Source of the DNA: Dechloromonas sp. ZY10
GTDB taxonomy: Bacteria > Pseudomonadota > Gammaproteobacteria > Burkholderiales > Rhodocyclaceae
Direction of reading: 5' to 3'
NCBI RefSeq assembly: GCF_041378895.1
Contig: NZ_CP144212.1
Location: 1,969,501-2,033,500, forward strand
Length of the DNA stretch: 64,000 nucleotides
This document shows positions 1-64,000 of the stretch, one piece after another (positions within the stretch are counted from its first letter, which is position 1; each line of letters begins with the position of its first letter). The position numbers were made by a program, and so were the translations under genes. The notes beneath the pieces were generated by a model. It saw nothing but the letters and a program-made list of their open reading frames with translations. It made no database searches and was not told the DNA's origin.

Positions 1-57
1 TCGCCGGCGGTCACCGAGGCGCCGCGCATTCTGGTTGCGCTGGACGCCGGCTGGTAA
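1..57 (+). CDS. C-terminal end of an unidentified protein (5' truncated by window)
   Basis: An open frame enters from the left edge and stops at TAA (55-57). It gives 18 residues ending in ILVALDAGW. The alternating hydrophobic pattern and terminal tryptophan would fit the last beta strand of an outer-membrane barrel. A TonB-dependent receptor would make sense beside the zinc-uptake-like operon that starts 6 bases later. This is only a guess from 18 residues. Confidence 0.5.
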   Translation, partial: SPAVTEAPRILVALDAGW

Positions 58-63
58 GCCCTC

Positions 64-585
64 ATGCGCCCGCCGCTACGCCTGCCCCCGATGCTTCTGC
101 TGGCAACCCTGCCCTGGCTCGCCGCCAGCTGGCCGGAGCAAGCCGGGGCCCATGTGCACGGCGAGGCGCGGCTGGAAATCGTACTGGCCGGCCAGTCCCT
201 CGAACTGCGCCTCGACGTACCGCAGGAATCCCTGCTCGGCTTCGAGCGAGCACCGCGCAGCGCCAGCGAGCAGCAAGCCTGGACCTCCCTGCAGACGACC
301 CTCGGCGCAGTGGAACGGCTCTTTATCCTGCCCCCGGAAGCCGATTGCCGGGCTGTTCCCGGCGCCGATGGCGCACGGCAACAGCCCGCACCGGCAAGCA
401 GCGAGCATCCCGACCTGGTCCGCCACTATCGCTGGGTCTGTCAGCAGCCCGCGCGACTGCGCGAACTCGGTACCCGCCTGTTCAGCGAATTTCCCAGGCT
501 GCAGCGAATTCGCGTCGAGTACGCCGGGCCTGACGGGCAAAAATCCGGGCGTCTGAGCGCCCGCCACAACCGCTTTGCCTGGTGA
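64..585 (+). CDS. DUF2796 (ZrgA-like) periplasmic metal-binding protein
   Basis: A 173-residue protein with an N-terminal signal peptide (hydrophobic MLLLATLPWLAASW, likely cleaved before HVHGEARLEIV). The mature N-terminus HVHGEA and the later LLGFERAPRSASEQ segment are typical of the DUF2796 family. One member, ZrgA of Vibrio cholerae, belongs to a zinc-uptake system. The histidine-rich start suggests metal binding in the periplasm. It is the first gene of a four-gene operon and overlaps the start of the ABC ATPase by a few bases (stop TGA at 583-585). Zinc as substrate is inferred from the family and neighbours; no Zur box was identified. Confidence 0.8.
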   Translation: MRPPLRLPPMLLLATLPWLAASWPEQAGAHVHGEARLEIVLAGQSLELRLDVPQESLLGFERAPRSASEQQAWTSLQTTLGAVERLFILPPEADCRAVPGADGARQQPAPASSEHPDLVRHYRWVCQQPARLRELGTRLFSEFPRLQRIRVEYAGPDGQKSGRLSARHNRFAW

Positions 586-1262
586 TGGTCCCTGCCGCCA
601 ACCCGACCCTTGCGGTCCGCGCACTGCGTTACCAATGGCCCGGCCACCCCGACTTCGTGCTGAATGTGCCCGATTTCACGGTCGACCGTGGTCAGAGCCT
701 GTTTTTGCACGGCCCCAGCGGCAGCGGCAAATCCACCCTGCTCAACCTGCTCGGCGGCGTACTGCAACCGCAGGCCGGCCATATCGAACTGCTCGGCCAG
801 GTCATTTCCGACTGGCCGGCTCGTCGCCGCGATGCGTTCCGGGCCGATCACATCGGCTTCATCTTCCAGCAGTTCAACCTGATCCCCTATCTCTCGCTGC
901 TCGACAACGTCCTCCTGCCCTGCCGCTTTTCCCGCCGCCGTGCCGACCGTGCCGGTCAGCCGGTGGAAGCGGCGGCGGCGCTGCTGCACGCCCTCGAAAT
1001 CGCCACCGAACTCCATGCCCGCCCGGCGCACACGCTGTCGGTCGGGCAACAGCAGCGGGTCGCGGCAGCCCGGGCCTTGATCGGCGGACCGGAAATCCTG
1101 ATTGCCGACGAACCGACCTCGGCGCTCGACGCCGGTCGCCAAAGCGCCTTTGTCGACCTGCTGCTGGCGCAGGCGAGCGCGCACCACAGCAGCGTTGTCT
1201 TGGTCAGCCACGACCTCCACCTGGCGCGCCATTTCAGCGCCGTACGCGCGTTGAACGGATGA
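582..1262 (+). CDS. ABC transporter ATP-binding protein of the ZrgA-type operon
   Basis: A 226-residue LolD/MacB-type ATPase. Walker A is GPSGSGKST (about residues 44-52), the Q-loop lies in IFQQFNLIPY, the signature is LSVGQQQR (canonical LSGGQ with one change), and Walker B is ILIADEP followed by TSALD. The H-loop is VLVSHD. Translation is coupled to the DUF2796 gene: a GTG at 582 or the ATG at 585 overlaps its stop codon. The partner permease follows. A perfect copy of the window's iterated palindrome (677-690) lies in frame and encodes FTVDRG just before Walker A. Confidence 0.9.
   Translation: MMVPAANPTLAVRALRYQWPGHPDFVLNVPDFTVDRGQSLFLHGPSGSGKSTLLNLLGGVLQPQAGHIELLGQVISDWPARRRDAFRADHIGFIFQQFNLIPYLSLLDNVLLPCRFSRRRADRAGQPVEAAAALLHALEIATELHARPAHTLSVGQQQRVAAARALIGGPEILIADEPTSALDAGRQSAFVDLLLAQASAHHSSVVLVSHDLHLARHFSAVRALNG
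677..690. repeat. Iterated palindrome, copy 1 (CACGGTCGACCGTG, in coding sequence)
   Basis: A 14-bp perfect palindrome containing the 12-mer ACGGTCGACCGT. It lies inside the ABC ATPase gene and is preceded by TTT, like several other copies. Confidence 0.85.
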
Positions 1263-1434
1263 AGGCAAGCCCGATCAGCTTGTCGTATTGTCCCCGATGG
1301 CCGCCCGAAGGCTGCCGGCGGCCCAGCGCACCCATGCAACGGCATGTGCTTTCAGCAATGCCCGCACCGCCCCCTTTTTGCAGCACCGACCGGCGGCGGT
1401 CTGCCCCCTCCCTATCCGAGATCGGCTGCGCCGC

Positions 1435-2718
1435 ATGAACGCCCCCTCATTTCTGCTGCCGCTGGCCGCCGCCAGTGCCTGGAACCGGCGCGCTACGCTG
1501 GGCCTGACCCTGTGTGCGGTACTGCTCGCCAGTACCCTGCTGCTGGCCACCGAACGCCTGCGCCACGATGCCCGCCACAGTTTTTCCCAGGCCGTTGCCG
1601 GCAGCGACCTGATCGTCGGTGCCCGGGGCAGCGCCTTGCAATTGGTCCTGCATGCCTTGTTCCGCATTGGCGAAGCGAATGTGCCGGTGAGTTGGGCCAG
1701 CTACCGGAAAATTGCTGCCGATCCGGCAGTGGCCTGGAGCATTCCGCTGGTACTGGGCGACTCGCATCGCGGCTATCCGGTGATCGGCACCAGCGGCGAC
1801 TACTTCCGGCATTTCCGGCATGGCCTGGGCACCCCATTGCACTTTGCCGCAGGCCGGGCTTTTGCCGACGACGACAGCGGCCTGTTCGAAACCGTGATCG
1901 GTGCCGAAGTCGCTCGGCAACTCGCTTACCGACCCGGTGAGCGAATCATCCTCAGCCACGGCGATGCCGCATTCGCGCCGGCTGAACACCAGGACAAGCC
2001 GTTTATCGTGGTCGGGATACTGGCGGCGACCGGAACCCCGGCGGACCGCAGCATCCACATCCCGCTGGCGGCCAGCACCGCACTCCACCTCGACTGGCAA
2101 GGCGGCCTGCCCCTGCCTGGTCTCCGAATTCCAGCGGAATACGTCGGCAAATTCGATCTGACGCCGCATGAAATCGACGCTTTTCTGCTTGGTCTGCGCC
2201 AGCGAACCTCGGTGTTTTCCCTGCAGCGGCAAATCGCCGCCTTCGACGGCGAGCCATTGCAAGCGGCGCTGCCCGGGATAGTTCTCGATCAGCTATGGAG
2301 CCGCCTGACCTTCGGTGAACAACTGCTGCGCGGCCTCTCCTGGCTGATTCTCAGCCTCAGTCTATGCAGCCTGCTGGCAGTCATGCTGGCCGGACTGGGC
2401 GAGCGCCGCCGCGAACTCGCGATCCTGCGCGCGGTCGGTGCCAGCGCTGGGCATATCATCGGCTTGCTGCTGCTCGAAAGCCTGCTGATCGGCCTGCTCG
2501 GCAGCCTCGGCAGCGTCTTGCTGCTGGCGCTGCTAAGCAGCCAGTGCGCGCCCTGGCTGGCCGCGCACTGGGGCATTGTCGTTTCGTCGCCCTGGCCGCA
2601 GAGCGATGAACTGCCCCGCCTTGCCGCGATTCTCGCCACCTGCCTGCTGGCCGGCCTGCTCCCCGGTTGGCGCGCCAGCCGACTGGCCCTCGCCGACGGC
2701 CTGACACCGCGCCTGTAA
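1435..2718 (+). CDS. FtsX-type ABC transporter permease
   Basis: About 427 residues with the FtsX/MacB permease layout. One membrane segment lies near residues 17-37 (LGLTLCAVLLASTLLLA). A large periplasmic region follows to about residue 300, then three C-terminal membrane segments. The cytoplasmic GERRRELAILRAVGAS motif lies between TM2 and TM3 and is the coupling element typical of these permeases. I chose ATG 1435 because homologues begin just before the first helix. The frame is open back to 1288, but those 49 residues are basic and proline-rich and do not look like a membrane protein N-terminus. It pairs with the upstream ATPase. Confidence 0.87.
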   Translation: MNAPSFLLPLAAASAWNRRATLGLTLCAVLLASTLLLATERLRHDARHSFSQAVAGSDLIVGARGSALQLVLHALFRIGEANVPVSWASYRKIAADPAVAWSIPLVLGDSHRGYPVIGTSGDYFRHFRHGLGTPLHFAAGRAFADDDSGLFETVIGAEVARQLAYRPGERIILSHGDAAFAPAEHQDKPFIVVGILAATGTPADRSIHIPLAASTALHLDWQGGLPLPGLRIPAEYVGKFDLTPHEIDAFLLGLRQRTSVFSLQRQIAAFDGEPLQAALPGIVLDQLWSRLTFGEQLLRGLSWLILSLSLCSLLAVMLAGLGERRRELAILRAVGASAGHIIGLLLLESLLIGLLGSLGSVLLLALLSSQCAPWLAAHWGIVVSSPWPQSDELPRLAAILATCLLAGLLPGWRASRLALADGLTPRL

Positions 2719-2742
2719 CCTGCTCTGCATCTGCCCTCGCCC

Positions 2743-3453
2743 ATGCCTTTGCCCGCTCCCATCCTGCCAGCACCATGCCTCATGGCCTTGCCGCATCCGG
2801 TCAGGCAATACGTCAGGCGGGTCCCGATCCTTGCCCTGCTGCTCGCCAGCACCGTGCTGCCGACCACCGCCGGCAGCGAACCGGCCAAGCCGCAACTCAG
2901 CGCCCAGGCCGCTTCGCTACGTCTGCAGCCCGTCCCAGCGGCCAGGCCAGGGGCGCGCGGCACCTACCGGGAATTGCGCTGGGAGGAACTACAGCCCAAA
3001 GACTGGGACCCGGCCGCCGGGTTCAGGCAACTCGATCTGAGCAAGCTCAAGGACAGCGATCCTCGCGCCATCGCCGCGCTGCGGGAATTACGCGCAGCCT
3101 GGAATCAGGCGCCGGTGCGCAAAGACCTGGCGGGCTGGCAGGTACGTATCGCCGGCTACGTGATTCCGCTTGACCGCCAGGGTGACCGGGTCAGCGAACT
3201 GCTGCTGGTGCCGTATTTCGGCGCCTGCATCCACAGCCCTCCGCCACCGGCCAACCAGACCATCCATATCGTGCTGAACCAGCCCCGCAACGGCATTCAA
3301 ACCATGGACACCTTCTGGGTCAATGGCCAACTCAGCGTGGACCGGGGCGATAGCGGACTCGGCATCTACGGCTACCGGATCCGCGCCGAACGCCTCGATC
3401 CCTTTGCCATTCCCCGCGCTCAAGGCGCCGGCCAGGCACCGAGCGGACGATAG
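2743..3453 (+). CDS. DUF3299 domain periplasmic protein
   Basis: A 236-residue protein with a signal-like N-terminal helix (PILALLLASTVLPTTAG, about residues 28-44). The C-terminal half carries DUF3299 features: VRIAGYVIPLD, ELLLVPYFGACIHSPPPPANQ and GIYGYRI. The single C and H in ACIHSPPPP could bind metal. Genes of this family often sit beside DUF2796/ABC systems, as here, so a role in the same zinc-linked export or import machinery is likely. The biochemical activity is unknown. Its last 34 bases overlap the convergent thpR gene. Confidence 0.82.
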   Translation: MPLPAPILPAPCLMALPHPVRQYVRRVPILALLLASTVLPTTAGSEPAKPQLSAQAASLRLQPVPAARPGARGTYRELRWEELQPKDWDPAAGFRQLDLSKLKDSDPRAIAALRELRAAWNQAPVRKDLAGWQVRIAGYVIPLDRQGDRVSELLLVPYFGACIHSPPPPANQTIHIVLNQPRNGIQTMDTFWVNGQLSVDRGDSGLGIYGYRIRAERLDPFAIPRAQGAGQAPSGR

Positions 3454-3974
3454 ATGGCGCCCGAGGCAGTGCGTGTCGACTGCAGCAACTCAAACCTGGT
3501 CGCCCCCCAGGCCGGCAGCTGCAGCGGCGGCAAGAACTCGGGCAAGCGCGTCAATTTGCGCACCAGCGTCAGATGGGGAACAAATGGCCGGCCGGCTTCC
3601 GGCACGGAAAAACCGGCCCTTTCCACGGTCGACCGTAGCATGGCCGAAAATTCCGCCAGTTTCGGCACCGCCGGCTGGAGGCCGGCCCATAGCAATCGCT
3701 GGTGCGGCCAGACCGCCAGCGGCCCGAATTGCAAATCCAGGCGCGGCCAGGCCTGCGCCGCCTGGCTGGCTGCGGCAAGCAGCGCGGGCAAGTCGGTAGC
3801 AGCTAGATCACCGAGAAACAACAGGGTCAGGTGCAGATTGACGGCGGGCACCGGGCGGCCACCGTATTCGCCGGCCAAGCTGGCGGCGTGCGCGGCCAGA
3901 GCAGTCGCCAGAGCCGGCGGTAAAGGCAGGGCGAAAAAAAGGCGCAACCGTTCGCCGGCTGCGCCTTGGTTCAA
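3420..3974 (-). CDS. thpR: RNA 2',3'-cyclic phosphodiesterase (2'-5' RNA ligase family)
   Basis: About 184 residues. Two HxTx motifs of the 2H phosphoesterase family are present, NLHLTLLFLG and FVPHLTLVRK. Each histidine contributes to hydrolysis of 2',3'-cyclic phosphates; E. coli ThpR opens these to 2'-phosphates. The frame is open up to an ATG at 4058, but that would run 74 bases into iscX. A TTG at 3974, 11 bases after the iscX stop, gives a length normal for the family, so I use it. No strong ribosome site is visible. It is the last gene of the isc operon and its 3' end overlaps the convergent DUF3299 gene. Confidence 0.8.
   Translation of the reverse strand: MNQGAAGERLRLFFALPLPPALATALAAHAASLAGEYGGRPVPAVNLHLTLLFLGDLAATDLPALLAAASQAAQAWPRLDLQFGPLAVWPHQRLLWAGLQPAVPKLAEFSAMLRSTVERAGFSVPEAGRPFVPHLTLVRKLTRLPEFLPPLQLPAWGATRFELLQSTRTASGAIYRPLGAWPAP
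3625..3636. repeat. Iterated palindrome, copy 2 (12-mer, in thpR)
   Basis: Perfect ACGGTCGACCGT inside thpR, flanked on the left by TTTCC. The outer bases are not symmetric. Confidence 0.8.
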
Positions 3975-3984
3975 ATGCTCAGTC

Positions 3985-4179
3985 TCAGGCGACTTCGTCG
4001 ATCCAGGCCTGCTGGATGGCTTCAAGAATTTTTTCACCACAGTGTTTGGGGTCATCATTAAAGCCGGGCAGCGCCATCACCCAGTCACGCAGGTCGACGA
4101 AATTGACGCGCAGCGGATCCTTGTCGGGATGCGCCTCGGACAATTCAATGGCAATGTCGTTGATGTCGGTCCACTTCAT
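3985..4179 (-). CDS. iscX: Fe-S assembly protein IscX
   Basis: 64 residues, the usual size for IscX. The start [13 protein letters not shown], the acidic HPDKDPLRVNFVDLRDWV segment and a C-terminal ILEAIQQAWIDE identify it. IscX binds IscS and is thought to modulate iron delivery or desulfurase activity. Its ATG overlaps the fdx stop by four bases, so the two are translationally coupled. Confidence 0.95.
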   Translation of the reverse strand: MKWTDINDIAIELSEAHPDKDPLRVNFVDLRDWVMALPGFNDDPKHCGEKILEAIQQAWIDEVA

Positions 4180-4520
4180 TTGCGGTGTCCTTCCTTGGCC
4201 ATGTTGATGCTGTACTTGGGAATTTCGACCACCAGCGGGGTGCTGCCGACAATGGCCTGGCAGCCCAGACGCGAATTCGGTTCCAGCCCCCAGGCCTTGT
4301 CGAGCAGGTCTTCCTCGATTTCCTCGGCGGCTTCGAGCGAATTGAAACCTTCACGCACGATCACGTGACAAGTGGTGCAGGCGCAGGACATTTCGCAGGC
4401 GTGATCGAGCGGAATGTCGTTGAGCAGCAGGTTTTCGCAGATCGACTTGCCGGCCTCGGCCTCGATCATCGCCCCATCCGGGCACAGTTCCACATGCGGC
4501 AATACGATCATCTGGGTCAT
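4176..4520 (-). CDS. fdx: ISC-type [2Fe-2S] ferredoxin
   Basis: 114 residues. The cluster ligands are C42, C48, C51 and C87 ([11 protein letters not shown] and SRLGCQ), with the additional conserved C46 of the ISC ferredoxins. It supplies electrons during cluster assembly on IscU. It starts within the last four bases of hscA and overlaps iscX downstream. Length and cysteine positions match the E. coli protein. Confidence 0.96.
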
Positions 4521-6409
4521 TTTTCTTCTCCGTGCGGCGTCAGCGCCTGCAATTCATCGACCGAACGCCCGGCCAGTGCGCGCTTGATGCTCTGGTCCAT
4601 CCGGCGATGGGCGAACTCCTGGGTTTCGTAGCCGAGGTCATCCATTGCGATATTGATCAGGCGGCGGTTGTCACCGACCACCGTTTCGCGGAGCTTGGCA
4701 ATGGTCGCCTTGATTTTCTCGGTTTCGGCCGCCGACAGCAAATGCGGGTCTTCGGCCAGTGCCGCTTCGGTCGCCTCGATCATCCGCTCGGCTTCGACCT
4801 GCGCCTCGCGCAACGCCCGTGCCATCGCGTCGTCCTTGGCATGGGTCATCGAGGATTTGAGCATCTCGGCGATTTCGTCATCGGACAGGCCATACGAGGG
4901 CTTGACCGTGATGCTCGCCTCGGTCCCCGAGGTCTGTTCGCGCGCGGTGACCGACAACAAGCCGTCGGCGTCGACCTGGAAGGTGACGCGGATGCGCGGC
5001 GCACCGGCCACCATCGGCGGAATGCCGCGCAACTCGAAACGTGCCAGCGAACGGCAATCGGCAACCATTTCGCGCTCACCCTGGACGACATGGATCGCCA
5101 TCGCGGTCTGCCCGTCCTTGTAGGTGGTGAATTCCTGGGCGCGGGCGGTGGGAATCGTCGAATTGCGTGGAATCACCTTCTCGACCAGGCCGCCCATGGT
5201 TTCCAGGCCGAGCGACAACGGGATCACGTCGAGCAGCAGCCAGTCGTCCTTGCCGGTCTTGTTGCCGGCCAGCAGGTTGGCCTGGGTCGCAGCGCCGAGC
5301 GCCACCACCTTGTCCGGATCGAGATTGGTCAGCGGCTCCTGGCGGAAGAAGTCGCCGACTGCCTTTTGCACCTGCGGCATCCGCGTTGCTCCACCGACCA
5401 TCACCACGCCCTTGACGTCGTCCACGCGCAGGCCGGCATCGCGCAGCGCCTTCTTGACCGGCTGCAGGGTCTTGGAAATCAGCGTCTGGGTGATTGCGGC
5501 AAAGGTTGCGACATCGAGCTTGACGTCGACCAGTTCGCCCGAATTGAGCCGCGCAGTGATCGGCGCCTCGGGATTCAGGGTCAGGAATTCCTTGGCTTCG
5601 CGGCAGCGCATCATCAACAAGCGCGCATCTTCCGGTGACAAGGGCTGCAAGCGCGCCTGCTCGATCACCCAGCAGAAGATGCGGTGGTCGAAATCGTCGC
5701 CGCCGAGTGCCGAATCGCCGCCGGTGGCCATGACTTCGAAGACGCCCTTGGTCAGCTTGAGGATCGAGATGTCGAAAGTCCCGCCGCCCAGGTCGTAGAC
5801 CGCGTACACGCCCTCGGCCGCGTTATCGAGGCCATAGGCGATCGCCGCTGCCGTCGGCTCGTTGAGCAGGCGCAGCACGTTCAGACCGGCGAGACGCGCC
5901 GCATCCTTGGTCGCCTGACGCTGGGCGTCGTCGAAATACGCCGGCACGGTAATCACCGCCCCGACCAGTTCGCCGCCGAGCGCACCTTCGGCACGGTGCT
6001 TCAGATTTTTCAAAATATCGGCGGAGACTTCGACCGGGCTCTTGATTCCGGCTGAGGTCTTGAGCTTGACCATGCCCGGTGCTTCGATGAAGTCGTAAGG
6101 CATCGCCTCAAGGTGGGCGATGTCCTTGAGCCCGCGCCCCATGAAGCGCTTGACCGAAACAATGGTGTTCTTGGGGTCGACCGCCTGCTGCTTCTGTGCA
6201 TCGTAGCCGGCTTCGTAGCTACCATCGGCATGGTAGCGAACAACCGAAGGCAAGAGCGGACGGCCTTGCTCGTCGTTGAGGCAAACGGCAAGGCCGCTGC
6301 GAACGGTAGCCACCAGAGAGTTGGTGGTGCCAAGGTCAATACCGACCGCCAGTTTGTGTTCGTGCGGAGCAGCGGATTCGCCGGGTTCGGCGATCTGGAA
6401 CAAGGCCAT
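4517..6409 (-). CDS. hscA: Fe-S assembly chaperone HscA (Hsp70 family)
   Basis: 630 residues, slightly longer than E. coli HscA. Nucleotide-domain signatures are [13 protein letters not shown] near residue 22, [13 protein letters not shown], and [15 protein letters not shown]-terminal substrate domain and helical lid follow. HscA with HscB transfers clusters from IscU by binding the LPPVK motif, which is intact in the IscU encoded here. It lies between hscB and fdx in the operon. The 14-base gap to hscB suggests cotranscription. Confidence 0.97.
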
Positions 6410-6423
6410 AGACGCTTTCTTTC

Positions 6424-6951
6424 TCAGTCGTCGAGCGACGCCAGCGCGTCGTCGATCTCATGCAACAATTTTTCGAGGAACATCAGCCGGCGCACCCGGT
6501 CGGTCGCCAGCGGATAATTGCGTAGCACGTCGAGCAATTCGCCAAGTTCGTCGTAACGCCCGCGCAGGTCGCCATCGAGACGCTGGTAGAGGTGCTCCAG
6601 TTCGTGATGATCGCCGCCGCTCCGGGCTTCGGCCACGGCCTCCCGCCATTCCATCTGCTCGATCAGGAAATCGGCGGGCATCGCCGTATTACTCTCGGCC
6701 TGCAGGTCGTGGCCGGCGAGTTCGAGCAGGTATTTGGCACGCTCCAGCGGCTTCTTCAGCGTCTGGTAAGCTTCGTTGGCCCGCGTCGCCCACTGCATCG
6801 ACAAACGCCGTTCAGCCTCGGAACCATGGGCGAAGCGGTCGGGATGCACCCGCGCCTGCACGTCGCGGTAACGCGAATCCAGCTCCGACAGATTGATGCG
6901 GAAGGATTTCGGTAGTTCGAACAACGAGAAAAAATCAGCAGTCAGGTCCAA
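6424..6951 (-). CDS. hscB: Fe-S assembly co-chaperone HscB
   Basis: 175 residues. The N-terminal J domain contains the HPD tripeptide ([10 protein letters not shown], about residue 36) that stimulates HscA ATPase. The C-terminal three-helix domain (ending [11 protein letters not shown]) contacts IscU. The start [14 protein letters not shown] is typical. It is separated from iscA by 130 bases that contain a strong inverted repeat. Confidence 0.95.
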
Positions 6952-7015
6952 CTCAGGCCTCTCAAAAGCAGCGGATCAGGATGCGCTCCACCTCAAAGCG
7001 AAGGCGGGGCCAGGC

Positions 7016-7057
7016 GCCCCGCACGCAGACAGTACGAATGTACGGCAAGTGCGGGGC
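7016..7057. repeat. Inverted repeat between iscA and hscB
   Basis: Nine-base arms GCCCCGCAC (7016-7024) and GTGCGGGGC (7049-7057) enclose a smaller GTAC/GTAC pair (7032-7035 and 7040-7043). This gives a long interrupted hairpin in iscA-hscB messenger. There is no T run, so it is not a simple terminator. It may stabilise the 3' end of an upstream iscSUA transcript or set relative expression. Confidence 0.55.
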
Positions 7058-7081
7058 AATACCGCCCCGCCGAGCCGTTGA

Positions 7082-7405
7082 CTAGACGTTGAAGGACTCG
7101 CCGCAGCCGCACTGATCCTTGACGTTCGGGTTGTTGAACTTGAAGCCCTCGTTGAGGCCCTCACGGGTGTAGTCGAGCTCCATCCCGTCGAGGTAGGGGA
7201 GGCTTTTGGCATCGACAAACACTTTCACGCCGTTGCTTTCGAAAACCTGATCGTCCTCGCTGGAATCGTCAACAAACTCCAGTTTGTAGGCCATGCCGGA
7301 GCAGCCGCTGGTACGTACCCCGAGGCGCAGGCCGATGCCCTTGCCCCGCTTGGCAAGAAAGTTCGCGACGTGCTGAGCAGCCTTTTCGCTCAAGGTGACT
7401 GCCAT
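7082..7405 (-). CDS. iscA: Fe-S assembly protein IscA
   Basis: 107 residues, the same length as E. coli IscA. The three cysteine ligands are C35 (RTSGCSG), C99 and C101 (QCGCGESF). This A-type carrier accepts iron or clusters and delivers them to apo-proteins. It lies two bases after iscU. Confidence 0.97.
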
Positions 7406-7407
7406 GC

Positions 7408-7791
7408 TTATTCTCCGTGCTTCTTCTTGTAGTCGGCGACGGCTGCCTTGATGGCATCCTCAGCCAGAATCGAACAGTGGATTTTAACCGGTGGCAGGGC
7501 CAGCTCCTCGGCGATTTCGGTGTTTTTGATTTCCAGGGCCTGCTCGACGGTCTTGCCCTTGACCCACTCGGTCACCAGCGACGAAGAGGCAATCGCCGAA
7601 CCGCAGCCGTAAGTCTTGAACTTGGCATCCTCAATCACGCCGGCCTTGTTCACCTTGATCTGCAGCTTCATCACGTCGCCACAGGCCGGGGCACCGACCA
7701 TGCCGGTACCGACGCCATCGTCTTCCTTGCCGAAGGAACCGACGTTGCGGGGATTTTCATAGTGATCGATGACTTTGACGCTATAGCTCAT
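7408..7791 (-). CDS. iscU: Fe-S cluster scaffold IscU
   Basis: 127 residues. Conserved cluster residues are C37, D39, C63, H105 and C106. The HscA recognition motif LPPVK is at residues 99-103. A good ribosome site (AGGAG) precedes the ATG. IscU receives sulfur from IscS and assembles the [2Fe-2S] cluster. It is separated from iscS by about 100 bases without an obvious promoter. Confidence 0.98.
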
Positions 7792-7893
7792 GTTGTTTCT
7801 CCTAAATTCAGTAGTCGTTGTTAGCTATCAGGACCAAGCAATCCGTAGAAGACTCCAACTCAATCCTTGATCCGAATAACCAGCAGTCAATCA

Positions 7894-9111
7894 TCAATGC
7901 GCAGCCCACTGCACGGTGCTGAGGTCGACACCGTCCTGCACCATTTCCCACAGCGGTGACAGTTCACGCAGCTTGCCGACCTTTGATTTCAGCAAGGCCA
8001 CGGCATAGTCGACTTCTTCTTCAGTGGTAAAGCGGCCAATCGAGAAACGGATCGAGCTGTGCGCCAGTTCATCGTCGCGACCAAGGGCGCGCAGCACATA
8101 GGACGGCTCAAGGCTGGCCGAGGTACAGGCCGAACCGGAAGACACCGCCAGGTCCTTGATCGCCATGATCATCGACTCGCCTTCAATGTAGGCAAAGCTC
8201 ATGTTCAGGTTGTGCGGTACACGCTGTTCGAGGTCACCGTTCACGTAGGTGCACTCGATCTCTTTGAGGCCGTTCAGCAGCTTGTCACGCAAACGACCGA
8301 CACGGGCATTTTCCTCAACCATTTCTTCCTTGGCCAGACGGAAAGCCTCGCCCATGCCGACGATTTGATGAGTTGCCAGGGTGCCGGAACGGAAGCCGCG
8401 CTCGTGGCCACCACCGTGCATCTGCGCTTCCAGGCGGATGCGCGGCTTGCGGCGGACATAAAGGGCGCCGATGCCCTTGGGACCGTAGGTCTTGTGCGCC
8501 GAAAAGCTCATCAGGTCGACCTTGAGTTTGGCCAGATCGATGTCGACCTTGCCGGTCGCCTGCGCGGCATCGACGTGGAAAATCACGCCTTTTTCACGGC
8601 AGATTTCACCCATCTGCTCGATCGGCTGGATCACGCCGACTTCGTTGTTGACGAACATCACCGAAGCCAGCACGGTATCCGGGCGAATCGCCGCCTTGAA
8701 CACTTCAAGATCGACCAAGCCGTTTTCCTGCACATCAAGGTAGGTCGCCTCGAAACCCTGGCGTTCGAGCTCGCGAACGGTATCAAGCACCGCCTTGTGT
8801 TCAGTTTTGACCGTGATCAGGTGCTTGCCCTTGGTGCCGGCATAGAAATTGGCCGCGCCCTTGATCGCGAGGTTGTTGGACTCGGTCGCACCGGAGGTCC
8901 AGACGATTTCCTTCGGATCAGCATTGACCAGCGCCGCAACCTGCGCCCGCGCCGCCTCGACCGCTTCATCAGCTTCCCAGCCGAAAGCATGGGAGCGCGA
9001 AGCCGGGTTGCCAAACTTCTCGACCAGGTAGGGGATCATTTTTTCGGCGACACGCGGGTCGACCGGGGTGGTTGCCGAGTAATCCAGATAGATGGGGAGT
9101 TTCATCGTCAT
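7894..9111 (-). CDS. iscS: Cysteine desulfurase IscS
   Basis: 405 residues from ATG 9111; a second ATG at 9105 ([14 protein letters not shown]) would match the family start exactly. It is a PLP enzyme converting cysteine to alanine and enzyme persulfide. The PLP lysine lies in [12 protein letters not shown], the [10 protein letters not shown] segment carries cofactor-contacting residues, and the mobile catalytic cysteine is in [10 protein letters not shown]. The C-terminus ([14 protein letters not shown]) is the classical IscS tail that binds IscU and TusA. It sits downstream of a second desulfurase gene. Confidence 0.97.
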
Positions 9112-9137
9112 TCTCGCTCAGGTCGGTTTCGATATTT

Positions 9138-10298
9138 TCAGGCAGCGTTGAACGCTGCCAGTCCTTGCAGGCTTCCGACGGTGGCCTGCAGGGCGTTGAT
9201 GAATTGTTCGATATCGGTCGCAGCAGTGCTGCTACCCAGGCTGACCCGCACTGCGCCACGCGCAATTTCGGGTGCCACACCCATCGCCTGCAACACATGC
9301 GAAGGCTCGGGATTGGCACTGGAGCAGGCGGCACCGCTGGCCACGGCAAAACCGGCACGATCCAGCTTCCCGACCAGCGTTTCGCCGTCGATTTCGGCGA
9401 AGGCGAAATAGCTGGTATTAGGCAAACGCTCGCTGTCGACCGCGAAAATACGGGCGCCCAACGCTGTCAGGCCGAATTCGAGATTGTCGCGCAATTTCCG
9501 CAAACGTGCCGACGTTTCGGCAAGATTAACCGCTGCAAGTTCCGCTGCCTGGCCAAAACCGACAATTGCTGCGACATTTTCCGTGCCGGAGCGCAAACCA
9601 CGCTCATGGCCGCCACCGGCGATCAACGGCTGCAATTCGACCCGCTTGTCGAGAATCAGTGCCGCCGCACCTTTGGGACCACCGGCCTTGTGCGCCGACA
9701 CGGTCAGCGCATGCACACCGGCTGCATTCAGTTCGCGAAACGACAGCGGCAGCTTGCCCAAAGCCTGCACCGCATCGCTGTGAAACCAGGCGCCGCAGCC
9801 CTTGGCCTGCGCTGCCAGCGCCGGAACAGCCTGCAATGCCCCGGTTTCGTTGTTGGCCAGCATGACCGAGAGCAACTTTGGCCGCTGCGCCAGCACATCA
9901 CCGAAGGCAGCGGCTTCGACTCGCCCGCCGGTATCGACCGGAAGTTGTCGGACATCCCATCCCTGCCGAGCCAACTGCCCTGCCGGTTTGAGCACACAAG
10001 GATGCTCAATCGCCGAGATACCGAGCACACCGGGCCGCAGACAAGCGGCAGCGCCCTTGAGGAACAGATTGTTGGCTTCCGAACCGCCACTGGTAAACAC
10101 CACTTCGGTTGGATGCGCCCCCACTGCCGCAGCAACTTGCTGCCTTGCCACGTCTACGGCACGCCGGGCGGCACGCCCGTATTCGTGGCGGCTCGACGGA
10201 TTGCCAAACTGGTTTTGCAGCCAGGGCAGCATCACAGCAAGCACCTCCGGCAACAGCGGAGTGGTGGCGTTGTGATCGAGATAAACCGGGGCAAACAT
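9138..10298 (-). CDS. Second cysteine desulfurase (NifS/IscS-like)
   Basis: 386 residues from ATG 10298 (MFAPVYLDHNATTPLLPEV). The open frame extends further upstream into iscR, but that part is not desulfurase-like. The PLP lysine is in TVSAHKAGGPKG, and the catalytic cysteine loop AVASGAACSSANPEPS is intact, so the enzyme should be active. It lies between iscR and iscS, giving two different desulfurases in one operon. Its C-terminus lacks the long IscS tail, so it may serve another acceptor. It is clearly not a recent duplicate, because many positions differ from IscS. Confidence 0.92.
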   Translation of the reverse strand: MFAPVYLDHNATTPLLPEVLAVMLPWLQNQFGNPSSRHEYGRAARRAVDVARQQVAAAVGAHPTEVVFTSGGSEANNLFLKGAAACLRPGVLGISAIEHPCVLKPAGQLARQGWDVRQLPVDTGGRVEAAAFGDVLAQRPKLLSVMLANNETGALQAVPALAAQAKGCGAWFHSDAVQALGKLPLSFRELNAAGVHALTVSAHKAGGPKGAAALILDKRVELQPLIAGGGHERGLRSGTENVAAIVGFGQAAELAAVNLAETSARLRKLRDNLEFGLTALGARIFAVDSERLPNTSYFAFAEIDGETLVGKLDRAGFAVASGAACSSANPEPSHVLQAMGVAPEIARGAVRVSLGSSTAATDIEQFINALQATVGSLQGLAAFNAA

Positions 10299-10315
10299 TA
10301 AAACCAAATCTCCGC

Positions 10316-10813
10316 TCAGGCCGCGACAGCCTTCTCCGCCTTGCCACGGCGCGGCAACGGCCCCAGCCGCTGATCGGCCAGCACGGCCAGGGTCGGCGTC
10401 GCCTCCTTGGCTTTCTGACGATTGACCAGATCCGCCAGCGACACCGAAGACAGGTATTCGTACATCTTGGCATTGAGCGTGGACCACAAATCATGGGTCA
10501 TGCAGCGGTGCTCGTCCTGACAGTTTTCCCGACCGCCGCACTGCGTCGCGTCCAAAGGTTCGTCAACGGCCCGAATGATGTCGGCAACGGTCAGCCGGTC
10601 GAGCGGCTTGGCAATACAATAACCACCACCGGGGCCACGCACGCTATCGACCAGCTGATAGCGACGCAGCTTGCCGAAAAGCTGCTCCAGATAAGAGAGC
10701 GAAATCTGCTGGCGCTCGCTGATGCTGGCCAGGGCAACCGGCCCATTCTCGCTGCGCAGAGCCAGATCAATCATCGCGGTCACCGCGAAACGGCCTTTGG
10801 TGGTTAAACGCAT
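10316..10813 (-). CDS. iscR: Fe-S cluster regulator IscR (Rrf2 family)
   Basis: 165 residues. The N-terminal winged helix begins MRLTTKGRFAVTAM. The cluster ligands are in CGGRENCQDEHRC (C-x5-C-x5-C) with the following histidine in MTHDLW. IscR carrying [2Fe-2S] represses the isc operon. A type-1-like operator lies directly upstream at 10830-10854, consistent with autoregulation. The ribosome site AAGGGAG precedes the ATG. Confidence 0.97.
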   Translation of the reverse strand: MRLTTKGRFAVTAMIDLALRSENGPVALASISERQQISLSYLEQLFGKLRRYQLVDSVRGPGGGYCIAKPLDRLTVADIIRAVDEPLDATQCGGRENCQDEHRCMTHDLWSTLNAKMYEYLSSVSLADLVNRQKAKEATPTLAVLADQRLGPLPRRGKAEKAVAA

Positions 10814-10829
10814 TTCGACTCCCTTGGTA

Positions 10830-10854
10830 ATAACCTAGTATTACGGTCAACTAT
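10830..10854. promoter_or_regulatory. Probable type 1 IscR operator
   Basis: A 25-base site, read on the minus strand as ATAGTTGACC-GTAATA-CTAGGTTAT. It fits the IscR type 1 consensus (ATASYYGACT-N6-AGTCRRSTAT) closely and overlaps the -10 region of the iscR promoter. Binding of [2Fe-2S]-IscR here would block transcription. Confidence 0.8.
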
Positions 10855-10879
10855 ACCCAAGACAGACAAAATTAGTCAA
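10850..10879 (-). promoter_or_regulatory. Sigma-70 promoter of the isc operon
   Basis: On the minus strand, -35 TTGACT (10874-10879) and -10 TATAGT (10850-10855) are separated by 18 bases. The -35 lies inside the last codons of cysE. Thus iscR can be transcribed independently of cysE. Confidence 0.7.
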
Positions 10880-11621
10880 CTATTTTACTCAGGTATTGCG
10901 GATCAAAATGGTCAGCCGGCTGCACCTCTTGGTCGCAGCGAACCCCCTGTGCTTCGAGTTCGCGCAACAAAGAGGCCAGACGCCGGTCTGTTTCAGCTGC
11001 GTGATCAAGCAGGCCATGAATTGCCTTGGCCAGTGGATCATCCTGATCGCGAGCGACGGCATAAGCCGAAAAGCCCATTTTCTCAGCCTGAGCTTCGCGC
11101 TCACGGCTTTCACGGTCGATGATCCGGGCCGGATTGCCGACGGCCGTGGCTCCCGCCGGCACCGGTTTGGTAACCACGGCATTCGAACCGACCTTGGCCC
11201 CGGCTGCAATGGTGATCGGCCCGAGGACCTTGGCCCCGGCACCCACCACCACGCCATCTTCCAGCGTTGGATGGCGCTTGCCCTTGTTCCAGGAAGTCCC
11301 GCCCAGCGTCACGCCATGGTAAAGGGTCACGTCGTCGCCAATCTCGGCAGTCTCGCCGATCACCACGCCCATTCCATGGTCAATGAAGAAGCGCCGGCCG
11401 ATGGTGGCCCCGGGATGAATCTCGATCCCGGTCAGCATCCGCGAAAGGTGGGCGGTGAACCGCGCCAGCCAGCGCAGGCGATGCCCCCACAGCCAGTGCG
11501 CGATGCGATGCATGATCAAGGCATGAATACCGGGATAACAGGTGAGGACTTCCCAGAACGAACGAGCCGCCGGGTCACGGTCAAAAACCGCACGAATATC
11601 CTCACGCAAGGGCCGGAACAT
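10872..11621 (-). CDS. cysE: Serine O-acetyltransferase
   Basis: 249 residues. The N-terminal helical domain ([20 protein letters not shown]) is followed by left-handed beta-helix hexapeptide repeats from about residue 65 ([32 protein letters not shown]). The catalytic histidines are in IDHGMG and LYHGVTLGG. It makes O-acetylserine, the precursor of cysteine, which the downstream desulfurases consume. It heads the isc cluster on the same strand. Confidence 0.95.
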
Positions 11622-11715
11622 GGCGCCTGATCTCCGATGAATTAAAGGGAGATTCTAAAATACTCGACTGAATTTGTCAGCTATTGAACCTGACCACGCG
11701 CCAATCGAAAACCAA

Positions 11716-12033
11716 TCAGAATTTTTCCTGGCGCAGCACCTGCACCTCGCTGAGGTAGCAGACCATGGCATAGTCGGCAAAATAGCGGTGCTGCAAATGG
11801 CGTGCAATCACTCGCCCGGTTGCCAAGTCACAAAGAATTTCAAAGCGCACATTACCACTGTGGTGCCACGATGCATCGCGGCGCCCATGGCTGCCGCACC
11901 CGCGCGCATCAATCACGGTGTAGCCGCGCGCACCCAGACGCATCGCATCCTCGGCAACCAGGTTTTCCAATTCAGCCTCGCAAACCACGGTCAACAACTT
12001 CAGGGGATGAAAATCCGGATCTTCGGTCAGCAT
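11716..12033 (-). CDS. SbtB-like PII-type signalling protein
   Basis: 105 residues. The PII-like fold is recognisable from KLLTVVCEAELENLVAEDAMRLGARGYTV, RFEILCD and a C-terminal HRYFADYAMVCYLSEVQVL, which match cyanobacterial SbtB. SbtB binds cyclic AMP and other adenyl nucleotides and controls SbtA. The protein ends shortly after EVQVL and lacks the cysteine-bearing C-terminal redox loop of many SbtB proteins. Its ATG overlaps the permease stop by one base (TAATG), so the two are coupled. Confidence 0.82.
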   Translation of the reverse strand: MLTEDPDFHPLKLLTVVCEAELENLVAEDAMRLGARGYTVIDARGCGSHGRRDASWHHSGNVRFEILCDLATGRVIARHLQHRYFADYAMVCYLSEVQVLRQEKF

Positions 12034-12974
12034 TACAAAACTCCTTCAGTGACGCCGGCAAGCCAGTAATAGACCGGAATACCCAGCGTCAGGTTGAACG
12101 GAAAGGTGACACCCAGCGCCGCACCGATCGAAAGCCCGGGATTGGCCTCAGGTACAGCAATCCGCATCGCCGCCGGCGCCGCGATGTACGAGGCACTGGC
12201 ATAGAGCGTGGCGAGCAGGGTTTTACCGCCCAGACTCAAATCGAGCAAGCTGCCGGTGAGCACCCCAAGCAGGCCGCCAAACAAAGGCATCACCACCGCG
12301 AAAACCAGCAGAAAACTGCCGGCGCGGCGCAAGTCCCCGAGCCGCAGCGCCGCAACCAGACCCATTTCCAGCAGGAAAATGGCCAACACCCCCTTGAATA
12401 AATCGAAGAACAAGCGATCCAGCGGCTTGATTCCTTCGTCGCCGGCAACCCAGCCAATCAACAGACCGCCTAATAGCAGGACAATGCTCTTGCCGGCAAA
12501 CACCTCGTGCAGCACCTTGCCCATCGGCACCCCGCTCTCGCCACGACGGGCCAGCCACATACCGATCATCAGCGCAGGAAATTCGAGCAAGACCAGGAAA
12601 ATGGTCATATACCCCTCGTAGTCATGCCCCCTGGCCGCCAGATAAGTCGCCCCCACCGCAAAAGTCACGACGCTGACCGAACCGTAGTGAGCCGCAATCG
12701 AAGCGGCATCGGCCCGCGGCAATCGCCCGAGACGATGCAACAAGGGAAATGCCACCAAGGCCAGTAAAGCGCCGACCGTAACCACCACCAGCGCCGGGAA
12801 CACTAACGAAGCCACGGGATAGCGGGCCAGTTGTACGCCGCCCTTGAGGCCAATCGCGAGCAGAAGAAAAATGCTCAGAGAATCATAGAGGACTGCCGGA
12901 ATGCGCAAATCGGAGCGCAACATCCCGGCGGCAGCCCCCAACAGGAAAAACAGGATGACAGGTTCGAAAGACAT
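12033..12974 (-). CDS. sbtA: SbtA-type sodium-dependent bicarbonate permease
   Basis: 313 residues, about ten hydrophobic segments in two inverted halves. The start (VILFFLLGAAAGMLRSDLRIPAVLYDSLSIFLLLAIGLKGG) is characteristic of the Sbt_1 family. Cyanobacterial SbtA imports bicarbonate with sodium. Here it is encoded between a LysR regulator and an SbtB-like protein, so regulated bicarbonate uptake for carboxylation reactions is likely. Substrate is inferred from family membership. Confidence 0.85.
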   Translation of the reverse strand: MSFEPVILFFLLGAAAGMLRSDLRIPAVLYDSLSIFLLLAIGLKGGVQLARYPVASLVFPALVVVTVGALLALVAFPLLHRLGRLPRADAASIAAHYGSVSVVTFAVGATYLAARGHDYEGYMTIFLVLLEFPALMIGMWLARRGESGVPMGKVLHEVFAGKSIVLLLGGLLIGWVAGDEGIKPLDRLFFDLFKGVLAIFLLEMGLVAALRLGDLRRAGSFLLVFAVVMPLFGGLLGVLTGSLLDLSLGGKTLLATLYASASYIAAPAAMRIAVPEANPGLSIGAALGVTFPFNLTLGIPVYYWLAGVTEGVL

Positions 12975-13078
12975 GCGTAATCAGACAACAAAGCCGGCTT
13001 CGCCGACGACGCGCCGACTATCCTGCAATGCAATAATTTAGTCCAATTAAAGTTTTGTCGAATTCAATTTATAAACGC

Positions 13079-14008
13079 TTATACGAGCTCAGACCCACTG
13101 GCTGCTGCCGCCGCCCGCAACCGCAACAACTCGTCGAGAAACGCCTGGGCTGGCAGGGAAAGCACCTTGCCAGCCAGGTGGACAACATGCCAGGCATGCG
13201 GCAAAGGAAAACCGGCCACATCGAGAACAGCCAGGCCGTAGCGCCCAGGATCAGCCCCCAGAACATGCCGCGACAACACCGCCAAGCCCATCCCGGAAGC
13301 TGCCAGATCGCGGATTGCCTCGTTGCTTCCGAGTGCCAGCCGGACCCGTAATTCAATCCCCTGCTGCAACAGGAATTTATCGATTGCGTGGCGCGAACCA
13401 GACCCTGGCTCACGCAATAAAAAGGACTCTCCCGCCAAATCCGGCAACGCATGGCGACCGCCCACCGCCCAATGTCCCTGCGCAGCAACCACCACATGCT
13501 CGTTATCAAGAAAGGGATTGACCACGACATCCAGATCGGCCGGCGGATAGGACATCACGTAAAGATCGTCCTCATTCCCGCGCATCCGCTCCAGGATGCG
13601 CGCCCGGTTGCCGATTTCCAGCTCGATCTCGACCTCGGGATAGCGGCGGCAAAAATCGCCCAGCATCCGCGGCAAAAAATACTTGGCGGTCGTGACCAGC
13701 CCGACCCGCAAACGCCCCCGCCTCATCCCACGAATTTCTGCGAGTGTCGAATCGAAACGATTCCAGACATCGTCGATTCCGCGCACTGCCGCCTGCAACG
13801 CCTCCCCTGCCGGCGTCAGGGAAATTTCCCGGCCGATTTGTTCAAACAACGGCATTCCGACCGCTTCGGCAACCTGCCGCACCTGAATCGAAACCGCCGG
13901 CTGGGTCAGATGCAGTTGCACCGCCGCCCGGCTGAAGCTGCGACTGCGCGCAACGGCAGCAAAGGTTTCAAGTTGGCGGAATGTCAGTTTGCGCCTAAGC
14001 ATAAGCAA
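13079..14008 (-). CDS. LysR-family transcriptional regulator (CbbR-like)
   Basis: 309 residues. The N-terminal winged helix (LTFRQLETFAAVARSRSFSRAAVQLHLTQPAVSIQVRQ) and a substrate-binding domain resemble CbbR/CmpR regulators of carbon fixation. Start could be ATG 14008 or the ATG two codons on (MLMLRR). It lies on the same strand 104 bases upstream of sbtA, so it probably regulates the bicarbonate transporter. The effector is unknown. Confidence 0.87.
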   Translation of the reverse strand: MLMLRRKLTFRQLETFAAVARSRSFSRAAVQLHLTQPAVSIQVRQVAEAVGMPLFEQIGREISLTPAGEALQAAVRGIDDVWNRFDSTLAEIRGMRRGRLRVGLVTTAKYFLPRMLGDFCRRYPEVEIELEIGNRARILERMRGNEDDLYVMSYPPADLDVVVNPFLDNEHVVVAAQGHWAVGGRHALPDLAGESFLLREPGSGSRHAIDKFLLQQGIELRVRLALGSNEAIRDLAASGMGLAVLSRHVLGADPGRYGLAVLDVAGFPLPHAWHVVHLAGKVLSLPAQAFLDELLRLRAAAAASGSELV

Positions 14009-14081
14009 CCCCCCAAACCAATTTCAAATAGATAAACAAAAGCTTATCAAAATCAAACTGGTCGATTAGCGAAAAAAAATG

Positions 14082-14110
14082 TTGCAATGCACAACAAAAT
14101 ACCCTATAAT
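14082..14110 (+). promoter_or_regulatory. Strong sigma-70-like promoter
   Basis: TTGCAA (14082-14087), a 17-base spacer and a perfect TATAAT (14105-14110). It points away from the LysR gene toward the small protein at 14238. The predicted start near 14117 lies about 50 bases before an intrinsic terminator. Confidence 0.75.
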
Positions 14111-14166
14111 GAAAATGAATGAGTCTCCAAAGTTCCACGAACCCCAACCCGTTGAACCAGGAATCC

Positions 14167-14188
14167 GCCCGCGGCAGCGGGCTTTTTT
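14167..14188 (+). terminator. Intrinsic terminator or attenuator in a leader
   Basis: Stem GCCCGC (14167-14172) with GCGGGC (14177-14182), a four-base loop and six T. It lies between the promoter at 14082 and the start codon at 14238. It could end a transcript of about 70 nt or attenuate the downstream gene. Confidence 0.75.
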
Positions 14189-14237
14189 GTTCGCGCCCTT
14201 TGCTACTTCGTGGCCAGGCTGGCGCAAAGGAATCCAG

Positions 14238-14486
14238 ATGACGACGACCAAAGTGCTTGAGCAGCTCAAAAAACACGGCCAATTGCTCGACTCCGAGATT
14301 GCCCGCGCTACCAAACTGCCGCTGGCAGAAGTGCAAGCCTCGATCATGGAATTGTCGGCACTTGGCGAAATTTCCAAGTGCAGCGTGACCAGCTACGTCA
14401 AGGGACGCCCGGTCGAGCACCTGCAATGCCGGATTTCCGGCTACGTCCCCCGCCCTGCCCCCGGGCGCAAGCCGGCAGCCCGTTAA
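14238..14486 (+). CDS. Small winged-helix-like DNA-binding protein
   Basis: 82 residues from ATG 14238, chosen for its AAAGGA site; the frame is open to 14079, but that part contains the promoter and terminator. The sequence VLEQLKKHGQLLDSEIARATKLPLAEVQASIMELSALGEI reads as a helix-turn-helix (ArsR/MarR-like fold), followed by a wing (KCSVTSYVKGRPVEHLQCRI) and a basic tail. It may be a small transcription regulator. No target is apparent. Confidence 0.65.
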   Translation: MTTTKVLEQLKKHGQLLDSEIARATKLPLAEVQASIMELSALGEISKCSVTSYVKGRPVEHLQCRISGYVPRPAPGRKPAAR

Positions 14487-14996
14487 GCCCTCGCCCTGGC
14501 GGTGCCAGGGCCTGTGAGCGCGCGAAAACAGCGACACACTCCGGATACGGCAAGAACACTCCGCACCGGAACGCCAACCGGCGCTTTCCCTGACCCGCCA
14601 AGCCAGGAAAAAACTCTCCCGGCAGGGTTACTCCCTGTGCGGCCTTTGCGGCGGCTGACCGAACCATGCCCCAAACATTTGCACCGACCCAATCGGCCTT
14701 CCTGCCGCCCTGATCGTCGAGGCCCAGCCCTGGTGCCGTCACCGCAGGCGCCTCCAGCTTGGTCACAGCACATCGTTCGCGGGCCTGATCCGCACGGTGC
14801 CAGCCGACCCAAACTCAGCAGCCCAACACGGTAGCCCCACGATCGGCCAGCCCTGCTTTGACTCAAGGGCACCTCGACCGCGATCCGGATCGCAGCGATA
14901 CGGGCGAGTATCGGGAAAGATCGGCCACAAAGCCGGACCTGCCAAGCGACTGCTGAAGGCCGGTTAACTCGCCCGGCCTGCAACGAACGCGACAAC
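14487..14996. other. 510-base region without a convincing gene
   Basis: A hairpin GCCCTGGC/GCCAGGGC (14493-14511) follows the small regulator but lacks a T run. Several frames are open on both strands because of high GC, but none has a recognisable domain, sensible composition and a ribosome site together. One plus-strand frame is open from about 14660 to TAA at 14966 without an ATG. The region could be a decayed gene. Confidence 0.5.
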
Positions 14997-15323
14997 TCAG
15001 CGACTTTTTACCGCCGCAGCACGCCCCAGCACTGCGGCGACCTGCGGGTAATAGACCAGACAACTGGTCTGCAGCAAGCGGCCAATCCGGACGGCCTCGG
15101 CAATTTCGCGCGCGGCAGCGGACTGAGCGAGCAATCCCGGAAAATTCTGCCGCGCCTCAAACAGGCTGAAAATATGCTGCAACAAGCCAGCGCACTGCTG
15201 ATACTGCTCCGGATCCAACCGGGCACGGCGACTGTCGCTATCGCAGGCATCCAGATAGGCGGCCGCCCGTCCGGCCACAACTTCAAAAGCCTTGAGGCTG
15301 GTAGGGTTGAGCGTCTGAGCCAT
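14997..15323 (-). CDS. Hypothetical helical protein
   Basis: 108 residues, largely alpha-helical by composition (FEVVAGRAAAYLDACDSDSRRARLDPEQYQQCAGLLQHIF and so on), no signal peptide, no membrane segment. I do not recognise the family. A run of purines (GGAGGG) precedes the ATG. A perfect 18-base palindrome lies 47 bases upstream of the start codon and could be its operator. Confidence 0.6.
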   Translation of the reverse strand: MAQTLNPTSLKAFEVVAGRAAAYLDACDSDSRRARLDPEQYQQCAGLLQHIFSLFEARQNFPGLLAQSAAAREIAEAVRIGRLLQTSCLVYYPQVAAVLGRAAAVKSR

Positions 15324-15369
15324 GATTCCCTCCTGTAGCGGGTGACACGCGAAACAAGCGACCTTGAAT

Positions 15370-15387
15370 CTATAACGTCCGTTATAG
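15370..15387. promoter_or_regulatory. Perfect palindrome, candidate operator
   Basis: CTATAACG-TC-CGTTATAG: two eight-base arms separated by two bases. It lies in the intergenic region upstream of the minus-strand gene starting at 15323. Its size and symmetry fit a dimeric regulator such as TetR or MarR. Confidence 0.55.
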
Positions 15388-15569
15388 CCAGCGGGTTGAG
15401 TCCGGGTACAAAAACCACACCATCAGCCAATAACGGTCACGTGATGAATCCGTGTTTTCACTATGCCGAAAGCGAACTCAAATTTGTGGCAGAACTGCAA
15501 AAACACGGTCGACCCGATAAATACCGATGTTTCCAAGTTAATCCAGCAAATAATGCGCCAGGCAGATAT

Positions 15570-15866
15570 TCACCGCTGCGGTGGCCGCTCATGCCAGTGT
15601 GGACGGGGGCCGCGGGGCTGATCAGGAGAACGCTCGCGCATCTCGTTCCGCAAGCGCTGCCGCTCCTCCGGCGGCAGGTCGCGCCAACGTGGCCCGGCAT
15701 CACCGGCAGACTGGCCACTCTCCTGCAACCAGTGCTCACGCATTTGCTGGCGCATCTGCCTCCGCTCTTCGGGTGGCAGGTCACGCCACCCCGGCTGCGC
15801 CCGCAGGCCAACGCTGCCGATCAGGCAGAGCAAGGCAAAACAGGCGCGGAGGCGGAATGATTTCAT
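15570..15866 (-). CDS. Exported DUF3106-like small protein with WRDLPPEER repeats
   Basis: About 98 residues from ATG 15866 (MKSFRLRACFALLCLIGSVG); the frame is open eight codons further. A signal peptide ends near LRAQPGW. Two copies of WRDLPPEER-Q/R-RMR follow, separated by about 30 residues, then a proline/arginine-rich tail. The repeat is reminiscent of DUF3106 proteins, which are probably periplasmic. It is divergent from and upstream of ompR. Function unknown. Confidence 0.62.
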   Translation of the reverse strand: MKSFRLRACFALLCLIGSVGLRAQPGWRDLPPEERRQMRQQMREHWLQESGQSAGDAGPRWRDLPPEERQRLRNEMRERSPDQPRGPRPHWHERPPQR

Positions 15867-16038
15867 CGGCGAAAAATCTGGCAGAGCCAATCAGGAAAGA
15901 AGCGGTACGAACATTGTCGGCGCTGCCGCCGTTCCCCGCGGCAGCGAATTGTAAAAGAGTTTTTCCCCGGCCGACGGATGGCAAAGCTTGTTACCATTTG
16001 CTCTGCTGCCGCTCCGGCAGCGCCTTATTCTCTGCCGC

Positions 16039-16776
16039 ATGAACGAAAACGGACACCACCTGCTGGTCGTCGATGACGACGCCCGCCTGCGCGACCTGCT
16101 GACCCGCTATCTTGGCGAACAGGGATTCACCGTCAAAGCCGTTGCCGACGGCCCCCAGATGGACAAGGCCCGCAGCCGCGAACATTTTCACCTGATCGTC
16201 CTCGACCTGATGCTGCCGGGAGAGGATGGCCTGGCCATCTGTCGCCGCCTGCGCGGAGGCGGCGACCTGACGCCAATCGTGATGCTGACTGCCAAGGGCG
16301 ATGAAATCGACCGTATCCTCGGCTTGGAAATGGGGGCCGACGATTACCTGCCCAAGCCTTTCAATCCCCGCGAACTGCTCGCCCGCATCCATGCCGTGCT
16401 GCGCCGCCAGGGCAATCGCCCCCCCGGTGCCCCCGACGACGATGCGGCTCCCGTCCGTTTCGGCAATATCGAGGTTGACCTCGCGGCGCGCGTTCTCAAG
16501 CGCAGTGGCGAAGTGCAAAACCTGACCACCGGTGAGTTCGCGGTGCTCAAAGTGTTGTTGCAACACCCGAGCCAGCCGCTGTCGCGCGACAAGCTGATGG
16601 CTCTCGCCCGGGGCCGCGAACAAGGCCCGTTTGACCGTGCCATCGATGTCCAGGTGTCGCGACTACGCAAGCTGATTGAACCCGATCCGACCCAGCCGCG
16701 TTACCTGCAAACGGTCTGGGGCTTCGGCTACGTATTCGTTCCCGATGGGGCAGCCCGGAACGGCGACAACCGCTAA
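16039..16776 (+). CDS. ompR: OmpR-family response regulator
   Basis: 245 residues. The receiver domain has the acidic pocket VVDDD, the phosphoacceptor aspartate in LIVLDLMLPGEDG and the lysine in YLPKPFNP. The C-terminal winged helix (LTTGEFAVLKVLLQHP, DVQVSRLRKLIEPDP, VWGFGYVFV) is of OmpR type. I chose ATG 16039; the upstream in-frame ATG (15988) adds 17 non-homologous residues. The kinase gene begins within its stop codon. The pair resembles beta- and gammaproteobacterial OmpR/EnvZ, but osmotic sensing is not proven. Confidence 0.9.
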   Translation: MNENGHHLLVVDDDARLRDLLTRYLGEQGFTVKAVADGPQMDKARSREHFHLIVLDLMLPGEDGLAICRRLRGGGDLTPIVMLTAKGDEIDRILGLEMGADDYLPKPFNPRELLARIHAVLRRQGNRPPGAPDDDAAPVRFGNIEVDLAARVLKRSGEVQNLTTGEFAVLKVLLQHPSQPLSRDKLMALARGREQGPFDRAIDVQVSRLRKLIEPDPTQPRYLQTVWGFGYVFVPDGAARNGDNR

Positions 16777-18107
16777 TGCCCAACTCACTCCTCGCCCGCA
16801 CCTTTTTGTTGCTGGCGCTACTCGCACTGCTGACCACGACGGCCTGGCTGTCACTCTTCCGCCACCTTGATGCCGAGCCCCGGGCTCGCGAGTCGGCGCA
16901 GCTCGCGGCGTCCACGGTCAACCTGATCCGGGCTGCCTTGTTCGCAGCCACTCCGGAAAAGCGCCCCGGACTGTTTGCCGAACTATCACAGCGCGAAGGT
17001 CTCCGCCTATTGCCAGCGGAACCCGGGGACCAGGTCGAGGCCATGCCAGAGGGTCGTTTCTTCCAGCTGCTGCAAGGCGAAATCAGCGCTCGCCTCGGCC
17101 CGCAAACCCGCATTGCAGCAGCTGTCGACGGCGTCCCGGGATTCTGGATCAGTTTCCGGCTTGACGAACAGGACGACGACGAATACTGGCTGGTCCTGCC
17201 CCGCGACCGCGCTCGTCGCGACTTCACCCGACAATGGCTGCTCTGGGGCCTGCTGGCTACCGGCCTGTCATTGGCAATTGCCTGGCTGATCGCCTCGCGG
17301 ATCAGCCGCCCACTCAAAGCCCTCGCGGCGTCGGCCCGCTTGGTCGGCAGCGGCCAGCAGCCGCCGCAACTGCCGGAAACCGGCGCTGAAGAATTACGCC
17401 AACTGGCAGCAGCGTTCAATGCCATGGCGGGTGATCTGGCCCGCCACGAAAAGGATCGCTCCGAAGTCCTCGCCGGAATTTCGCACGATCTGCGCACGCC
17501 GCTGACCCGGCTGCGGCTGGAAGCTGAAATGTCGATCGCCGACTCTGCAGCGCGCGACGCCGCCGTGGCTGACATCGCGCAAATGGAAACCGTAATTGCG
17601 CAGTTCATGGACTACGCCCGCTCGGAGGCCGGCGAAACTCCGTTTAGCTGCGCCCTCTCGCCGCTGCTGGCGACGCTGGTCAGTCAGCGACGGGCGCTCG
17701 GCCAGGATGTCCATGGCGAACTGGAGGAACTCCCTGCCTCCGCCCTGCGACCGCATGCCATTCTGCGCGCCGTTGCCAACCTGCTCGACAATGCCTGGAA
17801 ATATGCCCACGACAGCGATGGCCGGAGCAGCCGGATCGACTTGCTGGCGAACCTGCAGGCAGGGGAAATCAGGATCGAAGTCGCCGACCGTGGCCCGGGC
17901 ATTCCGGAGAGCGAGGTCGAACGCCTGAAGCGGCCGTTTACCCGACTGGAGGATGCACGCACCGACGCCCTCGGCGCCGGGCTCGGGCTGGCCATCGTCG
18001 AACGAGTGGCACGCCTGCACGGCGGCCGCCTGGAATTGCTGCCCCGCGCCGGAGGAGGCCTCCGAGCCCGCCTCTGCCTGCCCCTCCGCGAGACCGATTC
18101 AGGCTGA
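16776..18107 (+). CDS. envZ: EnvZ-like sensor histidine kinase
   Basis: 443 residues. TM1 lies near residues 5-27, a periplasmic region follows, and TM2 lies near 150-170 with a HAMP linker (SRISRPLKALAASARLV). The H-box is GISHDLRTPLTRLR, the N-box NLLDNAWKYA, and the G-boxes VADRGPGIPE and GAGLGLAIVERV. The ATG overlaps the ompR stop (TAATG). It converges with the HDOD gene after only ten bases. Confidence 0.9.
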   Translation: MPNSLLARTFLLLALLALLTTTAWLSLFRHLDAEPRARESAQLAASTVNLIRAALFAATPEKRPGLFAELSQREGLRLLPAEPGDQVEAMPEGRFFQLLQGEISARLGPQTRIAAAVDGVPGFWISFRLDEQDDDEYWLVLPRDRARRDFTRQWLLWGLLATGLSLAIAWLIASRISRPLKALAASARLVGSGQQPPQLPETGAEELRQLAAAFNAMAGDLARHEKDRSEVLAGISHDLRTPLTRLRLEAEMSIADSAARDAAVADIAQMETVIAQFMDYARSEAGETPFSCALSPLLATLVSQRRALGQDVHGELEELPASALRPHAILRAVANLLDNAWKYAHDSDGRSSRIDLLANLQAGEIRIEVADRGPGIPESEVERLKRPFTRLEDARTDALGAGLGLAIVERVARLHGGRLELLPRAGGGLRARLCLPLRETDSG

Positions 18108-18117
18108 GTTGCCGCGC

Positions 18118-18957
18118 TCAGGCCAGGGCGGCGCAGGTCTCTTCCATATCCTGCACGACCTGCGGCAGAATCGCGGCGATTTTGGCAGGCGTCATCGCCA
18201 ATCGCTGCCAGGCAGTCCGATCGACCGGCATCACCAGCTCCCGGCGAGCCCCGGACAGGCCCAACCCACGCGCCACGGCATCGGCTACATGAATCAAGTC
18301 GGCCAGTGAATCGGCGGTCGCTGCCGCCGGCGCATGATGGTCTGCCAGTGCAGCCCGCAGGCTCTCCGGGAAACGCCAGTTTTCGGCGAGCATGCCGCCC
18401 ACCGTAGCATGATCGATGCCAAGCAGGTCCCGCTCGGCCACCACCATGAAGCAGTCGTGCTGTTCGCGATAGGCCAGCGCCGCCGCCAGCTCGGCCGGAA
18501 AATTGGCGGCCAGCGCCAATTGCCCGAGATCGTGCAGGATGCCGCCAGTAAAAGCCATCTCCGGATTGCGTTCGCAACTTCTCGCCAGCGCCCTCGCCAC
18601 CAGACCGGTCGCCACGCCGTGCCGCAAATAGCCACGGAAGTCGAAGCCTGCGCAATGGTCAACCTTGAACAGTCCGGTTACACCGACCGCCAGGACCATG
18701 CTCCGCACGGCCCGGAAGCCGATCACGACCACGGCTTCGTTGATCGATGCAACCTTGCTCTGCAAACCGTAAAAAGATGAGTTGGCAACCCGCAGAACCC
18801 GCGCAGCCAGGCCCTGATCACGGCTGATCAGGCGGGCGATGGCACTGATATCGACATCTTCGTTGTCAAAGGAGGTCAGCAGTTCGGTCACGGCCGCCGG
18901 CAGGGACGGCAGCTGCTGCAAGCGAGCCAGGACCTGATCATTGCTCAGCAGATTCAT
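18118..18957 (-). CDS. HDOD-domain protein
   Basis: 279 residues occupied by one HDOD domain, a divergent HD-type helical domain that usually lacks phosphohydrolase residues. Signatures are LPSLPAAVTELL, SRDQGLAARVLRVANSSFYG, VIGFRAVRSMVLAVG and GGILHDLGQLAL. Such proteins act as signalling adaptors. It is the last gene of a five-gene minus-strand unit, and its start overlaps the preceding small gene by four bases. Confidence 0.88.
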   Translation of the reverse strand: MNLLSNDQVLARLQQLPSLPAAVTELLTSFDNEDVDISAIARLISRDQGLAARVLRVANSSFYGLQSKVASINEAVVVIGFRAVRSMVLAVGVTGLFKVDHCAGFDFRGYLRHGVATGLVARALARSCERNPEMAFTGGILHDLGQLALAANFPAELAAALAYREQHDCFMVVAERDLLGIDHATVGGMLAENWRFPESLRAALADHHAPAAATADSLADLIHVADAVARGLGLSGARRELVMPVDRTAWQRLAMTPAKIAAILPQVVQDMEETCAALA

Positions 18958-19271
18958 GGCTGATCCTTGAGAAATTCAAACAGGGTCTGGCGCAGCAGCT
19001 GGGTTTCCAGCCCTTCTCCGGCCAGTTTGAAGCGCTGCTCAAGTTCGGCGGCGATCCGCGCATGCCGGGCTTCGCGTTCTGCCGGATCTTCTTCGAGTTC
19101 GTATTCAACAACCACGGCAAGGACTTCGCGCCGGACCAGCGCAGCCAGCAAACCGGCATTCAATTCGGCGCCGAGCGGGACCAGCACCCGTCCTTGCGCA
19201 TCGCTGACATTTTCTGCCAGGATCATCCCGGGCACCGCCTCGGCCAGCGGCAATTCGCGTTTTTGCTTCAC
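18954..19271 (-). CDS. Small protein resembling the N-terminal domain of HD-GYP regulators
   Basis: 105 residues. LAEAVPGMILAENVSDAQGRVLVPLGAELN resembles the short beta-rich segment that precedes HD-GYP domains in c-di-GMP phosphodiesterases. Here it stands alone, followed by a charged helix. The gene overlaps both neighbours by four bases (GGDEF/EAL upstream, HDOD downstream), so all three are coupled. It may be a partner of the HDOD protein. Confidence 0.65.
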   Translation of the reverse strand: MKQKRELPLAEAVPGMILAENVSDAQGRVLVPLGAELNAGLLAALVRREVLAVVVEYELEEDPAEREARHARIAAELEQRFKLAGEGLETQLLRQTLFEFLKDQP

Positions 19272-22177
19272 CCTTTCAACTCCTCAAGCACCAACAGGCG
19301 ACCGCCTCCACTCCCAAGACGGAGCGGGTGCCAGCCGGCGAAAAATTGCCGCGCCCCCAAGTTGACCGTGGCACTGCCGTTCATATCAGCCAAGATCGGC
19401 ATGGTTTCAGCCAGAGGCAGGCCAATGCACAGACCGGACTCGCCGAGACACGCAAGCGCCCGGTCATTGGCCATGACCACCACGCCTTCATCGTCCACGC
19501 CCAAGACCGGCCACGGCAGCTGGCTGACAATGTCCTCAAGCAGGCGGGCAGCCTGACCGCCCTGCCCCTGCAAGCGACGATTTTCCTCAAGCAACTCGCG
19601 GCGTTCGTGCTCGACACGCAGCAACTGCCGTTCGGCCGCCTCGATTTCCTGTTGCAATTGCCGATGCTCATCTGCCAGATGACTCTGGCTCAGCGTTTCC
19701 TCAAGCAGGCTGCGCAAGGCGACCGGATCGAGCGGCACCGGCAGGATGCGCACACGCCCTGCCAGCGCGGGCCGGTTCAGTGCCGGCAAGGCCAGGCAAG
19801 CTGCATCGGCAAGCAGGAAACCATGACACTGGGCCTGGCTGTGAAATACTTCGTTGAGCAATGCCAAGGTGTCGTTACCTGGCATCGGAGCACCACAAAT
19901 CACCACCTCTGCCCGATTGCTGGACAGCCAGGCCGAGGCGGTCGCACAATCAGCCACCACCTCGACCCGATGGCCATCGCGGCGCAAGGCATCCAGGGTG
20001 TCACCGGGCGCGTCGACGGCAACAAAGAGCAGCAACGGCTCGCGCGTCGGCGACCGCAGCAGATTGCCGGGCAGGGCTTTGCCGGAACGCAGCAAATCGG
20101 CCATTTCATCAACCGGCAACGGTCGTGAAAAGAAATAGCCCTGGATCACATCGCACTGATGTGAAATCAGCAGCGCCAGCTGCTCGGCGGTTTCGACGCC
20201 TTCGGCCACCACCTGCAGCTTGAGATGGTGCGCCATGGTGATCACCGCCCGCGTGATCGAGGCATCATCGGCATCGGCGGCAATATCCTGAACAAAGGAA
20301 CGATCGACCTTGACCGTATCGAGGGGAAAGCGCTTGAGATACGCCAGGCTGGAGTAGCCGGTACCGAAATCGTCGAGCGACAAGGTCACGCCCATGGCCT
20401 TGAGTTCCCCCAGCAGCACCACCGCCGCATCGGCGTTTTGCATCAGCATGCTCTCGGTAATTTCAAGATCGAGCATTGCCGGTGGCAGTTCGCTATCGGC
20501 CAAGGCTTGCGCGACATCACGCAAGAGCGTATCCGATTCGAGCTGGCGCGCCGAAAGATTGACCGAAACGCTGGGCAACTCCAGCCCTTCGGCACGCCAG
20601 GCCAGCATTTGCCGGCAGGCCTCCTGCAGCACCCAGCGCCCGACTGGCAGGATCAGGCCGGTTTCTTCCAGCAAAGGGATGAACTGGTCGGGCGGCACCA
20701 GCCCGCGCCGGGGATTGCGCCAGCGGATCAGTGCTTCGGCACCGACAATACGACCACTGGTACAACAGGCCTTGGGCTGGTAGTAGAGCAGGAACTCCTG
20801 GTTGAGAATGGCATTGCGCAGATCGGTTTCCAGGTACAGCCGATTGCGCACATCGCTGTGCATCGACGGTGCGTAGGCCTGGTAGTTGTTGCGCCCCTGC
20901 TTCTTGGCCTGGCGCATTGCCGCCTCGGCATTGGTCAGCAGTTCGTGCGCATCCTTGCCGTCATCCGGAAAAAACGCGATGCCGATACTTGCGGTGGCAA
21001 AAACGTCCTGCCCCTTGACCCGAATCGGCTGGATCAGGGTTTCGATCACCCGACGGGCAACGATCCCGGCCTGCTCCATTTCCGAAACATCGGGCAAAAG
21101 CGCAGCAAAGACATCGCCGCCGATCCGCCCGAGCACGTCGGATTCGCGCACCGAACCGGACAGCCGCCCGGCGATCTGGCGCAGCAACTCGTCACCGGAA
21201 AAATGCCCGAGAGTCTGATTGAGCTCACGGAAATGGTCGATATCGACCAGCAGGACAGCCAATGGAAAATTCTTGCGCCGGGCCAGGGCGATCTGCTGCC
21301 GTGCCTGATCGTAAAACATCAGCTGGTTCGGCAAGGCAGTCAGCGAGTCGAAGTGGGCCAGGCGAATCTGATCGCTCGCTCCGACAAAGACTTCGGTCAC
21401 ATCAGTGGCGATGCCGCCGACACTATTCAGCTGGCCGCGCTCGTCATGTACCTCGAAGGTCCGTACGTGCAGCCAACGCAATTGTTCCCCCGGCCGCACA
21501 ATCCGGAAACGCTGATCGAGCCCGCCGTAGGGCCGTTCGGCCAATGCGCTGCGCAAGTCGGCCAGATCTTCGGGATGGACGTAGCGCAGGCCGTCTTCCG
21601 GATCGGCATATAAATCCTCGACCCGATGACCCCAAATCTGCTCGTAGGCCTGATTGACGAAGGTGACCTGGCCGCTGGCCACGTCGGTGAGCCAGTAACA
21701 CTCAGGGATATTCCGCGCGAGTTGCAGGAAGCGCGCCTCACTGCAATCGACCGGCTGATCGCGCCGGCATTTGAGCGGCAGACCGCACTCGCGCTCGACC
21801 ACGCCGAGCAGGCGGGCCGGATTGCTCTTGAGCACGAAATCGCACACCCCGCCGGCCAGCAGTTGCGCCGGCAATTCGCTCTGATCACGGTCGACGGTCA
21901 GCACCACCGGAATTTCAGGAGCCTGCTGGCGCAAAATCTGCAGCAAATCGGCCACATCGACGCCCGGCAAGCGCCCCGCCAGCAACGCAATCGCCCAAGG
22001 GCCGTTGGCCAGGGCCATCCGCAATTCATCGTCCGTGATCGCAAAACAGGACTCCAGGGCATAACCACGCCCCTGCAAGACCCGTAACAGGCGCTCGCCA
22101 TCCTTGCGGTCGGCCTCCAGCAACAAGATCCGTAAACCTGCCGTTGGCGACAAACCGAGTGATTCAATCTCCATCAA
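19268..22177 (-). CDS. Multidomain REC-PAS-GGDEF-EAL-REC-PAS signalling protein
   Basis: 969 residues. A receiver-like domain (about 14-130) is followed by a PAS/PAC (about 150-255). The GGDEF domain (about 270-430) has its signature changed to GGDVF, so cyclase activity is doubtful. The EAL domain (about 440-690) keeps EALIRW, NLSARQ, ITES, DDFGTGYSS, KVDRSF and EGVET, and should hydrolyse c-di-GMP. A second receiver-like region (about 700-820), a coiled coil and a terminal PAS-like domain follow; this long C-terminal extension is unusual. It sits 16 bases after ispF and overlaps the next gene. Confidence 0.9.
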   Translation of the reverse strand: MMEIESLGLSPTAGLRILLLEADRKDGERLLRVLQGRGYALESCFAITDDELRMALANGPWAIALLAGRLPGVDVADLLQILRQQAPEIPVVLTVDRDQSELPAQLLAGGVCDFVLKSNPARLLGVVERECGLPLKCRRDQPVDCSEARFLQLARNIPECYWLTDVASGQVTFVNQAYEQIWGHRVEDLYADPEDGLRYVHPEDLADLRSALAERPYGGLDQRFRIVRPGEQLRWLHVRTFEVHDERGQLNSVGGIATDVTEVFVGASDQIRLAHFDSLTALPNQLMFYDQARQQIALARRKNFPLAVLLVDIDHFRELNQTLGHFSGDELLRQIAGRLSGSVRESDVLGRIGGDVFAALLPDVSEMEQAGIVARRVIETLIQPIRVKGQDVFATASIGIAFFPDDGKDAHELLTNAEAAMRQAKKQGRNNYQAYAPSMHSDVRNRLYLETDLRNAILNQEFLLYYQPKACCTSGRIVGAEALIRWRNPRRGLVPPDQFIPLLEETGLILPVGRWVLQEACRQMLAWRAEGLELPSVSVNLSARQLESDTLLRDVAQALADSELPPAMLDLEITESMLMQNADAAVVLLGELKAMGVTLSLDDFGTGYSSLAYLKRFPLDTVKVDRSFVQDIAADADDASITRAVITMAHHLKLQVVAEGVETAEQLALLISHQCDVIQGYFFSRPLPVDEMADLLRSGKALPGNLLRSPTREPLLLFVAVDAPGDTLDALRRDGHRVEVVADCATASAWLSSNRAEVVICGAPMPGNDTLALLNEVFHSQAQCHGFLLADAACLALPALNRPALAGRVRILPVPLDPVALRSLLEETLSQSHLADEHRQLQQEIEAAERQLLRVEHERRELLEENRRLQGQGGQAARLLEDIVSQLPWPVLGVDDEGVVVMANDRALACLGESGLCIGLPLAETMPILADMNGSATVNLGARQFFAGWHPLRLGSGGGRLLVLEELKG

Positions 22178-22193
22178 ACACCCCTCCCAGGGT

Positions 22194-22676
22194 TCAGGGC
22201 CGGCGCTCGATCAGCACCACCGCCTGCGCTTCGATGGCCTCCTCGCGACCGAGATAGCCCAGTCGCTCGTTGGTCTTTCCCTTGATATTGACGCAATCCC
22301 GGGGCAAACCCAGGTCGCTCGCCAAATTGTCGACCATCGCCTGGGCAAAAGGTGCCAGCTTTGGCCGCTGCGCGATCAGGGTTGCATCGACATTCACCGG
22401 CTGCCAACCACGCTCGTGCAGCAAAGTCACTGCGGCCCGCAGCAAGACGCGACTGTCGGCCCCCTGATAACGCGGGTCGGTATCGGGAAAATGCCGACCG
22501 ATATCGCCTAGTGCAGCCGCCCCGAGCAGCGCATCGGTAACTGCGTGCAGCAGCGCATCGGCGTCGGAATGCCCGAGCAGGCCCGTGACATGCGGAATTT
22601 CGACGCCGCCGAGAATCAGCTTGCGCCCCTCGACCAGACGATGCACATCGTAACCCTGTCCCACCCGAAAATTCAT
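22194..22676 (-). CDS. ispF: 2-C-methyl-D-erythritol 2,4-cyclodiphosphate synthase
   Basis: 160 residues, full length. Metal-binding residues are in GQGYDVHRL (D and H) and the later [20 protein letters not shown]. It carries out the fifth step of the MEP isoprenoid pathway. It overlaps ispD by four bases. Confidence 0.97.
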
Positions 22677-23371
22677 TTGCGCCCCCGCAAGATCATCGCT
22701 GCCAGCACCAGATCGGCTGGATAAGTCACCTTGAGATTGGTCGAATCGCCGCGCACCAGACGTGGCGCCATACCATCCCCCTCGATCGCCCCGGCCTCAT
22801 CGGTCACTTCGCGACCGGCAGCACGGGCATTTTCCAGCGCCCGGCAGAGTCGACCGTAGCGGAACATCTGCGGCGTCTGTGCCTGCCACAAACCATCGCG
22901 CGGCTCAGTAGCTGCAACCCGTGCGGCGGCATCGGCCCGCTTCAGGGTATCGGCCACCGGCACGGCCAGAATGCCGCCAACCGGGTCGCTCGCCAGTTCG
23001 GCAAATAGCGCCTGCAGCATCGCCTGCGACAAACAGGGCCGGGCAGCGTCGTGCACCAGAATCCAGTCATCGTCGGCAGCCACCATTGCCGCCGCCTTGA
23101 GCCCGTTACCGACACTGGCCGCGCGGGTAGCCCCGCCGCAGCGCAGGGTCTCCAGCTTGCTGCCCAGTTCAGACCAGTCGTACTGCGACCACCAGTCGTC
23201 CTCCGGCGACAGCACTACCCACACCCGCTCGATCTCGGGACAAGTCACCAGAGTTTGCAAAGTGTGAAAAATCAACGGCCTGCCGAGCAGGTCGAGGTAT
23301 TGCTTGGGCTGCTCGGCACCGAAGCGCGAACCGCTGCCGGCAGCGGGAACAATTGCGAAATGACGTTGCAT
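22673..23371 (-). CDS. ispD: 2-C-methyl-D-erythritol 4-phosphate cytidylyltransferase
   Basis: 232 residues. The nucleotide-binding start [26 protein letters not shown] and the later [12 protein letters not shown] are diagnostic. It transfers CMP to MEP, the third step of the pathway. It is the first gene of the minus-strand unit that continues through ispF to the c-di-GMP genes. Confidence 0.96.
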
Positions 23372-23534
23372 CCAGTAATTTTACCCAAGAACACCGCCAA
23401 CAGAGGCTTTCGAGCAAGCAGCACCACACGGAATTGCCATTGGAATTAAGTGCTTACCCAATCGAAATACCCCCCGGAGCTGCACCCCGGGTAGCCGCCC
23501 CTTACTCCAAGCCAAGCGCAGGAACAGAGTCAAA

Positions 23535-24794
23535 ATGAGCTACGTCGCCCCTGAACTGGCCACCCCGGTTCTCGCCTTCTCCACCGCCCTCGGGATCGGC
23601 CTGCTGATCGGCATGGAGCGCGAACGCCGCCCCGATGCAGCAGCCGGCTTGCGCACCTTCGCGCTAGTATCGATGCTCGGCTGTCTTTTTGCGATGCTCG
23701 GCGAACGCGCCGGCGGTGGCCCATGGATGCTCGCCGTCGGACTGCTGGTGATCGCAGGCGCGATGATCGCGTCCAATTTCTCGACCCAGCAAGAAGAGCA
23801 ATATCGCGGCTTCACCTCCGAAGCCGCGATTGTCGTCACCTACGGCCTGGGCGCTGCCGTCTGGTACGGCTACTCGACGCTGGCGGTAATGCTGGCCATC
23901 GCCACCACCGTCCTGCTCTACTTCAAGGCCGAACTCAAACATATCAGCGAACGCACCACGCCCAAGGACATCAACTCGATCCTGCAATTCGGCGTGCTCT
24001 CGATGGTCATCCTGCCGATCCTGCCCAACGAAGACTTCGGCCCCTACGAAGCCTTCAACCCGCGTCAGGTGTGGTGGATGGTGGTCCTGATTTCCGGCCT
24101 GGCCCTGGCCGGTTACCTCGCCCTGCGCATCATCGGCGCCCGCCACGGCGCCGCAGTCCTCGGCATTTTTGGCGGTTTGGCGTCGTCGACCGCAACCACC
24201 ATGATGTTCTCGCGCCACGCCAGCGAACACCGTCACCTGGTACGGATGGCGGCAATCGTGATCCTGATCGCCAACGTGATGGTGATGATCCGGCTGTGGC
24301 TGGTTGCCGGCGTGGTTGCGCCGCAACTGGCGGGAAAGATCGCCACGGTTTTCGCCTGCGGCATCGTCCCGGGGGTATTGATGGCGCTCTATGGCTGGAA
24401 AATCCTTGCTGAAGCCGGCGAACTGCCGATGCCGGAAGTGAAGAACCCGACCGAACTGAAAACCGCCATTTCCTTCGGCCTGCTTTACGCCGGCGTACTG
24501 CTGGCCTCCGCCTGGCTGCAGGAAATTGCCGGCAACAGCGGCGTCTACATCGTCGCCCTCGCCTCCGGCCTGACTGACGCCGACGCCAGCGTGCTATCGA
24601 CGCTGCGGATGTTCAACCTGGAAAAAATCGCCGGCGGTGAAGCGGTGATCGCGGTCACCCTGGCGCTGATCGCCAACCTGATTTTCAAGATCGGACTGGT
24701 GATCTCGATCGGCGGCAGCGCGCTCGCCCGCCACGCCCTGCCCGGACTGCTGGCGATTGGCGCCGGGATGGGACTGGGCCTGCTGCTAGCCTGA
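23535..24794 (+). CDS. MgtC/SapB-DUF4010 family membrane protein
   Basis: 419 residues with about 11-12 hydrophobic segments. The N-terminal MgtC-like part (LGIGLLIGMERERRPDAAAGLRTFALVSMLGCL) is joined to a DUF4010 domain (about 180-400; GGLASSTATTMMFSRHA). The family is thought to be a transporter, but its substrate is not established. It is monocistronic and divergent from ispD. No special codon use is evident. Confidence 0.85.
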   Translation: MSYVAPELATPVLAFSTALGIGLLIGMERERRPDAAAGLRTFALVSMLGCLFAMLGERAGGGPWMLAVGLLVIAGAMIASNFSTQQEEQYRGFTSEAAIVVTYGLGAAVWYGYSTLAVMLAIATTVLLYFKAELKHISERTTPKDINSILQFGVLSMVILPILPNEDFGPYEAFNPRQVWWMVVLISGLALAGYLALRIIGARHGAAVLGIFGGLASSTATTMMFSRHASEHRHLVRMAAIVILIANVMVMIRLWLVAGVVAPQLAGKIATVFACGIVPGVLMALYGWKILAEAGELPMPEVKNPTELKTAISFGLLYAGVLLASAWLQEIAGNSGVYIVALASGLTDADASVLSTLRMFNLEKIAGGEAVIAVTLALIANLIFKIGLVISIGGSALARHALPGLLAIGAGMGLGLLLA

Positions 24795-24924
24795 GCACAA
24801 CGAGCCCCGCCACGCCCGACGGTACAAAACAAGCAGGTGTTCGGGCTCCCGACAACCGGGTACGCAGTGCTGCAGCGGCCCCGAGCGGAGAGCGACACGA
24901 CGGGGGCAAGCCGCACAAATAGAA

Positions 24925-24951
24925 ACGCCCGCAAGGCAATCTTGCGGGCGT
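24925..24951 (-). terminator. Intrinsic terminator of tRNA-Asn
   Basis: Eleven-base arms ACGCCCGCAAG and CTTGCGGGCGT with a five-base loop, followed on the minus strand by a T-rich stretch (TTCTATTT). It lies nine bases past the tRNA 3' end. Confidence 0.85.
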
Positions 24952-24959
24952 CTGAATTT

Positions 24960-25035
24960 TGGCTCCCCGACCTGGGCTCGAACCAGGGACCTACGGATTA
25001 ACAGTCCGGCGCTCTACCGACTGAGCTATCGGGGA
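24960..25035 (-). tRNA. tRNA-Asn (GTT)
   Basis: 76 nt including an encoded CCA. The seven-base acceptor stem TCCCCGA/TCGGGGA, D arm AGCTCAGTCGGTAGAGC, anticodon loop CTGTTAA with anticodon GTT, and T loop GGTTCGAGCCC are all present. It reads on the minus strand and has its own terminator. Confidence 0.97.
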
Positions 25036-25170
25036 ATCGAAGCCAGCATTATAGGAATCGCCCCAGGTAGCGTCAAGGGCTTTTACGGAAAATCACCCAG
25101 TCGGCGACAGGCCAGCGGCTGCGCCCCTCGCCGCCTGCCGGGCGAGCCGGTAGAATCCGCTGCCCGGCCA

Positions 25171-25184
25171 TTTTCACGGTCGAC
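25171..25184 (+). repeat. Iterated palindrome, partial copy in the parE leader
   Basis: TTTTCACGGTCGAC matches the left and central part of the repeated palindrome; the right half is lost. It lies 24 bases before the parE ATG. Confidence 0.6.
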
Positions 25185-25207
25185 TCCGTTTTTTTGTGAT
25201 TTTGCCC

Positions 25208-27169
<1,962 letters not shown>

Positions 27170-27196
27170 CCGGCTGTCCCTACTGGAGGAAGAACC

Positions 27197-30100
27197 ATGC
27201 CCCGCCTGCCCGCCCTTGTTCTCCTCTGCCTGTTGCCATTGTTTGCCGGGGCAGCCCCGGAAACCCCTGCCGGCAAGAGCAAGCCACGGGTCGAAGAAGT
27301 GCTGGCGGCGTTCGACAGCCAGCCGCTGGAACTGGAAAGAATCGCCAAAGCGCGGCAGGCGGCGCAGGCCGAGATTCCGGCCAACGGCGAACCGGCGCAG
27401 TTGGCGCGGCAATACTGGGCGCGGGCACGGGCCAATGGCGAACTCGGGCTGGTCGGCGCGCAGCTGGCCGATATGCGGCGAGTGATTGAATTTGGCGGCG
27501 GCGATGATCCGGGACGCGCCTGGCGCGAACTGGGACAAGCCGAATTGCTGGGCGGCGATCTGCTCAAGGCCATTGAAGCTCGGCGCCAGGCAATCAGCCT
27601 GACCCCGGCCAACCAGCGCGGCAGGCAACTTGGCGATCATGTGGCACTGGCCGACTATTACCGCCGCCTCGGGCAGTTTTCGGCCGCCCGGCAACAGGTC
27701 GAAGCCGCTGAAAAACTCCTGCCCATCCTGCGCAACGGCAAGGGCTGGGCCGATAACCAGTACGCCTGGCAAATGCAGCTGGAAGATGCCCGTGGCCGGG
27801 TCGAGTTCGCCGCCGGCCACTACCAGGAAGCCGAAGCACGCTTTCGCAAGGCGCTCGACTGGCTCGACCGCGAAGCCGAGCAAAATACCCTGCGCCAGGC
27901 CGACGGCAAAGCCGGCACGCCGGCCTATCGCCTCGACAACCGGCGCGACGGACTGGAAAACTGGCTGTCGCAAAGCCTGTGGAAACAGGGGCGCCTGCAC
28001 GAAGCCGAGGTACATGCCCGCAACGCCGCTTACAACAGCCTGCGCCGGGGGGGCGAAGACAGCCTGCAGGCCGCCACCAATACCCAGCAGTTGATCGGCA
28101 TCCTCTCCGAGCAGGATCGGCTGCCGGCAGCCCTGCAACTGCTCGAACGCACACAACGCACTTTCGACCGCCAGGGTTTGCCGCCGACCGCCTTTTTCGT
28201 CGCCCGCAACCAGCGGCTGCTGGGCAATACCTTGTCTGGACTGGGGCGCTGGCAGCAGGCTATCGAAGTGTTCGAAAAAAATCGCCAGGCACTGGCGGCA
28301 ACGCCTGAACTGCAGGAACCGCTGGCCGGCGCAACGCTCGGCTGGCTGCGGGCGCTGATCGGGGTCGGGCGCCTCAGCGATGCGGCGACCATGGGCGAAC
28401 AACTGCTCGCTGCGCATACCGCAAAGCTCGGCCCGAGCGCCTATGAAACCCAGGAGGTACGCGCTTATCTGGCCAGCGTGCTGGCCCGGCAAGGTCGTCG
28501 CGACGAGGCCTTGCCGCTGTTCCGCGAAGCCCTGGCAACCCTGCTGCCGGAAGCTGCACAGGCCGACCGCTCGACCCGTCGCTTCCGCCGCCTGGCCTAC
28601 CTGATCGAAAGCTACCTCGCCCTGCTTGCCGAGATTCGCCGCAGCGGCGGCGACCCGGCTCGCGACGCGACGCTGGTCAGCGAAGCTTTTCGCATTGCCG
28701 ACGCACTGCGCGGCCAAGCCGTGCAACAGGCAATGGCAGCCTCGGCCGCCCGCGCCGCTGCCGATACCCCGGCACTCGCCGCCCTGGTGCGCGAAGAACA
28801 GGACGCCCGCCACGAACGCGATGCGCTCAACGCCATCCTCGCCGACCTGATGTCGCGCCGGGCCGACCAAACCCCGACTGCGATCATCGGCGAGATGCGC
28901 GAACGGGTAAGCCGGCTCAATCAGCAGTGGCAGCAACTGGGCGAGCGGATTCGCCGCGAGTTTCCCGATTACGCCGAGTTGGTGACCCCGAAACCGGCGA
29001 CGCTGGCCAACATCCAGGCAACACTGCGGCCAGGCGAAGCCTTGCTGTCGCTCCTTGCCAGTGAAGAACAGACCTATCTGTGGGCGATACCGGCCCGCGG
29101 CCAGGTCGCCTTCGCGGCCGTACCGCTGCCGCGGGCAACACTGAACCGCGACGTTGCCCGCCTGCGCGCCGCGCTCGACCCGGGCGAGGTCGAACTGGAG
29201 AAGCTGCCCGCTTTCGATGGTGAAACCGCGCACCGCCTGTACACTCAATTGTTACAACCAGTCGCCGCCGGCTGGCAAGGTGCCGAGCATCTGATCGTTG
29301 CCGCTGGCGGCAGCCTCGGTCGCCTGCCGCTGAGCCTGCTGCTCAGCGCGCCGCCGCCGGCCGGCAAGCAGCCACCTGCCTTTGCCGAATACGCCGCCTG
29401 GCCCTGGCTGGTCAAACAAATGGCGATCAGCCAGTTGCCGGCAGCCAGTTCGCTGCCGGTACTGCGCGGGATGCGGCCGGGAGCGGCGCAGCGCCTGGCA
29501 CTGGCCGCCTTCGGCGACCCCGATTTTGGCGAAATTTCACGGTCGACCGCAAAAGGCCGGGCTTTTCGCTCGACGTTGCGCAGCCAGGGCGAAGCTGCCC
29601 CGCTCTCGGATTACAGCCGCATTCCACCGCTGCCCGACACCCGCGACGAAGTCCTGGCTCTGGCGCGCATGCTTGCCGCCGACCAGAGCCGCGACGTCTT
29701 CCTCGGCCGTGAGGCCAGCCGGCAGAAGGTGCAGCAAACCCCCTTGCACAACCGCCGGGTGATCGCCTTCGCGACCCACGGACTGCTTGCCGGTGAGTAC
29801 CCCGGCGTAGACCAGCCGGCGCTGGCGCTGGCCAATCCCGGTCACGGCGAACACGGTCTGCTGACCCTCGACGATATTCTCGGTCTCAAGCTCGACGCCG
29901 ACTGGGTGATCCTTTCCGCCTGCAACACCTCGGCCGGCGACGGTCAGGGCGGCGAAGCGGTTTCCGGACTCGGGCGCGGCTTTTTCTACGCTGGCGCGCG
30001 TTCGCTGCTGGTCACCCATTGGCCGGTCGAGACCGTCTCGGCCCGCGAACTGGTGGTCGGCATTTTCCGTGCCCTTGCCGCCCGCCCCGAACTGCCCCGC

Positions 30101-30229
30101 GCCAAGGCTCTGCAAGCCTCGATGCTGCAGGTGATGAGCCGGCATGGCAACGAAGGCGGTTTCCGTTTCTCCTACGCCCACCCGATGTTCTGGGCCCCCT
30201 ACGCCCTGGTCGGCGACGGCGGCCGCTAA
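27197..30229 (+). CDS. Exported TPR-CHAT caspase-like protein
   Basis: 1010 residues. An N-terminal signal peptide (LPALVLLCLLPLFAGAAPE) predicts export. Residues about 60-560 are helical repeats of TPR type. The C-terminal CHAT domain (about 690-1005) has the expected catalytic dyad: H861 in FATHGLLAGEYPG and C909 in VILSACNTSAGDG. CHAT proteins are caspase/separase-like proteases; the periplasmic location is inferred. A GGAGGAAG ribosome site and a gap of 27 bases suggest cotranscription with parE. A near-perfect copy of the iterated palindrome (29534-29549) is in the coding sequence. Confidence 0.88.
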   Translation: MPRLPALVLLCLLPLFAGAAPETPAGKSKPRVEEVLAAFDSQPLELERIAKARQAAQAEIPANGEPAQLARQYWARARANGELGLVGAQLADMRRVIEFGGGDDPGRAWRELGQAELLGGDLLKAIEARRQAISLTPANQRGRQLGDHVALADYYRRLGQFSAARQQVEAAEKLLPILRNGKGWADNQYAWQMQLEDARGRVEFAAGHYQEAEARFRKALDWLDREAEQNTLRQADGKAGTPAYRLDNRRDGLENWLSQSLWKQGRLHEAEVHARNAAYNSLRRGGEDSLQAATNTQQLIGILSEQDRLPAALQLLERTQRTFDRQGLPPTAFFVARNQRLLGNTLSGLGRWQQAIEVFEKNRQALAATPELQEPLAGATLGWLRALIGVGRLSDAATMGEQLLAAHTAKLGPSAYETQEVRAYLASVLARQGRRDEALPLFREALATLLPEAAQADRSTRRFRRLAYLIESYLALLAEIRRSGGDPARDATLVSEAFRIADALRGQAVQQAMAASAARAAADTPALAALVREEQDARHERDALNAILADLMSRRADQTPTAIIGEMRERVSRLNQQWQQLGERIRREFPDYAELVTPKPATLANIQATLRPGEALLSLLASEEQTYLWAIPARGQVAFAAVPLPRATLNRDVARLRAALDPGEVELEKLPAFDGETAHRLYTQLLQPVAAGWQGAEHLIVAAGGSLGRLPLSLLLSAPPPAGKQPPAFAEYAAWPWLVKQMAISQLPAASSLPVLRGMRPGAAQRLALAAFGDPDFGEISRSTAKGRAFRSTLRSQGEAAPLSDYSRIPPLPDTRDEVLALARMLAADQSRDVFLGREASRQKVQQTPLHNRRVIAFATHGLLAGEYPGVDQPALALANPGHGEHGLLTLDDILGLKLDADWVILSACNTSAGDGQGGEAVSGLGRGFFYAGARSLLVTHWPVETVSARELVVGIFRALAARPELPRAKALQASMLQVMSRHGNEGGFRFSYAHPMFWAPYALVGDGGR

Positions 30230-30244
30230 CCCGAAGACAAGCCG

Positions 30245-30523
30245 ATGAACAAGGAAAAGATTCTCGCCGCACAAAAAATCATGGTTCCCCTGACCCTGCT
30301 GGTCCACCTCTGGGTGGTGGTACACGGTCATGCTGCCGACGGCGCACTGTGGGGCACGCTGTACTTCGTGCTCTTCGTCTATGCCGAACTGTATTGGGCC
30401 TGGCGCAGCTTCAACGAAAGCGGATTCAGCCCCTTCTTCGTCTGCAGTGCCTTGGCCGGGCTGTGGTGGCTGTTCCTGTTCGCGGTGCGCTACCGCGACC
30501 GCCGCGCCGGCAAGGCTGACTGA
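30245..30523 (+). CDS. Small hypothetical membrane protein
   Basis: 92 residues with about three hydrophobic helices (IMVPLTLLVHLWVVVHGH, LYFVLFVYAELYWAW, SALAGLWWLFLFAVRY) and a basic C-terminus. I do not recognise the family. It begins 15 bases after the CHAT gene, so it is probably in the same operon and may be a membrane partner. Confidence 0.68.
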   Translation: MNKEKILAAQKIMVPLTLLVHLWVVVHGHAADGALWGTLYFVLFVYAELYWAWRSFNESGFSPFFVCSALAGLWWLFLFAVRYRDRRAGKAD

Positions 30524-30582
30524 AGAACGACCGCCAACCGCCGGTCAGGGCTGAGGTTCAAGCCCCGATCACCGGGCCACCC

Positions 30583-30594
30583 ACGGTCGACCGT
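30583..30594. repeat. Iterated palindrome, copy 3 (12-mer, intergenic)
   Basis: Perfect ACGGTCGACCGT between two convergent genes (92-aa membrane protein and methyltransferase). Confidence 0.85.
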
Positions 30595-30614
30595 AGCCGA
30601 TGGCCTTTTTGCGG

Positions 30615-31847
30615 CTAAGCCAGGCGCGCCGATAGCAGCAAATTGCGCGGCGTCAGTTCGCGGGCACAGAAAACGCCGAGGCGCACCGCGTAGCCGCGCT
30701 CCTCAAGATGTACGGCGAGGTCAAGCGCGAGCCAGATTTCGAGTGCCCGGCGGAAAGCGTGGCGGACCACCGAATAGCGCATCAACTCATCGCGCCGCCG
30801 CCAGCCGGCACGTTCGCACTCGGCCAGCACGGCGGCGGAAGGCAGCGGCAAGCCCTCGCGCGGGCACAGGTAGCCCATGCACTCGGCGAAGGAAGCGCGC
30901 AGCCAGGCATCAGGCACCGGCTTGAAATTCCGGTAGTCGCCGGCGCCGCCCTGCGCGCAATCGTACAGCCGGCGGTAATGGTCAAAACCCAGCTTCCAGG
31001 CCAGGGCCTGGTCGCGCAGCCGGGTTTCGCGGGCCCCGGCGGTCACTGTCTCGGTCACCGCCAGGCGGGTGTCGTCGCGGCTCAGGCGCAAGGCCAGCGG
31101 CGCGGCCAGCGGCTGGTAATGCGTCTCCACCCCCCGGTAATAACAGCAGGGCGCGACATCAAGGGCGCCAACGCCGCAGCGGGCACCCTCGCGGATCAGC
31201 CGGCGATGCAGTTCGCCGCAGGCGTGCAGCGCCACTGCATGCTCGCCGCGACGCGGCCAGTCGCTGACCGCCAGCGCATCGGCGTGCACGAAATCCTGCC
31301 CGGCCCGCGCCCGCGTCGCCAGCGCGGCGCCGGCGGCGCATAGCCCGGCGTCGAAGTCGAGGCTGTGCACCGGCACCTGCCAGGAGAGTGCCAACAGCCG
31401 TCCGAGGTGGCCCTTGCCGCCGCACCAGTCGAGCACCGGGCGCTGCGCCTCCGCCGCTGCCAGGCCGCTGCGGGCGGCGTTGGCGGCGGCGGCAAAGGCC
31501 TCGATCTGCGCCTTTTTGCGGCCGGGGATTTCCCAATCCCAGAAACTGTTGGCCGGCGGTTGTGCCGGCTGCGCCGGCAAGTCGGACAAGGCGGTCAGCG
31601 CCAGCAGTTCGCCGACCTCGGGCAGATGCGTTGCGAGCAGGCGCAAGGCGGCGGCACCATCGTCGTTGAGCCGGGTCACCTCGGTCTCGGAGAGCGCCAG
31701 GACTTGCGCGGCCAGCGCCGGCCAGGCCTGCGTCCACGCCGGTTGCAATTCGCGGAAAGGCTGCGGTTGCCAGAGTTCGCGCCAGGCATGCAGCTGTGTA
31801 TCCAGACAGCGCCGCCGCTCGGCCGCGCCCCACTCGTTGCCGGCCAT
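30615..31847 (-). CDS. Methyltransferase-domain protein (PF13679-like)
   Basis: 410 residues. A Rossmann SAM-binding motif is recognisable at VLDWCGGKGHLGRLLAL (about 155), with VHSLDFDAGLC and a later ALHACGELHRRLI; this set matches the Methyltransf_32 family. The conserved GALDVAPCCYYRG segment contains a CC pair characteristic of it. Substrate unknown. Its ATG overlaps the stop of the upstream lipoprotein gene. Confidence 0.78.
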   Translation of the reverse strand: MAGNEWGAAERRRCLDTQLHAWRELWQPQPFRELQPAWTQAWPALAAQVLALSETEVTRLNDDGAAALRLLATHLPEVGELLALTALSDLPAQPAQPPANSFWDWEIPGRKKAQIEAFAAAANAARSGLAAAEAQRPVLDWCGGKGHLGRLLALSWQVPVHSLDFDAGLCAAGAALATRARAGQDFVHADALAVSDWPRRGEHAVALHACGELHRRLIREGARCGVGALDVAPCCYYRGVETHYQPLAAPLALRLSRDDTRLAVTETVTAGARETRLRDQALAWKLGFDHYRRLYDCAQGGAGDYRNFKPVPDAWLRASFAECMGYLCPREGLPLPSAAVLAECERAGWRRRDELMRYSVVRHAFRRALEIWLALDLAVHLEERGYAVRLGVFCARELTPRNLLLSARLA

Positions 31848-34045
31848 CAGCGGGCGGCCCGCCGTTCGCGCCGACGATAGCCGAGCCAGGCCGGAACAAT
31901 CGCCGCCAGCAGCAGGGCGAAGCCGGCCAGCAGCGGCCAGAGCACCGGCAGGTTCCAGTCGCGCCGCGCCTGCTCACGGTCGACCACGTCGATCCGCTGA
32001 TATTTGAGGATGTTGTTGCCGACATCGCTGGGTTTGCGGTTCTTCAGCCAGCGGTGGCCCAAGGTGTAACTCTTGGGGTGGAAGCCGAAGACCCACGGCG
32101 CGTCGTGCTGCAATTGCCGGTTCATGCGGCGGATGATGCCCAGCCGCTCGGGGGTGTTGTCCATGTGCTTCATTTCGGCAAACAGCCGGTCGAACTCGGG
32201 ACTGGCGTAGTTGGCGGTATTTTCGCCGCCGGTGGCGACTTTGCTTTCCTTGCCGTCGAGCAGGAAGAAGAAATTCTCCGGGTCCGGGTAGTCGGCGTTC
32301 CAGCCCAGGTAGTAGAGTTGGACGTTACCCTTCTTCAGCTTGTCCTGGAAACGGTTGAAGTCGGTCGGACGGACCACCAGTTGCACGTCGATCTTCTGCA
32401 ACTGGCGGACCAGCCAGTCGAGCCGCGACTTTTCGCCGGCACCGCCGCCGGTGGTATCAAGGTAAAGCACCAGCGGCTCGCCGCTTTTGGCGTGGCGGCC
32501 GTTCGGATAGCCGGCCTCGGCGAGCAGGCGCCTGGCGACCTCGACCGGCTTGCGCCTGGGTTTTCCCTCGACCCAGTCATAAACGTAGGGATTGATCCCG
32601 GCCTGACCGTCCTCGAAACCGAAGATGCCCGGTGGCAGTGGCCCTTGTGCCGGAATGCCGCGACCGTTGGCAAAGATCGAGATGAATTCCTCCTGGTCAA
32701 TCGCAATTGCCACTGCCTGGCGCAGCTTGGCTTGCGTCTCGGCCAACCCGCCGACCACCGGGTCGAGCAGATTGAAGCCGAGGTAAAAGGTCGAGGCCTT
32801 GACCGAGGTCAGCAGGCGGATGCCCTTGGCCGCCATTTCGTCGCTGAGGCCGACGTCGCCGTCGATGCCAATGCGCACCGCCTGATCAAAGCTGTCTGAC
32901 GAAATCCCGGAAGCGTCGTAATAGCCTTGCAGGAACTTGTTCCAATAGGGAATCGACTCCTTTTCGCGGGTAAACACCGCCGCGTCGAGCAGCGGCAGCG
33001 GCTGGCCACAGTCGGCGAGCAAACCGGCCGCACGGTCGCCGGCCTCGCCCTCGCAGGGATAGGTTTCGCCGTGGAAATTGGGGTTGCGGCTGAGCACCAT
33101 GCGCCGGTTGGGGTCGTTCTCGGTGAGCATGAACGGGCCGGTGCCGACCGGCCACCAGTCGAGCGTCAGGTTTTTCTCGGCCATGCCCGGCTGGGCATAG
33201 AAACGGTCCACCTCACGTGGCACCGGGGCAAAAAAGGGCATTGCCAGCCAGTAGAGGAATTGCGGATATTTGCCCTGGATACGGATGCGCCAGGTGTAGC
33301 GGTCGATCTTCTCAACGCCGCTGAGCGGGAAGGCGTCGAGGTCCAGCCAGTCGTCGGCGGTGGCCAGCTTGCCAGCTTGCTTGCCCGCCTGTTTACTCGC
33401 TTCACCCAGCGCGTCGCCCAGGGCTTTGAGACCAACGATCTTGTCGGCCATCATCCCGTAGATCGGCGAATGCAGGCGCGGATGCGCCAGCCGCTTGAGC
33501 TGGTAGATGTAGTCGTCGGCGACCAGTTCGCGGCTGTCCTGCTGCGGGAAGTCGGCCGGCGACTGGCGCCCGGCGGCGGCATTTTTGCCCAGATATAGCG
33601 GTTGACCGTGACTATCGCGGGCAAAGGCCGGATGCGGCTGGTAGCGGATGCCGGGCCGTAACTGCAACTCGTACACGCTTTCGGCAATCTGCCCGGCGGC
33701 GGCCGTGGCCGGCAATTCGCGGCCAGCAGCATCGAAGAAACGCGGTTGCGGCACCCGGGTCAAGGTCGCCGGAATCAGTTCGTAAGGCCGCTTGAGGTAG
33801 TGATATTGCAGCGGCGGCTCGTAGATCTGGCCGGTGAAAGTCGCCTCGTCCTCGGTGTAGGACTGCGCCGGGTCGAGGTGCTTGGGCCGCTCGCTGAAGG
33901 CGGTGTACAGCACCTGCCGCCCGGCCGGCTGCGCGCCACCGGCCGGTGGATAGGGGTCGTTCCACGGCGGGCTGCAGGCCGCCAGCAGCCCGGTCAGCAC
34001 GCCGCCCACCGTGCGCCACAACCATGCCCGCAGCCGCTGGTTCAT
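31847..34045 (-). CDS. Lipoprotein ABC substrate-binding protein (SBP_bac_5) with C-terminal membrane anchor
   Basis: 732 residues from ATG 34045 (MNQRLRAWLW); the frame begins 16 codons earlier. A lipobox LLAAC near residue 24 suggests lipidation. The body is an extracellular family 5 solute-binding domain (peptide/oligopeptide type; YTEDEATFTGQIYEPPLQYHYL near the start). The protein is longer than usual and ends with a hydrophobic helix (LWPLLAGFALLLAAIVPAWLGY) and basic tail. No permease or ATPase gene is adjacent, so it may be an orphan. Confidence 0.85.
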   Translation of the reverse strand: MNQRLRAWLWRTVGGVLTGLLAACSPPWNDPYPPAGGAQPAGRQVLYTAFSERPKHLDPAQSYTEDEATFTGQIYEPPLQYHYLKRPYELIPATLTRVPQPRFFDAAGRELPATAAAGQIAESVYELQLRPGIRYQPHPAFARDSHGQPLYLGKNAAAGRQSPADFPQQDSRELVADDYIYQLKRLAHPRLHSPIYGMMADKIVGLKALGDALGEASKQAGKQAGKLATADDWLDLDAFPLSGVEKIDRYTWRIRIQGKYPQFLYWLAMPFFAPVPREVDRFYAQPGMAEKNLTLDWWPVGTGPFMLTENDPNRRMVLSRNPNFHGETYPCEGEAGDRAAGLLADCGQPLPLLDAAVFTREKESIPYWNKFLQGYYDASGISSDSFDQAVRIGIDGDVGLSDEMAAKGIRLLTSVKASTFYLGFNLLDPVVGGLAETQAKLRQAVAIAIDQEEFISIFANGRGIPAQGPLPPGIFGFEDGQAGINPYVYDWVEGKPRRKPVEVARRLLAEAGYPNGRHAKSGEPLVLYLDTTGGGAGEKSRLDWLVRQLQKIDVQLVVRPTDFNRFQDKLKKGNVQLYYLGWNADYPDPENFFFLLDGKESKVATGGENTANYASPEFDRLFAEMKHMDNTPERLGIIRRMNRQLQHDAPWVFGFHPKSYTLGHRWLKNRKPSDVGNNILKYQRIDVVDREQARRDWNLPVLWPLLAGFALLLAAIVPAWLGYRRRERRAAR

Positions 34046-34059
34046 GCTGCCCTCGCCGC

Positions 34060-34917
34060 TCAGACCACGACCAGCGTCTGCCGGCCGTACCATTCCTCGC
34101 CCGGTTCGACCGTCACCGGATTATCGGCGGCGGCAGCTTCGACGCAGAGGAAGCGGCGCCAGCCGTCGAGCGGCAGGTCGTCGATCTGATTGCAGCGATC
34201 GACCCAGGGATTCCAGATCACGGTATCGGGGAAATCGCGCTGATGGATGCCCAGGCTGTAGTTCCCGGCTTGCAGCAGGAAAGGCCGGCCGACATTGCGG
34301 TAGACCCGGTCAACCTCGCTCTCGACCACCAGCTGGGTGCCGCTTTCGCGCACTTCGCGGTCACCGAGCACGGCATCGCGGTAGGTATAGCCATGCACAC
34401 CTTCAAGCGCCGCATCCTCGACCTGAGTCAGACGCAGGTAGCTGTGCAAGGCGCCGGTGAAGCTGAATGCTTCCTCGCCCTCGTTCACCACGCACAGTTC
34501 AAGGTCGATCCGGTCGGCTTCGAGCATCACCGTCAGTTCAAGGCGGAAAAAGTGCGGCCACAGCGCCCGGGTCAGTTCGTCGTCGCTGATTTCCAGCGTC
34601 GCCAGCGCGTAATCGTCCCCCGTGCGGCGGGCGCTCACGGTCCACTCGCGGGTGCGGACAAAACCATGCTTGGGCAGATCACCCAACTGGGCGAACTGCG
34701 GGAAGCAGACCGGCACGCCGCCACGGATCGGCTGGCTGCCGTCGAACACCGCCCGCTCGGAGAGGTAGAGCCGCTCGCGGCCGTCGGGCGTGATCCACGA
34801 CAGCAGTTGCCCGCCGAACAGCGCAATCGTCGCGCTGGCACCGTTGGGCGCGGCCAGACGCAGGGCCGGCTGGCCGTTGAATTCGATATCTTCAATCGTG
34901 TAAGTCTTGGGGGACAT
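34060..34917 (-). CDS. yeaD: D-hexose-6-phosphate mutarotase (YeaD family)
   Basis: 285 residues with an aldose 1-epimerase fold: LFGGQLLSWITPDGRERLYLS, IRGGVPVCFPQFAQLG and KHGFVRTREW. The enzyme interconverts anomers of glucose-6-phosphate-type sugars. Ribosome site AAGGAAA. It overlaps the DUF3301 gene by 26 bases and lies 14 bases before the lipoprotein start. Confidence 0.9.
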   Translation of the reverse strand: MSPKTYTIEDIEFNGQPALRLAAPNGASATIALFGGQLLSWITPDGRERLYLSERAVFDGSQPIRGGVPVCFPQFAQLGDLPKHGFVRTREWTVSARRTGDDYALATLEISDDELTRALWPHFFRLELTVMLEADRIDLELCVVNEGEEAFSFTGALHSYLRLTQVEDAALEGVHGYTYRDAVLGDREVRESGTQLVVESEVDRVYRNVGRPFLLQAGNYSLGIHQRDFPDTVIWNPWVDRCNQIDDLPLDGWRRFLCVEAAAADNPVTVEPGEEWYGRQTLVVV

Positions 34918-35371
34918 GGGTTTCCTTGTTTTTTTCTCCGGCCGGCGCAGGCGCGGCCACCGTCGGACGCAACTGAATGATGCGGGCCGTCGGCTGCGGA
35001 GTGGGGTTCGGGGTCGCTGCGGGAAAAGCCTGCGAACGATCGGAAATTTCTCGCTCAGTCGGTCGCGAAGCGTGGCGGATGCTCAGCCACTCGACGCTTT
35101 GCCCGAGCAGGGTGATGCTGCCGCGACTGCGCTCAAAGCCGCTCTCAGAGTATTCAAAGGCGTAAATCCGGCGCAGCCGCAACCGGCCTTCGTCATCGCG
35201 CGCCAGGCGCACGCCGCGTCCGGCAACGCTCTCGTCGAGGAATTGCCAGCCTTCGGCGGCGCAGGCTTCGCGCGCAGCAAGCACTCCGGCCTCGCGCGCC
35301 TTCAGCGTGTCGAGCCAGAACCAGAGGCCGGCCAGGGCCAGCAGGAGCAAAAAGCTTTCTTCTATCGGCAT
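34892..35371 (-). CDS. DUF3301 family protein
   Basis: 159 residues from ATG 35371 (MPIEESFLLLLALAGLWFWLD); the frame starts eight codons upstream, overlapping the rlmJ start. A single N-terminal membrane helix is followed by a small soluble domain (LDESVAGRGVRLARDDEGRLRLRRIYAFEYSESG) typical of DUF3301 and a proline-rich tail. It is divergent from rlmJ with only 22 bases between start codons. Function unknown. Confidence 0.8.
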   Translation of the reverse strand: MPIEESFLLLLALAGLWFWLDTLKAREAGVLAAREACAAEGWQFLDESVAGRGVRLARDDEGRLRLRRIYAFEYSESGFERSRGSITLLGQSVEWLSIRHASRPTEREISDRSQAFPAATPNPTPQPTARIIQLRPTVAAPAPAGEKNKETHVPQDLHD

Positions 35372-35393
35372 GGCGGCGAAGTATACTGCGCCC

Positions 35394-36239
35394 ATGCTTA
35401 GTTATCGCCATGCCTTTCACGCCGGCAACCACGCCGACGTGCTCAAACACCTGATCCTGGTCGACATTGCCCATTACCTCGGGCAAAAATCGGCCCCCTT
35501 CTGGATCATCGACACCCACGCCGGCGCCGGTCGTTACGCGCTTGACTCGGCCCACGCCAGCAAGCTTGCCGAGTACAGCGACGGCATCGGCCGTCTGTGG
35601 CAAACGCCAGACCTGCCGGAAATCGTCGCCGACTACGTCGAACTGGTCCGTAGCCTCAACCCGGACGGAAAATTGCGCCACTACCCAGGCTCACCCTGGC
35701 TGGCCAAGCAGTTGCTGCGCGATGGCGACCGCCTGCGCCTGTTCGAGATGCACAGCACCGACCAGCGCCTGCTCAAGGAATGTTTTCAGGGCGCCGGGCG
35801 CCAGGTCGCGATCACCGAAGGCGATGGTTTTGCCGGACTCAAGGCGCTGTTGCCGCCGCCACCGCGCCGGGCGCTGGTACTGATCGACCCATCCTACGAA
35901 ACCAAGGCCGACTACGCCGCCGTGATCAAGGGCCTGCAGGAAGCACTCAAGCGTTTTCCGACCGGCACCTACGCGCTGTGGTATCCGACCCTGGCCAAGC
36001 GCGAGGCCTTCGAACTGCCCGACCGACTCAAGAACCTCGGCGCCAAAAGCTGGCTGCATGCCGTGCTGCAGGTCAAGGCCCCGGCCAAAGACGGCTTCGG
36101 CATGCACGGCAGCGGCATGTTCGTGATCAATCCGCCGTGGACGCTGGAACAGAAGCTGCATGCGGCACTGCCGCAGCTGACCGAGTTGCTCGCCCAGGAC
36201 GCCGGCGCAAAATACCTGATCGAAAGCCAGGAAGGCTGA
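35394..36239 (+). CDS. rlmJ: 23S rRNA (adenine2030-N6)-methyltransferase
   Basis: 281 residues from ATG 35394 (MLSYRHAFHAGNHADVLKH), the exact family start; an upstream in-frame ATG (35307) is antisense to DUF3301. The start motif, DTHAGAGRY and the catalytic motif DPSYE (DPPY in most homologues) are present, as is IKGLQEALKRFPTGTYALWYP. It methylates A2030 of 23S rRNA. Confidence 0.94.
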   Translation: MLSYRHAFHAGNHADVLKHLILVDIAHYLGQKSAPFWIIDTHAGAGRYALDSAHASKLAEYSDGIGRLWQTPDLPEIVADYVELVRSLNPDGKLRHYPGSPWLAKQLLRDGDRLRLFEMHSTDQRLLKECFQGAGRQVAITEGDGFAGLKALLPPPPRRALVLIDPSYETKADYAAVIKGLQEALKRFPTGTYALWYPTLAKREAFELPDRLKNLGAKSWLHAVLQVKAPAKDGFGMHGSGMFVINPPWTLEQKLHAALPQLTELLAQDAGAKYLIESQEG

Positions 36240-36245
36240 AAAACT

Positions 36246-36275
36246 CCGGTTTCCACGGTCGACCGTGGAAACCGG
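36246..36275. repeat. Iterated palindrome, copy 4 (30-bp perfect palindrome)
   Basis: The core ACGGTCGACCGT is extended on both sides to CCGGTTTCC...GGAAACCGG without a mismatch (30 bp). It lies between rlmJ and the DUF3429 gene, six bases after the rlmJ stop. It has no T run after it, so it is not a standard terminator. Confidence 0.9.
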
Positions 36276-36371
36276 CCAAAACCGTGCGCGGCCGGCTCGT
36301 GCCGCGCCATGCCCGGCACGAACGATTCCCGGCAAGCGCAGTCCTATGGCAAACCTGCCGAGGAGTCTGCC

Positions 36372-36899
36372 ATGCGCCCGCCACCTGCCTCCACACCCGC
36401 CGCCGCACTATGGCTGGGCATTGGCGGTCTCCTGCCCTTTGTGCTGCTTGCAGCCTGGCGCATCCACGACCCGCAGGGACCGGGCATCGTGCATATCGCA
36501 CTGGTCGCCTACGGCGCGGTGATCCTGACCTTCGTCGGCGCCCTGCACTGGGGCTTTGCCATGCTGCTACCCCACGCCAGCCGTCGGGAACAATGGCTGC
36601 TGATGGGCTGGAGCACGATTCCGGCACTGGCGGCCTGGTCGGCAATGATCGTTCCGGCCAATGTCGACCTTGGGCTGCTGATTGCCGTGTTCTGGCTGCA
36701 CTACGCCTTTGACATGACACTCGCCCGGCGCCGCCACCTGCCGGCCTGGTATCTGCCGCTACGAACCCTGCTGACCCTGGGCGCCACCTTGTCGCTGCTG
36801 GCGGTACTGGTGTTCGCCAGCGTTCCCGGCCCGTCGCGGCTGCTCCCCAACGGGATGACGATTCCCCACCCGCTGCCGCCGCGGATGCAGCAGTTCTGA
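36372..36899 (+). CDS. DUF3429 membrane protein
   Basis: 175 residues from ATG 36372 with a GAGGAG site upstream; the frame is open 21 codons further. Five or six hydrophobic helices and the segment ALHWGFAML-x-PHASRREQWLLMGWSTIPALAAW are typical of DUF3429. Function unknown. It follows a 30-bp palindrome. Confidence 0.78.
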   Translation: MRPPPASTPAAALWLGIGGLLPFVLLAAWRIHDPQGPGIVHIALVAYGAVILTFVGALHWGFAMLLPHASRREQWLLMGWSTIPALAAWSAMIVPANVDLGLLIAVFWLHYAFDMTLARRRHLPAWYLPLRTLLTLGATLSLLAVLVFASVPGPSRLLPNGMTIPHPLPPRMQQF

Positions 36900-36927
36900 A
36901 ACCTGAACCGGGGAAAACGGCGAAAAT

Positions 36928-37707
36928 TCAGGCCTTGAGGCCGCGCTCGATCATCAGGTTGATCAGATCGCGCTTTTCCGGTGCTTCGCTGGCCTGCAGC
37001 AGGCTCAGGGCGCTCTGCCCCTTGCGCGCCACCGCGTTCAACTCGGCCCCACGCTCGATCAGCAGACGGGCAATCTCGAACATGCCGCCGGAAATCGCCA
37101 GCATCAGCGGCGTGAAACCGAACACGTCGCGGACATTGAGCAGTGCCTTCTTGGCGATCAGCTTTTCGGCAATCACCCGGTAGCCCGGCGTGGTCTTGCC
37201 GCAGGCGACCAGCAAGGGGGTCAGCCCGAGGTTGTCGCGGGCATTCACGTCAGCCCCGGCATCGATCAGAATCTTGGCAACCACGGTATGCCCGCGCCGC
37301 AGCGCGGCCAGCAGCAGGGGAACACCATTGTCGTCAGGCGGCGGCTTGAAGCCGGCACGAACGAACAGGTCGATCAGTTCCTGGTTGCCATCGCGAAAGG
37401 CATGCATGAAGCCGTCGGCGGTCAGCAGTACCTTGCGTGCGACCAGCCGCTGCGCGGCCTCCTCCTTGCGCTCGGCCGAGCGGAAGGTTTCGACTTCGTG
37501 GAATTCACGCAGCTTGACGATATCCATCGCGACCTCGGGCGGAAACCCCTGGCGCCCGCCGCGCTTGTCGATCAGCAAATCGGAGAAATAATCCTCGATC
37601 AGCGGCATTCCCCACAATTGCTCGATCTTGATCAGGATGCGCTCGTACTGCGCTTCCAGATGCATCGGATAATCCTTGCCCATCGGGGCAAACAGGGGGT
37701 GTTTCAT
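36928..37707 (-). CDS. Ankyrin-repeat protein
   Basis: 259 residues. The N-terminal 80 residues are helical and unfamiliar (LIEDYFSDLLIDKRGGRQGFPPEV). From about residue 98 there are about four ankyrin repeats (DNGVPLLLAALRRGHTVVAKILIDAGADVNARDNLGLTPLLVA, FGFTPLMLAISGGMFEIARLLIERGAELNA). It overlaps the start of the MazG-like gene by four bases. No signal peptide. Probably a protein-protein interaction module. Confidence 0.85.
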   Translation of the reverse strand: MKHPLFAPMGKDYPMHLEAQYERILIKIEQLWGMPLIEDYFSDLLIDKRGGRQGFPPEVAMDIVKLREFHEVETFRSAERKEEAAQRLVARKVLLTADGFMHAFRDGNQELIDLFVRAGFKPPPDDNGVPLLLAALRRGHTVVAKILIDAGADVNARDNLGLTPLLVACGKTTPGYRVIAEKLIAKKALLNVRDVFGFTPLMLAISGGMFEIARLLIERGAELNAVARKGQSALSLLQASEAPEKRDLINLMIERGLKA

Positions 37708-38084
37708 CGCTGGTCCAACTTCAATTCGGTGTATTTGGTGCGCGACCCGCGCACCTGCTCGGCCGGATACTTGGCGGCATTCTTTCCGATTTTCGCATAA
37801 GCGGCGGCAGCCAGGTCAATTCCGGCCCGCTCGGCAACCAGCAGCAGGTAGAGCAGTACATCGGCACACTCGTCGGCCAACGCCTCGCACCGCTGCGGAT
37901 CGGCCGGAATCGCCTCAATCTCGTGATCGGCTTGCCATTGCGTCAGTTCAAGCAACTCGGCCGCCTCCAGGTTGAGCGAAACGATCAGGTTGCGCAAGGA
38001 GTGGAAGCGGGCCCAGTCGCGCTCGTCGCGAAACCGCAGCAAGGCCGCCGTCAATCCCTGCAAGTCGCTAACGCCTGTGTCCAT
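37704..38084 (-). CDS. MazG-like nucleotide pyrophosphohydrolase
   Basis: 126 residues from ATG 38084 (MDTGVSDLQGLTAALLRFRDERDW). The all-alpha NTP pyrophosphatase motif is visible: LNLEAAELLELTQW and ADECADVLLYLLLVAERAG provide the acidic metal-binding residues (ExxE and ExxD). These RS21-C6/MazG-like enzymes hydrolyse unwanted dNTPs. The frame is open upstream but that part is arginine/serine-rich. Confidence 0.9.
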   Translation of the reverse strand: MDTGVSDLQGLTAALLRFRDERDWARFHSLRNLIVSLNLEAAELLELTQWQADHEIEAIPADPQRCEALADECADVLLYLLLVAERAGIDLAAAAYAKIGKNAAKYPAEQVRGSRTKYTELKLDQR

Positions 38085-38187
38085 CGCGGGCCCCGTGCTA
38101 TTAATCAGTAGCGCGCGATGATGCCAGTCGCAGCAGAGCTGGGCAATCCCGCTACAATTCCCTCCCCGTCCGGACTCTCCCTCCACC

Positions 38188-39453
38188 ATGCTCCTTGCCT
38201 CACTCAATTCGCGCATTCTCGCCGGCTGCCTGCTCGGTCTCGCTGGCGGCAGCTGGCTGGCCGGCCACCCGGGGGAACCGCTCACGGTCAACACACTGTA
38301 TGCGGCAAAAATGCTCGGCAACCTGTTTCTCGACCTGCTTCGGATGGTGCTGGTGCCGCTAATCTTCGCCTCGATTGCCGGCGGCGTTGCCAACCTGCGC
38401 GCGCATCACCAGATGCACCGGGTATGGACTACGACACTGGTGTTCTTTTTTGCCACCATGGCACTGGCAATCTTGATCGGCTTCTCCGCCGCACACCTGT
38501 TCCGCCCCGGAGAAGGCCTGCAGTTGGCCATGTTTGCCGATGCCACGGCGCACTACCAGGCACGCCAGATGCCACTGCCGGACTACCTTGCACAATTCAT
38601 GCGCGGGCTGTTCCAGAATCCGTTCAAGGCACTGGCCCAGGGCGACATCCTCGCCGTCGCGATCATCGGGCTGTTTCTTGGGGTCGCACTGGTAATTGGC
38701 GGCGAACGCTTCAAACAGCTGCGACAGCTGATCGACGAGTTGCAGGACTTGTGCCTGCTGATCGTTGGCTGGATCATGCACCTGGCCCCATTCGGCCTCG
38801 CCGCGCTACTGCTGCAACTGGTTGCCACTCAACAAGGAGCCCTGCTCGCCAGCCTCGGCCATTTCATCGCAGTGGTCACCGGTACTACGCTGTTCCACGG
38901 ACTGATCGTACTACCGGCCCTGCTCTGGCTGTTCACCCGCATCTCGCCAAGCAAATTTTTCAAGGGTGCGCGCGAAGCCCTGGTCACCGCCTTCGTTACC
39001 TCGTCGAGCGCCGCAACGCTACCGATCACCTTGCGCTGTACCGAACAGCACCTGCATGTGCGCAAGGACATCGCCGGCTTCGTGATTCCGCTCGGGGCGA
39101 CCGTGAATATGGACGGCACGGCGCTGTACGAAGCGGCTGCCGCACTTTTCGTTGCCCGCCTGGCCGGCATCGAACTCGATCTCGCCAGCCAGGCCATCGT
39201 CTTCGCCGTGGCCATGCTGGGAGCCATCGGCGCCCCGGGGATTCCCAGCGTCGGGATGTTGTCGATGGTGCTGGTGCTGGAATCGGTCGGATTGCCGACC
39301 GAGGCGATTGCCATCCTGCTGCCGATTGACCGCCTTCTGGATACCACACGAACAATGGTCAATGTCGAAGGCGACATGGTCGGCAGCCTGATTGTGCAGA
39401 AGCTCGCCGGCAGCGACGCCGAGACGGCCGGCACCAGCCGGCAGCCAGCCTGA
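38188..39453 (+). CDS. Dicarboxylate/amino acid:cation symporter (DAACS family)
   Basis: 421 residues, about eight membrane helices plus two re-entrant loops. Family signatures are the serine-rich loop FVTSSSAATLPITLR and the IPLGATVNMDGTALYEA motif, followed by GIPSVGMLSMVLVLESVG and LLPIDRLLDTTRTMVNVEGD. It resembles GltP/DctA. Whether the substrate is glutamate, aspartate or a C4-dicarboxylate cannot be told. Divergent from the MazG-like gene by 103 bases. Confidence 0.92.
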   Translation: MLLASLNSRILAGCLLGLAGGSWLAGHPGEPLTVNTLYAAKMLGNLFLDLLRMVLVPLIFASIAGGVANLRAHHQMHRVWTTTLVFFFATMALAILIGFSAAHLFRPGEGLQLAMFADATAHYQARQMPLPDYLAQFMRGLFQNPFKALAQGDILAVAIIGLFLGVALVIGGERFKQLRQLIDELQDLCLLIVGWIMHLAPFGLAALLLQLVATQQGALLASLGHFIAVVTGTTLFHGLIVLPALLWLFTRISPSKFFKGAREALVTAFVTSSSAATLPITLRCTEQHLHVRKDIAGFVIPLGATVNMDGTALYEAAAALFVARLAGIELDLASQAIVFAVAMLGAIGAPGIPSVGMLSMVLVLESVGLPTEAIAILLPIDRLLDTTRTMVNVEGDMVGSLIVQKLAGSDAETAGTSRQPA

Positions 39454-40632
39454 TTAACGCGAGTAGAGGAGATCGCCGGGGCGGACCACCAGCGTCGCTG
39501 GCTTCTCGCGCAACTCGACTACGGCGAAGCGCGGATAGACCTCGCGAATCACCGCCTGCACTGCCGCCCCGCGCTCCCTGCCCAGGGCAGTGCCCGCTGG
39601 CGTAGCAATTTCGCCGTTTTTCCAGGTCTGCAGCAGCAATACATCGCCGGCACTCAAACCCGCTTCGCTACCAGCATCGATATGCAGGGTCCTGGAGTTT
39701 TTTGGCCCGGTTTTGACTACCCGGGCGATGAAGGGCAAACAAGACGCGCGCTGCTCTGCCCACTGGGCTATTTCGTCGAGCAAGGCCATCCAGCCCTGAC
39801 CAAAGTCGGTCGCCGCAAAAGCCGCCGTGCCAATGGTGTGTTTGCTGCTGATTTCGGCTCGCCCGCCAAGTTCGCGGGCAAAAACCTGGCGCGCCAGCAG
39901 TTCACCGCTGGCTGGATCGTGCAGGAAGGCCTCGATCTGCAAGTTGCGCTTGCGATCTACCCACGGCCCCTGCACGCCAAGGTCGCGGTACACTCCGGAA
40001 AGCAAATACTGCCCCCGCTGCCCGCCAAGGATTTCGGCAGAGGCTGCCGGATCGCGCAACAACGGCGCCCGTGCCGGCGAACGATAGGGAAAGTGCGCAT
40101 CATCGGCTACTGCCGGCAAACGCCCGCGCTGCTCCAACCGCCGTGCCAGCGCCAGCGCGGTAGCACCAGCAAGCCGGGCCGGTTCATCGAACTGCTTCTG
40201 TTCCGGGTACTCAAGCGCGAAGGCAGCCACCAGCAAGCGGTTGCGATAGCTGACCAGACATTCGCGGCGACACGCCTCGCGCTCGGCAACTTCGACCCGC
40301 AAAGACACGGTCAACTCCTTGCCGGTGACTTTTTCGGCGATCTGCTCGCTGCGCCCGGTGCAGGCATCGGCGGCAACCTGCACGCTTTCCTGGAGCACAC
40401 CGGACTCAACCACTGCCCGCGAACTGACCCGCGCACCATGAAATTCGGCGGCCCGCGCCAGCGCCCGCCGGATCGCCTCCTCACGGGCCGCGCCGATGCC
40501 AGCTGCGCCGATCACCGCGCTTCCCTCGACCGTGACCTCGGCGGCCTTCAGTGGGGTGCAGCAGGCTGCCAGTGCCAACAGCAAGGGCAGAAAGCGGTTC
40601 CGACTCACCGGCAAAACGGGCTGGCGCGACAA
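39454..40632 (-). CDS. flgT: Flagellar assembly protein FlgT-like
   Basis: About 392 residues from TTG 40632, which follows the flgP stop by one base and has a GGAAAG site. The frame is open to 40719 without a better start. A signal peptide (RFLPLLLALAACCTPLKAA) precedes EVTVEGSAVIG, matching the FlgT N domain. The middle domain carries two disulfide-capable cysteine pairs, and the C-terminus (DAGSEAGLSAGDVLLLQ) is the FlgT C domain. In Vibrio FlgT forms the H ring with FlgO and FlgP. No other motor genes are adjacent. Confidence 0.8.
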   Translation of the reverse strand: MSRQPVLPVSRNRFLPLLLALAACCTPLKAAEVTVEGSAVIGAAGIGAAREEAIRRALARAAEFHGARVSSRAVVESGVLQESVQVAADACTGRSEQIAEKVTGKELTVSLRVEVAEREACRRECLVSYRNRLLVAAFALEYPEQKQFDEPARLAGATALALARRLEQRGRLPAVADDAHFPYRSPARAPLLRDPAASAEILGGQRGQYLLSGVYRDLGVQGPWVDRKRNLQIEAFLHDPASGELLARQVFARELGGRAEISSKHTIGTAAFAATDFGQGWMALLDEIAQWAEQRASCLPFIARVVKTGPKNSRTLHIDAGSEAGLSAGDVLLLQTWKNGEIATPAGTALGRERGAAVQAVIREVYPRFAVVELREKPATLVVRPGDLLYSR

Positions 40633-40633
40633 T

Positions 40634-41050
40634 TCAGTTGCTTTCCGGGACGTCGATTTCCAGGCGCACTTCCCAATTACCATCGCTGTTGCTCGCCACA
40701 TGAACCACCCGGGCGCCACGCACCAGCGCTTCGGTCTGGGTCTTGATCGTATCGCCTTGGCTGGAGAAGGCGGCCGTCGAGGTGGTGGCCGTCAAACTGA
40801 CGCCCTTCATCTGCTCGGCCAGATTCCGATAGGCATCGACCTGCGCCGCACGAATCGCCATCAGCCGCTGCTGGCCGAAAGTCAGGTTGGTATAAGGGGC
40901 CGCCGTCCCGTAGCCGACGGCGGTCAGGCGTTTGCTCGCCCCGCCCGCACTCCGGACCGGCATTTCGTCCTGCCCGGTCGAAGCACAGGCAGCAAGCAAC
41001 AAGGCTGAGCAGACAGCCAGCGCACCAAGGCGAGAATTGCAGGCAGACAT
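40634..41050 (-). CDS. flgP: LPP20/FlgP-like lipoprotein
   Basis: 138 residues. A lipoprotein signal with lipobox LLLAAC (about residue 22) is followed by VGYGTAAPYTNLTFGQQRLMAIRAAQVDAYRNLAEQMKGV, the LPP20/FlgP motif, and TEALVRGARVV. In other bacteria FlgP is an outer-membrane component of the flagellar H ring. It is immediately followed by flgT, which supports the assignment. Confidence 0.82.
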   Translation of the reverse strand: MSACNSRLGALAVCSALLLAACASTGQDEMPVRSAGGASKRLTAVGYGTAAPYTNLTFGQQRLMAIRAAQVDAYRNLAEQMKGVSLTATTSTAAFSSQGDTIKTQTEALVRGARVVHVASNSDGNWEVRLEIDVPESN

Positions 41051-41108
41051 GATTCCCCTCTCTTAGAATGTCCCGGTCAACGTCCTCATGCGGCGATAAC
41101 GACATTTC

Positions 41109-41132
41109 AAGGGATAACTTTAGGTATCCCTT
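41109..41132. promoter_or_regulatory. Inverted repeat between divergent flgP and gamma-CA genes
   Basis: AAGGGATA (41109-41116) and TATCCCTT (41125-41132) separated by eight bases, in the 140-base divergent intergenic region. This could bind a dimeric regulator of either gene. Confidence 0.45.
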
Positions 41133-41190
41133 ATAACATACTGTTTTTTTATTGTTAACCAAGAACCAGCACCGTCCGGAAGGAAAGCGT

Positions 41191-41712
41191 ATGCCTGTTT
41201 TCAAACTTGCCGACAAAGTTCCCGTCCTTGCCGCCTCGGCATGGATAGCCCCCAACGCCACAGTGATTGGCGATGTACGCCTCGGTGAAAACAGTTCGAT
41301 CTGGTGGAATGCGACGCTACGCGGCGACAACGATCCGATTGAGATCGGCGCCAACAGCAATATCCAGGACGGCTCAGTGCTGCATACTGACGCAGGCGTA
41401 CCGATGAAGATTGGCGACCATGTCACCGTCGGTCATCTGGTGATGTTGCATGGTTGCACCGTCGGCGACGGCAGCCTGATCGGAATCGGCTCGGTGATTC
41501 TTAACCGGGCGGTAATCGGCAAGGGCTGCATTGTCGGCGCGAATACCCTGATCCCGGAAGGCAAGGTCTTTCCCGATCATGTGCTGATCGTCGGCTCACC
41601 CGGCAAGGTGGTGCGCGAACTCAGCGCCGACGAAGTGGCCCGTCTGCAAGCCTCGGCCGCCCATTACGTGGACAACGCCCAACGCTACCAAAACTGCCTG
41701 GAAGCCCTATAA
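41191..41712 (+). CDS. Gamma-carbonic anhydrase family protein
   Basis: 173 residues from ATG 41191 with a GGAAGGAAA site; the frame starts 13 codons earlier. Hexapeptide repeats form a left-handed beta helix. Three candidate zinc-binding histidines are in VLHTDAGVP and [12 protein letters not shown]. Many relatives (PaaY/YrdA/CaiE-like) have no proven carbonic anhydrase activity, so catalysis is uncertain. It is separated from sbtA by 28 kb, so no operon link exists. A weak terminator follows. Confidence 0.86.
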
Positions 41713-41733
41713 ACGGGATCGGTGAACGACAAC

Positions 41734-41759
41734 GCGGGGCCATAGCCCCGCGCTTCCTT
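41734..41759 (+). terminator. Probable terminator of the gamma-CA gene
   Basis: Stem GCGGGGC (41734-41740)/GCCCCGC (41745-41751), loop CATA, followed by the pyrimidine-rich GCTTCCTT. Confidence 0.55.
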
Positions 41760-41779
41760 GCGGCAGAAGGCCGACCGGA

Positions 41780-42223
41780 TCAGACGCTGCTGGCAAGATT
41801 GCTCAGCATCACCTTTGAATTCATTTTTTCCATCACCTTCTGGATACCGACGCGCGCGCGGATATTGATCAACAGCGGTGCCCGCAGGTTCGGTGAAATC
41901 GCCGTCTTGCCGTCCTCTTCTTTCTTGAACAGCATCTGCATCACGGCCACATCTTCCGAAGCGGGAGTCTGCAGCAAGGCCTTTTCCTCGTCGCTGAGGG
42001 CCAGTTCATAGCTGAAGCCAAGGTCGGTCGGGTCGACAATCTGGAAAGCCAGCGCCGGGTCGTCCAGCGACTGCAGGGTGAAGGTATTCGGAATCGCCTC
42101 GTCTTCTTCGTGAATCAGCGTGAAGCGTTTTGCTTCCTCGAAGGCCACCAGACCGTTCGGGAAGGTAATGACCTTCTCCGGAGAAACCTCAAGCTCGCCA
42201 AACAGGTAGGTGTCGACTTTCAT
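41780..42223 (-). CDS. fliW: Flagellar assembly factor FliW
   Basis: 147 residues, the usual size. [25 protein letters not shown] and a C-terminal [14 protein letters not shown] are typical. FliW binds flagellin and antagonises CsrA in many bacteria. csrA is not adjacent. A nearby flgPT pair points to a small flagellar accessory locus. Ribosome site GAGGATGA precedes the ATG. Confidence 0.93.
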
Positions 42224-42344
42224 TGTTCATCCTCCTCTGAAAAAATTTGCCATTGGGAAACATGCTACACGAAAGCCTCTCAGTTGTATTTTCCCGTTGA
42301 ATTCCGCATCATTCACCCCCCGTTTTTTTGAAGCCGTCCGATCC

Positions 42345-44657
42345 ATGCTCGCTCCCATCGAACACCGCATCGCTCTCGAACTCGGCGTGCGTCCGCCGCA
42401 GGTCACCGCTGCCGTCGCCCTGCTCGACGAAGGTGCTACCGTGCCCTTTATCGCCCGCTATCGCAAGGAAGTCACCGGCGGCCTCGACGACACGCAATTG
42501 CGCAATCTGGAAGAGCGGCTGACCTATCTGCGCGAACTCGAAGACCGGCGCGGCGCGATCATCGCCAGCATTGAAGAACAGGGCAAGCTGACCCCGGAGT
42601 TGAAGAACGAGATCGAAAACGCCGAAACCAAGCAGCGCCTCGAAGACCTCTACCTGCCCTACAAGCAGAAGCGCCGGACCAAGGCCCAGATCGCCCGCGA
42701 AGCCGGGATCGAACCGCTGGCGCTGGCCTTGCTGGAAAACCCGGAACTGACACCGGACGACGAAGCCGAAAAATTCCTTAACGCCGACGCCGGCTTCGCC
42801 GATGCCCGTGCCGTGCTCGACGGTGCGCGCCAGATCCTGATGGAAAAATTCGCTGAGGATGCCGACCTGCTGCTGCAACTGCGCGAATACCTCAACGAGC
42901 ATGGCCTGGTCCGCTCCCTGGTGGTCGCGGGCAAGGAGGTTGAAGGAGCCAAGTTCCGCGACTGGTTCGACTTCGCCGAGCCGATCGCCAGCATGCCTTC
43001 GCACCGGGCATTGGCGCTGCTGCGCGGGCGTAACGAAGGCTTCCTCGGCGTGACCCTGGTGCTCGATAGCGAACTTGACGAAGACAACATCAAACCGGGG
43101 CCGAATCCCTGCGAACAGCGCATCGCCGCCCGCTTCGGGATCAAGGCCCAGGGCCGCCCGGCCGACAAATGGCTGGGCGACACCGTGCGCTGGACCTGGA
43201 AGGTCAAGGTCTACACCCACCTTGAACTCGACCTGATGAACGAGTTGCGCGAACGCGCGGAAGAAGAAGCGATCCGCGTCTTCGGCAAGAATCTCAAGGA
43301 CCTGCTGCTTGCCGCCCCAGCCGGCAAGCACGTGACCATGGGCATCGACCCGGGGATCCGCACTGGCTGCAAGATCGCCGTCGTCGACGCCACCGGCAAG
43401 CTGCTCGAAACCGCCACCATTTACCCGCACGAACCGCGCAACGACTGGGCTGGCTCGATGCACACTATCGTCCGCCTGGCGGCACAGCACGGCGTCTCGC
43501 TGGTCGCTATCGGCAACGGTACCGCCAGCCGCGAAACCGACAAGCTGGTACAGGACGTGATGAAAAAATATCCCGAGGCACGCATGCAGAAAATCGTGGT
43601 TTCGGAAGCCGGCGCCTCGGTGTATTCGGCCTCGGAATTGGCGGCCAAGGAATTCCCGGAACTCGACGTGTCGCTACGCGGCGCAGTGTCGATTGCCCGC
43701 CGCTTGCAAGACCCGCTGGCCGAACTGGTCAAGATCGAACCCAAGTCGATCGGTGTCGGCCAATACCAGCACGATGTTTCTCAGAGCAAACTGGCCAAGA
43801 GCCTGGATGCGGTGGTCGAGGACTGCGTCAATGCCGTCGGCGTCGATGTGAATACCGCGTCGGTGCCGCTGCTGACCCGGATTTCCGGTCTCAACGCCGG
43901 GCTGGCAGCGAATATCGTCAATTTCCGCGATGCCAACGGCCCGTTTACCAGCCGCAATGCACTGAAGAAGGTGCCGCGCCTCGGTGACAAGACTTTCGAG
44001 CAGGCCGCCGGCTTCCTGCGCGTGCCGGATGGCGACAACCCGCTCGACGCTTCGTCGGTACACCCGGAAGCCTACCCGGTGGTGGAAAAGATCCTGACCA
44101 CGCTCAACAAACCGCTCAAGGACGTGATGGGCGACCCGCGCCTGCTCAAGGCGGTCAATGCCAGCCAATACACCGACGAGCGCTTCGGCCTGCCAACCGT
44201 GCAGGACATTCTCAAGGAACTGGAAAAACCCGGCCGCGACCCGCGACCCGAGTTCAAGACCGCGACCTTTGCCGACGGCGTCACCGAGGTCAAGGACCTG
44301 CAACCGGGCATGATCCTCGAAGGCGTGGTCACCAACGTCGCCGCCTTCGGTGCCTTTGTCGACATCGGCGTGCATCAGGACGGCCTGGTGCACGTGTCGG
44401 CGCTGTCCAATACCTTCGTCAAGGATCCGCACGACGTGGTCAAGGCCGGCCAGGTGGTCAAGGTCAAGGTGCTGGAAGTGGACCTGCAACGACAGCGGAT
44501 CGCGCTGACCATGCGCATGAGCGACGAGCCGAAGAAGCACGATGGCGGCGCCGCCAGCCAGCGCGGTGCGCCGCTGTCACGGCAGCAGGCCCGGCATAAC
44601 ACGCCCGCACCAGCCGGCAACGCGATGGCGGCAGCATTCGCCAAGCTACGCAAATAG
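42345..44657 (+). CDS. tex: RNA-binding transcription accessory protein Tex
   Basis: 770 residues from ATG 42345 ([42 protein letters not shown]); the frame is open upstream to 42210 over the divergent promoter. Tex domain order is visible: N-terminal helical domain, YqgF-like fold ([20 protein letters not shown]), helix-hairpin-helix ([22 protein letters not shown]) and a C-terminal S1 domain ([24 protein letters not shown]). Tex binds nucleic acid and the transcription machinery. A strong bidirectional terminator follows. Confidence 0.96.
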
Positions 44658-44676
44658 TCGATCGGCAAACGCAGCC

Positions 44677-44703
44677 AATACCCCTGTCATTGACAGGGGT
44701 ATT
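44677..44703. terminator. Bidirectional intrinsic terminator after tex
   Basis: Thirteen-base perfect arms AATACCCCTGTCA/TGACAGGGGTATT around a single T, with T/A-rich ends. It separates tex from the hybrid kinase gene. Confidence 0.85.
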
Positions 44704-44771
44704 TTACGTTCACGGCCGCTAAAACCCCGGGGAAACTCCCTATAATGCCCCGTCCCTGCGCCTTTAACGCC

Positions 44772-47030
44772 ATGACCGCTCACTCCCTGCCGCGCTTCCT
44801 CCTGCTGCTCTGTGCCCTGTTCCTGGCGATCATCAGCCCGACCGTGCTGTCCTTGGCCAAGGCCAGCGACAACCTGCTCTCCTCGCTGTTTCGTCACCAC
44901 ACCTCGGTGATGCTGTTCATCGATCCGGCCAATGGCGCAATCGTCGATGCCAATCTGGCGGCCAGCGAGTTTTACGGTCGCCCCTTAGCTGAACTGAAAA
45001 AGCTGCGCATCCAGGACCTTAACGCCTTGGGCCCGGACGAAGTGGCAGCCGAGCGTCTCCGGGCCAAAGAAGAAAAGCGCAACTATTTCATCTTTCCGCA
45101 TCGACTCGCCGATGGCAGCATCCGCACAGTCGAAGTGTACTCGTCGCCGATGCGGCTCGACGACGAGCGGACCCTGCTCTTCTCGGTGATTCACGACACC
45201 ACCGGCAAGCAGATGCCAACCTCAGAACTGCAGGCCTATCAGGACAAGCTGGAAGAAATGGTTGCCCAGCGCACCCGGGAACTCGCCGAGCAGCATGCCC
45301 GTCAGCGCCTGATCCTGCTGCTCGGTCTGCTCGGGCAAGCCGCAATCATCGGCCTGCTGGTCCTCAACATCCGCCGCCGCAAGCAGGCCGAGAGCGAGCT
45401 GGCCAGCGAACAGGAAGCCTTGCGCGAAAGCGAGGAGTACAACCGGGTGCTCTTTGCCGGATCACATACCCCGCTGGTGGTGATGGACCCGGAAAGCGGT
45501 CGCTATCTCGACTGCAACGATGCCGCTGTAAGAATTTATCAGGCCCGCTCCCGCGCAGAAGTCCTGAACTGGACTCCGCTCGATGTCTCAGCCCCCACCC
45601 AGGCCAGCGGCGAAGACTCGGAGCAGGCTGGACGACGCCATGTCCTGGCTTGCCTCAACCGGGGGATCGAGGTCTTCAACTGGGAACACTGCCGCCCGAA
45701 TGGCGAACGCTGGACTGCCGAAGTCCGCCTGATGGCGGTCCGCCACAAGGGTAAAACCCTGCTCCAGTTCAGCCTGCTGGACATCACCGAACGACTCAAG
45801 GTCGAGCGGCAACTTGCCGATTACCGCGAAAATCTTGAGCGCATGGTCGATGCGCGGACCCGCGAGTTGGCCACCGCCCGCGATGCAGCCGAAGCTGCCA
45901 ACCGGGCAAAATCATCGTTCCTGGCCAACGTCAGCCATGAAATCCGCACCCCGCTGAACGCCATCACCGGGATGGTCTACCTGCTGCGCCGGGTCTGTCC
46001 CGGCAGCGAACAACAGGAACGCCTGCAGAAAGTCGACGACGCCACCCAGCATCTCAACGGGATCATCAACGACATTCTCGACCTGTCCAAGATCGAGGCC
46101 GGCAAACTGACTCTGGAAGAACTTGATCTGCGTCCGCACAAGTTGCTCGAAGACGTCCAGACCATGCTCAATGACCGTGCCCAGGCACGTGGCCTGAGCC
46201 TGCGCCTCACCGCCAGCGAGGTGCCGGAGCACCTGCTCGGCGATCCAACCCGGATCAAACAGGCGCTGCTCAACTATGTCGGCAATGCCATCAAGTTCAC
46301 CGATCAGGGATACATCGAAATCGGCTGCCAGACCCTGGAACAATCTCAGGAAAGCGCGCTACTACGCTTTTCCGTTCGCGACACCGGGGTTGGCATTGAC
46401 CCGGGCGAACTGCAACGGCTGTTCGTCCCCTTCGAACAGGGCGACAATTCGATTGCCCGGATGCACGGCGGCACCGGCCTGGGCCTGACCATCACCCGCC
46501 GGCTGGCACGAATGATGGGCGGCGATGCCGGCGCCGAAAGCCACCCGGGCAACGGCAGCGAATTCTGGTTCACCGTCCGGCTCAAAGTGGCGGAGCCCAG
46601 CAGCCAACCCGCAGCAGCCCCCTCCGGCCAGCCCAAGATGCCGCGCACCGGAGCCGGCAAACGCATCCTCCTGGTCGAAGACGAAATGATCAACCGCGAA
46701 ATCGCCATTGAACTGCTCTGCGATCTTGAGTTGGCCATCGATACCGCCGGCGATGGTTTCCAGGCTGTCGAGATGGCGGGCAGTACCGCCTACGACCTGA
46801 TCCTGATGGATGTACAAATGCCACGGATGGACGGCCTGGAAGCAACCCGCCGCATCCGCGCCCTGCCCGGCTGCGCGCAAACACCGATCCTGGCAATGAC
46901 CGCCAACACCTTTGTCGAAGATCGCAAACGCTGCCTCGATGCCGGAATGAACGACTTCATCGCCAAGCCGGTCGATCCCAACTACCTGCTGGCCACGGTC
47001 AGCCGCTGGCTGAACGGCGAAGCTGACTGA
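44772..47030 (+). CDS. Membrane hybrid sensor histidine kinase with PAS domains
   Basis: About 752 residues from ATG 44772; a start nine codons upstream is possible. A short hydrophobic N-terminus is followed by a PAS domain ([24 protein letters not shown]), a coiled coil and TM helix ([21 protein letters not shown]), a second PAS ([22 protein letters not shown]), the kinase core (H-box [15 protein letters not shown]-box [11 protein letters not shown]-box [10 protein letters not shown]) and a receiver domain ([16 protein letters not shown]). There is no partner regulator nearby, so it is an orphan. Confidence 0.9.
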
Positions 47031-47040
47031 AACCGGCAGA

Positions 47041-47052
47041 TTCACGGTCGAC
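47041..47052 (+). repeat. Iterated palindrome, partial copy
   Basis: TTCACGGTCGAC followed by TGCC, in the 59-base gap between the convergent kinase and ybbA genes. The right arm is lost; the same TGCC variant occurs at 49922. Confidence 0.6.
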
Positions 47053-47089
47053 TGCCGCCCGGGGCAAAATCCGGGCGCTGGCCGCGCAT

Positions 47090-47788
47090 TCAGGCCTGCT
47101 GCGAATCTTCGACCAGCCGCCCTGCGGCAATCCGCAGGCGGCGCTGGCAGCGCCCGGCGATTGCCTCATCGTGGGTTACCAGCAACAAGGTCGTGCCGGC
47201 CGTGCGATTCAACTCGAACATCAAGTCGATGATCTGCCGCCCCGTGACCGGATCAAGATTGCCGGTCGGCTCGTCGGCCAGTACCAGGCGCGGTGCGGCG
47301 GCAAAGGCTCGGGCCAGAGCCACCCGCTGCTGTTCGCCACCCGATAGCTGACGCGGGAAGTGCTGCAGCCGCTGCCCCAGGCCAACCCGCTCCAGCCAGG
47401 CCCGCGCCTGCCCGGCGGCATCCCGCCGCCCGCTCAATTCAAGCGGCAGCATCGTGTTTTCCAGCGCCGTCAGCGCCGGCAGCAACTGAAAGGACTGGAA
47501 GACAAACCCCAGCAGCCGGGCCCGTAGCCGGGCCCTGGCATCCTCGTCAAGTGCGCTCAGGCCCACCCCGTCAAGAAAGACCTCGCCCGCAGTGGGCAAA
47601 TCGAGCCCGGCCAGCAAACCGAGCAGGGTAGACTTGCCCGAACCGGAAGCTCCGACCATCGCCACGCACTCGCCGGGCATGACGCTGAAGGCAATATCCT
47701 GCAGAATCGTCAATTCGCCGCCCTCGCCTCCGGCGCCGGCAACCACCTTGGCCAGCCCTTCGACCCTCACCACTGCCTTGTCTGTCAT
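47090..47788 (-). CDS. ybbA: ABC transporter ATP-binding protein YbbA
   Basis: 232 residues of LolD/YbbA type. Walker A GASGSGKST, signature LSGGEQQR, Walker B LVLADEPTGNLD, H-loop LVTHDE. It is divergent from tesA, as ybbA is in E. coli. The usual permease partner (YbbP) is not encoded nearby. Its ATG overlaps the tesA ATG on the other strand by two bases (CATG). Confidence 0.9.
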   Translation of the reverse strand: MTDKAVVRVEGLAKVVAGAGGEGGELTILQDIAFSVMPGECVAMVGASGSGKSTLLGLLAGLDLPTAGEVFLDGVGLSALDEDARARLRARLLGFVFQSFQLLPALTALENTMLPLELSGRRDAAGQARAWLERVGLGQRLQHFPRQLSGGEQQRVALARAFAAAPRLVLADEPTGNLDPVTGRQIIDLMFELNRTAGTTLLLVTHDEAIAGRCQRRLRIAAGRLVEDSQQA

Positions 47789-48440
47789 GCGTCCTTTTCC
47801 TTCCTGCTCAACCTACCACCGCCCGCTCACAGGGTGGCACTGCGTCGCACTACTGCTGGTTGCACTTGGCCTGCCGGGCAGCGGGCTGGCGGCAGCAAAA
47901 ACCTTGCTGGTTTTTGGCGACTCGCTGTCAGCCGGTTACGGCCTGCGCCCCGAAGCGGCCTGGCCAATGCTGCTGCAGCAACGGCTGCGCGAACGCGGCA
48001 GCGATTATAACGTCGTCAATCGCTCGCTCTCCGGCGAAACCAGTGCCGGCGGCAGAAGCCGCCTGGCACCGCTGCTCAGCCGCGAAAAACCGGCCCTGGT
48101 GATCCTCGCCCTGGGCGCCAACGATGGTCTGCGCGGACTGCCGCTGGCGCAATTGCGCGACAACCTGGCAAACATGATCGACCATGCCCGCCACAGCGGC
48201 GCCCGGGTGTTGCTGGTAGGGATGCGCCTGCCCCCGAACTATGGTCCCTACGCTGACGAATTCGCCCAGGTCTTCGTCGAGCTCGCACGTACTCGCAAAA
48301 TTCCCCTGCTCCCGTTCCTGCTCGAACCGGTCGCCACTCGCCCGGAACTATTCCAGGCCGACCAGTTGCACCCAACCGCCGCAGCCCAACCGCTGCTGCT
48401 CGAGCATCTCTGGGGGACGCTGGCACCGCTGGTAAAATGA
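47787..48440 (+). CDS. tesA: GDSL-family thioesterase/lysophospholipase TesA
   Basis: 217 residues from ATG 47787. A signal peptide (GWHCVALLLVALGLPGSGLAAA) places it in the periplasm. SGNH blocks are present: the nucleophile serine in GDSLSAGYG, the glycine in the SGETSAGG region, the asparagine in LGANDGLRG and the Asp/His pair in ADQLHPT. It overlaps divergently with ybbA and ends four bases before mnmH. Confidence 0.92.
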   Translation: MRPFPSCSTYHRPLTGWHCVALLLVALGLPGSGLAAAKTLLVFGDSLSAGYGLRPEAAWPMLLQQRLRERGSDYNVVNRSLSGETSAGGRSRLAPLLSREKPALVILALGANDGLRGLPLAQLRDNLANMIDHARHSGARVLLVGMRLPPNYGPYADEFAQVFVELARTRKIPLLPFLLEPVATRPELFQADQLHPTAAAQPLLLEHLWGTLAPLVK

Positions 48441-48444
48441 GCAG

Positions 48445-49491
48445 ATGAAGAACAAGCTCCCCACCGTCGCCGACCTGGCGGCTTACGACTGCGTCATCGA
48501 TGTCCGCTCACCGGCCGAATTTGCCGAAGACCACATCCCCGGCGCAATCAACTGCCCGGTCCTCGACGACGAACAGCGCGCCCGCGTCGGCACCATCTAC
48601 AAGCAGGTCTCGCCCTTCGAGGCCAAAAAAATCGGGGCGGCGCTGATTTCTGCCAATATCGCCCGCCACCTCGAAGGGCTATTTCTCGAACAGCCTAAAA
48701 ACTGGCGCCCCCTGATCTACTGCTGGCGCGGCGGCATGCGCAGCGGCTCGATGACCACCGTGTTCCGCAGCATCGGCTGGAACGCCGGCCAGCTGGAAGG
48801 CGGCTACAAAGCCTGGCGGCGACACGTGATCGACGAACTCGAACGCCTGCCGGCCAGCCTCGATTTCCGCGTTGTCTGCGGCGCCACCGGCAGCGGCAAA
48901 ACGCGCATCCTGCAGGCAATCGGGGCGCACGGAGAACAGATTCTCGATCTCGAAACCCTGGCCAGCCATAAAGGCTCGGTCCTCGGCATCCTGCCCGATC
49001 AGCCACAACCGCCGCAAAAATGGTTTGAAACCCAGTTGCTGCAAGCCCTGCAAGGCTTCGACCCGAGTCGCCCGGTGTATGTCGAAGCCGAGAGCCGCAA
49101 GGTTGGCAACCTGCACGTACCGGAAGCGCTGATGCAGCGCATTCGTGCCGGCCGCTGCCTGCAGATTGACGCCTGCCTGCCGGCGCGGGTGGATTTCCTG
49201 CTCGCTGACTACGACTACTTCCTCAGCCGCCAGGAACTCCTGCTGCGCCGCCTGCACGCACTGCAAGGCCTGCAAAGCAACGAAAATCTGCAACGCTGGT
49301 CGGGCTATGTCGCTGCTGGCCACTGGCGCCAATTGGTCCAGGAACTCCTGGAACTGCACTACGACCCGCTCTATCACCGCTCGCAAGGCCACAATTATCT
49401 CGGCCTCGAACAAGCCAGCCGTTTCGCCAGCGACTGTCTCGACCCGCAGGGAATCGACCGGATTGCGGCGGCAATGATCGCCAGCCGCTGA
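48445..49491 (+). CDS. mnmH: tRNA 2-selenouridine synthase
   Basis: 348 residues. The N-terminal rhodanese domain has the active-site cysteine in IYCWRGGMRSGS (C-x-R-x-G-M-R-S motif). A P-loop (GATGSGKTRIL) and C-terminal domain follow. MnmH (SelU) replaces sulfur with selenium in wobble-position thiouridine; this needs selenophosphate. selD is not in this window. It begins four bases after tesA. Confidence 0.94.
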   Translation: MKNKLPTVADLAAYDCVIDVRSPAEFAEDHIPGAINCPVLDDEQRARVGTIYKQVSPFEAKKIGAALISANIARHLEGLFLEQPKNWRPLIYCWRGGMRSGSMTTVFRSIGWNAGQLEGGYKAWRRHVIDELERLPASLDFRVVCGATGSGKTRILQAIGAHGEQILDLETLASHKGSVLGILPDQPQPPQKWFETQLLQALQGFDPSRPVYVEAESRKVGNLHVPEALMQRIRAGRCLQIDACLPARVDFLLADYDYFLSRQELLLRRLHALQGLQSNENLQRWSGYVAAGHWRQLVQELLELHYDPLYHRSQGHNYLGLEQASRFASDCLDPQGIDRIAAAMIASR

Positions 49492-49537
49492 GATTTTTCT
49501 CTGTTTTCACGGTCGACCGTGAAAACAGAGAAAAATC
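49492..49537. repeat. Iterated palindrome, copy 5 (46-bp perfect palindrome)
   Basis: The core ACGGTCGACCGT is extended to 23-base arms that are perfectly complementary (GATTTTTCTCTGTTTTC and complement on the far side). It begins directly after the mnmH stop and ends ten bases before the methyltransferase stop. In RNA it would form a 23-bp hairpin on either strand, so it may terminate transcription in both directions. Confidence 0.93.
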
Positions 49538-49547
49538 AGCCGCTGTT

Positions 49548-50096
49548 TCACCCACTCACCCGACGCGCCACGATAGCCTGCCGCACCGCCGGCCTGGGCT
49601 GTTCGACATACCCCTCGGCAAAAGCGATTTCCTGCAAGCCGGCAGCACCACAGCGCGCCCGCAATTCGCCCGGTTGAAGCAGAAAATCCGGACGCGATGG
49701 CTTGCCATAGGCGGCATTCCCCTGCATGAAGGTCTCGTACACCAACACCCCGGCGGGCGCCAGCAGTGCCAGCAAGGCATCGAAACGCGGCCGCCACAGA
49801 TAATTGGTGACGATCACTGCGGCAAAGCGTTCTCCAGCCAGCGGCCAGTTCTCGCCCTCCAGGTCGCAGCAACGGGTCGATACTCCCGGCAATCCGGCGA
49901 GCGACTGCAAAGCGGCAGAATCACGGTCGACTGCCAAAAACCGCAATTCCTCGCTCGCCACGGCTGCTGCCCGGTATTCGGCCAACCAGCGCAAATGCCG
50001 GCCCCGCCCGCAGGCCAGATCGAGGATGCAACCGCGCCTGGGCAATTGCGCGGCATGTGCCAGCAACCACGGCGAGGGCGGTATGATCGCGTTCAT
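49548..50096 (-). CDS. SAM-dependent methyltransferase
   Basis: 182 residues from ATG 50096 (MNAIIPPSPWLLAHAAQLPRRG). Motif I is ILDLACGRGRHLRWLAE and the acidic position FLAVDRD; motif IV is AAVIVTNYLWRP. It resembles small class I methyltransferases of the tehB/ubiE type; the substrate is unknown. An alternative start (50117) would overlap the OsmC start codon of the divergent gene by two bases. A partial iterated palindrome lies inside (49922-49931). Confidence 0.78.
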   Translation of the reverse strand: MNAIIPPSPWLLAHAAQLPRRGCILDLACGRGRHLRWLAEYRAAAVASEELRFLAVDRDSAALQSLAGLPGVSTRCCDLEGENWPLAGERFAAVIVTNYLWRPRFDALLALLAPAGVLVYETFMQGNAAYGKPSRPDFLLQPGELRARCGAAGLQEIAFAEGYVEQPRPAVRQAIVARRVSG

Positions 50097-50115
50097 TTCA
50101 TGCAAGGAGTCAACC

Positions 50116-50526
50116 ATGGCAGCCAGTTCAGTCATCGTCAGCGAAAACGGACGCGGAAGATACCAGCAGACAGTATGTGCCGGCCAGCACCAGTTGCTCG
50201 CCGACGAGCCAGCGAGCATGGGCGGCGAGGATGCCGGCCCGGCCCCCTTCGATTACCTGCTCGCCGCACTCGGCGCCTGCACCTCGATGACCTTGCGGAT
50301 GTACGCCGAGCGCAAGGACCTGCCGCTGGAGCAGGTGGAAGTCGAGCTACGGCACGACCGGATCGAGATTGACGGACAACTGCGTGATCGCATCCGTCGC
50401 CAGATCACCCTGCGCGGAGACTTGAACCCCGAGCAGCGACAGCGGATGCTCGAAATCGCTGGCAAATGTCCGATTGCCCGCGCCCTCGGGCAGCCCCTGC
50501 TGCTCGAAGCCGAACTGGCTGCGTAA
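50116..50526 (+). CDS. OsmC family protein
   Basis: 136 residues from ATG 50116 with an AAGGAG site. The OsmC fold is shown by GGEDAGPAPFDYLLAALGACTSMTLRMYAERK with the conserved cysteine, and a second cysteine in GKCPIARAL. These two cysteines form the thiol peroxidase active site in Ohr/OsmC proteins. It is probably a peroxidase or redox protein, exact substrate unknown. Confidence 0.85.
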   Translation: MAASSVIVSENGRGRYQQTVCAGQHQLLADEPASMGGEDAGPAPFDYLLAALGACTSMTLRMYAERKDLPLEQVEVELRHDRIEIDGQLRDRIRRQITLRGDLNPEQRQRMLEIAGKCPIARALGQPLLLEAELAA

Positions 50527-50666
50527 AAAATTTCGCGTTTTCCCGCCCAAACAAGGGAAATCCCCTACTTGAATCATGGAAAACAGAAATCGCTTGTGCC
50601 AGAATATTGCGCTGCACAATGACAAATCCGGAGTTCTTCCGGAACAGGCTTAAACAGGGGTAAACC

Positions 50667-53384
50667 ATGTTGGAACAGCACTATCTCACCGCGCTTTTCG
50701 AGCCCAAATCGGTGGCTGTGATCGGCGCCTCCGAACGCGAGAACTCGGTCGGCAACGTCATTTTCCGGAACATCAAGAACTCGGGGTACAAAGGTCGGCT
50801 CTACCCGATCAACCCCAAGCACGAAACCATCCTCGGCGAGAAGGCCTACAAGTCGATCGAGGAAATCGGTGCCCGGGTCGAAATGGCGGTGATCGCCACC
50901 CGTCCGCAGACCGTGCCGCAGATCATCGAACAATGTGGCCGCAGCAGCGTCCGCAACGTGATCATCATCAGTGCCGGCTTCTCCGAATCCGGCCACATCG
51001 GCGCTGCGCTCGAACGCAAGGTGCTGGAAATTGCCCGCTCCTACAACGTCCGCATTCTCGGCCCCAACTGTCTCGGCATCATCCGCCCCGACCTCGGCCT
51101 CAACGCCACCTTCGCCAAGGTCAGCGCCAACCCGGGCAACCTGGCGCTGGTTTCGCAATCGGGCGCGATGTGCTCGGCGGTACTTGACTGGGCCAAGGCC
51201 AACCAGGTCGGTTTTTCGTCGGTGATTTCGCTGGGCGTCACCACCGACGTCGACTTCGGCGAGATTCTCGACTATCTGATCTACGACAGCCGCACCCACT
51301 ACATCCTGATGTACGTCGAGGGCATCCGCAACGCCCGCCGCTTCATGAGCGCACTGCGTTCGGCCGCCCGCATCAAGCCGATCATCCTGCTCAAGGCCGG
51401 CCGCCACGAAGCCGGTTCGCAGGCCGCGCTGGCCCACTCCGGGATGACCGCCGTTTCCGACACCGTGTTTGACGCCGCCGTGCGCCGTGCCGGTGTTGTT
51501 CGCGTGCAGAACGTCGGCCAGCTGTTCTACGCCGCCAAGGCGCTCGCCTCCAAGTTCCGCCCGCAGGGCAACCGTCTGGCGATCATCACCAACGGCGGCG
51601 GACCGGGCGCAATGGCCGCCGACCGCGCCGGCGACTTCGGGATTCCGCTGGCGCAATTGTCCGACGAGACCATGGCCAAGTTGAACAAGGCCTTGCCGAC
51701 CACCTGGTCGCACAGCAACCCGATCGACATCGCCGGCGATGCCACGCCGGAGCGCTACCGTGAAACGATCATGGCGGTGACCCAGGATCCCAACGTCGAT
51801 AGCACCCTGGTGATGCTGACACCGCAGGCGATGACCGAACCGCTGGAAGTGGCCAAGGCGATCCTCGAAATCTCTGACAAGCTCAACCGCTCGCTGATCT
51901 GCTGCTGGATGGGCGAGGAACAGGTGGCCGAGGCCCGCAAGCTGCTCGAAGACAATGGCATTCCCGCCTTCCGCATGCCGGAAACCGCGATCGAGCTGTT
52001 CCACCACATCTCCAAGTACTACCGCAACCAGAAGCTGCTGCTGCAGGCACCGGAGCCGACCCGCCAGTACGACCGGCCGGAAACCGAAGGTGCCAAGATG
52101 CTGATCGAGGCGCTGCTCGCCGAACGGCGCAAGGTACTCTCCGAAATGGAATCGAAGGCGATCCTGCGCGCCTTCAAGGTGCCGGTGGCGCAAACCATGG
52201 TTGCCCGCACCGCGACCGAAGCCCTGCTGCTCGCTGAGCAGATCGGTTTCCCGGTGGCAATGAAGGTCGATTCACCGGATCTGACCCACAAGTCCGACGT
52301 CGGCGGCGTCCGCCTCAACATCGTCAATGCCCCGGCCGTCCGCAATGCCTATCACGACATCATCGATACCGTGCAGAAGCGCCGTCCGGATGCCAAGATC
52401 AACGGCGTCTCGATCGAACCCTTCCTGTCGCGCCCGAACGGCCGCGAACTGATGATCGGCGTCTTCCGCGACCCGATCTTCGGGCCGGTGATCACCTTCG
52501 GCGCCGGTGGTTTCGACGTCGAAATCTTCTCCGACCGCTCGGTCGCGCTGCCGCCGCTGAACAAATTCCTGGCCAAGGACCTGATCGACTCGACCCGGGC
52601 ATCGAAGATTCTCGGCCAGTTCCACAACATGCCGCCGGTCGACCGTGAAGCAATCAAGGAAGTCCTGCTCTGCATTTCGGAAATGGTTTGCGAACTGCCG
52701 TGGATTCAGGAACTCGACCTCAACCCGCTGATCGTCGATGAAAACGGTGCGATTGCGGCTGATGCCCGCATCGTCATCGACCACACCGCCGGTGCGTCGG
52801 GTGACCGCTACGCGCACATGTCGATCTACCCTTACCCGGTACACCTGATCCAGGAATGGACGATGAACGACGGCAAGACCGTCACCATCCGCCCGATCCG
52901 CCCGGAAGACGCGGAAATGGAGCAGGACTTCGTCAAGAACATGTCCGACGAGTCGCGCTACTACCGCTTCATGGATACCCTGCGCGAACTGACCCAGACC
53001 ATGCTGGTCCGCTTCACGCAGATCGACTACGACCGCGAAATGGCGCTGGTGGCGACGCTGCCGCGCGAGATCGAGGACAACGTCGACGGCGTCGAGCCGC
53101 CGGAACTGCAGATCGGCGTTGCCCGCTACGTGCTCAATCCGGATGGGGAATCGGTCGAATTCGCGCTGGCGGTCGGCGATGATTGGCAGAAGTGCGGCGT
53201 CGGCCGCAAGCTGATGACGGCGCTGATCGACTGTGCCCGCTTGAAGGGCTACCGCGCCGTAGTCGGCGACGTGTTGTCGACCAACACCAAGATGTTCCGC
53301 CTGATGACCAGCCTCGGCTTCACCATCCACCCGCACCCGGAAGACACCGCAGTCAAGCGCGTGGTCAAGCCGCTGACGGGCTAA
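50667..53384 (+). CDS. Pat-type protein acetyltransferase: acyl-CoA synthetase (NDP-forming) fused to GNAT
   Basis: 905 residues. N-terminal CoA-binding domain (SVAVIGASERENSVGN), succinyl-CoA ligase-like domain (about 150-300), ATP-grasp domain (about 480-700; DSPDLTHKSDVGGVRLNI) and C-terminal GNAT (about 730-900; acetyl-CoA motif WQKCGVGRKL). H257 (ALAHSG) aligns with the phosphohistidine of ADP-forming acetyl-CoA synthetases, so the first part may still be active. Related Pat/PatZ proteins acetylate and inactivate acetyl-CoA synthetase. The gene stands alone with its own terminator. Confidence 0.92.
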   Translation: MLEQHYLTALFEPKSVAVIGASERENSVGNVIFRNIKNSGYKGRLYPINPKHETILGEKAYKSIEEIGARVEMAVIATRPQTVPQIIEQCGRSSVRNVIIISAGFSESGHIGAALERKVLEIARSYNVRILGPNCLGIIRPDLGLNATFAKVSANPGNLALVSQSGAMCSAVLDWAKANQVGFSSVISLGVTTDVDFGEILDYLIYDSRTHYILMYVEGIRNARRFMSALRSAARIKPIILLKAGRHEAGSQAALAHSGMTAVSDTVFDAAVRRAGVVRVQNVGQLFYAAKALASKFRPQGNRLAIITNGGGPGAMAADRAGDFGIPLAQLSDETMAKLNKALPTTWSHSNPIDIAGDATPERYRETIMAVTQDPNVDSTLVMLTPQAMTEPLEVAKAILEISDKLNRSLICCWMGEEQVAEARKLLEDNGIPAFRMPETAIELFHHISKYYRNQKLLLQAPEPTRQYDRPETEGAKMLIEALLAERRKVLSEMESKAILRAFKVPVAQTMVARTATEALLLAEQIGFPVAMKVDSPDLTHKSDVGGVRLNIVNAPAVRNAYHDIIDTVQKRRPDAKINGVSIEPFLSRPNGRELMIGVFRDPIFGPVITFGAGGFDVEIFSDRSVALPPLNKFLAKDLIDSTRASKILGQFHNMPPVDREAIKEVLLCISEMVCELPWIQELDLNPLIVDENGAIAADARIVIDHTAGASGDRYAHMSIYPYPVHLIQEWTMNDGKTVTIRPIRPEDAEMEQDFVKNMSDESRYYRFMDTLRELTQTMLVRFTQIDYDREMALVATLPREIEDNVDGVEPPELQIGVARYVLNPDGESVEFALAVGDDWQKCGVGRKLMTALIDCARLKGYRAVVGDVLSTNTKMFRLMTSLGFTIHPHPEDTAVKRVVKPLTG

Positions 53385-53410
53385 ACGGCAGTTTCGCGGA
53401 AGCAGCAGGC

Positions 53411-53435
53411 AAAAGGGGCGGCAACGCCCCTTTTT
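53411..53435 (+). terminator. Intrinsic terminator of the Pat-type gene
   Basis: Stem AAAAGGGGCG/CGCCCCTTTT with loop GCAA followed by T residues. Symmetric ends may also act on the opposite strand. Confidence 0.85.
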
Positions 53436-53509
53436 CACTTTTGCCACCGCCCTGAGCGCCTACATCTTTGGCCCGCAAAATTCGCCTCCGGCGCAAAAAC
53501 TGTCGTTTT

Positions 53510-53523
53510 CACGGTCGACCGTG
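53510..53523. repeat. Iterated palindrome, copy 6 (CACGGTCGACCGTG)
   Basis: Perfect 14-bp palindrome preceded by GTTTT, between the terminators of two convergent genes. Confidence 0.88.
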
Positions 53524-53559
53524 GCTGGCGGTAACAATCAGCCCCACACCCCGGGAATG

Positions 53560-53585
53560 AAAAAAGCCGGTCGTCGGACCGGCTT
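53560..53585 (-). terminator. Intrinsic terminator of the DUF3460 gene
   Basis: On the minus strand, AAGCCGGTC-loop-GACCGGCTT followed by TTTT. Arms at 53564-53572 and 53577-53585. Confidence 0.82.
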
Positions 53586-53629
53586 AGGGTTCTGCCTGGG
53601 CAGAGGGGACACCCAGTCCCCTGGCGAAT

Positions 53630-53839
53630 TTATTCGCCGAAGAAATTGACGTCGTAGGGATACGACTTTTGCGGCACCTTGGAAGCAGCGTTACGCACGG
53701 TGGTGTCGACATCCTGCTTCTTGTCCCACCACAGGGCACGACCGGCCTTCTGATCCTCGACCCATTCCGGGTTCTTTTCCAGGAGTTCGTTCATCCACTT
53801 GGTGTGGTCGGAGACATAGCTGGTATTCACGTCGCCCAT
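53630..53839 (-). CDS. DUF3460 family protein
   Basis: 69 residues from ATG 53839 (MGDVNTSYVSDHTKWMNELLEKNPEW). The pattern, with EDQKAGRALWWDKKQD and the C-terminal SYPYDVNFFGE, is that of DUF3460, a small betaproteobacterial family without known function. The frame is open further upstream, but that part is the intergenic region behind DUF3567. Confidence 0.88.
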   Translation of the reverse strand: MGDVNTSYVSDHTKWMNELLEKNPEWVEDQKAGRALWWDKKQDVDTTVRNAASKVPQKSYPYDVNFFGE

Positions 53840-53891
53840 TTTGACTGGTTTCCTCAAGCAGGTAGAAGACAATGCCCGCGATTCTAGCACG

Positions 53892-54125
53892 TCAATGCAG
53901 CGCGATGGGCTGTGCCTTGTCGTCGCAGTAATCGTCGAGAAAGGCATCAATGGTCGCCTCATCGCGTTCGGCTTCGGGAATCTGCTCCATCGCATAGCGA
54001 AAACTCCAGGCTGCCGCTCCTTGCAGGAATAGCAGCCGCTTTCTTTCCCTGTCGAACAGTTCCACCCCCTGCTGCGCCGGGTAGGACAGAATCCAGAAAT
54101 GCTCACTGCTGTAGATCATGCGCAT
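53892..54125 (-). CDS. DUF3567 family protein
   Basis: 77 residues from ATG 54125 (MRMIYSSEHFWILSYP). The start and the segments ERKRLLFLQGAAAWSFRYAMEQI, DAFLDDY and C-terminal PIALH match DUF3567, a small betaproteobacterial family of unknown function. The frame is open up to 54251, which would overlap gdhA. Confidence 0.85.
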   Translation of the reverse strand: MRMIYSSEHFWILSYPAQQGVELFDRERKRLLFLQGAAAWSFRYAMEQIPEAERDEATIDAFLDDYCDDKAQPIALH

Positions 54126-54198
54126 CACACACCTCCCTGGTCGGTCCAGCGTTCCTGCAACGATCTCTACGGCACCCTCGCCGTCTTTCTGAAACTGC

Positions 54199-55485
54199 TT
54201 ACGGATACAAGCCGCGAATCGCCCGTGCCTCCAGTACCCGGCTGCAAGCAATCACGAATGCTGCCGTGCGCAATGACAAACCGCGCTCCCCGGCCAGCAC
54301 CCAGATTGCGGCAAAGGCGTCGGCCATGATTTTTTCCAGCCGGCGATTGATTTCGTCCTCACTCCAGAAAAAGTTGGAAAAATCCTGTACCCATTCAAAG
54401 TAGCTGACAGTCACCCCACCAGCATTGGCGATCACATCCGGCACCACCACCACGCCCTTGTCGGCAAGAATTGACTCGGCTTCCGGGGTGGTTGGGCCAT
54501 TGGCTCCCTCGACGATCACCCTGGCGTTGATTTCACCGGCATTGAACTGATTGATCTGCGCCTCCAGCGCGGCCGGCACGAGAAAATCACAGGGGAGGCG
54601 CCAGAATTCCTCACGCCCGATCGTCTCGCACCCCGGGGCTCCCTGCAGCGAACCGGTTGCGCGCAAATGCTGCCGCAAGGCTGCAAGATCGAGCCCTCCC
54701 GGGGCATACACCGTGGCGCTGACATCCTGAATCGCGATCACACTGGCCCCGGCCTCGGCAAAGATGCGCGCCGCTGCCTCGCCAACATTGCCGAAGCCTT
54801 GCACCGCAACGCGTGCGCCGGGGATCGGCAGGCCCAGGCGCTGGCCGACCTCCCGGGCAACCACATAAACACCACGCCCGGTCGCATCCGGACGGCCGAG
54901 CGATCCGCCGAGCGAAATCGGCTTGCCGGTCACGACGCCGGTCACCGTCCGCCCTTCGCCCATCGAATAGGTATCCATGATCCAGGCCATCACCTGGGCG
55001 TTGGTGTTCATGTCGGGGGCCGGAATATCCTTGTCCGGGCCGATCATCGACACGATCTCGCTGGTATAGCGGCGGGTCAGGCGCTCCAGTTCGGGTTGCG
55101 ACAACTGGCGCGGATCGACCCGCACGCCGCCTTTGGCACCACCAAACGGCACATTGACCACGGCATTCTTGATCGTCATCCAGCCGGCCAGCGCCATCAC
55201 CTCCGACAAGGTCACATCCTGATGAAAGCGAATCCCGCCCTTGCCCGGCCCGCGCGAGGTGTTGTGATGCACGCGATAGCCTTCGAAATGCTCGATCCGG
55301 CCATCGTCGAGACGGATCGGAACATCGACGATCAGCGAACGCTTGGGCCGGCGCAGGGTTTCGACCCAGGGCTGCAAAGCCTTGTCGAGCAAGGGCGCAA
55401 CCCGGTCGACCTGCTCCAGGTAGATATGCCATGGCCCGACGTTTTCGCGGGATATATACGAAGGCAGTTTGCGGTCGCTGAACAT
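54199..55485 (-). CDS. gdhA: Glutamate dehydrogenase (Glu/Leu/Phe/Val family)
   Basis: 428 residues. The N-terminal substrate domain has [13 protein letters not shown] and the catalytic lysine region [14 protein letters not shown]; the Rossmann fold has [20 protein letters not shown]. Size and sequence fit the hexameric GDH family used for interconversion of glutamate and 2-oxoglutarate; coenzyme preference (NAD or NADP) is not evident. The gene is transcribed away from the aminotransferase. Confidence 0.9.
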
Positions 55486-55612
55486 GTTGCGCCTCCCTAT
55501 TCGATCAGCCTTGCCTGATCAGACCAAAAGCCGGTCACCGGGTTCCGTACCCACCCCCGGTCATGGCATGATTCCCGAACAACATCACTGATCCTACCTT
55601 GAGGAGACCAAC

Positions 55613-56743
55613 TTGGCTGCACTGCTTCCGCAACCCGATCCACTCGGACTGCTTGAATACTCCGTGGTCTATACCGACCGTGCGCTCAACCACATGTCGC
55701 AACGCTTCCAGGGGGTGATGCGGGACATTTCGCGGATTCTCAAAGCAGTTTACAACGCCCGCTCGGCCATCGTCGTCCCGGGCAGCGGCACCTTCGGCAT
55801 GGAAGCGGTTGCCCGCCAGTTCGCCACCGACAAGAAATGCCTGATCATCCGTAACGGCTGGTTCAGCTTCCGCTGGTCGCAGATTCTCGACACCGGCCGG
55901 ATTCCCTCCGCCACCCAGGTGCTCAAGGCCCACCGGATCGGCGACGGCGCCGAAGCCCCGTTTGCCCCGCCACCGCTTGCTGAGGTCGTCGCCACCATCC
56001 GGCGTGAAAAGCCCGAACTGGTCTTTGCCCCCCACGTTGAAACCGCCTCCGGAATGATCCTGCCCGACGACTACCTGCTTGCGGTCGGTCAGGCAGTCCG
56101 CGAAGTCGGCGGCCTGTTCGTGCTCGACTGCGTTGCCTCCGGTACGGTCTGGGTGGATATGGCTGCGAAACAGGTTGACGTACTGATCAGCGCCCCGCAA
56201 AAAGGCTGGAGCGGCTCACCGTGCTGCGCCCTGGTGATGCTTGGCGAACGCGCCCGCGAGCAGATCGAGAGCACGACCAGCAGCAGCTTCGCCTGCGATC
56301 TCAAGAAATGGCTGCAGATCATGGAAAGCTACGAACAGGGCGGACACGCCTACCACGCGACCATGCCTACCGATGCACTGGCTGCGCTGCGCGACGTGAT
56401 GCTGGAAACCGAGGCTTACGGCTTTGCCCGGGTTTGCCAGGAACAGCAGGAACTTGGCCGACAGGTGCGTGCAATGCTGGCTGGAAAAGGCTTTGCCAGT
56501 GTGGCCGCCGAAGGCTTCCAGGCTCCGGGCGTGGTCGTCAGCTATACGCGTGACCCGGAAATCCAGAATGCCCGCAAGTTTCTCGGCGTCGGCGTCCAGA
56601 CGGCTGCCGGCGTGCCGCTGCAATGCGATGAAGGCCCCGACTTCCGCAGTTTCCGGATCGGTCTGTTCGGACTGGAAAAACTGCACAACCCGGAACGTAC
56701 CGTTGCCAGCCTGGCACGGGCGATTGACCAAGCCCTCGCCTGA
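55613..56743 (+). CDS. Class V aminotransferase (alanine/serine-glyoxylate type)
   Basis: 376 residues from TTG 55613; a strong GAGGAG lies eight bases upstream and no ATG fits. It is a PLP fold-type I enzyme. Motifs are ALNHMSQRF, IVVPGSGTFGMEAVARQF, DCVASGTVWVD and the PLP lysine in APQKGWSG. Homologues transaminate alanine or serine with glyoxylate or related acids. The precise substrate is not clear. Followed by a good terminator. Confidence 0.88.
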   Translation: MAALLPQPDPLGLLEYSVVYTDRALNHMSQRFQGVMRDISRILKAVYNARSAIVVPGSGTFGMEAVARQFATDKKCLIIRNGWFSFRWSQILDTGRIPSATQVLKAHRIGDGAEAPFAPPPLAEVVATIRREKPELVFAPHVETASGMILPDDYLLAVGQAVREVGGLFVLDCVASGTVWVDMAAKQVDVLISAPQKGWSGSPCCALVMLGERAREQIESTTSSSFACDLKKWLQIMESYEQGGHAYHATMPTDALAALRDVMLETEAYGFARVCQEQQELGRQVRAMLAGKGFASVAAEGFQAPGVVVSYTRDPEIQNARKFLGVGVQTAAGVPLQCDEGPDFRSFRIGLFGLEKLHNPERTVASLARAIDQALA

Positions 56744-56767
56744 GTGCCACGGCACTCCGGCCGACAC

Positions 56768-56800
56768 AAAAAAAGGGCGACCGCCAGGCCGCCCTTTTTT
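56768..56800. terminator. Bidirectional intrinsic terminator
   Basis: Arms AAAAAAGGGCG (56769-56779) and CGCCCTTTTTT (56790-56800) separated by ten bases. It serves the aminotransferase gene and the convergent DUF4395 gene. Confidence 0.85.
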
Positions 56801-56815
56801 GCCAGAAATCGAATT

Positions 56816-57235
56816 TCAGGCTCCCTTGACCCGGTACCACAGGCCATAAGCCCAGCAAGCGGCACAAAAACCGGTCACCAGATCAATCAGGGCAAAGACG
56901 AGAATCGCTACAGCCGGAATCATCCCGATCTCGGAGTCGAGCAGCCAACTCACCGCCATCACGCTGCCAGCCAGCATCACCACCTTGTCGGCAAACATCT
57001 TCGAACCGGCGTTCTGCAATTTCTTCCAGCCGAGCTTTTCGCTGAAGCCGGCAAACAGGCGGTAAGACAGGCAGCGATGCGGCGAGACAAACCCCCGGAT
57101 CAAGCCACCGAAAGCCAGCAGGAATGCGACCCAGCGGTAGGGAGTAAACAGGTAGATGGCGGCGATGGTAAAACTCATCGCGGCCTGAAAACGGTAAGCA
57201 TTGGAACATACCGGAGCAATATCGAAGCGCAGCAT
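56816..57235 (-). CDS. DUF4395-like membrane protein
   Basis: 139 residues from ATG 57235 with a GGAGG site; the frame starts 10 codons earlier. About four membrane helices. Several cysteines (PVCSNAYRFQA, SPHRCLSYR, FCAACWAYG) and RGFVSPHRC match DUF4395, whose members often accompany thiol or sulfur enzymes. Function unknown. Confidence 0.72.
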   Translation of the reverse strand: MLRFDIAPVCSNAYRFQAAMSFTIAAIYLFTPYRWVAFLLAFGGLIRGFVSPHRCLSYRLFAGFSEKLGWKKLQNAGSKMFADKVVMLAGSVMAVSWLLDSEIGMIPAVAILVFALIDLVTGFCAACWAYGLWYRVKGA

Positions 57236-57311
57236 GCGGGTCCTCCAATCAATCAGCGATACCATATATTAGCATTTTATTATTTTCAAATCAAGGTACT
57301 GCTGCAAGGTG

Positions 57312-58124
57312 TCAATGCGCCACCGCCCCGCAGTATTTCAACTCGCCGGCCGGCACTGCGAACGGCAACCAGTTTTCCGGCGGTGGCAATGGGCAGGTGG
57401 CAAACGGGGTAAACGCGCAAGGCGGGTTGTAAGCACGGTTGAAATCCAGCGTGATCACCTCGCCCACCGGCCGGACTGCCTTGAGGAAACGGCCGGCACC
57501 ATAGCTTTCGCGCCCGCTGCTGCGATCGCGAAAAACGAAAAAGACCTCATTTTCATCGACACTCATCGGCAGCAAGCACACCTCGCTGCCTGCATGTACA
57601 AATACTGCCTGCCAAGCGATCTCGACTGGGCGCAGTTCGCCGGCCACATTGGGCACTTCGATCCGTACCGGTTCGGGCAAAGCCAGCCAGCGGGCTTCAA
57701 TCCGCCATTCCGGGGCTGGAGGAAAATAGTCTAGGCCGGCAAATGGCCGGCTTTGCGCCCACTCGCGGTCACGCAAGCGGAGGGCGAGGCGTCGGTCACG
57801 GTCGACCACGAAAAAGGACCAATTTTCGAGGTCGACCGTAGTAGGCGCTCCATCGCGGTCAGTGACCAGGGGTTTCATGACCCCATCGGTAGCCTGCCAG
57901 AACAGAAGATCCCGCTCTGGCTCCCAAACCACCTCGCCAGCACAAGCCGGCCCCGCCGGCAGGCGCAGCGGACAATCGGCGGCGGATCCCAGGACATTCC
58001 GTCCAGGCTCCAGCCAGAACAAGCCGGCCATACCCAGCCAGCTTTCCGCAGTTGCCAGTTCCTGCCGGCGGTTTGCTTGCCAGGCGGCCAGCGCGGCAGC
58101 GAATTCGGTATTCAATGAGTGCAT
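57312..58124 (-). CDS. DUF1684 family protein
   Basis: 270 residues. WRANRRQELATAESWLGMAGLFWL-type N-terminus, RIEVPNVAG, LDFNRAYNPPCAFTPFATCPLPPPENWLPFAV. This signature is diagnostic of DUF1684. No signal peptide. Function not established. Two copies or part-copies of the iterated palindrome lie in the coding sequence (57797-57807, 57830-57841). Ribosome site AAAGG. Confidence 0.88.
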   Translation of the reverse strand: MHSLNTEFAAALAAWQANRRQELATAESWLGMAGLFWLEPGRNVLGSAADCPLRLPAGPACAGEVVWEPERDLLFWQATDGVMKPLVTDRDGAPTTVDLENWSFFVVDRDRRLALRLRDREWAQSRPFAGLDYFPPAPEWRIEARWLALPEPVRIEVPNVAGELRPVEIAWQAVFVHAGSEVCLLPMSVDENEVFFVFRDRSSGRESYGAGRFLKAVRPVGEVITLDFNRAYNPPCAFTPFATCPLPPPENWLPFAVPAGELKYCGAVAH

Positions 58125-58190
58125 GTTAACCTTTTGGCGAGAGCGACGTTATAGACTGCAGAGCCTGCCGTTGCAGGCCAGAATGGAGAT

Positions 58191-58496
58191 ATGAAGATGC
58201 GAATTCCCTTGCTTTTAGCCACTTTGTTGGCGATACCGGCGTTCAGCCAGGCCACCGACATCAACGTCAATCTCGGCCAGGTCCGAATTGCTGCTCCCGG
58301 CATCACCGTCACCTTCGGCAGCCGCAATGAGCGTGGCTACTACTGGGATGGCAACGACTGGCGCGATCCGGATTACTGGAAGAAACATAACGGCCCGCGT
58401 GGCGAGAAATACTATACCGGCCGCGGCAACCCCGGCGTGCCGCATCAGGGCGGCGGCCACTGCCCGCCCGGCCAGGCCAAGAAAGGCAATTGCTGA
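58191..58496 (+). CDS. Small exported DUF2502-like protein
   Basis: 101 residues. Signal peptide MKMRIPLLLATLLAIPAFSQA, then a glycine- and tryptophan-rich mature part (YYWDGNDWRDPDYWKKH) ending in HCPPGQAKKGNC. The YWDG-x-x-WRD pattern is that of periplasmic DUF2502 (YpeC-like) proteins. Ribosome site GGAG. Divergent from the DUF1684 gene. Confidence 0.72.
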   Translation: MKMRIPLLLATLLAIPAFSQATDINVNLGQVRIAAPGITVTFGSRNERGYYWDGNDWRDPDYWKKHNGPRGEKYYTGRGNPGVPHQGGGHCPPGQAKKGNC

Positions 58497-58566
58497 ACCC
58501 CGCCAGCCAGCCGGCGCGGTCCGATCGCGCCAGCCGCATAGAAAGCGGATAAAAACCAGATAGACA

Positions 58567-58596
58567 ACAGGCCCCCGCTCGGGTGCCTGTTTTTTT
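58567..58596 (+). terminator. Intrinsic terminator of the DUF2502-like gene
   Basis: Arms ACAGGC and GCCTGT with an inner CCC/GGG pair, followed by seven T. It lies just before the convergent clpB 3' end. Confidence 0.85.
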
Positions 58597-58609
58597 CGAC
58601 CGCTCTTCT

Positions 58610-61198
<2,589 letters not shown>

Positions 61199-61234
61199 TG
61201 CGCAGGCCTCCATGAATAGTTCCGATAAATCATC

Positions 61235-61262
61235 AAGTAAGGCAGTTTTGTGGTTTTTCAAG
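61235..61262 (-). promoter_or_regulatory. clpB: Probable sigma-32 (RpoH) promoter of clpB
   Basis: On the minus strand, CTTGAAA (61256-61262) and CCTTACTT (61235-61242) separated by 13 bases. The -35 matches the RpoH consensus exactly and the -10 partially (CCCCATNT). Confidence 0.6.
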
Positions 61263-61342
61263 CGTCGACCGTAAAAATCAGCCCGCCACCCTCCATAAGA
61301 ACTAGTTAAACAACCAGACAAAAATGATAAAATTGTTTACGC

Positions 61343-61356
61343 ATTACTTTAGTAAT
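61343..61356. promoter_or_regulatory. Palindrome upstream of the chemoreceptor gene
   Basis: ATTACT-TT-AGTAAT, perfect 14-base palindrome 62 bases before the chemoreceptor ATG; possible operator. Confidence 0.35.
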
Positions 61357-61417
61357 AGACAAGGTGATGACGTCGAAGAAATACGCCAGTATTCACCCAG
61401 GGGGGAGGAGAGCAATC

Positions 61418-63052
61418 ATGGCAATGCAGAAAATGAGCTTGCGCGGCAAACTGACCGCAATGACCCTTGCCACCATCGTTGCTCTGGTGGCGCTTTTCGC
61501 GGTGCTGCTGATCAACGAAAGAAACCTGATGATGGAAGATCGTCAGGACAAGGTCAGAAACCTGGTTGAGGTGGCCCACAGCACGATTGGCCACTATGAG
61601 CAACTGGCGAAAAACGGCAGCCTTTCGGTCGAGGATGCAAAGAAAGCCGCGAAGGAAGCCCTGCGCCCGCTGCGCTACGACAAGACCGAATACTTCTGGA
61701 TCAACGACCTCACCGACCTGATGGTCATGCATCCGATCAAGCCGGAACTTGACGGCAAGAAACTCGACCAACTGAAGGACAAGAACGGCAAGTTCCTGTT
61801 TGCCGAGTTCAACAAGGTGGTCAAATCGCAGGGAGCCGGCTTCGTTGACTACGTCTGGCCCAAGCCGGGCTCGGAAAATCCGGTTCCCAAACTGTCCTAT
61901 GTCAAGGGTTTTGAACCCTGGGGCTGGGTCATCGGCACCGGCATCTACATCGACGATGTAGATGAAAAGTTCCGTGCCGATGCGATCAAGCTGCTGCTCT
62001 GGGGGCTGGCCATCGGCGGTTTCATTTCGATCTCGCTGCTGCTGGTCTCGCGCAACATCATCCGGACGCTTGGTGGCGACCCTGAAGTTGCCTCGGCCGT
62101 CACCCGCCGGATTGCCGCCGGCGACCTCGCCACCCCGGTCGATGGCGATCCGAACGACCGCGACAGCCTGCTCGGCAACATCCGCACGATGCAGGAAACC
62201 CTGCGCCACATGATCTCGACCATCACTGCCAATGCCAAGCAGGTCGCCGGTTCGGCCGACGAATTGCTGCGTGCTTCCGAACAGGTCGCCGACCGCGCCC
62301 GCCACCAGAGCGACGCAGCAGCCTCAATGGCTGCCGCCGTCGAGCAGATGGCAGTCAGCATTGACGTGGTCCGCGACAACGCCAATGAAGCGCATGCCCT
62401 GTCGCGCGAGGCCGGCTCGCTGTCGGAAGAAGGCGCCGCCGTGATCCACAATGCAGCCAACGAAATGCGCAAGATTTCCCAGGCAGTTCAGTCTTCGTCG
62501 AGCATTGTCGAAGACCTCGGCCACCAGTCAGACCAGATCACCTCGATCGTCAACACGATCAAGGAAATCGCCGATCAAACCAACCTGCTCGCCCTCAACG
62601 CTGCGATTGAAGCGGCACGCGCCGGCGAACAGGGCCGTGGCTTTGCCGTCGTCGCCGACGAGGTACGCAAGCTGGCCGAACGTACCGGCCTGTCGACCAC
62701 CGAGATTGCCGAGATGGTCAACAAGATCCAGAGCGGCACCCGCAGTGCGGTCAGCAGCATGCAATCAGGAGTTGACCAGGTCGGCAGCGGTGTCGAACTG
62801 GCCAATCAGGCAGGCGAATCGATCACCCGCATCCGCGACGGCGCCCAGCGCGTGACCCAGATGGTGACCAGCATCTCCGATTCAATCGCCGAACAGAGTG
62901 CTGCCGGCAACCAGATTGCCCAGCAACTGGAAACAATTGCCCAGATGTCGGAAGAAAGTGCTACCGCAGTACGCAATACCGCCAACGCCGCACGCGACCT
63001 GCACACCTTGTCGGCTTCCCTGCACCAGGCGGTCTCGCAATTCCGCACCTGA
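61418..63052 (+). CDS. Methyl-accepting chemotaxis protein with single Cache domain
   Basis: 544 residues from ATG 61418, preceded by GGGAGGAG; the frame is open 18 codons upstream. TM1 (about 14-34), a periplasmic sCache_2 domain ([37 protein letters not shown]), TM2 (about 190-210), HAMP and signalling domain with the conserved hairpin tip ([40 protein letters not shown]). It lacks the C-terminal CheR-binding pentapeptide. Ligand unknown. Confidence 0.94.
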
Positions 63053-63070
63053 AAGCCCTGCTGCTCCGCC

Positions 63071-63096
63071 AGGCCGGCTATTGCCGGCCTTTTTTT
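63071..63096 (+). terminator. Intrinsic terminator of the chemoreceptor gene
   Basis: AGGCCGGC/GCCGGCCT, loop TATT, then seven T. Confidence 0.9.
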
Positions 63097-63131
63097 ATGG
63101 CACATCAACGACCGCTTGCGAAATTCCTTGC

Positions 63132-63773
63132 ATGCTGACTGCCATGACTGCCAGCACCTCCCTCCCCCTGCCGGAAGAATCGGTACCTCCCGAACCGACC
63201 GCAAATGTTGCCGGTAGCGGCGGACACATCCCTGGCAACAAGGGGATCTGGGTCGGCATCACTTGCGAATTCGTCGAATTCCTGGTCCTGTTCGTCGTTT
63301 ACTTCGTCTCCCGCGCCCACTTTCCAGAGGCCTTCGAAGCCGGCAGTGAACGACTGTCCCGCGTTGCCGGCTCGGCGATCACGCTGCTGATGATCAGCAG
63401 CAGCTTCTGCCTCGCCTGCTCGGTCGCCTGCATCCGCGTCGATGCCCGCCGGCAATCCTTGTACTGGCTGCTGGCGGCGTTGGTTCTGGCGCTTGGCTAC
63501 CCAGTGGCCAAAGTCCTCGAAATCCAGTGGAATCTGGCACATGGAATCGATGGCAATTCCGGGATCTTCTTTACCGTCTATTACTACCTGACCTTCAATC
63601 ACCTGGTACACGCGATGTGGGGCGTACTCGGCATGCTCTGGGTCCTTGCCCGCCACCTGGCCGGCGGCTATAACGCCGAAGAACACAGCGGGCTGGAGGC
63701 ACTGGCCAGTTACTGGCACGCTACCGACATCATCTGGCTGGTGATATTCCCCTTCTTTTACGTGTTGACATGA
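63132..63773 (+). CDS. norE: NorE-like cytochrome c oxidase subunit III family protein
   Basis: 213 residues from ATG 63132 (alternative 63144). Five membrane segments; GIWVGITCEFVEFLVLFVVYFVSRAHFPE and the later LTFNHLVHAMWGVLG and YWHATDIIWLVIFPFFYVL are characteristic of NorE. NorE assists nitric oxide reductase in denitrifiers. The next gene overlaps by four bases and is norF-like, supporting the call. norCB is not in the window. Confidence 0.87.
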   Translation: MLTAMTASTSLPLPEESVPPEPTANVAGSGGHIPGNKGIWVGITCEFVEFLVLFVVYFVSRAHFPEAFEAGSERLSRVAGSAITLLMISSSFCLACSVACIRVDARRQSLYWLLAALVLALGYPVAKVLEIQWNLAHGIDGNSGIFFTVYYYLTFNHLVHAMWGVLGMLWVLARHLAGGYNAEEHSGLEALASYWHATDIIWLVIFPFFYVLT

Positions 63774-64000
63774 GCCCCACCGCTCCCAATCTCAAACCAC
63801 TGGTGCGCACCTGGCTCGCCTTGTTCGCGTTGACCTTGCTCAGTCTCGCGCTGGGACACTGGCTACAAGGAGCGAACTGGCTGTCGTTACTGGTTGCTGC
63901 CATCATCTGGCTCAAAGGCGACCTGATTGCCCGCCACTTCCTTGAGTCTGCCCGTGCCACCCCGTTCATTGCCCGCCTGCTGCGCTATTTCATCGCCTTC
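63770..64000 (+). CDS. norF: NorF-like small membrane protein (3' truncated by window)
   Basis: The start ATG overlaps the norE stop (ATGA). 77 residues are visible: a helix LALFALTLLSLALGHWL and WLSLLVAAIIWLKGDLIARHFLE, matching the subunit-IV-like NorF family. The frame runs off the right edge. Confidence 0.75.
   Translation, partial: MSPTAPNLKPLVRTWLALFALTLLSLALGHWLQGANWLSLLVAAIIWLKGDLIARHFLESARATPFIARLLRYFIAF

Follow-up and report, generated by a model that had tools for sequence, protein, structure and literature searches.

The window, that is, the whole 64,000-nucleotide stretch of DNA analyzed here, lies in the 3.57-Mb genome of Dechloromonas sp. ZY10 (labeled G000) and contains 35 short units of the form YACGGTC[GAC]AC, 31 of which carry A or T in at least three of the four positions +25..+28. 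Among them, six pairs of overlapping units facing each other make up the six perfect 12-bp palindromes of the window. The units are as follows:

677..705, + strand: unit CACGGTCGAC with downstream A/T tract, member of palindrome pair 1; host gene encodes an ABC-transporter ATPase
662..690, - strand: opposed unit, palindrome pair 1 (12-mer 678-689)
3624..3652, + strand: unit, palindrome pair 2; host gene encodes a LigT-like phosphoesterase
3609..3637, - strand: opposed unit TACGGTCGAC, palindrome pair 2 (12-mer 3625-3636)
10842..10870, + strand: unit TACGGTCAAC, intergenic
11986..12014, + strand: unit CACGGTCAAC, in a called gene
15504..15532, + strand: unit CACGGTCGAC, intergenic
16913..16941, + strand: unit CACGGTCAAC, in a called gene
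19342..19370, - strand: unit CACGGTCAAC, in a called gene
21886..21914, + strand: unit CACGGTCGAC, in a called gene
22830..22858, - strand: unit TACGGTCGAC, in a called gene
25175..25203, + strand: unit CACGGTCGAC, upstream of parE
25810..25838, + strand: unit CACGGTCGAC, inside parE
29538..29566, + strand: unit CACGGTCGAC, in a called gene
30582..30610, + strand: unit, palindrome pair 3, between convergent genes
30567..30595, - strand: opposed unit, palindrome pair 3 (12-mer 30583-30594), weak A/T tract (2 of 4)
31975..32003, + strand: unit CACGGTCGAC, in a called gene
33582..33610, - strand: unit CACGGTCAAC, in a called gene
34636..34664, + strand: unit CACGGTCCAC, in a called gene
36254..36282, + strand: unit, palindrome pair 4, 15 bp past an RlmJ-family gene; perfect 30-nt hairpin, z -3.2
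36239..36267, - strand: opposed unit, palindrome pair 4 (12-mer 36255-36266)
38283..38311, + strand: unit CACGGTCAAC, in a called gene
40306..40334, + strand: unit CACGGTCAAC, in a called gene
47043..47071, + strand: unit CACGGTCGAC, between convergent genes
49508..49536, + strand: unit, palindrome pair 5, between convergent genes; forms a terminator-like hairpin of high stability, -34.8 kcal/mol, z -8.5
49493..49521, - strand: opposed unit, palindrome pair 5 (12-mer 49509-49520)
49922..49950, + strand: unit CACGGTCGAC, start of a small called gene with no Pfam match; weak A/T tract (2 of 4)
52619..52647, - strand: unit CACGGTCGAC with a weak A/T tract (2 of 4); host gene encodes CoA-binding, ATP-grasp and GNAT domains
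53510..53538, + strand: unit, palindrome pair 6, between convergent genes
53495..53523, - strand: opposed unit, palindrome pair 6 (12-mer 53511-53522)
57797..57825, + strand: unit CACGGTCGAC, facing unit 57812..57840; host gene encodes a DUF1684 protein
57812..57840, - strand: unit TACGGTCGAC, inverted partner of 57797..57825; cores not overlapping, the A/T stretch between them common to both
59047..59075, - strand: unit CACGGTCGAC, in a called gene; weak A/T tract (2 of 4)
59620..59648, - strand: unit CACGGTCGAC, in a called gene
61245..61273, - strand: unit TACGGTCGAC, intergenic

The gene at 25208-27169 was first read as gyrB. A second gene, ~40% identical to this one, was found in the genomes searched, in several of them right where the chromosome begins, at which gyrB usually sits, so that parE is the more likely identity.

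An earlier note on this DNA had described a 12-bp palindrome, ACGGTCGACCGT, as iterated through the window. Its six perfect copies are exactly where that note placed them (mean of 0.01 in 100 dinucleotide shuffles), and every half or near copy that it listed is present in our table of the GTCGAC sites of the window. With up to two mismatches, ACGGTCGACCGT occurs 22 times in the window for 2.95 expected; genome-wide, 247 copies were counted in 3,568,927 bp against one for the reversed control word. The Markov comparison proposed in the note was made on a 464-kb sample (the window and 20 stretches of 20 kb, 13% of the genome) and gave 74 occurrences, corresponding to 37 places each read on both strands, where third- and fifth-order models predict 0.21 and 0.76, respectively; the outcome that the note named as refuting was thus not seen in this sample. 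The note knew of no description of such a motif, and none came up in our searches of open-licence literature.

The iteration is far above chance and genome-wide, but the palindrome is not the repeated unit, as CACGGTCAAC, found 50 times in the sample for 1.3 expected, cannot sit in a GTCGAC palindrome. The most enriched 10-mer is the asymmetric CACGGTCGAC/GTCGACCGTG (134 versus 3.2 under the Markov model, both strands of the sample), and CACGGTCGAC has 886 copies in the genome compared to 20 for its reversed control. The unit is a one-directional bipartite motif of ~30 bp, in which the core YACGGTC[G/A]AC is followed by two A/T patches, the first at ~+14..+18, roughly one helical turn downstream, the second and stronger at ~+24..+29, roughly two turns downstream, and the palindrome is two opposed copies of this unit overlapping by 6 bp. 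The bipartite pattern has 1162 copies in G000, where both A/T tracts are seen for copies within genes and between genes, reaching up to 1.36 bits at +26 in 110 in-gene copies. The consensus is strict: the 464 kb hold 238 perfect YACGGTC[GAC]AC for 7.4 expected, whereas single mismatches at the eight fixed core positions stay at background (186 versus 176 expected), so that a halo of near misses is absent.

Non-coding DNA is preferred, with the most copies per kb between convergent genes and the fewest between divergent ones, and 71 of 134 copies lie within called genes, on either strand. In 391 genes, the core was found 133 times, where 100 synonymous-codon shuffles averaged 14.2 (maximum 22), and the full bipartite motif 89 times, where they averaged 1.6 (maximum 5). 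The spacing is more even than Poisson, with a variance/mean of 0.59 in 92 bins of 5 kb (Poisson 95% range 0.73-1.30) and of 0.55 in 88 bins when the motif-poor locus L036 is omitted. This locus lies within a region of G000 with few palindromes (~855-1054 kb), which we considered as mobile DNA; the idea was dropped, L036 resembling, by eye, a flagellar cluster.

The motif was counted in 76 genomes of the genus, which divide into 40 carriers with 391-1785 bipartite motifs and 36 low genomes with 9-159. Genomes of other genera had at most 37 in a scan of the order (394 genomes), and other genomes at most 43 in a scan of the phylum (397 genomes), the two genome sets overlapping. Among 80 named loci, only two are close (86-89%): HGW-Betaproteobacteria-6, with four bipartite motifs in 18 kb, and Azonexus hydrophilus, with none in 14 kb; on this basis, the genus name is probable. 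GTDB's genus Azonexus includes Dechloromonas. Around a constant CGGTC[G/A]AC and A/T tract, the first bases vary among carriers and thus define dialects. The inner core in Pasteurellaceae is GCGG; in 19 sampled carriers, the consensus base 5' of CGGTC, in several cases drawn from few copies, is G in 12, A in six (including G000 and G011) and open in one. The A/T tract is weak in carrier G024 (52%, 14 cores).

Two sites could be followed across 18 species. Upstream of parE, the core is present in all 12 carriers, with differing first bases, and in none of the six low species, one of which (G068) keeps a remnant such as CTGCGGTGGACC. Inside parE, it is present in eight of the 12 carriers and again in none of the six low species, with substitutions within an ungapped core. 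Both sites align gap-free to the decayed versions in the low species (for G017, one of its two parE copies was used). On the weakly resolved tree built from these parE genes, the carrier label requires four changes, a number as low in 87 of 500 shuffles, meaning that the clustering is not significant. The same alignment has a further core on the opposite strand in G062 and G063 only.

In 50.5 kb of inserts at comEC in three carriers, no bipartite motif was found, where 10.7 would be expected from each carrier genome's own motif rate (P = 2e-5). These inserts hold two bare cores and have a lower GC than the genome, which may explain part of the absence.

Enrichment in genes beyond codon shuffling, no strand bias, even spacing, no near misses, gap-free decay and absence from the sampled inserts together form the signature of an uptake sequence, and we consider it quite likely that the repeat is a DNA-uptake sequence, one that makes natural transformation favor DNA from the same group. 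Another reading is a binding site, regularly spaced genome-wide, for an abundant intracellular chromosome-organizing protein or global regulator. Both the regular spacing and an asymmetric bipartite site with A/T tracts would suit such a protein, but a strong consensus without near misses is unlike the sites of regulatory proteins (PMC1626085), and a motif that is rare in 36 of the 76 genomes, missing from the sampled carrier inserts, densest between convergent genes and sparsest between divergent ones makes this reading improbable.

The earlier note had likened the palindrome to HIP1 of cyanobacteria, which is also highly iterated and palindrome-containing (PMC4390886), and a tie to an orphan methyltransferase or to repair would agree with the strong over-representation of a palindromic 12-mer. 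However, the conserved unit here is non-palindromic, directional and bipartite, with two A/T tracts downstream, the dialects alter one side only, and the GTCAAC and GTCGAC forms exceed expectation to the same degree (39-fold and 42-fold), which makes a HIP1-like element very unlikely. Because the GTCAAC form exists, methylation of GTCGAC is also unlikely.

A motif that was merely a conserved transcription-terminator hairpin would explain why the 12-mers are densest after genes and why pairs 4 and 5 are strong hairpins. The folds of the other four window palindromes, however, are not clearly more stable than those of shuffled sequences (z -0.55 to -2.04), and many single units, genic and on both strands, carry the same A/T tracts; such an origin seems highly doubtful, and a terminator role is secondary at most. 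Just as doubtful is an oriented recombination or segregation signal such as Chi or KOPS, which would also be asymmetric, abundant and evenly spaced, since replichore strand bias is absent from the sample: with arms split at the GC-skew turn and counts summed by hand from the table, the two strands have 31 and 36 copies on the left arm and 51 and 48 on the right. REP/BIME elements are intergenic hairpins, and a mobile repeat of this type, spread by a RAYT transposase and also suggested in the earlier note, would account for intergenic palindromes, two of the six in the window being strong hairpins; Y1_Tnp is moreover somewhat commoner in carriers (22/40) than in low genomes (11/36, p = 0.039). 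But the search for the associated tyrosine transposase gave Y1_Tnp matches in 33 of the 76 genomes and none in G000 or in 17 other carriers, about half of the copies are genic, and the two parE sites compared change gap-free, leaving this explanation with next to no probability.

The motif looks like the uptake signals of two known bacterial families in almost every tested respect. As in the USS of Pasteurellaceae (Hin-type AAGTGCGGT, Apl-type ACAAGCGGT), a G+C core with CGGT is combined with two A/T-rich segments separated by roughly one helical turn, and the USS types differ in their first core bases, as the dialects do here; USS copies, some 1500-2200 in H. influenzae, are evenly spaced, have a strong consensus and are not insertions (PMC1626085, PMC7811141 and PMC12616744). 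Unlike the USS, the motif has a fixed part extending to CGGTC[G/A]AC and A/T tracts ~five bases further downstream of CGGT (our own arithmetic from the USS positions in PMC1626085); its host belongs to another bacterial class, a single genus has more dialects, and nearly half of the species are in a low state. The DUS of Neisseriaceae, whose receptor is ComP, resembles it in copy number, in dialects around a constant core and in terminator-linked inverted pairs, but paired DUS are non-overlapping except in one named species, where the palindromic units here overlap by 6 bp (PMC3630211). The DUS is also unrelated in sequence, being a CTG-centered 10-12-mer without flanking motifs, which this motif is not (PMC1626085). 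PMC1626085 describes traits of USS and DUS that closely resemble those of the motif. The USS-type traits found here are copy number, strong consensus, A/T segments, orientation, spacing and opposed pairs, preference for non-coding DNA, dialects with a constant inner core, change by point mutation rather than insertion at the two parE sites, under-representation in acquired DNA as sampled in the comEC inserts, and, in G000, competence machinery (ComEC, DprA and minor pilins). With more reserve, we lean toward a third bacterial family with uptake sequences, whose Haemophilus-like grammar (a CGGTC-type core with A/T tracts one and two turns downstream) would have appeared in a different class.

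What we infer is natural uptake of DNA by these cells, a preference of that uptake for the motif, which way copies were gained or lost, and a receptor. This receptor, on a type IV pilus or the cell surface, would grip the CGGTC[G/A]AC core while the A/T tracts assist bending of the duplex; the pilus would draw the DNA in, ComEC would pass one strand, and DprA and RecA would recombine it. If fragments with the motif are favored for entry, recombination would spread any mutation that brings a site closer to the motif (molecular drive), and copies would accumulate at permissive places, namely intergenic DNA, terminators (where inverted pairs give the palindrome) and tolerant in-gene sites. Related species might have drifted to other first bases, producing the dialects, and in species without uptake bias, the copies would decay through point mutation.

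In G000, the ComEC reading frame is stop-free across model positions 60-663, DprA is present, and a ComP_DUS-family pilin, a GspH/FimT-family pilin, PilW and PilY1 are encoded in a single gene cluster. Across the 76 genomes, ComP_DUS (PF16732) was matched in 70, GspH/FimT (PF12019) in 69 and ComEC and DprA in 75 each, and none of the four separates carriers from low species. In the minor-pilin region of 14 genomes, where the proteins are highly divergent, none of the pilin genes in the G000 cluster had matches in carriers alone, and a receptor candidate was not found in this way. Split or frameshifted comEC was seen in 3 of 35 carriers and 8 of 31 low species (p = 0.097; classes assigned by hand, 10 ambiguous genomes of the 76 dropped), and comEC was classed as intact in 23 low species; damage to comEC as the cause of motif loss was set aside as a trend only.

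If the uptake reading is true, the grammar could be set by the mechanics of pulling a duplex through the outer membrane, with a kinkable core and bendable tracts, or by a type of pilin receptor common to both groups. One genus with some 40 carriers in several dialects and many low species, which are probably independent losses, would then be an unusually good natural experiment for the receptor, which could be found by comparing species with common pili and ComEC but different dialects. With a third independent family, one could trace over 76 related genomes how uptake specificity arose, changed dialect and was lost. If the hosts are free-living in water and soil, as is usual for this group, the trait would not be restricted to dwellers on mucosal surfaces. 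These bacteria might also become easier to transform with DNA to which the motif has been added.

Several observations weigh against the uptake reading: no receptor was found, the motif-poor region of G000 is not obviously mobile DNA, carriers are not significantly clustered on the parE tree, the A/T tract of G024 is weak, and cores are sparse in some stretches of carriers. Per 100 kb, there are 25-30 cores in the stretches with pilus genes or comEC of G069, G084, G097 and G066 and 4 in G002, compared with 70-103 elsewhere.

All six perfect copies of the palindrome ACGGTCGACCGT that the earlier note had located in the window (chromosome positions 1,969,501-2,033,500) were confirmed in place, where 0.01 would be expected. 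The chromosome of the source genome, G000 (3,568,927 bp, one contig), contains 247 copies of this 12-mer, the highest count among the 60 genomes compared, and one copy of the reversed word. In a 464-kb sample, 74 occurrences on both strands (37 places) were found, against expectations of 0.21 under a third-order and 0.76 under a fifth-order Markov model. The note had staked its claim beforehand on a count above the third-order value, and in this sample the claim held; the over-representation of ACGGTCGACCGT is real.

Although the iteration is far above chance, the palindrome proved not to be the basic unit. It consists of two opposed units that share a GTCGAC overlap, with six such pairs in the window, and the unit itself is directional, since the A-form of its core, CACGGTCAAC (50 observed vs 1.3 expected), is incompatible with a palindrome. 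The asymmetric 10-mer core occurs 886 times in G000, compared with 20 for its reversed control. Counting its first base as 0, a table of all single changes showed that position 0 tolerates C or T and position 7 G, A or, more rarely, C, while the remaining eight are essentially invariant. Perfect cores numbered 238 (7.4 expected), whereas single mismatches at the fixed positions numbered 186 (176 expected), leaving no halo of near misses. Aligned copies revealed an A/T patch at about +14 to +18, followed by a stronger patch at about +24 to +29, with approximately one helical turn from core to first patch and another from first to second. In 110 copies within called genes, the first patch is weak (~0.3 bits) but the second remains strong (1.36 bits at +26), and it is therefore no by-product of terminators. 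Of the 35 units in the whole window, 31 have A/T at three or more of the four positions +25 to +28; two units form one further inverted pair:

57797 and 57840, opposed: inverted pair with separate cores, the only one in the window beyond the six overlapping pairs

Palindrome pairs 4 and 5 form strong hairpins near gene ends (z -3.2 and -8.5, respectively), while the other four window palindromes gave z from -0.55 to -2.04.

In the 464-kb sample, with genes called by a simple in-house script, 71 of 134 copies of CACGGTCGAC lie within genes on either strand and the others are intergenic, at highest density between convergent and lowest between divergent gene pairs. Across 391 complete genes, compared with 100 synonymous-codon shuffles, the core occurred 133 times (shuffle mean 14.2, maximum 22) and the complete bipartite motif 89 times (mean 1.6, maximum 5). 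Spacing was more regular than Poisson (variance/mean 0.59 in 92 5-kb bins, 95% range 0.73-1.30; 0.55 in 88 bins, with a mean gap of 2.1 kb, when the motif-poor stretch L036 was left out). No replichore strand bias was found in the G000 sample (31/36 and 51/48). Copies within genes are distributed unequally among reading frames, with 54 of the 74 sense copies in a single frame. L036 lies in a region at ~855-1054 kb (L036, L236-L239) with one perfect 12-mer in ~199 kb, reduced motif density in most sampled stretches and lower GC in parts; L036 itself resembles a flagellar cluster, not mobile DNA.

To follow the motif across species, CGGTCRAC-N15-WWWW was scanned on both strands. G000 contains 1162 matches. 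Among 399 genomes of the order, four others of the same genus contain 989, 994, 763 and 98, and each of the 394 from other genera, eight of them from the same family, at most 37; a phylum scan of 398 genomes, sharing members with the order scan, gave at most 43 in each of the 397 others. Within the genus (76 genomes, counting G000), the numbers are bimodal: 40 carriers with 391-1785 matches and 36 low species with 9-159 (28 of them with at most 60). Judged by parE, the nearest named relatives are HGW-Betaproteobacteria-6 (89%) and Azonexus hydrophilus (86%), and the genus is probably GTDB's Azonexus.

The plain 12-mer, which the earlier note had proposed to count in relatives, recurs in G011 (236), G031 (120) and G019 (27), with no more than seven copies in any of the other 56 of 60 genomes; it is scarce in other carriers because the first bases differ there. 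So dialects exist around a common core, such as GCTGCGGTC[G/A]AC in G030, TTGCGGTCGAC in G008 and AGCGGTC[G/A]AC in G062. Of 19 sampled carriers, 12 have G and six, including G000, have A immediately before CGGTC, several of these calls coming from few copies. In the 17 carriers for which five or more cores were sampled, the four tract positions are 52-85% A/T (background 32-45%), lowest in G024 (52%, 14 cores); in ten low species with 2-22 cores each, they are 31-50% (background 37-44%).

Upstream of parE (window position 25175), a core occupies the same place in 12 of 12 carriers, with varying first bases, and is missing from six of six low species, some of which retain recognisable remnants (CTGCGGTGGACC in G068). 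A second core, within parE, is found in eight of the 12 carriers and none of the six low species. Both sites align without gaps and therefore changed by point mutation, not insertion. The carrier label requires four changes on the parE tree (18 species; a weak tree, on which carriers did not cluster significantly); repeated loss would be the natural reading. By eye, the residue after Val-Thr-Val (25810-25819 and orthologues) is Asp where the motif is present and Glu in the six low species and four core-less carriers, so the motif may impose changes on the protein.

Judged by sequence, the motif, a candidate uptake sequence, behaves like a Pasteurellaceae uptake signal sequence. It shares the traits tested, among them a pair of A/T segments downstream of the core, spaced by roughly one helical turn each, emergence through point mutation (here at two parE sites) and variants that differ between subclades around a shared core. 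Its density, one place per 2.1 kb, is lower than in descriptions of uptake sequences. Such motifs are reported to be known solely in Neisseriaceae and Pasteurellaceae, with inner cores CTG and GCGG, respectively (PMC12616744). The REP element suggested by the earlier note fits less well: its associated transposase, Y1_Tnp, was not found in G000 or in 17 further carriers, although it is somewhat commoner in carriers (22/40 vs 11/36 low species, p=0.039). This excess of RAYT-type Y1_Tnp may reflect chance or shared ancestry. Among open-licence papers, we found none that links DNA uptake sequences with Rhodocyclales or uptake sequences with Dechloromonas; 'uptake signal sequence' with betaproteobacteria returned only a review of pathogens, and among the matches listed no title was relevant to GGTCGACC as a palindrome or concerned iterated palindromes and uptake sequences in this group. 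A gonococcal-pili paper mentions Azonexus once, plus 'uptake sequence' and 'natural transformation' (PMC7593972).

G000 possesses DprA, a comEC frame that is stop-free across nearly the whole model and a minor-pilin cluster (ComP_DUS-family and GspH/FimT-family pilins, PilW, PilY1). In the proposed mechanism, the core would be bound by a receptor at the cell surface, most probably one of the type IV minor pilins, the A/T tracts would ease DNA bending, and biased uptake with recombination would spread the motif. Across the genus, none of ComP_DUS, ComEC, GspH/FimT and DprA separates carriers from low species. Between species of the genus, the minor-pilin cluster (L222-L235) is extremely divergent (22-55% identity where G000 proteins matched); ParE, by contrast, shows 87-98% identity across the 17 genomes that yielded it.

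In G035, the DNA-channel gene comEC looks frameshifted, and in ten species it is broken into two or three fragments separated by ~2 to 64 kb:

G088 (L245/L246): split comEC
G002 (L247/L248): split comEC
G018 (L251-L253): split comEC, three pieces
G029 (L258): split comEC
G060, G084, G066, G005, G098, G099: split comEC

In 50.5 kb of insert DNA beside the breaks in three carriers (G084, G002, G066), there were two bare cores and no bipartite motif, against 10.7 predicted from the motif rates of the individual genomes (P=2e-5), an expectation that the inserts' GC of 51-54% may somewhat lower. Recent arrivals are expected to be poor in uptake sequences (PMC7811141). Damaged comEC was counted in 3 of 35 carriers and 8 of 31 low species (p=0.097; 10 ambiguous genomes of the 76 dropped), only a trend towards a tie with motif loss. 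Within the genus, inserts of ~2 to 64 kb have repeatedly landed in comEC. Elements that silence this channel in their host would agree with the idea that mobile DNA and transformation are in conflict (PMC11472951, PMC12955456). Next to a comEC fragment in G088, G002, G018 and G029 is a large serine recombinase-like protein with Resolvase and Recombinase domains, at about the same comEC position in the first three.
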